Assembly (NCBI RefSeq): GCF_002999335.1
Contig: NW_020312050.1
Location: forward strand, 62,001-126,000
Length of the DNA stretch: 64,000 bases
DNA from: Cyclospora cayetanensis
Taxonomy: Eukaryota > Apicomplexa > Conoidasida > Eucoccidiorida > Eimeriidae
Reading direction: 5' to 3'
The translations under genes were made by a program, and so were the position numbers. The notes below the pieces were generated by a model. The model saw only the letters and a program-made list of their open reading frames with translations, did not search any database and was not told the origin of the DNA. The stretch's first letter is position 1; each line of letters opens with the position of its first letter. Positions 1 through 64,000 of the stretch are shown in pieces.

Positions 1-986
1 CACCACTTGACGACCCCTTAGCTCAGGAACTAGAACCAGGCACAGTCTAAGGAGAACCTGGGAACCCAAGCCAGAAATATTCGCGATTTCAGATGGACAG
101 CCAAAGCTTGGCTCAGACTTTACCTTTGAGCAATCAAGCCGTTACAACTAATCGCTTTTGAGCATACATAATACGAGACAAAAGCTCTGCAGCATCCTAC
201 ACGGAGGCACTAGGGTGAAGCGTCCCAGGAAAGCATGGTGACTGCTACCACTGCGGGAATACAAGTGCTACCGGTGAGGAGTGCATGCAACTTGGGACTC
301 TTCTCTTACCCGAGTGTATTCCGCCTGAGGAACACGATTTTGATCATCCTTAGAAAAAAGGCTCCAAGTGTCCTCTAAGGCTGATACGACTTCGGGGTGG
401 GTTTTGAGTGCTTGTCGCTCTGCTTGCTTTTCAGCAGTCTCGAATAATTCATTAGCTATGTGTCAGATGGCACAGGCACTACCCAAGAAAAACAAAATAT
501 GCCCACTGAGCATTACAGCATACTGCAAAGTGGTTGCCTCACGGGTATCACGTCCTATTGACTGGTGTACGCTTATTTTGTATCCCTGAATCCTACAACT
601 AGAGTACTTAGGCTCTGTTTACTGCACAACGAGAAGTCTTATCTTTGTAGAGCGGTGGATTCCTGCTCACCTTGCAGGTAATATGGTGGATCACACGTAC
701 GTGTCTCCCATTCGAACAGGTCCTCTGCTAGCGGGGTCGACAGATCCACTATCTGTTTTCTAGATGACTCAAGTTCTTCCGACTCGGTGGGGGAGTGCAT
801 GAACCCTTGCGGTCCCCCGGGAAGAGGATGGATGTAGCGCTGATTGGCAGTTGGAGAAAATAGCATGGAACTTTGGACTAGTCCTCTGGTGTTACTGGAT
901 TTATTTTCTTCAGCCTCTTCTGGAGAGGTGCCAGATCCGGCAGTCTCCTGTGAGACATCCACGTCTCGCTCTTTTCGGACAATCAT
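1..986 (-). CDS. EF-hand-like protein, N-terminal part, cut by the window edge
   Basis: Multi-exon gene read leftwards and truncated at base 1. Exon 1 starts at the ATG at 986 and ends at 671 with a strong donor (caag|gtgagc). It encodes an acidic, Ser/Pro-rich leader of about 105 residues. Exon 2 (455-310) joins in phase and encodes helical sequence with a degenerate EF-hand, TWSLFSKDDQNRVPQAEY: the loop lacks the first Asp but keeps the hydrophobic residue at position 8 and Glu at 12. Exon 3 (184-146) continues with LLSRIMYAQKRLV, which fits the exiting EF helix. A fourth exon probably starts near 69 after a cag acceptor and runs off the window. Protist EF-hand proteins with a loop followed by this kind of helix are common, but I cannot name the family. 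The exon chain is well supported by phase; the function (calcium binding or a dead EF-hand) is inference. Confidence 0.6.
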
Positions 987-2335
987 GGGGGCGTTGGTAC
1001 TCCTGAGAAATTAATTCTTTCATCGATCTTCTCTATGCACGGCAATGGCAGCAAGCCAGCTCAGCCATGAAACCAGTGGTCCAGCTAACTCCTCAGCATT
1101 TGTTGGCCTGAAAAGCCAGTGAAGTAAGCTGAGCAGACATATCTTGCTTAATTAATACAGAGCGTAGGTAGTCCAGCCTGGCTTTCTCTTATCTGCCAAG
1201 AAGACCCCTAACACTTTACAGGTGACCCAGTAGGTGACAAATAAGGACGGGGCAGAGCATTGCCTGCATCAATCTTCTCTTACGGAGAGTCCGACCCATG
1301 TAGAAAGATACAAAGATATATTTTATTTACAAGAGGCATTCCTTTGTGTAGCGAATCCTGTATGGAACGGGGTGGCTGGAGGTTTTCTAAGCGTACACCA
1401 AAACACGCGTGCATCTGGCTGCTGTTCATGCTACTGCAGTTCGCAGGCTAGGTAAAACGCTTGCTCTGAGGCATTTGGATGAGTAAAATCGAAAGCTATC
1501 TGGAAAGAGGAAGTGTCTGTCGTAATTGCTCCGTGGCCAATTGGTTACTATTTAGGCTTGAGAAGACGATGTAAGGTCGTGTCGGCTTCCAGATATTCCC
1601 CACGAATGATTCTAATCGATACATTTAATAGTTGATGAGATCATTTAGAATTATCTCATGAATCAGAGCGCATACAGATGACGCAGAGATATTGTTTTTT
1701 TCACTTTTTATGGGGCTGCCTCCCCATGCACCCGCATGCCTAGTTAGAGTTATCTAACCCCTGCATATGTTCAATCTTCAAGAATGTATGCAATCAACAT
1801 TGATTTCTTGATATATAGCTGCAGTCAGCGCTGCTACTGCACAGCTAACGACAAGATTAACAAGCGCGTGCCGATGCTGTCATGGTGGCCTCCCCTGTGA
1901 GCACCGCACTAACTTGCCTGCGAAACACGTCGTTTTTAGTGAATAAAGTTCGGATCCTTAGAGATTATTAGGTTTCTTATGCATCCTAAGAGATGGCATC
2001 TTATAGCCACTTCCTGAGATGGCCGTTTTAACACATGGGCATTGATACGAGAAAGGTGATCCTGGGACTTGACCCCTGCGGTCGGTTAAAAATGAAAGTG
2101 AGATAATGCTGACTGCATTACGCTGTCAATTCTCTTGTCAATATCATATCTTGGTATTCCCAATTAGTCGCTTCTCGCCGTCGGGAATTATGCAGATGAG
2201 TGTAGTAACTCTGGATGGCACATGCACAGACAAGATTTTTGCCCAGTATATGGGGCCAAAAACTGCCAACCACCTACTTGTTACAGATTTACTCATGGGC
2301 AGTGCTCAACTGTACTCTCCACAGGTGCAACAACA
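987..2335. promoter_or_regulatory. Divergent intergenic region between the EF-hand gene and CFAP251
   Basis: About 1.35 kb between two genes that point away from each other. I see no open frame with coding character and splice support, no tRNA and no long repeat. It presumably holds the two promoters and 5' leaders; no specific promoter motif could be identified. Confidence 0.35.
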
Positions 2336-5300
2336 ATGAAAGACGTCTCCCCCCATGGTGATGAAATTATCTCCCCTGAGCGACAGCATTTAAATGAGCA
2401 CAGCACAAATAACCCAGCAGGTTCACGTCACCAAGAGCCCTCTGCACCTATCGAATGTGACCATTCAAGTAGCAGTGACCTCGGCAGTCCAATAGTAAGC
2501 TTTAAAGGCAGCAAGCCAACGTCAGTCGCCCCGTCGTCCCCACCGGCTTTGGCCAGCTGGCCCGCTATCCATTTTGACTGCCACAGCTAGTCATGTACCT
2601 ACCACTCATATCTGTGATTGCGGACAGAAGCTCGAGTGGGTATATGGCTACGACAGTGGAATTCAGAATGGAGTGCATAGTCTCGGTAGAAGCAACGGGG
2701 GAAGAAAGGCCGTATTCTTTCCCGCCTCCAACACGGGAGTAGTACATTTTTACGCGGATGAAGGGGGGGACCCTACCAGATTCGCTTCTCAAGTGCTCTT
2801 GCGCGGTCACACCAACCGCATATCAGCTGTTGCTGTCTCCCAAGATAGAAAGTGGATTGCAACTGGTGACATTGGAAAGGTAGCGTGCACTGAGTCTGTC
2901 TTGCACTTATGGACCGATCTTCCGACAAAACACTAATTATCAGCCCCATATGGTATATTAAAGAAACATCGTGCTTGATTGGACTCTATTTAGCTCTTCA
3001 TTTGAAGTGCCGAGGCTACGAATTTTGTGCTGTGCAAGCCTGTTCACTTTTGCATGTACAGGAGAGCCTCCTAGTTATTTGGAATGCAGCAGAAGCAAAA
3101 CAGGTTAAGATTTATATGAATCCTCATCCATTGGGTAGGCTATCATCACTGACTGTGCGCTTTCCGTTTATACCGATTGCTAAAACAGAGCTTTCGAATG
3201 TGTTGTTGTAACACCGGTTGACCACGCTGTTTTATTTTGCCAGGAATAACTTCTGTGGACTTCACACCAGATGCAACTCTCCTCGCCACGCTATCGTCTC
3301 CTATGTCCGAAAAATGCATTTTGCGGGAAACAAATCATCAGATAGCTGAATCCGAAGACATACCAAGCAAATCCGCATGTCAAGCTTCAGGCTACCGTGA
3401 CTCCTCCCCTGGCATTTTGGCCACCGCTACTTCAGATATGTATCAGGGAGTGGCTATTTGGAATTGGAAGGAATTTGGGTAGGCCGTTGATTTTACTTAC
3501 GTCTATTCTGTTAGACGGACGCTTGGAAAGTTCAGTAATGACTAGCTGTTGAAGTCACATTAAGTGGGAGTCTCTTTACGTGAAACGCAGGAATGCTCCT
3601 TTGAGGATGGCGGTTATTGCAATCCCAGATATCCAGGTACTCCCTGTTCATCATCCCGTAATGCAAAGCACAGATGTGTTCAAAATGCCCTCCTGCTCCA
3701 GCTATGCTATGCGCCAATAGCTATTTTTGCGTGCAGCACATATTGTCCTTGATGGTTGAAAGTACGTAATTAGATCATGCATCGTTTGTAGCGCAACGAG
3801 GACGTATCAACATTTTTTGCTGGGTTTTCTGCAGCACGAGATCCGTTTTAATCAATGGGATGTAAACGAGCTTTTGACAAGCGGTCGCCGACGCATATTG
3901 TTCTGGTATTGGCACTGGGATGACGTGTCCTTTCACTTCTACTCCCCAGCGCTACAGTCTAAAACTTTTCAACAGAAGGTGGGGGATATAACTACATCCG
4001 TCTTTATACCGCAGTCTACGAAAGCGCTTTCTGGTAGGCTTCTATCAACTTATGACCCAAGAATTCTCATCGACTCCCAAGTTACCTAAGAACACTGAAC
4101 TACAAGGATTCCTCCCCTACTATGAATCAGTGCAGAACGCTTTGCAATGATGATCATGTTGTCTTTCTCAGGTACCACCGACGGAGACGTGGTAGTGTGG
4201 AATCTTAGCCTTATTCTTGACGGGTCCGCAAAAGTGCTGGGGCATGCCGCTATGCTATGGCGAACATACAAAGTGGTTGCACGCCAAGCCACAAAAGCGG
4301 GGGCCAGGCGGTTGCCATAGTTTTCATCCTAGCTAATTAGGGGAGCGATCGAGCATTTGCTGCTACGCATGGTCATTCGTAGGCTGAGTAGGCCAGATGA
4401 ACGGCGAGCTGTGTCTATCCTCAAACTGCGAAACGCATGCGTCACATGTCTCAAGACATTCCAAGCTCGTTGGATTGTTTCAGGCTTTTCAGATGGAGCT
4501 GTTTGGTAGGCCACGTGTCAATCTGTCTACGAATGTGGAACGTGTCCACTTTTTTTTCATATGAGATACCACATCCTGAATGGCTGGCGCAGACAGGGTG
4601 GACGTGCCTACCACCCGTGTGCACTGCGTCTGCACAGTTTCTACGACCCACAGCTGCGTCTTGTTCGATGTTTCGAAGACCTAAATGCGGTCAGATGTGA
4701 ATCGGTAGTTTGATGGAACCTTTGGCAAGTGCCTATTAGCATTTTTTCAGTACTCGCTGGATCTAGTTTGAACGCTACTGGAGCACCAGTATACGATTTT
4801 ATGCATCCCTTCAAGCTGGTCCTTTCAGTTTGCTACCTTAGGGTCAAATAAAGTGCCTTTCTTTCGACGAAACAATGGAATTTGGCTTGGGTACGCTGGC
4901 GCTTTTCCGTACATAGACGCATTTGGCGTGCTAACATCAGCTGTTTAGTTCGTGTCGGCGACCTAAAGCAGTATGACACCCATTATTCTCTGTACTTGTT
5001 ATTCTTCAGTCAGATTCCAGCTCTCAGTGCTCCTTAGATTAAGCAAGAACCTTTTGATTGCTTGCGTTTTTAGCCTGTTGACATACTACGCTCAGATCCT
5101 GCATCTTCACACGAAGCCCACGAATTTTGCTCGTTGGCGAAGCCCACCTCCAGCGCTCACCGTCAATGGCTACATGATGCCAGCCGACTGCCAAATTTCG
5201 TGCTTTCGACATCAAAGGCGTGGATCCTTGAGGTTTTCCCAAATAACTTTGCTCATGCACGCGAGCATACCACGAAGGAAGAGTGAGCATGCGGTACAAT

Positions 5301-8300
5301 TGTATAAAGATGCGCTTAGTCGATACTGCCATACAAGCGCTGCTTATTCCCACTAGTCGACACTCAAAACCACTTGTAGCGCGCACGTTTCATGGTGCAG
5401 GGTGGTCCGTGTATTTGATGGGCTTGATGCACTGCCAACAGCAATTGTATGTCACCCGCACGGCCCAATTCTCGCAATTGCAGGGGTTACAGGCAAGTTG
5501 CATAGTGTCCCACAAATCTCTCCATAGTTCACACATTTCGATCTCTCTCACCTGCTTTCTGGTAGCCCCATCGGCTATGTCAATGCAATCTGCCTTTTTT
5601 TATGCATGTAAACAAAGGTTTGCTGCTTGCCAGATGTTTAGGTTACTTGAAGCTATGGAATACGGAGAGTCATACAATGCTGAGCAGCATCTGCTTCGAC
5701 AAGCTGTCTCCAACCGTAGGATTGAGGCCATACACAATATGATTGTCTAGAGCAACCCTGCAAAGCTTGTTTGCGGCTTACAACTGCTGTAAAAATAGGA
5801 TCTTGCAGATGTTCATATCGGAAAATTCCACCCAAGACAAATGTGACTACAGGCTGCGGCGTTCAGCCCATCTGGTAGATATCTAGCTATTGGATTTAGC
5901 AACGGCACGCTGAAGATTTGCGAATTAAGAAACTCAGAGAGCTTGGATCCGCTAGCAACTACTGTTGGCGAATGGGGGAATCTGGTGGAGCTCATTGGAG
6001 TACGAGAAAGCCGCGATGGAGTCACACACGTGAGCCATTTACCCAATGCACCCTTTCAGTTCATTGTGACAACTTGTGGAGGTTAGGTACTCATCAGACG
6101 CCCTCAAGCAACATTTGGAGCATTCCAGTCTTGTGCTTCCCTCTTGTGTTGTGTTGTCATATACAAAGTGCGCATTCAGCCACGATTCCGCGCACCTGGC
6201 GGTCGCCCATGCAGACAATGTCGTCTGCCTTTTCCGGTGACACCCATGACGTGTGCACCTAATCGGATCCCTTTCTGCGAGCAATGAGTAAACCTACTAA
6301 ATGTTGCACGTTCCAACGGTAATTGATTTTTTCAGATTCTCGAATATTTTGTGTGTATTTAGTTTCGACCATCGTATGGGGAACTCGCAGCTACCGGAGG
6401 AGTGGGCCTTTGCTGGTCAGTGCTATTTATTTTGATGAGCATTGCAAATCCCTTAGGCCTCCGCTGTGTTCCAGGGGTAACCCCAGAGAAGCTTCCTCAT
6501 GTGTATATCAGCTGCCCTTGGTTTGTCTATTTAGGGAAGCGTCGGTCGCACTACAAGAGCATTTGTGGTCTGACCTTCGGTCATGTCCATGGAGAATTTC
6601 CTCCCCCTCACAGCTTGCCGTCGGTTGTCAATGGACACACTCCAGTCACTGGAGCAGCAGCAGTGCAACCTTCTTTATGGCGACCGACACAGCAGCTGCT
6701 TCCTGTCGCATCGCCTCACTTATACAGCGGAGGATACCCCCGCCTCTTCAGCGTTGGTGAAGATCGAAAACTTGTTGAGTACGACGTTCCCAATTCATTT
6801 GAGCACACAGGTGGGTGACGCGTCAAAAATGATATTCTGCACTTGTCAGTGAGTTTGATTGGCATGGCTTTCACTTGAGAAATAATGAAAATACCCTCTC
6901 TGCTAAGCCTGCCTCAAGAAGAGCACAGGCATTTCCTTTTACTCCCTGGCAGCATTTTTTGTAAGCTTATAATGCGAGACTAGGCCTTACCTTATGCCCG
7001 TAGGGCTTATGCAGCGGCAATCGTGCATTATCGAGCAACGCGCCATACCTTCTGGTTGTCTAGCCTTGCCTTCCCCTGTAAGCTAGGCAAAAGCATTGGG
7101 TTACTGGTTACTCGATATAGTCTAGCTTTTCTCGGTGTTTCTATAACGGTGGTACGGCAGCTTTCCTGCCCTCACAGTGACTAGAACCTTCAACCTTTAA
7201 GAGTTGGGGCATTGGGTGTGTTGGCTATAGGTTGGGAATACAGACACCGAGGTCCTAGTATATTCTAGTGACGCAAAGGCAAAGATTTGGAGCGCAAATT
7301 CAATGTCATGCGTCAAGGTGAGTAACTGCCTCAAACGCAGGCGGTAAATTCCGCGCCTCGAATGTACGCTCATTGCCGCAAGACTCGGAAAAGACCACTG
7401 GATTATGCCTCGATTGATCATGTCAAGCTGAAGTCCACTAGATACACAGTTTGAAATGAAAGATTCCAGTTTGCTGTCTGTCGGACTTTAGACGGCCTCT
7501 GCTGCCATGGGGCACAATGGTATACTGCAGTTAGCGGTGATGCAAGAGTGGACCGAAGCCGAATCTCCGGCGACGTTCAGGTGACCTGGCTTGCAAGCAC
7601 TCCACGAAGCCCTCCACAGGGTCTGAAAGTCTATTTCGTGCATGTATGAATAGACGCTTGATTACTATCGCAGCTGACAACGCACTCTTTGTGGTAACTT
7701 ACGTGGCTCAATGGGTTTCTGTATAGTCCGATCCTCATTGGAGCGTGCAAGGAACAGCTACTCGGGGTCTACCAGCTCCCGCTTGACGGGTATGTAGGGC
7801 AGCTTTCCATGGTTCTGGTATAAATTGTCGATAAATGATGTGTTTTTTCCTGTTGCACCATCGTAGCCCTCCATTACCCAGGTAGTTTGATATGCACACA
7901 CGATGGTGCGGTGCTGTGTTAACCCCTTTCAATCTGTAGGGACCCCTTTAAAAACTTCAATGTGGCTGCACACGCTGGCCCAATCATCGCATTAGCTGCC
8001 TCAGCTCCTCACGCTGGGTGCACTTCCGTCTTTACGTGCGGAGGAAGCGACTTGACAGTCCTGCAGTGGACGGCGAACCATGCTGCAGCAAAAAGGGAGT
8101 TTCTTCGAAGTGCGGATGCCCTCTGAGCAACAAACGATAGATTTTTAGAGAGAATTGTCAGCCTTTTCATCTGCAGGAGATTTTCCTCCTGATTGCCCAC
8201 TTCTTGCATGTACATGCCCCCACAGGACCATCTGGAACGGCGTCAATCGTGGAGCGGCTTCCTGGTGGAGTGACTGTAAGGCCCTAGTCCGCTTAAAGCA

Positions 8301-9373
8301 CCTTTATACACAACAGAAACCCCTGTTTTGCGTAGATAAGGAAGAGTGAATCGCCCCACACTTACCCGGCTAGTTTACGGAAGTAGTCGGAACACTTTTA
8401 TGGATCAAGGAACGAACCTCGATGCTTGTGGAGCTCTTGCAACACAGGGTGACTTGTATCGTATAGCCAAGGAATTCTTCTACTACGCACAGCTGCGAAG
8501 CCAGGGAGAGCACACGACACGTCGGAGGAGGCTTGGAGAGGACGTGCCCATTGAAGAGATCCCAAATCTCCTTTGTGCCCTTGGTGAAGCACCAACTCTA
8601 TTGGAGCTTGGCAATGTTATGAGTGAATGCAGAGGTGCATCCGGCGTACTGCACCGACAAAGAGCAGAGGGCCAGATAGGGGCTGCGCATGATACCCCCT
8701 CGAAGTCACACAGTGTCGCTTTTGAGCGCTTCCTGGAGCTCTACCTTAATCAACGGGCATCTAAAGCTTTCCACCATTCTGACATTATCGACGCATTTAA
8801 GCAGCTAAGCAAAGGCAGTGACACAAACGAAATATCTCCCGAAGAGCTAACGAGGCTGCTACTGACAGTACGGCATTAATAGGATTGCCATGAACAGCAC
8901 GCTGGATTCACTGTATACTTGCGCATTCTCAGATGCGTAAGCCATTTGTATTGTCCTAGGTGCATATGTAATCTCAGACTCATTTCATGTGCGAATCTGC
9001 AGAAAGGGGAGGTGATGACAGAGGCTGAATTGAGTCATTGCCTTGAGGTTCGTAGCTGAAATTTAGAGAGCTGCTCGGCTGTGTCATCTGCTGCGCAGAG
9101 CGTTGCTGCTACATGTAACTGTTTTGTTCAGTACCTAAAGCATTAGTATACGGATACAGTAGTCACTGGATACATGGTGAGAACTGCTGATTGCAAACCT
9201 TATCTCCTGAAACCTTATTGTATCACATGTACACTATATAATAGGTACTGACTGGAGAGGCCTCTCTTGCTTCTTTATGCAAACGAAGCAGCATAACAGC
9301 GGACCTTTTCACCAGCCGAGTGCTTCAGATGGACACTACATTCAATAAGTCAAGTTCTCGTTGGACCAGTTGA
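2336..9373 (+). CDS. CFAP251: Cilia- and flagella-associated protein 251 (WDR66), WD40 repeats plus C-terminal EF-hand-like region
   Basis: CFAP251 belongs to the calmodulin- and spoke-associated complex at the base of radial spokes and helps control axonemal dynein. WD40 blades are spread over many short exons. Recognised pieces: 2628-2879 (LEWVYGYDSG, then a GH...ISAVAVSQDRKWIATGD blade), 3062-3134, 3244-3478 (ends VAIWNWKE), 3591-3636, 3835-4033, 4172 onward (TTDGDVVVWNLS), 4392-4505, 4638-4689, about 5390-5492, 5853-6029, 6169-6236, 6535-6810 (FSVGEDRKLVEYDV), near 7240-7318 and near 7950-8100. The C-terminal exon ends at 8867 and carries FFYYAQLRSQGE, a hallmark of the family. It joins in phase to 9003-9047 (KGEVMTEAELSHCLE) and 9245-9373 (ending in a TGA). 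The start is uncertain: an ATG at 2336 opens an exon that joins at a gtaagc donor (2495) to 2628 in phase, whereas the body exon has no ATG of its own. A few linker exons remain unplaced. Identity is firm; exon list is partial. Confidence 0.88.
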
Positions 9374-10813
9374 TTTTGTACGGCAGCATACATTTCGGCT
9401 CTGAGCTTTTACAGAAAAGCGATAGAGAATCAAAATTTGCTCTTATACGCCTACAAGAGGATCGAGATTCACCACTTTTCTAAAGAACTGTGTGCATTCG
9501 TTCAGAATCAACGTTGTCATCAGTAAAACACCAAGTACAGATTGGCAGTGATCTTGGACAAGGTGCGGGACATGCCTTGTAATCGCACAAGACAGTACAA
9601 ACCGCTCTCCTACATTTTAGCAAGCGAGTGCACTTTTTGCCTTACCCTGCTCACCCCACGCTCAGCCTGGGCTCTTCGTGCATTCTACGGCTGAATCGTG
9701 CGCTCTTTAAGTAAAATTAAGAAGAAGCGCTTACAATTACTTGGTTTTATCTAGCTCGACAGACCTTCTTCTGCGAGACATGGCGATTAGTGGGAGCAAA
9801 TATGGAAGCAGCTTTCTAAGAACTCATGCATTCTAATAAGAACTGCTACATTTCATCCTTAAAACTTGGTTTTATCGGACGTTCAGTACAAGCCGTGTAG
9901 GAATTGCATAGAAAATATTTGGCGTCCGAAAGGTAGGGAGTTCGCAATAAGCGGTATCCCAGGGCCACGCGGGAACTGCAAAAAAGACCACCTCCCCTGA
10001 GACACACTACTGTCGAAATGGTGAATTTGCAAGTAGCAGAATACTGGGCCAACAAGATACGTTAGTCAAATTATTCCTTCTATCGACTACTTTCCTGCCG
10101 TTGTCATGCCAGCATGGAGGCCGTCTGAAATATCCTTTGAGGCAGCACCAGTTGCAGATGGCGTGTTCGAGCATACGGAGTTTGCTCACTTCTTAAGTGG
10201 CAACTTTTGAAACGCCTCAGTGTCATTTTATTCGTGAAAGGCCACGAAGAGAATGCGTCGGAAGTCCAAATATTGGACATGTCCACTCCCATTCAATGCG
10301 TCATAACGATATCAGTGGAAGCCCCAAAATAGAAAACTACCTTTCGCTCAAAGGTTCCATGGTATATGCTCTTCTCTGCTTCCCCGAAATCGGAGTTTCA
10401 TGCATGCTGCCGACGGCTTAGCTGTTCTTTATATTGAGAGCAAGCCTTGGCAGCAACTGACGAAAAAGGAGTATTGTGGTGGAAGCGGATAGAGAAAGCA
10501 GCTTCCTTGCTGTACTTCTCGTTATGCAGTACTCCTGCTACATTGAAGTATGTAATTCAGTGGGCTGAGGTACCTACAGGGCCAAGTTAAGTTTCCTCTG
10601 TCCGGGCTAGTCTTGTGTTGCATTGAAGTAAGTAATATTTTGTGCCTTCACGACCCACATAGATTATAGTTTGAAATGATGCACTCCACAATAGACGGAA
10701 AGCAAAAACATACGTGCCAAAAATGTCCATCCCTACAAATCCGTAGGTTCTGCCCTCTTCACTCTCCTTTATCGACTTGAAACCGACACTCTATTCACCT
10801 CAAGTGTAGAAGG
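9374..10813. other. Convergent intergenic region between CFAP251 and DNAAF5
   Basis: About 1.4 kb between the 3' ends of two converging genes. Only short frames without splice support are present. It should hold both 3' untranslated regions and polyadenylation sites. No repeat or RNA gene was seen. Confidence 0.4.
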
Positions 10814-13800
10814 TCAATCACCACTGTCAGGCCTCGGCTCCTGCAATACCTGCAACTTTTGCATAAGTTGTCTGTACCGCTCAGGGTAAAGGCAGTTGGA
10901 CTCTGATTCTTGAAGCTCCTGCGACAAAAAATGCAACCACGCCACTTTCTCCCAGCCTTCCTCCAAGGCATGCCGCGTGCTGGAGTGTTCAACTTTTTAA
11001 AAAGCAAATATGGGATTCGGGAGTTCAACCAGCCTAGGCTCATAATTGGGCGCCTAGATAAGTGCATCATCCACTTCATTTGTTGGCAAAGAAACGTGGC
11101 TATGTGACCTCAAGTAAGGTATCCTTCATAACGCCAGCGCCAGCCACAAGAGCTGCTTCTGCTGCTTTTGCCAGATTCTCGCTGCGGTCATCCAAACAGA
11201 TGCTCAGTCGTTTGTATACTTCGGCAGCAATGCCACGGTGGAGCAGAAAGGGCCTCTGCATCAGCAGTGCCTCCAGTGCAGCCGCGGCAGAAAGGCGGAT
11301 GTCGTCTCGAGCGTCATCAAGTCGCTGCTGCAACGGGTATACAGTTGCCGCAGCTAGCTCCCGTACTGCATCATTTTGATATCCTGTCCCCTAAACAGTG
11401 GCGGAGACACAGAGCACAAGATATGGTTATGCTCAGGTGGAATTCTAAAGATGCTAGTCGTGGGACGATAGGGAGTACTAAATCAAAAGAAGTGTAGTCA
11501 CTGATGACAGTCACGTGGAGTAGCGGCGTGCCGCATCCGTAATATTGAAATAGCCAAATTCGGCTCGCTCACATGGAGGTCTAGGAATACCTGACGGACA
11601 ACTTGAACTGCTAGCGCGCGCACATCGGCGTTCCAGTCGTCATCCATGCATGTAACCAATAGAGGGGAGAGCAATGACACGGCCTGTGCAACTGACCCAG
11701 CTCTGGTTTCTTCCTCAAGTTGCTCTGCTGATTCTGGATTAAGCCGTTGCTGCCTATCGTTGTTAGCTTGGTCCCGTTGCAAAGCCCCTGTTGCGACATT
11801 ATTTTCCATGCAGCCTATCTCCACCAACTGAGCTGTCGAATCGTGTATCCCATTTTCCATTTCCAAGTTTGTAGGCCCACATTTCAAGGACAGTGTGGGA
11901 ATTAGTTGAGACACGCACAGCAATGCCACCTGAGCCATTCCAAAGCTGATACAAATTCGATTTGTTTACTGTGGTCCAGAAGGTATTTGTGTGTGTGTGC
12001 TCATTCGCTTCCTCGTGTGTAAGCGTACCTTGCGCAACTTCGCATTTGCTTCGCCCGGGCGCCAGCGGAGGTTAGGGGCCAAGAGGTGCTCCAGTACCCA
12101 GCATCCATACGGCCTGAAGGAGAAAAAATTCATAAAACGATTTCTGGACACTTCCAACAAATTTTCGCTCCTTCTACTAGCATACAGATAAGCGTGGGCA
12201 ACTCACCGTGCGAGAGGGATGAAAAGGGGGAGAGAAAACAGTGCCAGACAGGCTGATAGCATGTCGGCGCGCACTGTAGCGGCAGAATTTAGGGAGGCAC
12301 CCTGTAGTTGTAATACCTGCATAAGTAATACACGCAACACTTCAAATTTATATATATATTCTAGCCATCGAAGTGTAGGGCTTCCTGAACAGCTCATGGA
12401 GTCATCATCTACAATACCTTTAAAAGATCTTCAATCCACACACATTTATGTGCCTCGGATATCTCCTCATATGCGTCTGCTGCTTCCTGTGCACCATAAA
12501 GGGCATGCAGCAGCAACATCCGTCGAGGGTCTCGGCTACTCCATAGAGACTGAAGTTCCTCTTTCTCCTTTGTGAGTTCGGACATTTTGTGCCCCTCTGT
12601 GGGGGCATCAGTACTGCTTGAATCCCCTCGAAACACAGAAGTCTTCACGTTCGCACGAATAAAATCGTCGATAAAATCTAGATATAGCGTTAGCCGACTT
12701 AAGCCCGTACAATCGCAGACACGTTGGACCTGCCATAGGAAGCAGAACAGACAGTACATATGATTCTGCTAGCAGAACAGGTAGAAGCAATCACCAGAAA
12801 CCGTAACCCTATGGTGAGGGAGTGATGGGCCGAAGCCAAAGCAAATTTCCTCATTTGTCATGACATCCCCCCAACTGATTGTCCTTGCAATGGCAAGGCG
12901 TTGGTTGTACCTTTGACGCTAGTGAGGCGCACCGTTGCTCTTGCTATGTCTACTTGACTCTGAGAGTAAACCTGTTGCAGCAGTGCGGCTGCAAAGAGCC
13001 GCTTGGCTTCGGATCTGCAAGAATCTCCAGCTACACGCAGAAGCTCTAACAGGGGAGCCGCAACATACGGCAGAATCGCCTCATTGTTTTCTGTTTCACC
13101 GGATACTGCCGGTATGTTTGAAGCACCTCGGCTTGCTTCAAAAGACTGAGAATGCTCGATAGTTTGCATGAGTAGCCAGAGCTCGTCCTCTCCCAGTGTA
13201 TACGCCCCACGGGCATCCGTTATGTGTTGCCCTGCCTGCTGGCTCGTTTGACAACCTTGAATTTTCTGTTGCAGCTTTAAACCCCGAAGAAGACGTGCCA
13301 GCAGCAGCCACGCTTGTTTCTTCATTTCAATAGAGCACAGATGTCCCTTCGCTAATACGCGGCTCCCACAAGCAGACGTGCTGGCCGTTCTTTGCGCCCT
13401 CTTGCGGAGCCCAGACGTCCCCAGACCCATCATTTCCACAATTTGCGGGTAGCCTCCAGAAAATTTTCTTACAAATGAAAGCTCCACTTCTGTGGTAGCA
13501 CTTGGCCTGTCAGTACTTTGCTGATTCGTGGACTCTACAGTAGAAGACTCCAGCGTCTTCTGTTTGCGGCAGATGTACAGCTGAGCATCCTCCTGCAGTC
13601 CCAAATGAGTGACAATAAGAGGCAGCCAGGTACATGGAGGCAGCTGTATTGCTATCTGCCCTGCGCACTGCAAAGAAAGCTCGACAGCTTCGAGCGCAAT
13701 GCGCATGGAGCTGCAGACTCCCAAGTCCTGTAAGCCTCCGCAGTGCCATGGCTCGATGTCGCTACGGTTGCATGTAAGTCCTGACGAATTCTTGTCGTCT

Positions 13801-16554
13801 AGTTCCCGCACCATTGCGTGCTGTACAAGAAGAAGTAATGGAGACCCTTGCTGCTGCTGCCTGGGCACAGAGGACCCAGTATCGGCTGCAGCGCAAGCTC
13901 CATAAAGCTGCAGAAGAAGCTGCGGCAGCTCCTGTAGAATGTGGCCTCCGCTTATACGAAGCAAGCCGACAAGGGAGCGTAAGGAAGCAATTCTGTCTTC
14001 TGCCGACCAACTTGTTAAGCGCGGTAGCAGCTGCAATGACAGGAGCACTTACACTCTCGTGAGGCTTTTCAGAGCACCCGAAGCCATCGCTGATCAGTAT
14101 CGATTTGGATGGGCTTACACCAATGCCAGTGGAAACCTGCTATGAGCTGAGCACTTCACTAACAGTTGCAACAGAATTTCTCACGTCGGCCATCAATTGC
14201 TTCAAGTATATTCCAGCCAACTCTACAATCAGCTGTTTCGGTGATCGGTCTTGCTCTTTGAGGTTCAATTGTTCCAAGCGTGAGACCCAATATGTAGCCT
14301 CATGACGTGAACAGCCTCCTAAATCTTCTTCGCCGTCCTCCTACAGCAACACAGTTTATGGAAACGGCCACAAACCGATGCCAGCAAAGTTAAGAGCAGC
14401 AGTAGCATCTCCCGGAAGTGTAGACGCTCCAGGGCAACCTCCAAGGACAGATGCTGTTGTCAGCAAGCAATTGTGAAACACGTGTCTAGCAGGCACTACC
14501 GCGTAGATGAAGACCCTACAAACCTTCGAAGAGCCTTCGGTACTACTTGCCCCGCTACTTGAAATACTAGTATCTCCTTCGTCCTGTCCTCGCGCTAATG
14601 ACTTGCATTGGTTCATCTTCACTTTACGTATGTGATCCTTTCTCCGATAGAAGTAGACGCATCGAGGAGCAGCACTCTGCAGAGCGCATGTGAGAGGTAA
14701 GTCATGTCTGACCATTTTGTTTGGAAAACCCCTTTTGGACCGCCAGATCCCTCAGAGCATAAGGGCAGAGCTATTTAGGCCTTACCAGCAAGAGCTTTTC
14801 GGCCTCTTCTGCCAGTTCCCTATCTGTATCACCGAGTACGAGCAGTACCAGTTGCAGCAGCTGCGGTATCACGTTGGAGCGCAGTAAAATGCGTGGTGCC
14901 ATCTCCTCTAGCAGTCGCTGAAGCATCTGTAACGTTCTTAACCTGAAGGAACTGACTCAGTGGCACTGTTCTGTCCGTATTTACCGGTAAACTTGATGAC
15001 AGCCTTGGCTGCTTTCCAGAAACATCCTGCTAACTCACTTGTTCTGTCCCGCTACTTCCTGCTGAAGGATAGGTCTCAATGCAGTGCTTGCAGCTTTTAC
15101 TAGGCTAGCGGCAACAGCAACAGACTTTTCGGCTGGTCTAGCGGACGAAATCGTCACCAAAAGCCCATCAAAGGCATCGATTGCGTGCTGCATACAAAGC
15201 AGGCAGCTACATGTCGCCGTTCTTTCGAAAGGCAGTAATTTGCGCACGACCGAAAAATTGGCGCTCCTTCCCACCGATGTATCTCTCTCATTTGGCTAGT
15301 GCTCTATTTTGTTTCCGTGCATGCCTCCAAAGTCCACTGTAGGTGCAACGCCGAGAGCGTCAAAACAAATGGGCTTCTAGTGAGAAAATCAGCAAGTCTC
15401 TTGCCGCTTACCCATCGAACAGCTCGTTGGGGTCTCCTCAGGCAGCAAGTGAGCTGCTCTATCAGTGTTTTACTGCTCTGAAAAAGACATCCAAAAAGAT
15501 TGGAGGTGCTACAAAGGCCGGTATCCATCGTTCATCGTGAGCCAAAAGATTTGTCTGGAAGTTGCCATTACTGTGGAAACCAACGTGCAATAAGCCTTTA
15601 TCCATAATGACGGCTTACCTGCAAAAGGACAGTTACTTGCAGCTTTGGTGACAGTGCAGTGAGCAGTCGGCATGCCTCTATGGCGTTGGACGGGCTTTTG
15701 TCCTTTAAGGCCCCTGCAATCCCTGTTAGCAGCGAGTCTGCAAAAGCTGTTGCGTCCCACCCATCCTTGCAATCTTCTGATGACGTCTTCTGCTGATCCC
15801 TGCCTGCTCCTCTGGGTGACAGAGGCGGGTCTTTGGCATGCTTTAGCAAGAGGTGCCGCAGGAACTGTAAGAGTACAAAACGCAGCTCCTCGCTTTTTTC
15901 CCCTCTCCCGGAAGCATCTACTAGCCTTTCAGAAAGAAGCACCACCAGTGGCTTTGTATCTTGTGTGCCTTTATACCAGCTGACGCTTCTGATGTCCCCA
16001 CTATCACCACAGCTGTCATGTCCACTGCAGGAGTTAGGTCCACAGGAGCAACTCCAGACGGAACCCCGAGTGTGATAGTCGCTGCTGCTGTTCGTCGTAC
16101 CGCTGCAGAGGGCTACCACTTCCTCGTGTGAGAGGAACGTTTTTACTGCCAGCTGCAACAGCTCCAACGCTGTCGACCTGCAGGCTTCTGAGGCCTCGTC
16201 TGCGCATAAGCCCGATACTGGGGTATACACGCTACTCATGAAAACCCCAGAAAAGATATTATTCTGGCTATTAATGTCCTTGGACTTATCCATATGGCCA
16301 GTACTGGCGTTGGAAACATGGTCGCATGGTAAGTTTCGCCTGACGGCTTCTTCACTGTAGATGGACAGGATGGACTTGGCCCCGAGAAGCCGAGTTCCCC
16401 TATTGCTGTCTGCAAGCCTATTTAGCTCTCGTCGAAGCCGGTGAACCAGCGCTTGTTGCTGAGCCTGCCCATGTAGTGGTAAGGGCATCACCTGAGGCTC
16501 TTTCATTGTCCCAGGCGGTGGTATGTTGACCGGTCCCGTAGGCCTTATTTCCAT
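10814..16554 (-). CDS. DNAAF5: Dynein axonemal assembly factor 5 (HEATR2-type HEAT-repeat protein)
   Basis: DNAAF5 acts in the cytoplasm to preassemble axonemal dynein arms. The first exon runs from the ATG at 16554 to 15619 (cag|gtaagc donor) and contains the typical start ALVHRLRRELNRLADSNR. A large central exon around 14048-12858 carries HEAT helices such as LLPRLTSWSAEDRIASLR and a block (WLPLIVTHLGL) that lines up with the middle of animal DNAAF5. Strong family signatures lie near the end: LLAPNLRWRPGEANAKLR (about 12110-12050), LQQRLDDARDDIRLSAAAAL (about 11340-11270), and a second helix pair ending at 11109. The last exon, 10918-10814, encodes LYPERYRQLMQKLQVLQEP and stops at TGA. Several internal exons (15528-14200) are assigned only roughly. 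The start could also be a later in-frame ATG (16506 or 16488). Low-complexity Gln/Ser stretches interrupt the HEAT array, as is common in Coccidia. Confidence 0.85.
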
Positions 16555-17898
16555 GCTCCAAACAACAAGATACAAACTATCAGCCTATGTTTTAAAGGCC
16601 AAAACTTATTAATTGAATTATGGTGAGACACTTTGAACTCCTTGCTCTCCAGATTTTCCCGGTCAGTGGCACCACCAAGCCCATACCTTTCCCGTCTCCC
16701 AACGAAAATACTGGTGCCTCCCTTAATTGGTATAGCGAAAGGAGACAAGGTCAAGTCTTCTTTTTCACATTCGCTGTCGATCATATGGACTTCCGCATAT
16801 ACTGCTACTAGCCAAGCAATGGATCGATGTGGTTAAGGCTGTGTAGACTCGGACAATGATTCCGGGTCACCAGCAGCCATCCGACCGAGGTGGGTACAAC
16901 ACGAGTACAGCAATGCTGCCAAGGTTTCATTGATCCGGTACAAATTTAAAAGCTATCAATTTTATTTCACTTTTTAAAACCTGATCACGCATTTATTAAA
17001 CCCGAACAATGTGCAGCAGGCTGCTAATGCAAAAGTAAACGGCAAGTTGTTTTCGTGAGATTTCTAGCCCTCGGAGTTCCTGCAGGCTGCTCATTTATGC
17101 ATTTAATAAGGCCAAGACATCATAAAGCGCACCTCTCTCAAGTGAGTTGCCACTTAAATGTCCTGAGAGACAAATTGGTTCTGTCCGTACAGCGGGCGTG
17201 CGCCCTCTAAGACGTAGGGATGCAGGTGCGGCCAACCACAGCACGATACCAGCAGTATGAGGAGGGTTAACCCTCTCACTCCCTGCACGTAAGCTGGAGT
17301 CAGGCTGAAACGGCTTATCATGGTTGTGCCAATAATACACAATACAGCAAGTAGCCGAGAGAGCCTTACTGGAGTGCGATTCACAGTTGAGCATTCATTT
17401 TTGCGAGGTCGGAGTATGTGATGCGAATTTAATTGTGTAGGCTTAATTCGCTGTGCCCATGCCCTAGCGAACCCTTAGTCTTGTGCCTTTGTCTGATATT
17501 ATCGATTTACTCTTACCCAGAAGTAAATTGCAAGGACATCCACAATACCTGGCATTGCTCGTATCCACAGCTTTCCTCTTTTACCATTCTGCTTTCAGTA
17601 GCCTAAAATCGCTTCCGGTGTGTAAGCTTTCCAGTGCTTGTGTAATATGAGACGAAACCCCTCTTAAGGGGTGCGGGCTGTGGCCCAACTGTTCTAGACG
17701 GAAAACCATACAAGTGACTGTAGCTTGACTGTGCCTGGTATGCTGCCAGGGCCCTAAGAAACAGCTAGAACAACTGCGCATCCAGCTTCGAACACTAGTT
17801 TAGCTCTTTAAGCCGACAGAAGACGAAATTATGGAAGAAGGCCTAAACCTTGATAGCATTCGCCTGTGTAGAGATGAAGGTGAAAGTGAGTACATGAT
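16555..17898. other. Intergenic region upstream of DNAAF5
   Basis: About 1.3 kb between the start of DNAAF5 and the 3' end of the coiled-coil gene, both on the minus strand. Short frames here lack splice sites, composition bias or family resemblance. It probably holds the DNAAF5 promoter and the 3' untranslated region of the upstream gene. Confidence 0.35.
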
Positions 17899-19721
17899 CT
17901 ATTCGTCTTCGTCCTCAGTTGTGCGTCTGGGTCTACTAATACTGCTACGGCTCAGCAGCCTCTGCTTGGTAACTTCCAATATGCGCCATTCTGCTCCAGC
18001 TTCCTTTGCTGCCTCTATAATGTCCTCCGCGAATCGCTGGAATGTGCGATCTTCTTCATCGATGTAAGCAACCGCCTTTTGTTCGTCTGCTACCATCCGC
18101 TCGCGCTCCTGCTTCTTTAATTGTTCTCTTTCTTTTGCTTGCCTTTCCTGCTCCAGCCTTACCTGCCAACAGCGCCTACGCTGCTCCTGGCGCTGCTGCT
18201 CTTCCTTAGCATCAGCAGCGACTGCCGCTGCTCGCAGAAATTCAGCATATTCCAAATCATCTCTTTTCCGTCGCTCTTCCTCCCGTCTCTTCTCTTCGAG
18301 TTGCCCTTCTCTACTTGCTATCAGCTGCCGGACCCGGAACTGCCTATTTTTCTGCTTCTTCTCTTCGGCGTCGTTCACATTGGCCTCCCATTGAGCTTGC
18401 TGACGTTCCTGGCGTAAACTTTCCTGTATCTGACAAAGTCAGCAATACCTTCTTGAACTCCTAAATTTGTAGGTGTTAGGAAGCGCAATATTCCGAGCTT
18501 TCGTGCTGTAGCTAGCCTCAACACAGAGAAAAGCAGAAGCTAGATACAGACCTTACCTGGGCTGCAGTTAGTGCGGCTGCTCCATGGGCCGTAAGTCTTT
18601 CACTTCTATCAAGAGCACAAGCCCTAATCTCGTCTCTTCTCTTCCTTATCATCTCCTCGCGCTGTTGGATTTTCGCCGCGCAGGCAAGGGCTGCAGCCTC
18701 ATCAGCTTGCTTCTGGGCATGTGCAGCTTTGCGTCTTAGTCGGAGTGCTTCATTCTCCAGCATCAAATCCCTATGCAGACTTCTAATCTGCAGTAATCAC
18801 ACAAATGAAAGCGGAGGGTAGCTGTTTTCTTAATAAGAAAGCACAAGCAGAAAGACTTTTACCGTGCCACTAATCAATTTAGGCAAGACAAATCCGATCG
18901 CACCTCCTGTAAGCTACTGACTGCGTGGAACTCGTTTCTCCACTCAGACCGCTTTGCTTTATAGGTTTTAGGCGATCGGCGTTCCCGGGCCTTGGTTTTG
19001 TGGAGCATACCTTTTCCTTTTTCGCGTTATTCCCCTCGATTTCTGCTTGTTCAGAGTCCTGTAACTGCTTCCTCATGGCTTCCAGTGCAGCGCTTGTCTC
19101 CTCACATGCCCTCATTCTCTGTTTAGCCCTTTCCTCAATTTGATGCTTTAGCATTACCCCCGCCTGCACTACATTTCCATCCAGCTCCTCAGCAGCGAGC
19201 GGCTGCATTTTCCTCTCTTCCTTGCTATCGAAGTAAGACTGGCGCAATTTCTCTGTAGCGCGCTTCTCTTGGGCCCATCTCTGCTGTTCCTTTTGCCCAG
19301 CGACTGTGTCAGCTATCATTAGTGCCCGGATGAAAACTCTAAATTTTTCATCCTTCCTCTGAGGCAAATCTTTGTCTCGCTCAGCTGATACATCTTCAAG
19401 TAATTCCTTTTCTTCCGGCCCTTCCACATCGTGCCTGAAAGGCTCTGGGCTACGGGGCTCTTGTTGGTGTGGCCGTACAATAAGGTTGTTTTGCTTGGTG
19501 CCGCAAGGTGAATTTCGCCAACTAAGGGCCTTTGTAACTGTTCCTTTCTGATTTACAGTCCTGTAAAGCAACAGCTCCTTCGTTCCGGGGTCTAAGGCGG
19601 TTAAAGCTCCCGAAGCAAGCTTCTGTATGCATTGTAGGTCTCTCTCATATAGGGTCACCCCAGGAACTGCCAGACGTTTCCCAAAGCAGTTAGGGTTATC
19701 CCAAAAAAACCTGCCACTCAT
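17899..19721 (-). CDS. Glu/Arg/Lys-rich coiled-coil axonemal protein, CFAP210 (CCDC173)-like
   Basis: Three exons join cleanly in phase 0: 19721-19011, 18787-18557 and 18429-17899. They give 490 residues, close to the length of TPH (trichohyalin-plectin-homology) axonemal proteins such as MNS1 and CFAP210. The start ATG at 19721 is preceded by no longer in-frame exon that I can see. Near the N-terminus VTLYERDLQCIQKLASGAL matches the position and pattern of the helix that opens the CFAP210 family. The rest is one long charged coiled coil (for example RREEERRKRDDLEYAEFLR). The C-terminus, DEEDRTFQRFAEDIIEAAKE, resembles the end of CFAP210, a microtubule inner protein of doublet microtubules. 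MNS1 or CFAP53 relatives are the alternatives. The gene structure is certain; the family name is an inference from pattern and context. Confidence 0.75.
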
Positions 19722-20384
19722 TCGCGCTAGGCTAATGGAAGGATGCGCCTTGAGCAGTTAACAAGGAAAATGATAGCAATACAGTGCCGAGTTTCTACGG
19801 CAATACACCATAGGCAAGGCTCTGTGCGACAGGGTTTAAGCATATAACAAGTAAAAGAGCCTAAGAGGTGCAAAATCACCAGTTGGGTCCGCTTTTAATG
19901 CCTCTCCCATTGCTGGACCGCTCGACGGCGCTGTATTCTAAACACGATTGTAAAACGATATCGAAGTAGTTCAGTAACAAGCCCCGCTCACCCCGGTGGA
20001 AACAAGCATTAATTTCCTCAGAAGGGGCGCATGGAACCCAACGAAGAGATACCTTCAAGGCGTTTCAAAGGTTTTTCAATGCAGTAGAGCTCCTGCTGCC
20101 GTTGCGTCCTGCCCAGGTTCGCGAACAGTGGCACAATTGCAGCCCCAAGGCTCGCGATTGAAAATTTCAGGTGCGGAGGGACAACATGCTATCTGCTATC
20201 CGAAATGTCAATGGATTCTTGAAATACACACATATATACTATTATTAGTCGTTTTCGCGTCAATAAATGCCATATTGGCCCACCAAATTCCGTCACTCCC
20301 ACTGGTGGCTTTGCGAACCAGTGCATAAGCATCTTAGCTTACATTTCATGACTTGCTAGTTCTTCATGTTGCAGGGACCGAATA
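19722..20384. promoter_or_regulatory. Shared divergent promoter region of the CFAP210-like gene and IFT121
   Basis: Only 663 bases separate the two start codons, which face away from each other. Both products are flagellar, so a common control region active in male-gamete development is an attractive guess. No motif could be assigned. Confidence 0.4.
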
Positions 20385-23300
20385 ATGCAGATCTGGCTGG
20401 ATCGAACATTGCCATGTTGCTCGGTTCGCAGCGTTGCGTGGCTCGGAGACTGGCTTTTCCTCGGGACCGACGACGGAACCCTGAACACTCTGAGGGTTAC
20501 CCCTCGATCCTCCATCACTGCTACTCCTACTACAGGAGAAAGTAACACTTTTCAGAGGAAGCTTGGAGAAGCTCATCACATTCAGTGCTACTCCGGGCAC
20601 ACAGTAAGCAAAGAACCTCTCTTTACATACTTCCAGACAAGCAACGCATTCTGTCGTCGTACGGCACTTCATACGGATTATTATTTCTGCTTTTGTGTCA
20701 TGTGTACGTTGCTTCAGGCTCCAGTGTGCTACGTGTGTGCAGATGCAAAAGGATTAGTAGTGACAGGAGATTCATATGGCTACGTCGGCGTTTGGGAGGA
20801 GGCTGGTGGACAATGGCAACGTCACTCGTACTTCTCCCTTGAGGCTTCTGGGGAATTGGTGGGCCTCACATGTGTCTCATCAGCTGATTTCGCGCCGCAA
20901 GTGCACATCTGCGCATTAGATGATGGCCGCCTGCTGAGGGGGACGTCTGAGGGTGTGGTTCTCTGGTCGCGCGATGTGAAAAAGCCTTGTTCTTGCTTTT
21001 GTGCTCGCCCTGACGGCAGTGGATTTGCTCTGGCAACGCATGACGGCGAAATTCTTCTTTACGATTCCCGGGGTCTTCTCATTCAGAGGCGAGCTCCAAG
21101 AGCTCATGATAGCACTACAGAAAGGATCACGGGTGAAGACCACAGCCACAAATCTTGGTAGAAAGCATTTCACATGTAATTGGTTTTTTTAGTGCCTATC
21201 AAGCACGGAAGTGGTATTTATTGATCTGTTTTGCGTGCAGCTCTGGCATGGCAACCAGGATCTTGGTCACTTCAACCGTTACTGGTTGCCTATCGCAGTG
21301 GTCACGCCCTGTTGTTGCAGTCTGCCGGGGATTCCCAACCCTATCACATAGATACCAGGCTTTCTTCATGCGTGGCTGCAGAATGGAGCCCTGCCGGAAC
21401 CTACGCTGCCTTGCTAGGTCTGCCTACTTCAGATGTCTTGCCGCGCATCCGGTCCTTCAGCGCAACACCAGAAACAACAGAAAAAAGCATACGCCAGGAC
21501 AGTGCTGTCCGAACGAGCCTCTTGCAGCTCATTCAGGCTAGCGGTGAGGTAGTTGCTTCTCTAGATTTGGTCAGTGGCGAGCCTCGGTCGCTCGCGTGGG
21601 GCTTTGAAGGGGGAATGCTTGCAGCAGCCGCAGATCTAGGACTTTTTCTAGTGTCAGTGCGTCAGGATGCTGTATGCTGTTCGTTCGGGGATCATGCACT
21701 AGCTATTGCTCGTCCGGTAATACACCAGCAGCTAGCAACAGAGGTTTCCTTTACGGGCGAGCAAGGTGGTTGCCGCTGCATACGGGTGTTTCCGGGCCCT
21801 CGTCTCCTCGTCTCAGGCGAGAGGCACTGTGCAGTTATGGCACACGCCACACCCGTGTTGCCACCAAGAATCTTCTGGGATGAAGAGTCATGTAGCGCTT
21901 GGCAGCATCAGCTGCAGCACCAGGAAGGGCCGTACAGGCTCCTCGATGAAAATGTATTTTGTGAACCTGGCTTGCAAAAGCCGCAGCAGGAACGAAAATA
22001 CGACGGTTTTCCTGTAGAACTCTGCGACATCTTTGGCAACACAATCGAGACCGTGGTGTCTCCGCTTGGGCCCCGCTTTGCAGTACTTCTTTCTCAGTGG
22101 CTAGTTATTGCTGGCAGCTCGCAACATCTCTGGCTTTACCGTCTAGACGGGAAGGATGACAGCAAAGAGGCTCCCTTAGCTTTACTTTTAGACCTTGACT
22201 CTCTCATAGAAGAACCTTTATTCAAAAAAGGCAAAGGAGAGATATCCACTTTAAGTGGGCGTGAAGACTGCATAGTGTTGGGAACAACAGAAGGTCAGCT
22301 GCTGCGCCTTCGGCTATCGCCTACTGTGCCACACGTAAAACTTGAGGCCTCCGGTCTAGCACCAAGTGGACTACTAAATCTGAGGCTTAGCGCTGGATGC
22401 ACAGCAGTGGCAGGCTCGGACCAGCAGGGGTTCTTGCATATCTTGAATGCTGTAGTTGCACATGGACCTACCGGTAAGTCATACAATGCTCAGAAAGCAG
22501 TAACGATTGATTATTACATACACCCCATGCTACTGCGGCATGATACAACGTATAGTCAATCACAGATATCGCCGTATGTGCAGTAACGTAGCCATGGTTT
22601 CCAAGTTACTACCCCAGTGGTTTTCCCCATATGTGTCCTACGGCCATCAGCAGGTTTTGGTGCTAAGCTATGCGACACCATAGAGGACGCTCTAGATTAC
22701 CTGTGGGCATCTGATCAAGACAACATGATCGCAGTATTGCAAGGGTCTCGGATGATACTAATCTGCACTACACATCAAGAAGCTGATCAGCCATATAACA
22801 TGAGCCTTCAGGCAAACGATAAGCCCCCATGTGGGCCGATGTACCTGATTGAGCTGTCAAACCTCTGTGCAAAAGCTTTGTGCCTCTCCTGTTTCCAACA
22901 AGGGCAAGCAGCGGCTTCTGAACATGACTTCTTGATACGGTATGATGCAGAACCACTAGTGCAAATGAGACAATTGATCAGCCTGGAACAATTACGAACA
23001 GATGAGTCAGGAGCGCTAGTGGGACTACGGCGGGCTACTGCACTGGCAGCAAGGTTTAACCATCCCACCTTGTGGAAGCTCATTGCAGACGCCGCGTTGT
23101 TAATGGAAGACGTAGACGCCATTGAAGAGGCGTTAGTGAGGTGTGTATGACTTGAATAGCCTTTTACTATACCGGTTCTAATGCTGTACTGCAGTGACAT
23201 ACAGCCTTCAATATATACTGAGCTCAGATGACACCAGGATCACTGAAAGATATAGTCAAAGTTCTGCTCATAGAGAACGCGTCCTGAAAACAAACATTCT

Positions 23301-25060
23301 ACAGCGCTAGACTTTTGCGGGTGCGCAGATGTGAAGATTATTGTTGCATCCAGGTGCTCAAACAGGCTCGCCGATTAGGCGAAACAGGGGAAGGCAGGCC
23401 CCTACTCAAGGCTTTAGCTGGGGACATTTTGGGGGCGGGAGTATTCTATGAGAGTCTGCAAAAATGGGATCAAGCTGCTTACCTTTTTGCTACTTTCGGA
23501 ATGTGGGAGGAAGCATCAGATACTCTGAGGCTGACTGAGTCCTCAAAAGGTCGTGGAGATCAAACTGTTACGAATAATGTTCGCGAGGCCTTGGCTGATG
23601 CCTGGAAAGAACGAAGGCAGTGGTCACGAGCAATCGACCTCTATCGGTCACTTGTGCCTCGAGAGGGACTTTTTGAATCATACTTCTTTTCCGAGGACTA
23701 CGAGTCGCTGGAACGCACTACCAGTGGTCTTCATGAAGAAGAACAACAGGTTTTATTGCGTGCGGCTCACTTACTTGCTGCTATTGGGAAGGGATCAGCC
23801 AGCGCAGAGGCTTTCCTTAAGGCGGAGATGCCAGAGCTTGCCTTGAATGCAGCATTGCATAGTGGAGAATGGACAATGGCCATCTCACTGGCCAGAGAGC
23901 ACTGCAACAACACGAAGCTGCAAGCGATCTCTGCTACTTATAAGGCAGCCGTGCAGCACCAGCAGGGTGTTGGCGGTATCCTTCATGCAGATGAAACCTC
24001 TATTTCTTTGGGCGACCCCGAGGCAGCAGAGCAGGGACTGGACATCTTCACAAGCCAACTTGAGTCATCCACATGGAGTCCCCAAAGACAGCGCAACATG
24101 CGTGTCATGGCTGCACTGTTGATTCGGCAGAGCTGTTCGACCAATGCTCGTACAAACGAACAATATTGTTTGACATATGAGATTCCCAGCAGCACTGACA
24201 GGCCTTATAGGGCCACACCATCTGTAGCACTCACCGGGCACTTCTCCCCCAATTTAGAAGAAGAGAAACAGTGGCTCGGGGCAGCAGAGTACCATCTGTA
24301 CCTGCTTTGCTGTCTTCATCACTCTGAGCGACGATTTCGTGCGGCTCTTTGTGCGGCTGTGAGACTTTGGGAGTGCTGCTCGCAAGAGGTTCCCCGTCAT
24401 GTTCGAGCCCACCTACTCTTTGTTTCCGCCTGCAAAGCAAAAGAATGGGAGCTCTCATCACAAGCGCTGCATGTGCTAGAGATGAGCTCTCCTGCATCAT
24501 CAAGGGAGAGCCAGCACCTGAAGACCACAAGTATCTTACTCTTTGCAGAGCGTCGTGAGCGCGAGCCTCTTAGGGCCTATGATAAGCTCCTCTGCCCCGG
24601 ATGCAAGTCACTAAGCTACTACTGGGAATGTTCCTGCCCTAATTGCGACTTATATTTTCCTTGGTGTGCGGCTACTGGGCTTCCCGTACGCTACGTTGCT
24701 TGCTTACTCCGGGATGCCTACACAGTCGAGAAGGATAAGACCCTTTCGGCGCCACCGTTACGTATGGATGACTCATCATCTACCATCGCTGGAGGGCCCA
24801 AACCACCTGACCCTGAAATGGTCTGGCCATATGGTGGACCCTGTGTTCCCAAGGAATGCGGTACCTGCAGCCTCTCCACTGCAGCGTGGGGACCGGGGGG
24901 TTCCCTTCATTTATGTCCATTTTGCAGCCAGCCTTTCGTGGGTAAAGGACCAAGTGGCGTGAATTCCCGAAACACCCCATTATGTTGGCTTACAGATGAA
25001 GGGGTGCCGAACTATCTGTCTATGGTAAAGCTTGAAGAAGCTCGACTTCAGGCAAGTTAA
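20385..25060 (+). CDS. IFT121: Intraflagellar transport protein 121 (WDR35), IFT-A complex subunit
   Basis: IFT121 is a core IFT-A subunit that drives retrograde transport and membrane-cargo entry in cilia. Five exons fit in phase: 20385-20603, 20718-21132, 21241-22473, about 22654-23140 and 23329-25060, giving about 1,361 residues (the human protein has about 1,180). The N-terminal half is a double WD40 propeller: SVAWLGDWLFLGTDDGTL, LVVTGDSYGYVGVWEE, FALATHDGEILLYDSRG, SLAWGFEGGMLAAAADLG. The helical solenoid follows: LWKLIADAALLMEDVDAIEE, which matches the animal protein closely, then FFSEDYESLE and WLGAAEYHLYLL. The C-terminus carries zinc ligands: CPGC, CPNC, WCAATGLPV, CGTC and CPFC. 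This pattern, in particular CxATG followed by CPxC near the end, separates IFT121 from IFT122 and IFT144. The fourth exon could start three bases earlier at a tandem cagcag acceptor. The first exon ends at a gtaagc donor. Confidence 0.92.
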
Positions 25061-26969
25061 CTGAGTGCATTGCCACGGCCATAGAAAACTGAGCCCTTTA
25101 AGAACGGCAGCTCTGGCATCAAGCCGACATTCCTCATTGGTGTATGGCCATGATGTATCATCAAAATAAAATTTTTTTGAGAAGCATTATCCATCCTTTT
25201 TGCAAAGTAGCAAGTTAGGTCGCCATGACTTTCGAACAACCATGGATAATGAAAGAGTATTTATTTTTCGACATGTTCATAGCCGGAGTTGCGGCGAAAC
25301 CAGGTTTGGTCTTTTTCAATATCAAAATGACCTATAAATCAAGTCTCCGCGTATTTACATGATGCTTACTACGGCCAAGCTCAATCTCGAATGGCTGCTT
25401 CTCTCTAGCTAAAGCACGAACTCGGTGAGCTGAGCATGTTATTGAGGTTTTCTTGAATACATGCACTGCTCATGGCAAGGATCTCCATCCCATGGATTTG
25501 GTCTAACTTCTTAATATAAATGTCGATTCTAGATCACTCCAGAGAATCAAGTAGCTAAGACAGCCGGGCAATTGTAGTAGGGTGGAATATTCAAGACTTT
25601 ATGGCCAATACAAATTCCTTACGCTGAGGTAGGTCGCATCTGAAAGAACGCCAGTGTGCAGTATGCACGCTCAAAAGGCTGCAGACAAAGGAGTTCTTTT
25701 CTTGGATGTCAGCTGCCTAAGGGCAAACCAGAAGCGCTTCTTCGAGCTTTTTTTCTCTCCAGAACTGCGTACCCTCAGACACAGTGGTATGTGCTCTTGA
25801 CATGCTGAGTGCATTTGGAATGATCATTGTATCAGTCCAGATCGTAAAATTTTGCCAAGGACAGTGGGATCGCGCATAGCTCTAGTGTCCATGACTAACT
25901 GACGCTTCTTAGCGACTCTGCCTTCCAGATGTCAGTTTTTGAAAAGATATTGCATCACCAAATTAAGTCATTCTGTTCCAAACTTTCAGGATTGGCAACA
26001 AGTATTTTTGTTTTCAACAGGTGTTAAATTTTCTGTATCCTTTCGTATCCTAGCCACGAAAATGTCTCTCCTTGACACAAGTCATGTTTTTAACGCATAG
26101 ATTCATTTGCGATTATTTTGTCCTTGCAAAGCCTTTGGAATCCATTGAGTTAAGTAGGATTTAGGCCAAAACGTACCATAGTTTGCGCATAAGCACCTGA
26201 TATCCAAAAAGAAGTATCTCTTCCTATATAGGCGCTAATGTGACGGTTGACTTGCTGCTCCCAAGGGCAATAACGGTGGTGCTTAGAGGAAAAGTTACTA
26301 CCCAAACTCTTGCATGCATAGCATAGCTTGCTTCCAAGCAGGGCTGCAGCCCATGCCGGCACCCCTCATATACTGTATGCCAAACATTAGCTATCCTGCG
26401 CTTCCTTACATGGTGAAAGCTGTTCGTTGCACTACAGGGGCCAGCTGTAAAGATCAATTTTAAGGCGCCGTAAATTGACACTTAACTTCAGAAAATTCAA
26501 AGCTCAATACGAAGTTACTGACTGTCTTCCAAAAACATCTCGACCCTTTCCTTGCCCTCTCCCCTCCAGGATCGCGCATGAGAGGAGATGCGCAGATGGG
26601 ACTGAACTTACTGCACTCTTTAATCAATCCAAGCATTCACGGCTATCTACAAAACGCGCGTAATTTACCACACGCATGGCGTCATCCTGAAGCAACCTAT
26701 CGCAAATCTGCAATAAATAAGATATACGAACAGCAATACTCAATATTCAATTCATATTGGGTGCGTTTAGTAGAAACTGCTCAAGTCTAGCTTAGCCCAC
26801 ACCACCAGTTCACTTACTGCAGCGTTCCATTCATGATCTGTCGAGGAAACCCCTCAACCAATTCCTGGATAGTATGTGCTTTCTATTAGACACAAACGCA
26901 GTGCCGAAGGCTACAGAAAACATGTACTTTTACTACGGCACGAACTGGTTGCCTATGATTCTCGTTTGC
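25061..26969. other. Convergent intergenic region between IFT121 and the DNAAF5-like gene
   Basis: About 1.9 kb between the stop codons of two converging genes. It is AT-richer than its neighbours, and I see no coding exon, repeat or RNA gene in it. An AATAAA-like stretch (caaaataaaattt, about 25161) may serve IFT121. Confidence 0.4.
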
Positions 26970-29900
26970 TTATTCATTGACTCCCGATATTTTAGCATCT
27001 CGTGTCACATTGACAAAGCCAGAAAAAACAGGACTGGGGCCATGCAAGAGCTGAGTCAACAGTTCATGACGCCTGAAATGTCTGGAAGCCTCATACTCCC
27101 TCAAACATTTCTCTAAAGCGGCGGGGCAGAGGCACTTCAGCAGTAGAATGACGTGAATTAGAGCGTGCCTTGCTTGCTCCTTCTGTACTCCAGCAGGCAC
27201 ACTAATAATTTGTTTTTGTGCCATCTTCAGTATTGCTTTCAGATTTTGAGTCGCCTCTGTCTGCAGCGTTGACCCCTCTTCGACGGATTCGTTCATAAAT
27301 GGAGAAACCTCCGAGGTTGTATTTTGCATTTCCACTATATGCCTAACGCAGCTGTCAACTGCCTGAAAGATTTCAGACTCTGTCAAGATTTCAAGCAAGA
27401 AGTTTCGCGCTGCATGTAAGTGAAGGTGGCTATACAGTGGTAATCGCCAAGCCCTCGGCATTGTCAGGAGCGGGAGACGCCTATCCTGCGAGCGCTCGTC
27501 TGCCGAGTTAGTAAGCTCCGTTTCGCTGAAAACACCTATATTGGATGCGATCCCATCTACTACTGCATCGACGAGACAGCTGGCAATTTGGAAAAGAAAC
27601 CAGGGACTTTGTGTCTGGTACGGCAACCACGAACTACAGTGGAGGTCAGTGCAGTCGCCTCCTGCTGCTGATGCATCCTTCCTTCCACCAGGTCTATTTT
27701 CCTTTAAACCAGATAAACGTGTGCCAAACTGGTCAAAAGTGTCGTGAGCAGTAAGCTGCCGAGTAGGAGAGCCGTACTCATCCAATGACTCATAGGCCTT
27801 CCCCGCTGACAGTCTTTGGAGTTTGGCGGGAGGGTGGAGTGCGACAATAGCATTGCTGATTATTCTCTTGAGGGTTTCCACCTCTTTTGTTACACTTCCT
27901 AGAGAAAGTCGCAGTAGCAGCACTGCTTGGTCCTTAAGAGCTGATGCAGCGCTTATTGCAGACAGTCTCAGTTCCCGCCTCTTTTCCAACGGCATGTCCT
28001 CCAAAATCATAGCAGGTGTTTTACCTGGGTACGTAGCGGCACATTTGTGTGCATATGCCTCAGAGGCTACACAAAAGAGCTTTGTGTGCAGGCGAGTTTC
28101 TTGTAGAAGCCATCCCATATCTTCAGCAAGACCGGATCTAGCCAGCGTCTCTTGCAGCGCACTGCAGGTAGCACTTGTTTCTGACTGTAACAGAGTAACG
28201 AAATCCGTTATAGCTTGTAGCGTGTCTCCAAGGTCCTCTACAGAACGATTATCCCGTAGCTGGCTGAGTACTATATAAGAGAGGACCTCTGCTGCTGCTT
28301 GTGTTGGGGTCTTCCGCCTCGCTAAAGGTCCTGAGCTTTCCATGCTTTGCTCTTGGTTGGGTTCAACCGTACGCATTTCAGCTAACTCCTTGGTTCGTTG
28401 TGACCCACTTTCCTGTTGTTCACACACAATTGATGAAGTTCGGAGACTACTTTGGACTTCAACACTTTGGTCACGATTGTGCAGTATATTGCCGCTGGAA
28501 GGAGCCATTAGCACCAAACGTCTAGCGAGCCTCAGTGCTGTTCTTATTGCAAGGCAGCGTGTTGCCTTTGAATGAGTTGCCGCAGAAAGTTGTTGAAGCT
28601 TTTCACGGAGTATATAGAAGGATTCCTCTTCAAGAATGCGCTCGTCTGGCAAGCACTTGATATATGCGATGAGAGAGGCTAAATTTGTAGGAGGCAGCCT
28701 CGTAGATACATCTGCGTAGATCCATATTATTCTCTCATTCGGTGTACCAGGTACAATACTGCTTGTAGTCAAGTTATACTTAGCCACCTTCTCCAGTAAC
28801 TCCTGGAGGTCTGCAGGTATAATCGCACGCTCTTCATCGTCCAGCCCATTGGTTAAAGCAGTTACAGAACAAACAGTGCTGAAAATGTTTTGCCATGTCG
28901 CTTCAGGAATGGCTTCTTTTTGCCGCACTATTCCAGACAACAGTGTCTTGACAACCTTTCTCACACTTTCTGCTGCGAAGTTGGCAAATTGCTCTTGCAA
29001 GAGGTAGGTGCGCGCAAGGGTGTCAGTAATCTTTGGCACGATAGGACCGAGGCGACCCAAACCGAGCGTGGAATCGTAGGCATTTTGTAACGCCATAAAG
29101 GTGCCCTCTAGCAACAAATCAAGCAAACCTATCATACCGATTTGCTGACCCGGATCATCAAGGCTGTGTTCCTCAAGGGCAACTTTCACGATGTCCCAGT
29201 AGTTTTCGGGGTCTATAAAGACTCCCAGTAAGCGCACTGCCATGCTATATGTTTTCACAGCCTCTTTGGAATGGCGGTGCTGTGCTGACAAAACATGAGA
29301 GCAGATCCGTAGACAGTCATCTAGCCACTCTACAGCCGCCTCTTCTATGTACGCTAGTGACACCACGAGCAGGCGAGCTGAGATCGCATGGGTGACTTCT
29401 TTGAAGTCCTCTACACGCTCGAACAGGGCTTTGGCATAGCGTCTGAAGTACGTCCTTACCATCATTCGTGACCCCAAGCAGGGCCTTGGGGGGTTGCCTA
29501 TAAGTGCCTCCCCAGCCGCAAGGAATTTTTCAATTGCTGAACTTGAGAGAGAATACCCCTCGAAGCCTAGCTTACGCAGGCGCTGAGAATAAGATCCAAC
29601 AAAAGATATAAACTGATTTGTCTCTTCCATCTTATCTCGGGCCTCCGCCGTATCCAAATAGCCTCCCAGAGGAAATGCTAGCAAAACTTTCCCTTCGTAG
29701 CTCCAAGGTTCAGGAGCCCCAAGCTGCTTTATCTCACGAAGCTCCTTTTCATGAGTAGCCTCGTAGTGTCTTCCAAGCCTCTCTAGAAGGACAAAGACCA
29801 GCTGCTGTATAGGTCTGAATGGGTCAAAGAGTCCGCTAAGAAGGTATGGGAACAACCAACTTTCGTAGTCAGCCTTATCATCAAACTCGAGTAGCCACCA

Positions 29901-31052
29901 TGTGAGAATTTCAAAAAAGAACATTCGAACCACAGGTGAATGATCCGAAAGCAGCTCAGCAAAGTAATTACGGATGGTGGTTACTTCGTACAAGGCCTTG
30001 ATGGGGACAAAGTTTGGATCACGCCATCCAGAAAGCATTTGGACAATTTCACAGGTATACTTGTACAGGCCACAACGGAGCACGTGCGTAAGCGTCCGAA
30101 GCGCCCCCATCCTGATCTTTGCATGCTGATGTACAAGGCACGAAAGAATCGATCTTGACAAGGGCTCAGTAAAATGGAGTAGCATATGCTGGTGACGATC
30201 GCAAAACTCTGCAATCGCTTGTAAAGCCACAAGTTTTATGGTGGGGCACAAATCCATAGCTCCAGCGCGCAGCAGACCTGTCACCATGTCGAGATAGTTC
30301 CAAGCAGATTCGTCTGAGCTCCGATCGAGCACGGCGAGCAGTACTTGCAACAGTTCCTGGCGTACGTCCTCACTCTTCTCCACCGGCGTCAACTGGAGAG
30401 GCTTATATTCGGGTGCAGGACGCATAATGGGGGGAAGGTGTGCCACACCGTCGATATCCTCAGAGCCAAAGCGTGGGACCAGAGCACGGAGCACATTTCT
30501 GAGGTGGCTATCGACATCTGTAATCTCATTTAAAAACTTGCACAGTAAGCAGGCAGCTGTATGTCGTGCTGCCTCAGTGGGATCCGAAAGGCACAGCAGG
30601 AGAGAGTCGATCAGCAAAGGAAAGGCCCGGTTGTAGAAGGCACGAGGTACAGGGGCTTCGATAAAAATGTCTTTCAGCATCGACAGACATTTGTGTCGTT
30701 TAGTGTTGCTAGAATCTTCCTTGAGAGTGTTGGCTTGCTGCAGCACTGTAGAAGCCAATGATTGCCAACTCTCAAGTGTATACGCCGGTTTGCCGTGCTT
30801 TGCTTCGTCGGTACACGCGAGGTCTATTTCTACTTTAGCCTTCCCAGTTTGATAAACGTGTTTTTCTGATTCTACTGCTCCAAAGCATTTGAGGTTCTGT
30901 AGATTTTTAGGTTTGCTCTGCGAATGCCAAGGCCTTCTAACCTTGGGATACTGAAAACGGGATAAGGAGGGGCGACCGTCAGACGGTGTATCCCGCAAGA
31001 CACTAGCGGACTTGTTAAATTCGCTCCAGTTTCCATCTGCAGGATCCATCAT
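26970..31052 (-). CDS. Large HEAT-repeat protein related to DNAAF5 (intronless)
   Basis: One uninterrupted frame of 1,360 residues starting with two consecutive ATGs at 31052. Residues about 110-700 line up with the DNAAF5 family block by block: LLLCLSDPTEAARHTAACLL, then LLQVLLAVLDR, then HQHAKIRMGALRTLTHVLR (animal proteins have HQHWKVR at this point). Next come WWLLEFDD...WLFPYLLSGLFDP, P(x)CLGSRMMVRTYFRRYAKAL, and ARLLVVSLAYIEEAAVEWLD followed by LLGVFIDPENYWDIVKVAL. The last 500 residues are helical but carry none of the DNAAF5 C-terminal signatures. A second gene in this window (10814-16554) does carry them, so this one is probably a diverged paralogue or another axonemal HEAT protein of the same fold. 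Its neighbours, IFT121 and SSNA1, favour a flagellar role. A short HEAT-like frame upstream (31519-31330, minus) might be an extra 5' exon, but I could not link it. Confidence 0.85.
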   Translation of the reverse strand: MMDPADGNWSEFNKSASVLRDTPSDGRPSLSRFQYPKVRRPWHSQSKPKNLQNLKCFGAVESEKHVYQTGKAKVEIDLACTDEAKHGKPAYTLESWQSLASTVLQQANTLKEDSSNTKRHKCLSMLKDIFIEAPVPRAFYNRAFPLLIDSLLLCLSDPTEAARHTAACLLCKFLNEITDVDSHLRNVLRALVPRFGSEDIDGVAHLPPIMRPAPEYKPLQLTPVEKSEDVRQELLQVLLAVLDRSSDESAWNYLDMVTGLLRAGAMDLCPTIKLVALQAIAEFCDRHQHMLLHFTEPLSRSILSCLVHQHAKIRMGALRTLTHVLRCGLYKYTCEIVQMLSGWRDPNFVPIKALYEVTTIRNYFAELLSDHSPVVRMFFFEILTWWLLEFDDKADYESWLFPYLLSGLFDPFRPIQQLVFVLLERLGRHYEATHEKELREIKQLGAPEPWSYEGKVLLAFPLGGYLDTAEARDKMEETNQFISFVGSYSQRLRKLGFEGYSLSSSAIEKFLAAGEALIGNPPRPCLGSRMMVRTYFRRYAKALFERVEDFKEVTHAISARLLVVSLAYIEEAAVEWLDDCLRICSHVLSAQHRHSKEAVKTYSMAVRLLGVFIDPENYWDIVKVALEEHSLDDPGQQIGMIGLLDLLLEGTFMALQNAYDSTLGLGRLGPIVPKITDTLARTYLLQEQFANFAAESVRKVVKTLLSGIVRQKEAIPEATWQNIFSTVCSVTALTNGLDDEERAIIPADLQELLEKVAKYNLTTSSIVPGTPNERIIWIYADVSTRLPPTNLASLIAYIKCLPDERILEEESFYILREKLQQLSAATHSKATRCLAIRTALRLARRLVLMAPSSGNILHNRDQSVEVQSSLRTSSIVCEQQESGSQRTKELAEMRTVEPNQEQSMESSGPLARRKTPTQAAAEVLSYIVLSQLRDNRSVEDLGDTLQAITDFVTLLQSETSATCSALQETLARSGLAEDMGWLLQETRLHTKLFCVASEAYAHKCAATYPGKTPAMILEDMPLEKRRELRLSAISAASALKDQAVLLLRLSLGSVTKEVETLKRIISNAIVALHPPAKLQRLSAGKAYESLDEYGSPTRQLTAHDTFDQFGTRLSGLKENRPGGRKDASAAGGDCTDLHCSSWLPYQTQSPWFLFQIASCLVDAVVDGIASNIGVFSETELTNSADERSQDRRLPLLTMPRAWRLPLYSHLHLHAARNFLLEILTESEIFQAVDSCVRHIVEMQNTTSEVSPFMNESVEEGSTLQTEATQNLKAILKMAQKQIISVPAGVQKEQARHALIHVILLLKCLCPAALEKCLREYEASRHFRRHELLTQLLHGPSPVFSGFVNVTRDAKISGVNE

Positions 31053-34000
31053 GCTCTCCGAATGCCTTTAACCGAGAGAAACCCTTCAAATTTGTCGGCG
31101 ATTCGCCCTTGGTTTGTTCTATCTGTCCCGCAGGCCACTCTTGTAAACGCAAATCAATCCATCCCAGCGTGAAGTGCAATGAGTCTTATCTATTAGCCGC
31201 AATATTAGTACTATCACAACCCTTTACCCTCAACGTGCTATATGGTGGAACAATAAATGCCCATTGTGCGAGTGAGGCAGTTCCGACCAGTGGAGGGGCG
31301 CATACCCAGAGCTGCGTCCCAAGAGAGTACACCTGAGAGGGTCTTAATTGATTCATAGATATTCGTGCAGACGCTCTGGAGGCAAACTAAGAGATACTCA
31401 GAGACTTTTGGTGTGTGTGCTGCCGCGTGGCCGAGAGTAGTAAGCAACGGAAGCCGCATAGATGCAAGTGTTTTCCGAAATAATTGTGGTTGAGTCTTCC
31501 TATAATACTCATAAAGCACAAATAATGAAGTTAAAACGTATACTGTGTACTAGGAGGCGTAATCCCCAAACGTTTATACGTGCGGTCTCTGCCGCTACCA
31601 CAGTACCAAGGCGCTTCCACTCAGCTGCACCACTGGAGAGGAAGCGTTTGTACGGATATCCCCAATAATACCGGCTTTAGAATTGTACATATTTCGTCTA
31701 TTATCTACAAAACTGAAGACCAGATAACTCCACCACAAAATCATAAGTTGGCGCATCTGCCATGCTCGCCAGTATGCATCATTTCTCCCCAAGGGTAGTC
31801 TAGGTAGTGACAATAATCATCCAGCACCAACCTAGAACTAGCCGTCTTTGCCATCAAACAATTCGATGCCTGTGTAACATATCTACGGAGAATTAGGCTG
31901 TGCACGGGGAAATATTGGTACTGCCCAAGAACGTCAATTTGCCTGATGCGCAAAACCGAAACCTGTACTTGTATCCTTCCTACCCAAAATGGCCTTCTTA
32001 AATTGTCAACAATCGTTCAATTTATTTCTCCATAGCATTCGAATTTTATTGTCGATTTCGTTAAATGTGTTTGCCTGATGTCTTCTTTCCAAAGTGCAAG
32101 GAGTCAGTTGCCATACTAATAATGTACCGTCCGGGAGCGCCTTGACTTCAATATCGGCTTACTTTCAAAGCTTTGACTTTTAGGCTAATGTGAATAGAAG
32201 ACGATTTCGGGTATTTCACAATGTGATTCCTCCTTTCACCAACAAATGCAGTGTCCCTCCTGAGCTTGTCCTTGTGTGTGCATTGGACTCGCTGCGCAAG
32301 AAACCCAGCCTGCCCTGCTTTCAACGAGAACTCTAATGCTTTCAAGTCTCACTGTGTTATTCGTGCCTGGAGAAGCGCACATTCCGATGCAATTTATGTG
32401 ACTGCCAATTCACCATGCATTCATCTCTTCATCTATCCACTTGCTTTTACGCCCTCTACCTGCACTAGTGTACCCGCTTGCTAGCAAATATGAACTTATG
32501 TGTACTCTTGTGCATGAAATTTCATTTAGCAAAATTAATCAATGTATAGCTGATGTTAGCCAACAGCCCATTTATGCTCGTTTGTCTGAAGAAGAAAGGC
32601 ATCGTATAGGGCTAGGGCATAGCTCTGTAGTGTCCCCTCCTGTGTATATTAGCTCTGCTTATTGGCTGAGCTAGCATCAGCAAGGGGTGGTGGGGTGGGG
32701 GGCAGACGCCGAGTGACTTGGATTGGCAAAAGAACAAGTCCTCAGCTCTCCCCTATGTAGCAATAACTGTATTGATAATGGATCAGGCTCTCATGAGTAC
32801 ATTCATGTTTGTAGTAGTTAGATGAAGGGCTGAGAGGCTCCGTGACTGTTTGCCATTTAGGCTTTTTTACTGGCACCTGCGGAGGCACCCAATTGGGCCA
32901 CCGTTGTGATCCACTCCAGCGCCACAGCCTCACTACGTCCTCTCTTGCGCCTATAGTTAATACGCCTACGTTTTTTTTTCAAATTTGATGTGCGGTGAGA
33001 AGATGTTTAATTCTTTTTTGCCTTCGCGCTGTATTCTCGCTCCGAGTTAAGCTTCCTGCGCCTACGGGAAGCCCCATGGCTTTTATTTCTCCTCAACCCA
33101 CCTGGAGATTGCCAGGCGAGCAAATGTTTTGGCTCGCTCATTCCCTTCAGCTGCAGAGCAGTATGAGCTGCGTATCATTTTCTTATGAAGCAGTGGCGGA
33201 GATGTTTCAGATGTGGCCACCGCCCTGTATGAAGCGTTTCAAGCCACGATCCGCTTGCTGCACGAGCAACGGGACCTCTCTTGCCCAAATATTACAGAGA
33301 TGCTGTTTTCCTATAAGCTTTGGGCGTATGCAGAAAAAGTTCCTTGCTCCCACAGATACTTCAATGGGTTATCGTTGCATGCTGTTAGCAATAATTGTGA
33401 TGCTTTCAACGAAGTGGAGAGATGTAGCCCATCCATCCCAGGTGTAATATCCCGTAAAAGTATGTCCATCTGAAATCAAGCAATCTATCATGAAGCTTGT
33501 ACTACATGTGATTAGCCAAACCGAAAACTCATACTACACACATTTTTTCTTGGTTCTGAAATGTGGCTTGCTCACCGCAGAGCACGCGGCTCACCTGTCG
33601 CTGTAAGTAACACCTAGCGGCAAACAGACGAGGGCAGAGACGAAGATATTGTTCAAGAGTCCGCTGCTAGGTAGATTAAAACAGTACTCACGTACACACT
33701 GAAACACGGCAAAACATTGCCTATTGACGTTACAACAAGGCAAATAGGTTTGTCTAGCTGAAACTAAATATCTTCTGGCCATTGTTCAGCCTGGCTTGGT
33801 GCTCAGGATGAAGCTCACACTGCTTAGTGTCCATTGTAAGTTGCCGCTCTCTGGATCATTTGTGAATCAACATCGGTGCGCAGCCAAGTTTTTTCACGAT
33901 GTGTTTGTCTAAATTCCCTAGAAATATTTTCTCAACAGTCCAGATACTCTTGGATAGCTAAGGCTCCCGCAGTCCACGAAGGAGACTTACGGCAAATCAA

Positions 34001-34857
34001 AAGAGCGTGCAACTACTTAGACTATTAGCAATAATTGTGATGTGTGAAACTTTCTTCTATTTTCGGTCGTCCGTTTTGTTGCCTTTTTCGAGAAGGGAAG
34101 CTGCTTGGACGGCTTCCTATCTCACATTCCAAGGCAAACCAGCCATGGGCCTGGTCAAATCGTGCTTCGCTCTGCTTATTGCATAACTCATTCACAATAC
34201 AACGCTGTAACTAGCTGGAGATAATGCCTTTGAGAGTACCTTACAGAGGGTATAAAGTAACACTTAGCCAATGCTTTGAAGTGGAGATAAATCTTGCCTT
34301 ACATTGAGAATATGAAGTGGAAAGCCTGGAAGGGTCACAGTCAAAGCAATTTCTTCTTTTGGCTCACCAGGCTTCTAATTTTGCTTGTGGGGCAGTTCGG
34401 CTGCGAGAGCCTAGAGGTGAAAGTTGGTCCTCCTAGTGGTGCGCCACTAGGCAGGGATGCGTTAAATGAGCCTAATGCGAAAGTGAACAACAGGATTCAA
34501 TTCATCAAGTATATTATGTGGCTATATTTCTCCGGATACTGGGACAGCTGCTACTCTTTCCCTCAAAAGTGACCTCAAATGGTTGCGCAGGATGCACCAG
34601 CTCTGGGGCTGATTACTGCCGCATCTTATATAGGCTTGTATTGCAATTTGTAGAAAACAAGCCGCACAAAACTATAAATCTAAATGCGAAACGTGTAGAA
34701 GCAAACTATTTGTGGCAAGATCTATGGATACTTCTTTCAAAGTGGAATCGTTCTACAGTATCTGTTGCATGCCAGGGAATATCGCCCCCTCTCTGCGCTG
34801 GTCTTATCCCCAGTATCAATGAACTAAATAGCGTAGCTTCACTCAAGAGTATGAGAA
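31053..34857. other. Long divergent intergenic region between the HEAT-repeat gene and SSNA1
   Basis: About 3.8 kb. It should contain two promoters. Two stretches look faintly coding: 31519-31330 on the minus strand (helical, followed by a possible gtgtac donor) and 33213-33440 on the plus strand (helical, TALYEAFQATIRLLHEQRDL). The latter has no ATG and no confirmed partner exon. The 18-mer ttagcaataattgtgatg occurs at 33385 and again at 34025. Otherwise nothing recognisable. Confidence 0.35.
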
Positions 34858-35679
34858 ATGTCAGTCCAACCCCAGAATGCGAATCTCTCAGCCTGTGGCA
34901 GCGAGCTGCTCAGGTGCATTGAGGAGCTCAAAAAGAAGCGCGATGATCTAGCCAGGAACATCCAAGCTGTACGTTGTTGACTCTAATATCACATAATTGT
35001 CTTTATCTCGTCCCTAAAGCTTGCAGATGTCACAGTTCAGGGGGAAGCTAGTAACTCTTGTGAGCGGAGGCCTTATTATTTGGACTTTTGGATAGTGGAC
35101 AGCCAATTAGGCACTGTCTCTGCAGGAGGCTGAGGAGAAAGAGAAAATTCAAAGGGGCATTGCTACGCTTACTGAAAAGCTTCAAAAAATCACAGGTCGA
35201 TTGTCCAAATATCCTCGCATAATTAGTGTAGAAATGCCGTGACCAGCACATCCATTAGCCAAAAGTATAAAAAGACCAATCCTCTCTGGCGTAAAGCCGC
35301 CTCTGCGGAATGGGTAGTACAGCAAGCCACTTAGGTCCAACAAGCAACGATCTAAGGCCTTGCTGGGCCTTCCGATGTGAGAAACTGTAATATATAATGC
35401 ATCGATTGTGCAGTGAATCAAGACCGAAATATGCAGGCTCGCGATGAGTATGAAAAGACGATCCAAGAGACGGAAGCTGCATATATCAAGGTCGGTGAGG
35501 CTATTCAATGCCACGATCCCAGCTATTCAAAACTCAAGCTTCTTTTTTGGTGCGGTGCGGCATATCTTTCTTACCATTTACCTTGCTTCTGCTATTGCCA
35601 GATTATTGAATCATCCCAGACACTGCTGCATGTCTTAAGACGTGAATCCCTCAACTTGGCGAAGAAAGCGGGCCCATAA
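34858..35679 (+). CDS. SSNA1: SSNA1 / DIP13 (NA14), small microtubule-associated coiled-coil protein
   Basis: SSNA1, called DIP13 in Chlamydomonas, is a small coiled-coil protein of basal bodies and axonemes that self-assembles into fibrils along microtubules and promotes their branching. Four exons join in phase: 34858-34968 (37 codons, gtacgt donor), 35126-35195, 35414-35490 and 35602-35679 (stop TAA). They give 111 residues, the normal family length. All hallmarks are present: ELLRCIEELKKKRDDLARNI, EKEKIQRGIATLTEKLQKI, RDEYEKTIQETEAAYIK and IIESSQTLLHVLRRE. The start ATG at 34858 gives a short N-terminal leader like that of other members. There is no need for an alternative reading. Because every exon is under 120 bases, automatic gene finders may miss this gene. 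Confidence 0.95.
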
Positions 35680-36267
35680 AGAGCATTTGAGCACGATATT
35701 CCACAGCAGTTGGGTGAAAGAAAAGATTGCGTGAATCTTTTATCAGGCAGCCCCCCGCAAACATCAGTGGCTTTGTACCCTTGTGGGAAAGAAAGTGGAG
35801 GGCAAATCAGCACCGTCGTGGTCATCGAGTTTGGGGATACGCCTCACCACAGGCTTTCAGATCATATGAAGTGCTGGATGCATTGTGATTCAATCGTATA
35901 TGCTTCCAGCTTTATTAGGCGGTTTTTGGCTTGCCTGTCACATCTCAAACTATTGAAGCGCCTGGGTACTGCTTTAATTCCTGTAGTGAACGAACACTAC
36001 AATCGCGCTTCCCGCTGCTTTCGTCGCAGTTGAAGACATGCTCCCGAAGACTCACTCGAAGCGCTAGGGTCTTTGGACGCAGGGCCCTCGCCTAATAACC
36101 ACTGTTGGCCAGCGTAGAGAGCCCTTCGAATCGTTAGGAAACCCCAAGAGGCCAAACTACTCCCTGAATACGTACTGTAGCTATACTCTAGCTAGCTCCT
36201 CACCTATTCTACTGCCTCCCTCCACAGAACTGGGACCCCAATAAAAAGCCGTCTTTAGTAATGGCTC

Positions 36268-36324
36268 TTTCTGATGAGTTCCAGTGTCGCGGGGGCTCGG
36301 CACAACACTAGAACTCATCAGAAA
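36268..36324. repeat. Near-perfect 20-bp inverted repeat (hairpin), 17-base loop
   Basis: The left arm 36268-36287 (tttctgatgagttccagtgt) pairs with the right arm 36305-36324 (acactagaactcatcagaaa) with one mismatch. The loop is GC-rich. It lies about 590 bases after the SSNA1 stop codon. It could be a structured 3' end, a small RNA or the relic of a mobile element; the sequence alone does not decide. Confidence 0.7.
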
Positions 36325-38309
36325 AGCAGGTTGCATGCGCCTGCGTGACGATCTCAAACTCGATGACCACTCAACCCAATCTATCTATAGCCCTCAATAC
36401 TGTATTTAAAAAGCGAATATGCTTTTCGCTCCGAAAACGATGTAAGTATTCCATAAAACGCCTCTGACCTCAATGCATGTTGCTACACTTCCACGCTCAC
36501 TGGGCCTGCTGCACAAATGCAAGTCAGACCCCAGCACCAATAAGCAGAATCCTCGCTACTAGGTACGATTCAACGTGTTACAGGAGCAGCCGGCTCTATG
36601 CCAAATCAATATCTGAAATAACTTTGTTAGTGAAAGATTTTCTCGGCGTTTACTGTTGCGTGCAAAGCAGGTCGGGGCTTCGGCGAATTAGATTCCACAA
36701 TGACCCAGTAAACATCAGTGCCATTTGAACTTCAAGCTGCTATCCAAAAACTAAGTTTCGGCATTTGCCAGTCTCCAACTCTGTCCATCATTGAGCTCAT
36801 TTTGGTTGTTGAGTTTTACTACGGGGGAGTAGCACCCAATTGTATCCAAGTATCGAGCAACAAGCTTCCACAATATCATTAGAGTCATACAAAATCTCTA
36901 GCGTATTCTGGTAGGGATTGTAGTACATTGGCACTTACATTCTTTAGGGATTGAGAGCCTTGGCGGACTGTGGGTGTGCAGGGCACCTAGTTCTGTAGGA
37001 GTGCTGCGAGAGCCTTTCAACTTCTGCACGTACATTGTAGTGTTAGTGAACTAAATGAATCACTTTATGTTGTGGTTGCTTTTCCTAAATGTGGCGTTGC
37101 GATCCAAATTTCCTAGTTTTTTAATCAATTGATCCACGGATAGATTCCTGTGGTTAAGCTTTACCAGCTTCTCCTCGGCATCAGCTAATGAGCTAGACCT
37201 GTACGAAGACTTGGTGTGTAGCAATACGTCGCATCAGCCAGCTTTATGTCTATGAATGAAGTTAGCATCAAATTAGGTTTTTACCAATAAACACGCCTGG
37301 AGACGTCAATGGGCCACAGTGCAATGCAAACGGATTACATAATCTCTAAGTATCTAGCACTCCGTATGACCGTCGCATCGTTCTGGTTTCTGTAGCCTCA
37401 TCGAAGCAACCATAAGCGATTGATCGGCTGAAAAATTGTCTGCTTCTTCACTTAGTGAGTTTACTGCACTCACATCGGCCTCCAAGCCCGCCTTTGCCGG
37501 CACAATGCATTGCAGCACCGTCAACGTCCAACGACAGATAGTATTTTCTATCACAGTGCCGCTGGCGAGCATACAATTAGTACATGGAAAAATAAGTCGA
37601 GCAAAGGTAGCCAACAGTTGCAGGGAAACTTGACAGCCCAATGCATTGACAGGCAGTGGAAGAGTGGTGAACAGCTGCATGAAGCCATGCGAACTGGCTA
37701 GCTTTGCTCTTCATGCAGCGCCTCGGTAGGGAGACGCGTTACACCCAACTCTCTACAAAATTATTAAAAATTAATGAATGCATAGTAGAAGAGCTCCCTG
37801 CTTTCCATTCCTGAGCCTCGCAGGAGCAGATCAGACAGCAAGTGTGTTGGTGCACCTCGTAAGTACTCCGAGCACTCACAGCTACTTGCACATACTTTGT
37901 AGCGCACGCATGCATACAACACTGTGGTATGCTATTTTGATCCAGTCGCACCGTGAGGACGCAAGATATTCGAACAGAGAACCATCTAGTCAAATCATGA
38001 CTACTTCGTTGTTTAAAATAATTAAGGTAGTGGAAAATGTTCAAGTGTAGCCACGCCTGCTACAAGAAAAGCCTGCATGATCAAAACGCTGCTCATGAAA
38101 CGCTATCAAGTTTTTTGTCCAGTCGGGTATAAAGTTTCTTCGTAAGGGGACTTACGTGGAGAATTACAGTTTATGACTCCAGATGGTGCAGCATTTTCCC
38201 CAAGCGTCCACTATCTGTTTTTGCAGTGGGATAGCAAGTTTTCTTGCAGCGGCTGTCTAGCTTTCAAAAAGTTATTTATTTATTCAGTCAATCATGGTTT
38301 GGGCAACAG

Positions 38310-38483
38310 TGTGCGCGGAAAACCCTATGGCGACAAAGTTGACGGCGCGACGCCTGGTGGGGTGCCCCAGGCCAGCTTGCAATGCGATCTGGATGCAGCA
38401 GAACTAGAGCTGGTAGGGAGACATAATTTGAAAGCCAAGAAACTCTTTATGGATGCGTTAATGGGATTTTTTAGATCAGAAAG
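38310..38483 (+). CDS. Candidate orphan exon, unknown protein
   Basis: The stretch follows a cag acceptor and ends at a gtatga donor (…FFRSER|gtatga). It encodes a Gly-rich segment and then an amphipathic helix (LDAAELELVGRHNLKAKKLF). I do not recognise it and cannot join it to other exons with certainty. It may belong to the same plus-strand gene as the exon at 39653. Confidence 0.3.
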
Positions 38484-39126
38484 GTATGAAGGTCGTGAGG
38501 ACTGACAGGTATTCGATTTTACTAGCCGATGGAACATTTATCTCTTTTTGTAACCCGCCGATAGCTCTGCAGCACATTTACTGTCATAAGAATGTTTTGA
38601 CGGTGGCTCGATGAATATTAAGAGAAATTAGTCTACCTGCAGAGCTTACTGGAGTTAATACGCTAATACAGCCCCTGACTAATCGGTTTACACCAAGATC
38701 AGACTCGATATCAAGCTTTGGCACAACTCCGAAAACTTAGGCCAGGTGACGTTTCGATATATCACCGTGTTTAGAATCTCGGAATCTTGGCTTGAAAGAC
38801 ACACCGTAGACAACAGCTATCTAATTCGTGGTTTGTCTGAGGCCCACTCGAAGTATCTTGTCAGGTGGCCACCGTAAAGGCAGCCACTCAACGATTGAAC
38901 AACCTATCGGTGAAACGTGCACAAACCATGAACTACTTTGAATTCCAGGTAAAAAGAAGAGCAGGTCCTGCATCTTCAACTTAGAAAGAGCAGCGGAGTC
39001 GCCCTGCTTCCAGAGCCTACGGATGAAGGGGATCTGTAAGTCTGCCCTAGCCTCCAGTCTAACGTTAATATAATCACCCAGTTGGCAGGCACAAAATAGC
39101 ATGCCACGCCCGCACTGGCAAACCCG

Positions 39127-40435
39127 AGTATACCTGTGTGCTGATTGGATTTGTTAATGCCCCATATTGACTTGAGCATCCCCTTACTCTTGATTTTGAT
39201 GAGGGTATGGAAAAGAAGTGGATGGCTATCAACAATGAGCCATCCAAGATTTCTGCTTGACTGCAACCTCGTTCAGAAAATTACACCGTATGCAAGTGCG
39301 CCACCTCCCGCCCTTTCCTGACACCATGTAGCACCATAAGCAGCCCGAGAAAACCCTCAACAATGCACATACATCTATTGTGAGGGATTCTGACCTTTAA
39401 TCCGAAACTGCAAGCGCATACCAGACCATGCGTAAACAACGGCAGTGAGACCAGTCAGAGTCTGTAGGACTCACTTTGCTAGAGGGCGGCAGAATGCGAG
39501 GCCTGGAATATCTACGGCGGCTAAATGCTACTTCAGATCAGAATCGGCTTGTATAAGTATCGTCCATGGATTTCATGATCAACCAGCGCACCATGACATA
39601 GTCCTAGGTGTATCAGGGGTGACTCCTCTGGAAGCCACGCATACTGCCACAGCTGCGCGTTGTGGTGACTTTCGCAAAGAAGCTCCAGGAGGCAGCACTT
39701 CCTGGTCTCCTCATCAACGCGCAATTCATCCACATTGACGGGGGTTTGAGTCAGCAACTTAGCAAGGTGAGAGACAGTCTCCGTGTGTGGGACTCAGTAG
39801 CGCACTGGGAGAACAGTGCTCGGAGCATGCATCCCCGCTTATTGGCTGTGCAACCAGACCTTTATTGGGGGATTCGACGGATTGTTTGGCTGGGAAAACC
39901 GCAGGAATGATTAGTATCGAGACGGAAGTCGCGGATGTACTTAAAATGAAGATTAGCTGCCAGTAAGCTGGCCTCCTGCTGGTTGCCCTGCACATCATAT
40001 TAAGCTAATCCATGGGTCAGCCCCAAGCTACATTCCACTGGTGTCGAAAGCCCCCATCCACAGCATAAAGGGCAGATTGAGCGACAGACGGATGATTGGC
40101 TAAAGTACAGGCATCGATGAACGTATTTGGGTACAACACGGTTTCGAATAATGTTAAAAGCTGGAAGGTGGCTTGTGATACTCTAGTCCCCTGAACAAGA
40201 TCACCGTAAGCAAAAGATCCAGACACTACATTCAGGGATATTGCTTCATCAACTAGACGAATCAATAGTGTACTTAGCGTTTCACTAAGCCGGCGCATTC
40301 TTGCAAATTTTCCACCCAACCTGTTGATATGCGCACGACCACTTTCCACCCGTAGACTCGCAGACTGGAGTATACCCATGTGTTGGTTGGGATTTTGTGA
40401 ACTGCAGCAGCAAACTGATTTGAGCGTTGGCGGGC
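39127..40435 (-). repeat. Pair of strongly diverged direct repeats (39.1 kb and 40.4 kb)
   Basis: Segments near 39127-39185 and 40368-40435 share gagtatacc, then tgtg, ttgg and ttgagc in the same order. Read on the minus strand both give a peptide with the pattern LKS…NQH(T/M)GIL. DNA similarity is perhaps 65-75 percent by eye and fades on both sides. They may be copies of an old mobile element or duplicated exons. Confidence 0.35.
39653..39766 (+). CDS. Candidate orphan exon, unknown protein
   Basis: Exactly 38 codons lie between a ccacag acceptor and a strong aag|gtgaga donor. The frame is open and the sequence looks like a folded domain (VVVTFAKKLQEAALPGLLI, then FIHIDGG). I do not recognise the family. 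Neighbouring exons were not found. Confidence 0.35.
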
Positions 40436-41577
40436 CTGTCAAAGATGGCGAGGTCTATATGGACAGCATCGTAGTACCTACTTAAAACTTTCAAAAGCAC
40501 CTATATCACCTGCGCCACTTGCTTCAGCTGTAGCAGGACAAACAGTGGTAACTAAAAGCTGCATGTTTCTCTGGAGGCAGTTACTGCTGTGAAACTCAGC
40601 CTTCTTTTAACATAAATTGAGCCAGGTATGCCAAATAATGCGCGGGCCCCATACCTTTACACAACCGCAAAGACGTTGAGCTGCTCCATGGACTTGCAGC
40701 CGCTCACCGAAAGTTTGTTCCTGAGATTGCTCAATCGCTGCGCCCTGGTCTGACCTACCTAAGCAAAAATAGACACTGAGCTGGATTGGAAAGGCTGATT
40801 CTGCCGTAAGGACTCTTATTGGCCGCTTGAAGACGGCCCCGGTATTGTGCTGTCGGTTGATGGGTGTCATGGCCTTACCAACGGATGCTACTGACAGAGC
40901 GGCGGGCACTATTATTTCTTGTTCTCTGTACTTCTTTGCTGAAACCTGGCACTGTATGCCAGTCGGTGTAAAGGAGCCCTTTGAGGTACAGTTGGGGCGT
41001 TAAAAATGGCGGCACTATTGTATGGGTGCCACTTTGCTGTCCAGACACACCAGCAGTCTTCGCTGCACCTTACAAAGGGATTCCAGGACTTTGACAATCC
41101 TAGGTCTATTTTCTGGCTCTGTTACTTCCAATAGTAAGACTCTGCAGTGTAGTACTTTGGGGGCATCATTAACGTGATTGCCGAAGTGCTTTCGCGCCGC
41201 CATGTGGTGCCCACCAGCTCCTTTCTATGATTATTTACACTGTCTAGCAAAATTGCATGAGCCTCATCATTGTGGGGCCCATGAGTCCGGTATCAAAGCG
41301 AAATTCAGAGAGCCAACAGTGTGAAGCGCAAGCGCGCTGAGGGTGGCCTGCTGTGTTTTTAAACAACGCAGAGACTCCATCCCTTGTGGATCCTAAGTGT
41401 GCTTCACAGTGCCGGCTTGTTCAAAGCGCAAGATGATGTTCTATCAGGCCATGGTCGGATTGACAGTACAGTAAAGATTCTGTGAGTCCTGGTGCCCCGA
41501 AATGCATGTCGCGCCACAGGAGTATGCCCTGTCATACTCAGACTGTCACCAGCGAGATCCTCGCAGTTTCCTGAACT

Positions 41578-41750
41578 CGGACTCTCGGTAAGCTCTTCTG
41601 TTCCTAAAGGGATCTGGACTAATCTGTATGTGGACGTTATTGTTGGACCCAAGGAAAAACGTAAACACTCTAAACGGGAGTGTATGGTGTATGATTTGGG
41701 TGAAGAAGGGTATATTATGGATTCCGTGGCCTGCGGGAGAACTGGCAGCT
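41578..41750 (+). CDS. Possible exon with a CFAP20-domain-like motif
   Basis: The plus frame contains SVPKGIWTNLYVDVI. It resembles the point in CFAP20-domain proteins (such as CFAP20DC) where a (K/R)x-W-x-N-L-x-(I/V)-D-(L/V) strand occurs. The residues that follow do not clearly continue the domain, and no flanking exons were identified. This may be chance. Confidence 0.2.
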
Positions 41751-44700
41751 CGGTTTGGCTCACATCGGTGGTTGCCAGAAACGGTAATCCTCGCTGTTCT
41801 TCGTTTTATAAATGCCTGGTGTAATGAAATCGTACAGATACAATTAATCCTGACTCTATACACTTAATAAGGAGCTATGGGGCTCTACAAAGGAAATATC
41901 TTCTCCCCCAGCCCGTGTCGTTCAGGGCACTGACATGAGGAGAGGAGCAGCTTGCGGAAGCTGCTGCACCCTGTAAGCACTTCGATAAATTACAGCCACC
42001 TGTACAAAGCATCTAGCGCGCGAGCAAACAACAATGCGTCTTCTTCTATCCTGCCAACAGTACCCCCGAAAAAACAAGTCAAGCGGACAGCCAAACCAAC
42101 TAGTTAATTCCTTACTTGTTAGTAGACGCGTTTTGGTGCAGTTTAGACCGCTACAGCAATTGTCCTTGCCCAGCGCGTCATTTGCCAGAATGAGCAGCCT
42201 TGGTTCGTGAATGATATTTGAAAAGGTCCACCATATTATTCTTACGGTATTTTCCATCCGCATAATTATGCTCAGGCACCCTCAGATATGTTTTCGCTAC
42301 ATGCATCGTGAAGCCTCTTGTGGGTTTTGAAAAACACCTATGCTGCATGCACCCGCTGTATTGGCATGCAGATATTGCTCTGTGAGGTGTAGACGTACTG
42401 ACAAATCCATTAATACCTTAGCTAGCTTCACACATTCTACTTGGTTTCTGGTGCCTCGTAGCGGAAGGCTAGCACTTCAGCGTTCCGACGACAGCGAGCG
42501 TTCGCAGGCGTATTGCTTTGGTCCCTCGTTCATTTTCGGCTAATGTCTGTGTCTTTCTTCCCACTGCTCTTACTTTAGCAGTTGATGCACACAGCTGCCG
42601 TCTCATTTGCACTGCTTTCGCTCTTCTGCCTGCTTGGGGAGTGACGAGAGGGCGGAAACTCTCCCACTGCCCTGCGTGCAGATGGTTTCACTTACTGGGT
42701 GCATGTGTTTAAGCTGAGCAGGTGGAAGCAGGGAGGGGCGGAAGATGTGACGGGATAAGCTGCACGTAAACACCTTCTATAGTGCCAGTTTTTTTCAGGT
42801 CGAGATTTGGAAGGGAATTGACCAATTCTTTTGGCTGTATGCTAATCTTGTTAATCCCAGGGCACTGCCAGCTGTATATAAGAACGCACATTGTTGCACG
42901 CATGTGCGCTGGATGCCGAATGCAAGCTAGTCGTAAATCCTCGAAGTTCCTACAGGGTGCAGCAAATCGCACCCTGGCTGCCCCTTTCCGCATGCTTGGA
43001 ACCTAGAGTGGCACGGGCTGGGGGAGGCGGTAGTTCCTTTCAAATTTACTCCATAATTCTTCATCAACTTTGTATGCAGTCTGGAGTTAAGTGACCCCCT
43101 ACGAAGACCTCAGATAAAGCGTAAAGACTGCGCCATGAGTGACAGCGTATGATAACCACGCGATTGTATGGGCTTTAGCTCCATTAAAACTAATTAACTC
43201 ACTCTTAATTCGCCTGTTAAGATCTCTCACGAGAAAACTAGGCATTGAATTTCGACCTGTGAAGCTCGTTGCATTGCACGTTCCTGCCGATGATGTCCAC
43301 TGCATGTTTTGTTTGGAGTGCAAGCGTATTCAACTTCAAATGTAAGCATGCTTCTTGCATAGATTATAACAAGTTTATACAGTAATTCCAATTTACATCG
43401 ACGACCTCCGCTGCGGTACCGGCATTTGTTCTTAACATTCCTCTCAAGCCAGTGATGGGACTGCCCACAAGGTGCATGCACGGGCTGATTCACCAAAGGA
43501 CTAGTTTCATTGGCAGCGGGGCCTCATAATGATTGTTTTACGTATCCCATCAGCATACTAGGCGTCAGTGTTTCTGTATGAGCTCCTTTTCAAATGTATG
43601 ATGTGGGGCCCCAACTCCCACTATCTCTACGCAGGGTAGTTCTATTGTAACCAGCTAGAGTCTAACATCTAGTAAGGTCCAGATGTCTCATCACAGTTAT
43701 GGTTGAGACCGCGTGTTTTCTTGTCTGTTTTTTGAGAAGCATACCTCACAGGAAATTTAGTCCCATATAGGTTCTTCGATTTTCCGAAGTTTTCTTGACG
43801 AGAAACGACAAACATGGAGGTTCCTGTCCAGCTCAAATAATAAAACTAGTCTTGTTTTCCTAGTTCCGAATTTGCGGAAGGACTGCAGCGCCATTGGGGG
43901 TGAATTTGCAGCTCTCGAACATAGAAGGAAAGAGACCGCAATAACGGCACAAGGCCTTTGAGCATCTCCATTCCAAGCTCCATACAGGAACTTGAAATCA
44001 ATCAGACATGTATTTCGCACTTTTCATGCATAGTGTCGCTAGCTCCAATGTAGTGACGCCTCTTGAAGGGCACATAGCTGATGGTAAATTGCTATACACA
44101 ACGCAAACCTAGGTGGTGGACAACGAAGGGCTATCGAACCAAAGTAGCAAGCCACCTTTCGACTCGCGGAAATAATTTAGTCTAGAATCACAGACTTAGA
44201 ACCGCCTTGGCCTTGGTAGTTGCATAGTGAACTAGAAGTTCTGCGCGCACAGCTGTAAAAATTCTTCGTCGGTTATTTTTATTTGAATTCGGCCTCTCTC
44301 CTCGCGTCTTTCTGCTTGCGTTCTTATATAAGCTTTACATTTTTTCGCTAAAACTTCCGAATAGAGTTAGACAACACCAATTTTGATTATTGGCATAGTC
44401 TGCTCTGGTTTGGTGTCACTAAAATTGTGGGTTTAACTTGTTCGAGTTTTCTGTTGGTATCAGATTGCCAATCGCCATGCGACCCATGTTACGTCGCCCA
44501 GTATTCTTTGTCAGCCTCGATAGCTGTTTCCCACACCAAAAATTATAGTTTGTGGTTTTTTGCTGTGTTTGTGTATGTGATTGTGTCTTACATAAGCATC
44601 TCCGCTTGGTATGCCCATACTCCCACGCAGTGCATCCTGGCCACCATGAATATTTGTGGCCTTCATCTATTTGGTTAAACCTATGCTACTAAAGGCTTTC

Positions 44701-45043
44701 ATGCACGCACACCTTTGTGCGCTATTTCGGGCTCACCGGCTGGCTGCTCTGAAGGGAAGCAATTGCTGGCTTTGAAACACCAAGGAGGGCGAGCGCAGTC
44801 TAACCAACGGAGGGGGACCAATTCAATTTGCAGTGCCTCTGCACTTACCGACCTTCCAGCATGGAATATAAGCAACGTCTGCTCATGGCGCACGTACACC
44901 AGTTTCTTTTGGACTGACGCTCGGTCGATGCAGCATCGGTGTTAGGCAACACCGCTCTTTTGTCCTCCCCTTCCATTTATCAGCACTGGAGGAGAACACC
45001 TCTGCAGTCCTCAAAAGCTTTGAATACCTGTGGTTCTTCGGCC

Positions 45044-48000
45044 ATGGCAGCCGTCAGCTGCTCTCCACAAATCAGGGTGGACGTAAATTGCCCAGCAACT
45101 AGAGAGGAAAACACCGCCTTAGGGTCGCTTCGGTTTCGCGTAGCTGCTGCCAAAGCCTGGGGCTTCCCAGAGTCACGAGCTTGTTTCTCTGCCCCGCAAT
45201 CTAGCCGCGAATCCGTCAGCTCGAGTAGTTTAGGTAGGCGGAGTGAGTGTACCGCTCACCGAGCCGACGACATTGCCAGCTGCCCTCATCCAGCAGTGCA
45301 AGCTAAAGCGGAGAGGCTAGATGAGCTCTCTAGCAGGATTTACAAAACGGAGCATGATATAAATACGGATCTGAGGCAGCAGTCATCAGCTGTAGCTCGC
45401 ACGCGCGCTAGCACTTTCTCTCTCAACCCTCGGCGACTGCCTCTTAGGATTGTCAAAGAGTCTCCTAAACAGGCTCGCGTGAGGGCCTCTTCACTGATCT
45501 GCGGGCCTCTGGCCGTCCAGCAGACACTGGCAGAGCAGCAGGTGTGTATTGAGAGACGGATGGTGGAGCTTAGGCAGCAGAACAGGCAGCGCTTGCAACG
45601 AAGGCAGCAAGAAGCGAAAAAACGGCATCTGCAACATTTGATGGAGCAACGTGAAGCGTTGCTCGCCAGAAGACAGCGCATCAAACTTGCCTCCTTGTGG
45701 AAAGAAAGGGGCATGGCTGCCGCAGCAAAATTTCCAGCGTGGGCTAGAGAAGAGTCTATCCAACAGCATCTCCCTTCAGAGATGTCGCAGGAGATACGTG
45801 CAGGCAGTCATACTGCAGAGGAGCTACTCGCTGCATTAGTGCTGTCGGAGTCAATTTCTCTTCAACAGGAAAAGCGAACCTGTGGAGAGACCAACGGCAA
45901 AGGTCAGTGCACATGGCAGCAACTGCGGTGATAATTGGAGCCCCAGCGTCATCAGCAGAGAAGCGATAGTTTTAGGTGGAACCAAGATCTACATAATTGA
46001 TCGTATATACATGGCGGAAGATTCGCCATCCATAGTTTCTTCGTCCACTGTAATGTAAAATTGGTTTGAGAAACTGAGCCTGGATGTTTCTGCTTCTCTT
46101 CTATGAGTACTACGATGAAACCTCTAGCTGTAGAGTCTAGTCCATTCAATCTATCCCGCTGTATTTAATCTTGCATGTCACCCCAGAGCTATACTTGTTC
46201 TCTGCTTGCATTTGTGATGTGACGCCCTTGCTGCTTTCCCAAGCATAATATTTCTCTGGAACGGGTTACATCCTATCGGTACTAATGTTCTCATAGTCTA
46301 ATTAAATCAGGCAGTCTGGGGAGGTTTTCCCAAAGTGCCACCATCTGGCCTGAGACCAGAGCGAATAAATTTTTTGTACCCCTATATCTCGCCCTATGCA
46401 TATAGGTAACGGCTCCTGCTTACCAGAAGAAATCTACACCCAGTCAGAAACATTGTTGCGACGACTTAAGAATATTTGTCTCACCAACGCGGCTTCCACC
46501 CCGAACACGCTCTGTGCCGAATGTAAATTCAGTACAACCGTTCCTGCAAGAAGTGTTATCTCACCTGGAATCCTAATACAGAAGCAGTGGAACTCACAGA
46601 TGCAGGCCGATTCGACCCTTCTTCATCATCTGCAGGAAGGGCAGACCGATAAAAAGTACAACACCACTTTCCTGCAACCCTCAGAAAGGATCGCATTAAA
46701 CACAGCAGCTGCCGCCGCTACACAAAACGTAATGGCATCCACAGAACACCTCTCGGGTGCTCCTTGGAACCTACCCTTAGCCCCTAGGACATGGGGCAAT
46801 GGTATTTCATCACGCGAAGCCTTCCTTTCTAACCGGAAGCACCTGACCAAGGAGAATCTCTCTCGCTTCTCCAGCGCCATTAACAGCAATCTAAATAGCG
46901 CATCGCTACCTAAAGAACTTCATGACGCAAGACCACAGCAAAGAACGGCTTCTGTAGGGCAGAAAGCGTTGCTTTCAATGCCCCCCCCGACACTGCTGGC
47001 ACCTTCGCTTAGGGAAGAAAAAGGGTACAAAAACTGGAGGCGAAGGTCCACGGAGCAACAGAATTCAGTTATAGTGACTAACCCGCAGTTGAAAAAGCAG
47101 CTGGATCTAAAGTTGCACCACCAACAGCGAGTTACTGTGAAAGAGCGGCGAGACACCCCACGAAGGGCTACTCTGCCAGTGAGCGCGGCTTCCACACCAC
47201 AGCCACCGGTAAGAAAAAGTCTACGCAGCACCTGCATCTTACCCGCGGTGACAAATGAACTTACACTACAGGCAGAAACAATAATCGGCAAGCCAGAAAG
47301 CCAGGAGTCATTACTGTCCACAACCGTCCAAGATCCACATGAGAGCCGAGCTACAGAGAGCCCTCGTGAATCCGCCGTTTCTCCGCGATGGGCATCAATT
47401 CAGCTCCGAAGCTCATGCTCAAGTGAGCACCCCTGTGATGAGCACACCAGTATTCCCAGTTCACTTACAACAGCCATGGCAGGACCTGCGTTGGACGATC
47501 CTCAGTATGCCTCCAGGGAGTTGAAAAACATGAAAACCGAAAGGAATTCTCCAGACACTTTATCCCAGACTGAGGTACTTCCAATTGTGAGAGTCTCTCG
47601 GCAGGGTTCCTTCGACAGGAAAAATACAGTGCGTAAACATTCTCTAGATTCTGGCTTTATCAGCCCTCATGTGATTACCTGTAGTAATTCGGCGGCGCGT
47701 TTCTCCATCCGTGAGCTGGGCCACGTAGCCACCAATGCCTCTAAATATCATCTACACAAGCAGAAGATGGATGTTCTCTTCTCGTCGCATGCTCAGCCAG
47801 CGTCTCGACGGGCTGAATTCGGCAGCAGTAGCAGCATGCACCCATACCCAAGTAATACCAAGGGTAACCAAAAAAAGGCTTTATATGTACAAGCGTGCGT
47901 GCACCCTAGAGCGCGAAAGGCCCCCACTACTTTGACTGTATTAAACCTCGAGCAAGCAGAAAGACAAGAAGAACACAGGCGGCTTCTTTCGGAGGCTTTG

Positions 48001-48132
48001 CTCTACGCCACTGGCAAGCAGCCAGAGTCAAAGAAAAATGTTGGCAATTCAGCGACAGCTGCTGGAAGGCCAGCACCCCCAGAAATACCGACCTTACCTA
48101 GATACCAAGATAGCTTGTTATTCACAAAGTAA
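45044..48132 (+). CDS. Unrecognised coiled-coil and Ser-rich basic protein, two exons
   Basis: Exon 1 starts at the ATG at 45044 in a good initiation context (gccATGg) and ends at 45902 (aaag|gtcagt). Exon 2 starts at 46406 after a tatag acceptor and ends at the stop at 48132. The join restores the frame exactly (G+GT) and gives about 861 residues. Residues around 165-235 form a basic, Gln/Arg-rich coiled coil (ERRMVELRQQNRQRLQRRQ). A helical segment follows, and then a long Ser/Thr/Pro-rich, positively charged region that is probably disordered. A short helix near the C-terminus reads EQAERQEEHRRLLSEALLY. I do not recognise a family. Its coiled-coil/disordered layout would suit a cytoskeletal or flagellar scaffold, but that rests only on composition and neighbours. 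A coding-like frame at 48337-48627 could be an alternative 3' exon. Confidence 0.75.
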
Positions 48133-51100
48133 AGCTCAAGACCATTGTTACACGCCGTCTGCAGGTCAGCAAGCGTTAGTTAGCCTTTCACTGACATCGG
48201 TTGCAAGTCCTTCGCTCACCGATGCAGGGGTTAGGCTTTCAGCAAGGCAACAGCCTGCTATGCCATTTTCTGTGGCCATCATCCACAGCAGCCAAACACC
48301 ACAAATTATGGACTTGCATTCAAAGCATACTGCAGATTGCACGAGTCGTCCTTCCTGGGCGTGTTTTTCCTTTCGGCACCCCCAGCAATGCCACTTGATA
48401 TTTGCAACCGCTCGCGATATAAGCCATTCGTCTTTCGTGCCACACCCTCAGGCCGCGTTTGTGAAGCAAATAATTATGCTTTGTCCGTGGATGTGAATGG
48501 ATCTGTGGATTTAAACGATGAAGCGAAGCATGAACGTCAAGAGCAAGACCAGCGTTTGGGATTAAGGGGAACAAAAAAATCGTGCAAGGTAGCGTCTTCA
48601 ACTGTGCCCAGTGAGGACTCTCAATAAAAATGATCTTTGAGAGCCACCGAAATTGAAGCAATTTAGGCAGCTTTGCATTCATAGTTGTCTGGTCCGCAGG
48701 ATATGGACGACACTTGTTTGTATTCACCGGGGATGCGGCACAACACGATGCTGGACCCTACTATTCAACTGCTCAGACTTCGACTAGTAATGCTATTATC
48801 AATCACCATTTGACTTAATGTCATAACTTAGAATATCACAAAGGCTCTCCAATACTCCACTCCTCTCCAGCTAGGATAAATACATCTTTCTGGCACACTG
48901 CAGTACCATCACGCTCAGGTCCTTTGAACCCGCGAGCACCCAACCACAACTCGCCTTCCACGAAGCTACCGCTGTGCACACTCTGCCAGATAGTCACCAG
49001 CATCTAGGCACTAGGATAATTCGAAAGCCATACGAGGCATGGCTGCTCTCAAACAGGAGCGAAGCGTCTACCCTAGGCAGCTGTCTTCTGATATAACTGC
49101 AGCCCTCCAAGGACTCAGGCCTCCAAGAACGGCCTGTCCTTAAAACGACGCTTAGCGATAGCGTTTAGTGCAGTCCCAAGCCTCCTCAATATGTTTGGCG
49201 AGCAAGCATCTCTGTTCGGCTTTGGAAATCGATGCGCACATTTTCTTAAGGTGTCATTGGGTTTCAACTTGGCTCTTCCGCGCCTACGCTTAATGAGGTG
49301 GCTGCTGCACGCCTGTGCGTCAGAGGCAAGCATCGATCGTTGGCACATAACGATTTAAGCTCTAGAGGAACAGCTATTAAAAGCAAAACCACCGCTTAGC
49401 AACTGTCTGGTCATCAAACACGGTCTCTATGTACATTCTTGCGTGCAAGCCACGTTGGGATTCCTGGGTAGTGGCTTTTCCGTTGGGCAAGTCAACTTTG
49501 GTGCTGCCTCAGCCACAAGCAGCTAGCAAGAAAATACGTTTGTGGTATTTGGTAATTCAACTCGACACCGTGCTGAACTGGGCTACGTGGGATATGACAA
49601 AAACATACCGTAGTCTAGAATAATATCCTTATACACACTACTGTAATTACCCTCAGTCTGTATAGTCTATGAATAGAATGTCATGCTTGTGCACCTAGCT
49701 TGATTAGGGGTGAAGTTCCCTACCAGACAGTGAGTATTCAGGCTACCTAGTTCTTCGGGTTTTGGTGCATGTCACCCACCTTCAACTGGGGAAAAAACGC
49801 AGCAGTGCACTCACAGTTTCAGCTCGCTAAATTATGCCATGTGGATAAGTGCACAACTTCAGAGTTCGCTAAAGATGGACTAAAAGGAACAGCTCTAATT
49901 TGAGAGTGAGGTGCCCCCTATAGAAGTTACCATAAGCCACATCTCGCCTGCATCTTTGAAATATTGAATTAACCTGTGTACATGCGTGACATCCTAGCAC
50001 AGCGCAAAAAGTTTAGGAATCTCTACGGAAGTAGAAACGGGGAGAACCTAGACTTGAGAAGGCCTCGAATGAGCAGAGAAGGATCGTGCTTACCTATAGA
50101 ACTACATTCTTGAAAAAAAGGGGTTCAAGCATCATGTGCGCATATATTAGCAGTGGATGCACGCCAACCAAATGAACACGACTGTGCATGGAGGAAGGAG
50201 TGTTTCTGGTGGAATCAGGCCGCGAAGTTGGACGTAGATAGAGCAAAAATGCACAAGATGAGGGCTCCTGGTTCAAGCAAGGCTAGCACGAAAAGGATGA
50301 TGCAGAGCAAGCAACAAAAGAACGACGAGCTAGTGTGCATGAATAGGAGGCCTTCTGCCAGACTTATAACAGCAGCCAACCTGCAACAGCGCACTACCGA
50401 AACGGCAAGCGTGTGGTTTAAGAGTGGAGTTATCAGGATGCAGACAGAAGGTTCCCTTCTCTCGCACTCACTGTGGAGAGGCGCTACATTAATGGTAAAT
50501 GATCACCCTTCTTTGCAACTGTTGCTTGGCTAACGCCATAAGCGACTACGTGCTGCGCGTTAAAGCGCAGAGATAAGGGGTTCAAGCTCTGTGTGGCATA
50601 GGTTTTACCGAGCGCCACTCCGACACTCACTTTTGAGCCACCTCTAAAGAGGGCTCTCTTGTTCACCCTGCGGCTAAGGCTTAAACATTCTCAGTAAAAG
50701 AGCTCTACATCCTTGCCAGCTTTATGGCTACTCAAATGCCGCACAGAGTGACTCTTGAAGCTGGTTGACTATCGCAGAAATAAGGTGTCCGAAACCTCAA
50801 GGAACCGACGCACCAGCTCAAGGGTAGTCTGGCACTCCACTGGCTAGCCTGCAGATTGCTTGGTTGCAGCGAGACCAGAACGCAGCAGCACCTCCACAAC
50901 ACAAAGCAGAAAGAGACGACAGCGCCGCAGTTGCTGAACAACTCCAAAGAGTGGAGGAAGCTAAAACGCATAGGTGCATAAATGGCAGCCGTATTCGAAC
51001 GGCCGGTACCCAAGAGGTACAAGGTCCTCGAGAACCGTGGAAAGCTCGTGCCATGAGAACAAATGTCTGTGGAGCTGCAGCTCTAGTAGCATGGGCAAGG

Positions 51101-54100
51101 GCGACAATCCCAAGTAGGGGTCTGCTTCGTCACCACCGTCGGGAACGGATGTACTGCACAGGCTGATAGTAATAAACGCGCTTTTCTAGTCAGCCGACAA
51201 AAGCACAGATGCAACAAAAAACCTGCGCCCGAAGACAACGTAGACGAGTAAACTCAGAAAGCATGAAGTAGAGATCTCTGCGCAGTACCGCCAGTTCATG
51301 GGCCGAGCCATCTTCTTTTCGAAAAATGCCTACTCCGTGAGGGAGAGGCCGTCTGCAACCAGTAACACTACCGTCATGAGTTTACTGTTGTCTTTATGTG
51401 GGTGACTACCTTTCAACCTGCTTGGTTTTCGGGCCAGTGCAAAGAGAAGGGGTCATCTGTGGTCTGATTCGGGAATATGTTGAAGCGTAACGAGCAGTCC
51501 TGCAAAAATTTAAGGGAAAACAATGCACGAACTTTGCTGTCGCTCCCTTTTGCCACCCCTTCCAGGACTGTGAATAGAAATTATGAGAATCCTGGCAAGC
51601 ATGGATAACGAATGCTGACTCAATTGTAAAGAGCCTAGCGTCGTGATGTACCCGAATACCAGCTACGCACAAGATACGGGGTGCAAAGCACGAGCATTGA
51701 AGCCACCATATCTACGACGATGGACATGGTGCGGGGATTTCACCAATACGCGTGGACCTGGAGAATCAGTCAAGGACTGCACGTCGCAGCTGTACTTAAC
51801 AATATGACGTCACGACCATGTGCTTGGGCATACGAGGTATGCTAGGCACATTTTAATAGTAATTTATAAAACGAAATCAAATGTTCTACTGCACTTCGGC
51901 AGAGGAGATATCGATTCCGTAGATGACGCCCTGGCCATCAAGGTGGATAACATTTCTTACTCCATGTTGTTCGGAAAACTATTGGAAATTCTATAGGATA
52001 GTAGTCTGTATCCCAAGCTTAAAAGGCTATTGAGGCAACATTTCGATGGTGTCCCTCGGTCAAAGCATGCCTGCAGTCGAACTTACCCGCAGTCCGTCAA
52101 AGATCAAGGCAATCGCATCATGGCCAGTGGAGCTGCACACCGACATCCAAGAAGCGAAGTTCCTTTGCTTTGTGTTTGTCTGTGAGGCTCTTAATGTATT
52201 TTGCAATGTAGGCGAACAGTGGCCACATGAGCATACGCGAGTCGCGTAGTCAACTGAGAAGCCTACAGCAGGGATGAAACTCTCACAGCACAGAATCAGC
52301 CTTTTCACTATCTTCCAGACTCCTTAGTGCTCCAAGCCATATGTTATGCACACTTGCATAGCAAAGCGTTTACTTAGCGGAGTGGTGGAGCATGTTGGGA
52401 AGTCGCTGGGCTTCATAGATAGGAAGGTGTGTCTGATGCTGAGAAGGGCGATGTAATCTACAAAGTACAACTAGTAGCCATCTCATGAAGTCTGGAAGAG
52501 TATTAACACTACTAGTAGCAACGTATACTGCTCACATGCCTTGCCGGATGCTGCAGCCCTGACTCAAGTAAGATGAACAAGGCATATGTGTGGTGCACAA
52601 TTAGATGACTCGACCCCCTCATAGGCCTCTAGAACCCATGCATTGATAACAAACATGGTGGCGACAACGTGTCCGCCAATGCACGATGTCGATGGCCTTA
52701 TGTTTGACAGACTGATCAGTAGCAAGGCTTCTGAGCCAAGGCAGGCACTACGAAGATAATGCATGCTGGTTCGGACAGTAGATGAAGCGGAACCTGCCAC
52801 ACATTACACATCGATCCTCACACCGTTACAGACTTTAAAGCAACTGCCTTTGGAAAACAAGCATTGCAGGGAAATGGTGTTAACAGTGGTACCAGAGTGC
52901 ACGCATTTTGCGAACGCCCTGCAAACAATGTATAGAACTGCAGATGATAAAGACAAACCTTGAGGGACAACGTAAGCTCAAGCTCTTTCACAGCTCACTT
53001 ACGACATCAAGAGTCTAGCACTGTCGTGAATATGTGCTGGATCAAGCACGTCAACATACTACGGCAGGGAATATAATTATCAGGAAGGCATGCGTCATTG
53101 TTTCCAAACAGTTCAACTGGCGTGCTGTGCGCAGGTTTGCCGAGGAATAGGTGGAGTCCTGCTCATGCTCTGGTGCAGCCAAACCTGTGTCTATGGCAAG
53201 AACAGCTAACATTCTAGTTGGTTGGCCACCAGATCAAAGGTGTCGGCCTCCGTGTGCCATCGTGATGCGATCTTCACTGTATTGGGCAGCATCAGTGTGC
53301 CTTTTTCCGGAACAGAGTATCTACGAAATCATGTCTAGTGCACCCAGCCTCTTCTAAGGATCTGCGACTATGGGTGTTGACAATCTGTGTGCACCATTTA
53401 CTTCGGAGCTTTGGCTGCAGGTTTACAATCATCATCTTCAAGCAGGTGATTTTAGGAGCATGATACGTGCAATCATAGAACCAGTTGTGTGCGTTCACTC
53501 GGTACTCCAGCGCATCCAGTACATATTTATCCAAACAATAAAAAAAGTCTCACCGTTGGTTCCTGGGACGCGCCCAGCGACAAGGGCGTACGAACTGCCA
53601 CGTTCAGATTGTCAGCGGCTAAAGCTGGGCAGTATTTGTAGATTTGGTATCTTACAAAGCCCTCTACATTTTTAAGGACATGGATTAGAGCATAGACATC
53701 GTTCTTGTCCTGCAGGACACTAAGGTCAGGGTAAGACATAGGCAGAAATGATATTCATTTCACCCTATCCTCGAGCTCTGTCACAGGCCAATTAATAGGT
53801 CAAGTGTACTTGTGTGTTCTACTTATATCTGGAGGCGTTACGAAACCATCAGCAGTCTTGATGGATTCATGTATCCAACGTTCGTTAGTGGGTCTTAAAG
53901 TTTTTTATGAGTCGGTTAGGCACTGACTATTATACCATCACTGCGAGCTACCCTGAGGCAAGTAGACACAAAGAACGCACCACCCGCATTCCTCGGCAAT
54001 ATTTGCGAATTTAAGCTAACGGAATTTCAGATGCTTGGCATGGATTTTCCTTTTGCTATTTGTTTCACACTAAATGAACACACGTGCTTCCCCTTTGCTC

Positions 54101-57100
54101 TCCCGCATCTCTGGTCTACAACAAGGAGCATCTTTCCGTTGGCCTGCAGCTGGTGGGAGGGGCTCAGCAGCCATTTTTTGGAGCACAAAGGTTCGGAGAA
54201 CAGCTGGGTAATGAACGCAAATCCAAGTCCGAAGCTAAAGAGAGACCACATAAATTGATGGAGGGACTGCGGTAGAATGTGCATTTCGAACCTGGAGCGC
54301 CGGGTCTGGTGGATGGGCGGGCTGCAGGAAGTGCGCCAGATGACCAGCCAAGGTGCTTGCTGTTAAGTAGCTAGGACGCCCTGCGGTTCTCTAACTTATC
54401 AAAACCCGGCTTCTGTTCGACCGACCTCCCCAAAACTTGGCGGTGCAAAAATATTAATGATTTCGACTATCTGAGAGAGCTACACGACTTCTCAAGCTGC
54501 TTACGGCCTTCGCCGAGCGAGCGAGCGGGTAAGCCGTGAGCGGGGGCTCCAAAGGACGCCGTAAAACTGCTGGACATTTTGGAGTATATAGCGCCGAGCA
54601 CACACGCGAGAGGAGCTTCTATTGAAACGAGGTGGGGAACGCTAACCTTAGTGATTGAAGAGTGAACAGTTTCAGCGTCTGATTCCAACCAGAGAATTCG
54701 CATGTCTGGTGGATTCCCAATGCTAGTCGCCATGAATACAAGTACTTGCGTTCCTTGGTAATAACGTTGTTCAGCTCATGCCGTGACTGAACTAGCTACG
54801 GTCATCTGTCAGCATTCTTGGAATATTGCCGGTTATTTCCTTTAAAGGTGCTTCCTATATTCTGATGTATGCTCAGGTACCATGAGCATGCTTTATTAAT
54901 ATCCTCCCTTATGTCTTGTCAAGGGATTCCGGTAGACTGTACTGCATGGACGTGCATTTCCGTGTACACACCCTCCATGAGGCACGGAGGCACAGCTAAC
55001 GTAGCGTAAAATATTACTTCCTTTTCACATTTCACTTGTATCCTATTTTCGCGGTGCCGTAGGCTCACACATCTCACCGTCACAATAGTAGCGAGCTATC
55101 ACGCCGTTGCGGGCGTGCTGGTCTGGTCCCTCGTTCGTTGTTGGTTAGTATATGTCTCTTTCCCTCCGTCGACTTCACGTAACCGGTTGATAAACACTTT
55201 GCTTATCTCGTTTGCATAGTTCGTTCTTTGCGTTTGTACTTGTCTGCAGATCGGCAATAGTAGAGGTGCTGAACTGCAGATCTTGCACACAGGTGGTCTC
55301 CACGTGAACCCGAGAGAATGTTTTAAAAAGCGCCAGAGATGTAGCTGGCTAATGTGCGCTCATACACTTTTTCTAATACTAGTTATGTTTAGCAAAGGAA
55401 TATTAAGGAAGTGAATAATTGGTTTGTTGGCTGGTAAAACTTCTTTATTCTAGGGTACTCTGAGTTCGATACGAGAAGAATCGGTGTTGTGTGCGCGTGC
55501 GCTAGGTGCTATCTGTAGCTTGCGCTAAATGCATAAAATGCTTAGAGGGTGCAGTTACAAGCAGCCGAGCTGCCCCTTGTCTCTCATGTCTGGAACTGAA
55601 CGGAACACTATCAAGGGCTGTTGGGAGTCCGTTCGGAAAGCATGCAGTTGGTTTCTATAAGGTTACCTTAACTGTAAATTTATCTTATTTGGGAGCCTAG
55701 AGGTGGGTGCGTGCGCATTGCTACAAAATATGTCTTTATTATTTTCGCAGCACCTTTTACTTGAACAATATCCCATTCAGCCCCCTCCATCTTTCGTCTG
55801 CTCCGCTTCGGGCGTTTGATGAAGGCGTAAAGCATCATGACATCTACGATGTTCTGGCATGCTAGCACTTAGTAAGCACTGTGCTCTGGTGTTTTTTCAT
55901 CCAACTGGATAAAAGGCCGTCAATTCTTTGGAGGTCGAAGTGTTCACAACTGCCCAGGTTTGGAACTTCGAAGCCCACAGTCCGAAGTACTGTTCTGTGT
56001 TTCCAAGCTGCATAAGTTCAGAGACCATGCCACTGTACCACGGAGCTGACAAAAACTAGAAGTGACAACAGCAAGCTGCGCTTCCATAACGTGTTATGAA
56101 CAGAAATCATGATTTATACAAGCCATAGATGCTTCAAACTGAGCCACGCAGTGCTCACATTTTAGCCAATCGCACTCAGGCGGCCTTGTGATGTCATCAA
56201 ACCAGGATAATTGTGAGTCCTCTGCGACACACACCACCCTAATGTACAAATAAGAAAAAAGAAAAATAGCAGCAAAAGCCCCGTCAACTTCCAGTGGATT
56301 TACGCCAATGCCCTGCTAGTATAAGTCGCCACCTCCTAGTTGTGCCTGCACCTGTCTATCCCTAGTAGCGAACCAGGAAGCCAAAGGTACCATGGCACGT
56401 GACTCAAAGAAACAAGCGTGGACCAGCCAGAACGAAACGCCGCGCTCCCCCTTGGTGTATCCAAACTACTATGTTCTCAGATGGGGATTCCCTATAGCCT
56501 ATGATTGTCTTCCATATTTGTGAATCATCGTCGTGCCTTATTTTTTGTTAAGTAAATGTGGAGGTTGGGGTGTCACAGGTCACAGGCAGTCCCCTAGAAT
56601 CTAAGATGGCACATCTCTTGCTTCGTGGGGCGCTGCTGGATACGAAAAGCCCAACAAGCATGTTGACCCCATCTTTCTTGCACAGCCTGATCTCTGTTTC
56701 GCTTGTTCGAGAATCCCTTTTCGGTTTCATCAGCGTGGACTGTACTCTAGCTGCCCCTTTGTGGCGCAGGCGGACGTTCTGTTATCAACCGTTAGCGAAG
56801 GAAGGAGAGTAGGCGAGATGGGAACCCTTGCACCTTACACGGTCCCAACAAGTGTCAGCGAGGAAACCCCTATTCAGCGGGCTCGAAAGGCACTGTTGGC
56901 GAAGAGCTAAGCCATCCCTGCTCCCAGTGTTTCAACTCGATCCGCGGACAGGTTCAACACCACTACCATCTGATGTAACATAGCGACGATGATGACTGTG
57001 AGGCTTTCCTGAAGCTCTGTATTCTTCAACCTTCTTAAGAACTCCAGCACATTCCAACCAAATGAGGGTACACTTGTGGAACCAGCAGCTAGCTTGCTAC

Positions 57101-57204
57101 CTATAAATCAGGGCAGCTAAGTACTTGGGTAGCAAAAGCACAGAAAAACACAGCCACTAAATTAGTTCGCTATACGACCAAACAGAATGGCAGGCTGTCG
57201 ACAG
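48133..57204. other. Nine-kilobase interval with no convincing gene
   Basis: Between the unrecognised gene and the 3' end of the SEL1L-like gene. The best frames are 48337-48627 (+), 50153-50533 (+, 126 residues) and 50864-51166 (+, with QLQRVEEAK). None has matching splice sites or family resemblance. No tRNA, rRNA, tandem repeat or transposase was recognised. Confidence 0.35.
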
Positions 57205-60200
57205 TTAGCTTGCGGGTGAGATGCCTTGTTTCAGGCAACAACCGTCTTGTTCTTCTGCACCAGAGGGGCCGGAGGCACCCGCTTCAGTGTGTCTGGCACT
57301 CAAGTACCCCTGAACCATATTGCTGCCCACTTGGGCAGTGCCCTCGCCGTTGGTGCTTATTCCACTGCCGGAGATGGCATTGTTGCAACTGCTGATTGCG
57401 TCACAACCGTAGTTTTTGCTGCTTCGTTGGCGCCTACTTTCATCCAACGCCAAGCTGCTTGCCACCCCATGAAAGGTGTCAGGGGATGCTAAAGTATTAA
57501 TGGTGCTCTCATGGTCATTGCTGATCCTGCAGTCGCCGCCACTCTTATTGCTAGGCAAGGTGTCTGCGGGTGATGGAGGCGACCCCCCGGCCGCATCCTG
57601 GGGTCCGACGGGCCCCTGTACACCTGACCCTTCATGGCTTCCCGTATTAAGTGGCTGCTGCTCATTGTGCTGATGCGGCAGCAGCCGCTCCTGCCTCACT
57701 TCCGCTGCAAGTCCGGGTTCTCCCTCAACAGCGGCCCTGAAGGCCTCATCTGAGAGCCCGATATCTTGTCTCAGAGCCTGGAAAGCACATACCATACCCC
57801 TGGATCGAACCAACATGCACATACCAACTTCGAGAAGACACCGAAGCGCTGGTTGATGGGTCGACCACCTCTTAAAACTGTTTAATTTATGCTTCCCCCC
57901 CAAATAAATTGAAGCGCCAAGGCCCAAACTGAAAATCTCACCTGGACAAACGCGCGGACAACGAGCAGCAAAGCGATGGCCACAAGGTTCAAAAGTAGAA
58001 ACAGAATACGGGTTTCCTCCAATAAGGATTCCAGGATCTGCAACGCACACCCTAAAAACTTGCCCCGCTGCTGACATGATACGAAGATATTTGTTAGTCT
58101 TCACGTTTGTCCCAGAAGCAATCCACACTTTACCTAGGCAGTTTGAATCTGAGGATTTACCTCGGTAGGCCCCACTCTATTAATAAAATCAAGGAGGTAA
58201 ACCGCCACAAGGCCCGCATATACTGGGGCCGCTGGAGCATGTTCGTCGGCTTCTAGACTTCTGCACCAGCAATCCCCATACGCTGAACCATAACCAGTAA
58301 TTGCTTATCCCTGAGTGTCCGACTCAAAAGTACTGTTTACTGGTGCGACTAAGCCTAAGACATGGATGGCTTGCCTTCTAAAATGGCTGCTGGCCAGATA
58401 TAGATCCTGCAAGAGAAAAGCCAGCCGCTCAAGCCACAATTTTATACTAACTGTCGGCTTTCCACATAAAGACAGCATTACACAGCCACAAAAATTGCTG
58501 GAAGTCTTGTCTCAGCGCACAAGGTTCGAATATATAGAACTGGGTTTCTGGATTATTGTTTGCTTTGAAAAGTTGAGGATCTACCTGTGGCACTCCTAAG
58601 CCAAAGAGATGCATCGTGCCCATATTATACCGCGCCTAAATCGCAAAACAATCGGCAAATGATGCTGCTGTTCCTGCCTGTATCTTTCCTTGTGCTGTTC
58701 GGTGTCCCTTTCTGGTGCTCCTGTAGTGTTTATTCGTGGGAAATTCCAACCCGAAGTTCAGAGCCAACAAAAATGCACACAAATTTAATATCATAAATCC
58801 ACAAGAAGCTTACTTTGGCTGCCAGGGATGGGCTCCAGGTAGAGGAGTTCGCTACCTTGCGATAAAATGCTGAGAGAACAACAAAACGGACACCGCGAAC
58901 CCTGCCGCCGATGTGAAAATTCTTATGGGATCTCTTATTACGTATCATGAGCAAGAATTCAAGCAAACCGAGTAGAGTTCTAGCCTAGAATCATGTTTAC
59001 CTGCTGCTTCAGAGAAATCGCGTTCTCCCTCGTCGAGCCATGACTTCTGCTGGGAAAGCCAACCCTCAAAAGAAGCACCTAAAGACACAAAAGCCCACCA
59101 TTAAAAACAGCTCTGTAGCAAAGATATGGAGGCCTAAAGCTTAACCCCCAGAAATGGCGCAAGCCACCCGTCGAGCCCTGCGTATTAAGACCTTGAATCT
59201 TATCGATACCTTTCTCATCGAAGAATGCACTGGGGTACCTCATAGTGCTACTGCGGCGACGGACTCCATATCCGTAAAATGCAAAGTCCCCTGCATATCC
59301 AAAATCCCAAACGCCAAACATGAACAGCACGTCCGGTGCTGCTGCTTGCATGTATCACTGAACGATCAGTCGGTAGCGTTGGGGGCACAAGGGGCGGTAG
59401 CACCAGCACGATACGACGCAGCAGCTGCATTACCAAGTCTAAGTTGAGCAGAAATGGACCCCTGGGCCGCTGCCATCTCGTAAAACCTCTGTGCGTGTAA
59501 GCGCTTCCGCCGGAGGGTCCCTGCAGCAGCAAAAGGAACTGCACTTGTGCAACACGTTGCAGCCATTCGGGCTGCATAGGTAGAAAATACTGTTGATAAT
59601 ATTTACTCATAAATAGCAGATGTTGGCACAATCGTCAAGAGTTTAACCCTAAGCAGCAAAAATTCCCTGACCGTCAAAAAAGATATCCGTCAGGCCTGCA
59701 TCCAACAAGAACGCCAAGTTGCTCTGGGATGCCTACAAAAGATAGCCCATAACCATAGATAACAGCTTTTCGTTTCGCCAAGTCAAAAGAGCACAGAGGT
59801 CGCACCCTGATCTAGGTAACTAAACCCGACAGGCGCCATTACACTGGGGCACTTCGTAGCTCCAAGGACCAGTAGTATCAGTCAGTGGAGTCCACCACAG
59901 CCCTGCTTAGCCCTTCATCTAGCCCTGATATAGGGCTTGTAGTGTGTACCATCCAAATCGTTTGTGCCGGTTTGTCCTCGAATGCCTACCTCGTGGCCGG
60001 CCTCCGCGAGAAGGAGGAAGTTGAAAGCTGCTTCATCAAAAGCATTCTGCTCGTACGCCCCGTGAGCCTGCATACTCATCAAAGAACCTAAAGTTGTTGT
60101 TAACTTTGAGTTCAATTTTATACTTTTGACCATGAACTCGGAAGAGAACGCAAGCGGTGAGCCGTTCGCTACAGCAGTACGCCTGAAGGATGAAACTCGC

Positions 60201-63200
60201 CCCTAGCCTCGACTAGTAAGCCGCGGTCTGCACTGAGATATCCTAGATATTTCCTGTGTAAACTAAAAATTCCTAAATTCCAAAAATCCTGCCTTACCCG
60301 TTGGAGCATGTGTGCGAAGTAAGTAGATCTCTCTGTTGCAAGCTTCAAGAGACCGACAGCAAGCGGGCAGTCTCTCACAGCCCCTAGGCCAGAGAGATGC
60401 ATTACACCAAGTGCGTACGCGGCCCCTGTGCTGCCCCCCCGCACTGCCTTGGTGTACCACTTCAGCGCCTCTACAAAGGATTTGGAGACACCTAAGTTAC
60501 ACATCACACACAACCAAGTGCAGAATCATCAAGAGATAAAACGACGACCCGGCCAGTGTTTGAGCAGTTAAAAGGCACTCTTTACGGAAGGCGAGACACC
60601 CTTTTTTTACGATACAGTGTGAGTTGTCCTTTGGGCTTTAAGTTTGTCGCCTGGTGGTTAGACCTGTGCCAGTGAGGTAAAGGGAGGCGACGTTAAGCTG
60701 CCCGTCTGGGGAGTTAAGGGTGGCGCTCTTGTTGAACATCTCGAAGGCTAGAGAAGGAGAAGAATCTATCAGGGGAGTACCAAAAAAGTACACCAAACCT
60801 AATCCGTTGTATGCTGCACGCACACAAACCACAAGCCGTTAGCCAACAACCCGTGGGTTGCAATTTACCAGCCTGCGACGTCCAACATCTATAATCGATA
60901 CCCAGATGCCCAAATCCTTACCAATCGGATCCTGATTCTCCTTTGCGCCTCTGAAAAACCACTCTGCTGCCTCATCAAGATCTGCCTCAACTCCCAAACC
61001 CAGTGCATAGATGTAACCCAGCAAACCCTTGGAGTCTCCCCTATGGCAAGGCACACACAAACAGCGAAAACGGCTATTGCTGATTCCTGGCTTTCGACCC
61101 TCCTCAATAACACGCTTGCTCCACTTCCTAGATCATATATCCCTACTTGGAGCTGCGGCTGGCTGCCAGAAGGTGATAGCGGGCCTTCGCGTAATCCTGG
61201 GGGAATCCGTCAACCCCGAAAAGGTATTTCCTCCCCAGCAACGCATGAACCTGCGAATTCCCCATATGTTCAATCGCCGGCAAAGTTACAAGTCCGTAAT
61301 CAGTTTTTCGCAGTGCTTTGTGGCACTTCAATAGTTTGCTATCGTGCATCTTCTATAAATCGGCTGCGTCTGCATTTCAGGTATGCGCCTTGCGTGATTT
61401 GAGTCAGGGCATAGGCCATTTAAATGTACAGCCAGGTTGCCTTCATTTGCTTCATGGACCAGCATTGTGAGCTGCTCAGGATCAGTGCTCAGACGGTACA
61501 CCTCCGAGGCCTCGGTCGGGTTCAGCCCACCACCGCCCACCCGCAAAACCTCGATGGCCTGGGGAATTCCAGAGGCGTACACCTACGACAAAAGCCACAA
61601 AATTAATGAGATAACACAGACCATCTTGAATAATGCACAGCTGGCGAAACAGTAAGCACCAAGACTAGATGGGAAGAAACGTAGGCTGTTTAATCGAGGC
61701 AAACATCCACAGACTCGACCATTACATGTAACTGACTGAAGGGCGATGAGATGCGGGAATTTACGTTGTGCATTTAGTTTGCCTTTTACAAAATGAGTTT
61801 GTGAATTACCCCTGCGGTAGCTTTCGCGACAGGAAGATAATGGTTGGCAGCAGCAGCGCAGGCTTGTTGCTGCTGTCCCACTGAGCCTTCAAGAGCAGCA
61901 AACTGGTGCCGCCACGCCACAGCGGCGGCGGCAGCAGGATGTGTGGCAACAGCAGCAGCATGAAGGTACATAAGAGGCAAAGGGGGATTCTCAGAAAAGT
62001 CAGGAGCAGAGAGCAGCAACTCAATCGCTCCTGTGACCGACCCTGGAAGAACCACGGAGCTTCCTGTACGCTTCTCGCTCTCAACGTTGCGTAGGGAGGC
62101 CCCAGAATCTGCTCCAGACCAAGGCCCTCCTCCTGAAATCCACGCCACAGACTCTTGAAGCCGCTCCCAGATCCTGCGCCCTGAACTCCCAGAATCGTCC
62201 CTACGGTGCAACCCTCCTATGAAGACCTTCAGGGGCGTAAGCGGCCCCCAAGGGGCAGCTACCGGGCGGCTTCCGGAGAAGAAAGAAAGAGAAAAGTTGG
62301 AGTTGACTTGTACACGCAAGGGCTGATCGAGTTCTGCATGCACAATTCACAAAGCCCAAGCTGCGTAAAAGCACAGAGCAGGGCATCGGCCCTTGAACGC
62401 CGCAGTGCGATACGGTCTAGCGCCTTAATTATAGGGCAACACTTAGGGATCAGGATAGCATGCTAAGCGGCTGATATTGGTGAGTAGCTTGGATGGGATG
62501 CCCAGTTTCAGGGTTTGTGTTTGGGCAAAAGATTTGCCTTGGAGTGGGGGTTCAGGAGGTAGGAGGTAGAGGTTCTGATGAAGGACTCCAAGGAAGAACT
62601 GAGCCTCCGCGGATCCCCCGCGGGCAGCCAACCATAGCAGTTGCAGGGTGGAGAGAAGACACCGAAAGGGGAGGGGAGGACGCCCCAGGAAGTAAAATAT
62701 AGAGAGGTCGTATTGGCACCTAAATCCAAAACGACAAACCACGAATTGCCACAAGACAAGGGGAATAAACCCGCGGCCGCTATCAAATATATGCATGAGA
62801 AACACGGGATCCACCTAGGTCGATAATATCTATGCTACAAATCGCCGATTCTGAAATTGAAGCCCCAAACCGTACGTTGTCACAAACAATGGCTGCCTGA
62901 GATGCTTTTGAGGGTTCAACACGCCCTGAGAGCTGGACTGCGCATGCCCATGAGGTATACAGATATGGCTGCTATCCTTATGTTTGTGTCATCAGTAGTG
63001 AGCTGAGGAAATCCGCCCTTTCATATCCAGTATTGTGGTTCTTAGTGGAAGGCTTGTGGTCTGTGGTTCAGTGTTTGTACCTGGGGTCAGTATCAGCGCA
63101 ATCCGCCAGTCTATAAAAGAGAGATGTTGACATATTTGGGATCTGAGACAAGGGCTCCCTAAACCCTAATGGAACAGCAACTGCAGCATATCGGTCCAGA

Positions 63201-63496
63201 ACAGGTGGCACCTTCCCTCCCCTGTTGCTGCTAGGCGCTTCTGCCGCCGCTGCTACAAAAGAGGAGCCTAAGGGGGACCCCTTAAGGCCGTCCTCCACAG
63301 CAGCGAAGGCCGCTGCAACAGGAGGATGTTCAAGCGGACCAGGATTCCAAGGGATATGCGCGGTGCAAGGTGTAATCAATGTGAAAATTGCAGAGAGCCA
63401 CCATAGCACGCGGGGAAGGGAAGGGCTCCATAGGGCCCCACGCGGGGTCCCGCACATTGGTGGGGGAGCCGATACACGCGGGAATAGTACGTCCAT
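57205..63496 (-). CDS. SEL1L/HRD3-type ER-associated degradation protein with Sel1 repeats
   Basis: HRD3/SEL1L sits in the ER membrane, stabilises the HRD1 ubiquitin ligase and hands over misfolded luminal proteins. Exon 1 (63496-63081) starts with a hydrophobic signal segment (VLWWLSAIFTLITPCTA). It joins in phase to 62719 onward (LLWLAARGGSAEAQFFLGVL). Sel1 repeats then appear exon after exon: around 62343-61805 (AAAAAVAWRHQFAALEG), 61260-61145, 61035-60920 (GLLGYIYALGLGVEADLDEA), 60810-60660, 60490-60298 (FVEALKWYTKAVRGGSTGAA), 60085-59990 joined to 59728 (LLLAEAGHE+ASQSNLAFLLDAG), 59590-59425 (AQRFYEMAAAQGSISAQLRL) and 59305-59205. The exon 58037-57942 encodes one membrane helix (ILFLLLNLVAIALLLVV). 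The last exon, 57777-57205, encodes a 190-residue Gly/Ser/Gln-rich tail that would face the cytosol. This layout is that of HRD3/SEL1L. Exon borders in the repeat region are approximate. Confidence 0.85.
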
Positions 63497-64000
63497 TAGG
63501 GCTGTTGCCGACAGCGCCGGGGCACAAGAAGGCGGAGAGGGGTCCCCGGTGAATGCAGTCTAGGGTTTATGGCGGAGGAACAGCTCCTGCTTGCACGAGC
63601 ATTCTGGAGTGGAGGGGAAAATGGGGGAACTGGTAATGTTGCATACCGCGTGCGGTCTCCAACTGCACTGACGAGCGCCAGGGTCCCTCTTTGCCCAACG
63701 TGACCCAAACGAGTGTGTGGAAACTAGTATAACTTAGGGAGATGCAAGAATCAAAGAAGGCAGGATACGGCCTAGCTCCTATAGAAGCAGAGTTTAGACA
63801 CATAGACTTTAGGAGGCGCTATTATTAAGCACATAGGATTTGGGGCCGATGGTAAAGGGCTTGTGCGCGTTTTGCAGAGGACCCCCGCCGCCGCCTTCGC
63901 TTCTCAGGTCTGCGCATGCGAGAACTTCGAATGGCGAGTGTTGATTTTATTGTGTATGAAAAACACAATACTAATATAGCTCCCATTAATTATCCCTTTT
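63497..64000. promoter_or_regulatory. Upstream region of the SEL1L-like gene
   Basis: About 500 bases to the window edge, beyond the start codon of the minus-strand gene. It is GC-rich near the gene (ccgccgccgcc at about 63887) and AT-rich at the edge. It presumably holds the promoter; no specific element was identified. Confidence 0.3.

What the first reader, a model, noticed from the sequence alone, without database searches (positions are those of the whole stretch)
2336..35679. Run of six flagellar genes in 33 kb
CFAP251, DNAAF5, a CFAP210-like gene, IFT121, a DNAAF5-like gene and SSNA1 follow one another with no recognisable non-ciliary gene between them. Three identities (CFAP251, IFT121, SSNA1) rest on clear family motifs. 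Eukaryotic ciliary genes are usually scattered, so such a block may be a co-regulated neighbourhood used when flagellated male gametes form.
Basis: partly seen in the sequence, partly recalled or inferred. Interest (0 to 1): 0.75.

Follow-up and report, generated by a model that had tools for sequence, protein, structure and literature searches.

The report
Cluster of flagellum genes in Cyclospora
In the human gut parasite Cyclospora cayetanensis a stretch of about 50 kb is occupied largely by genes for building flagella, which is more than a random gene order would be expected to give, but whether these genes are switched on together has not been tested.

Summary
The run is real and longer than reported. 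The window lies on a 139,120-bp contig of Cyclospora cayetanensis. CFAP251, DNAAF5, IFT121, a second DNAAF5-family gene and SSNA1 are supported by family searches. The "CFAP210-like" gene is a trichohyalin/plectin-homology (TPH) coiled coil; nothing found ties it to CFAP210. Left of the window lies a further ciliary gene, adenylate kinase 9 (AK9; E 4e-36). Coding segments between AK9 and CFAP251 remain unidentified. The nearest identified gene beyond AK9 is an AMA1-type invasion gene. In shuffled orders of 7,000 genes with 150-350 ciliary ones (assumed numbers), six ciliary genes among eight neighbours arise with frequency 0 to 0.003; with the two DNAAF5 relatives counted once, five of eight gives 0.0007 to 0.06. 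Eimeria keeps parts: in E. flavescens the TPH gene and the second DNAAF5 gene are three locus tags apart, but CFAP251 is on another contig. Strands are mixed, with three head-to-head pairs, so it is no operon. No promoter word is shared. Toxoplasma SSNA1 is used in non-flagellated stages. Co-expression was not testable; the genome-wide clustering test did not complete by the tool.

The parts
268..1010 (-). Coding-like segments of an unidentified minus-strand gene between AK9 and CFAP251; similar frames continue left of the window to contig position about 60,200; it could be the N-terminal part of AK9 or a separate gene
   Evidence: Coding score and open frames; no Pfam match; only PDB match E 0.68, taken as chance
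2035..9370 (+). CFAP251 (WDR66), multi-exon; the finding's 2336 is an internal methionine of this stretch
   Evidence: P0017 and P0018 map here in pieces; five chains named FAP251/CFAP251 at 2.5e-64 to 9.2e-38; a source names P0018 CFAP251
10822..16554 (-). DNAAF5 (HEATR2), multi-exon, my own gene model
   Evidence: PF25757 E 7.6e-7, above cut-off; PF24573 E 1.3e-4, below cut-off
17902..19721 (-). TPH-domain coiled-coil protein (the 'CFAP210-like' gene), 490 aa, three exons
   Evidence: P0001 maps in three pieces at 97-100%; PF13868 E 8.7e-10
19722..20384 (.). About 0.66 kb between the starts of the head-to-head pair TPH gene | IFT121
   Evidence: Gene starts read
20385..25060 (+). IFT121 (WDR35), intraflagellar transport complex A
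   Evidence: PF24797 and PF25768 above cut-off; weak IFT hit
26970..31052 (-). Second DNAAF5-family protein in a single open frame (about 1,360 aa from the first methionine; public model P0003 starts later, 1,236 aa)
   Evidence: PF25757 E 1.9e-32, PF24573 E 5.1e-17; 14 proteins found of which one is the window's own; of the other 13, nine are named Eimeria, three unnamed, one a 989-aa transcriptome protein (a capped candidate list)
34855..35679 (+). SSNA1/DIP13, small coiled coil, about four exons
   Evidence: PDB hit 9dsm (SSNA1) E 2.2e-4 over 89 of 106 residues

Best explanation
This is a real, non-random neighbourhood of ciliary genes in Cyclospora cayetanensis, about 50 kb long, starting left of the window with AK9 and ending with SSNA1. 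It is neither an operon nor one pathway: it mixes a radial-spoke enzyme (AK9), a radial-spoke base protein (CFAP251, role recalled), dynein pre-assembly factors (DNAAF5 and a relative), a TPH coiled coil, IFT-A (IFT121) and a basal-body coiled coil (SSNA1). Three head-to-head pairs are present (AK9 or the unidentified gene with CFAP251; TPH gene with IFT121; second DNAAF5 gene with SSNA1). The likeliest mechanism is pairwise: members of a divergent pair share an upstream region and are expressed together when microgametes form, and selection against breaking such pairs, with an old duplication in the DNAAF5 family, has kept ciliary genes adjacent. Shown: gene families, order, strands, partial conservation. 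Inferred: shared promoters, joint expression, selection.
For: Families. Chance: six of eight neighbours ciliary arises in 0, 0.0001 and 0.003 of 15,000 simulated orders for 150, 250 and 350 ciliary genes among 7,000. Strands and gaps.
Against: In E. flavescens (283,181 against 378,696 bp) and E. stiedai (331,335 against 101,295 bp) CFAP251 is on another contig than the second DNAAF5 gene, though contig ends cannot be ruled out. No word of 7 to 9 bases is common to the five upstream regions; for 6-base words common to all five, 7 were seen against a control mean of 12.4. Only the TPH|IFT121 pair is close (0.66 kb); the first pair lies about 1 kb and the third 3.8 kb apart, long for a shared promoter. 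Counting the two DNAAF5 relatives as one, five of eight gives up to 0.057. Toxoplasma SSNA1 works in tachyzoites.
Confidence: 0.45

Rival explanations
1. Neutral inherited linkage: the genes became neighbours in an ancestor and have not yet been separated; adjacency has no role in their expression.
For: Mixed strands and mixed functions; no shared upstream words; CFAP251 apart in two rabbit Eimeria assemblies.
Against: Does not explain why ciliary genes in particular came together.
Confidence: 0.3
2. A block-wide co-regulated domain (one chromatin or transcription-factor switch) opened in microgamonts.
For: Length and largely ciliary content of the run.
Against: Incomplete conservation, no shared upstream word, SSNA1 used in non-flagellated Toxoplasma stages.
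Confidence: 0.18
3. Chance grouping noticed because ciliary genes are conspicuous.
For: The block was chosen after seeing it; other functional classes could have been picked; if ciliary genes number 350 and the DNAAF5 pair counts once, the frequency is 0.057.
Against: AK9 was found beside the block afterwards; the count of six of eight gives 0.003 or less; part of the order is kept in Eimeria.
Confidence: 0.07

Closest known systems
Ciliary and flagellar gene sets of coccidian microgametes (Eimeria tenella gametocyte transcriptome, PMC4345034, passages and Table 3 seen)
   Same: Same class of genes; gametocyte-upregulated flagellar genes there include nearby gene numbers (ETH_00013980, 13995, 14050, 14055)
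   Different: The passages seen do not discuss physical clustering, and none of the block's genes is recognisable by name in Table 3, where several entries say only flagellar associated protein
Divergent gene pairs with shared promoters in compact eukaryotic genomes (recalled)
   Same: Three head-to-head pairs, one with about 0.66 kb between starts
   Different: A run of ciliary genes rather than isolated pairs; promoter sharing not tested
Toxoplasma SSNA1/DIP13, TGME49_295450 (PMC4914967, passages seen)
   Same: Same family as the SSNA1 gene at the right end of the block
   Different: Localises to the conoid and the basal complex of tachyzoites, outside any flagellum

Membership tests
CFAP251 | Best similarity to CFAP251 chains over other WD40 proteins | tested here: met
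   Top six PDB sequences at 2.5e-64 to 9.2e-38: five named FAP251/CFAP251, one (9fqr_Xj) named adenylate kinase 7 in the listing; next best WD40 protein 1.3e-11
DNAAF5 (10.8-16.6 kb) | DNAAF5-specific HEAT/TPR domains | tested here: met
   PF25757 above, PF24573 below its cut-off, for my revised model; below both cut-offs in earlier models
DNAAF5 (27.0-31.1 kb) | DNAAF5-specific HEAT/TPR domains | tested here: met
   113.1 and 62.6 bits; direct comparison of the two genes is weak, probability 3.6, E 0.012, so orthology versus old paralogy is open
CFAP210 | Specific similarity to CFAP210 | tested here: not met
   Only PF13868 (TPH; shared with other ciliary coiled coils, recalled); no ciliary PDB chain at E up to 1
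IFT121 | Two WDR35-type propellers plus IFT121 TPR domain | tested here: met
   PF24797 and PF25768 above cut-off, PF23390 just below
SSNA1/DIP13 | Small coiled coil with similarity to SSNA1 over its length | tested here: met
   89 of 106 query residues, E 2.2e-4
AK9 | Similarity to AK9 rather than other adenylate kinases | tested here: met
   9d2f_A, named adenylate kinase 9, 4.1e-36 with five stretches; 9fqr_Xf, 1,910 aa and named CFAP276 in the listing, 5e-36; AK8 only at 0.58
Co-regulated gene cluster | Members share an expression peak | not testable with these tools
Co-regulated gene cluster | Shared upstream motif | tested here: not met
   No word of 7-9 bases in all five upstream regions; gapped or degenerate motifs were not searched beyond seven short patterns

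The most novel reading that the evidence does not exclude
Coccidian genomes keep flagellar genes in physical neighbourhoods that are opened together in microgamonts, so that an organelle built only once in the life cycle is encoded in a few expression domains; this block would be one, and the close gene numbers of PF16 and radial-spoke genes in E. tenella a second.
Probability: 0.15. Interest if true: 0.75.

Novelty: new member of a known kind. Interest (0 to 1): 0.45.

Why it matters
A conserved neighbourhood in a group that builds flagella only in male gametes would let gene order predict unknown microgamete genes (the unidentified segments beside AK9, and the TPH protein) and would give a simple test of whether genome organisation helps stage-specific expression.

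Tried and rejected
Operon: rejected, strands are mixed. CFAP210 identity: not supported by two PDB searches. Tandem duplication making most of the block: rejected, only the two DNAAF5 relatives share a family and their direct similarity is weak. Shared regulatory word: none (the control stretches were drawn from the whole contig, coding parts included, and the first region overlaps the mapped start of CFAP251). Toxoplasma synteny through gene numbers in papers: only SSNA1 (TGME49_295450) was found; the AMA1-type neighbour gave no usable anchor. Searches for reports of such clustering: four papers listed, none on this by title and start of abstract; none; these are narrow and do not prove absence in print. 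A first gene finder with too cheap introns gave nonsense; a second with dearer introns still fused neighbouring genes and was used only for exon pieces. Genome-wide clustering of other ciliary genes and the number of DNAAF5-family genes in the genome: planned, not obtained.

Full report
Source. The window is bases 62001-126000 of contig C15 in a 43.2-Mb genome; the contig has 139,120 bp. A protein read from the window is 99% identical to a Cyclospora cayetanensis protein listed with a contig of 139,120 bp, and a CFAP251 of that species is also listed with a 139,120-bp contig.

The six genes. CFAP251: my pieced query finds two C. cayetanensis models (P0017, P0018) and Eimeria relatives (capped candidate list); P0017 hits CFAP251 chains from 2.5e-64 while the next WD40 protein is at 1.3e-11; both models map in pieces to 2035-9370. 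DNAAF5 on the minus strand at 16554-10822: first models gave sub-threshold matches; a revised model with two more coding segments and a small one dropped passes the PF25757 cut-off (29.0 against 27), while PF24573 stays below. The gene at 19721-17902 is a TPH-family coiled coil with a 39%-identical Eimeria flavescens relative; neither it alone nor a two-sequence profile finds CFAP210 or another ciliary chain in the PDB at E up to 1. IFT121 at 20385-25060 passes two Pfam cut-offs. The single-frame gene at 31067-26973 is a clear DNAAF5-family protein with 13 relatives besides itself: nine named Eimeria, three unnamed, and one 989-aa transcriptome protein at 34% or 25% identity; direct comparison with the first DNAAF5 is weak, so any duplication is old. 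SSNA1 at 34855-35679 finds only SSNA1 in the PDB.

Beyond the window. The rest of the contig was fetched. To the left is a minus-strand gene with a frame (contig 54,892-56,109) that matches AK9 at 4.1e-36 with five stretches. In mammals AK9 sits in the head of radial spoke 3 (PMC11779644, passages); that CFAP251 is a radial spoke 3 protein is recalled. Further frames down to contig position 47,748 are assigned to AK9 by recall only. Between AK9 and CFAP251 lie coding segments (contig about 60,200-63,010) with no Pfam match and no PDB match better than E 0.68. Left of AK9 the nearest identified gene is an AMA1-type gene at contig 43,576-44,862, not ciliary; only the minus-strand frames of that stretch were scanned with Pfam. 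To the right, 35,680-44,990 has no Pfam match in six frames, 44.9-48.1 kb holds unidentified open frames, and 60.2-60.5 kb a Sel1-repeat segment.

Is it more than chance? With 7,000 genes (assumed; E. stiedae has 6,893 by PMC12659853, passages) and 150, 250 or 350 ciliary genes (assumed), six ciliary genes among eight neighbours occurred in 0, 0.0001 and 0.003 of 15,000 shuffled orders each; five of eight in 0.0007, 0.011 and 0.057. The first count treats AK9, CFAP251, DNAAF5, IFT121, the second DNAAF5 gene and SSNA1 as ciliary and leaves out the TPH gene and the unidentified one; the second also counts the DNAAF5 relatives once. The block was chosen after the fact, so these are optimistic.

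Conservation. Its CFAP251 (Efla_002870) is on a 378,696-bp contig. In E. stiedai the second DNAAF5 (Esti_001138, 331,335 bp) and CFAP251 (Esti_006119, 101,295 bp) are also apart. For E. praecox the second DNAAF5 (P0009) and a CFAP251 fragment (P0021, organism cut off in the listing) share the contig length 39,459, which suggests one contig. The rabbit assemblies are draft (N50 91-234 kb), so separation may be a contig end. Toxoplasma and chromerids could not be tested.

Regulation. Strands run AK9 -, unidentified -, CFAP251 +, DNAAF5 -, TPH -, IFT121 +, second DNAAF5 -, SSNA1 +, giving three head-to-head pairs with about 1, 0.66 and 3.8 kb between starts. Words of 6 to 9 bases common to the five upstream regions are no more frequent than in random stretches of the contig. 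In Toxoplasma, SSNA1/DIP13 localises to the conoid and the basal complex of tachyzoites and is dispensable for growth in culture (PMC4914967, passages). The E. tenella gametocyte table (PMC4345034, passages) and the Toxoplasma cat-stage paper (PMC6365665, passages) show that flagellar genes as a class rise in sexual stages, IFT genes included in the latter, but I saw no entry under the names of this block's genes; unspecific entries such as flagellar associated protein or WD G-beta could hide some.

Verdict. A true, probably old neighbourhood of ciliary genes, longer than reported, partly kept in Eimeria. Pairwise shared upstream regions are the most economical mechanism; a block-wide programme is possible but has no direct support.

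Noticed in passing
L013:3976-5262 (contig 43,576-44,862): An AMA1-type invasion gene lies beyond AK9; best PDB hits are named apical membrane antigen (1), E 1.2e-49.
   Followed up: partly
window 44918-48129: Two long unidentified open frames on the plus strand (337 and 587 aa); no Pfam match for either, no PDB match for the second.
   Followed up: partly
window 60172-60525: Sel1-repeat segment on the minus strand, possibly the ER-associated degradation factor SEL1L/HRD3 (recalled).
   Followed up: no
L011:4102-4962: MMR_HSR1-type GTPase gene, Obg-like by recall, an ordinary neighbour further left on the contig.
   Followed up: no
window 2035-9370: The two public CFAP251 models of C. cayetanensis (P0017, P0018) skip different exons and differ at both ends.
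   Followed up: partly
PMC4345034 Table 3: E. tenella gametocyte-upregulated flagellar genes carry close numbers (ETH_00013980, 13995, 14050, 14055), a possible second ciliary neighbourhood.
   Followed up: no
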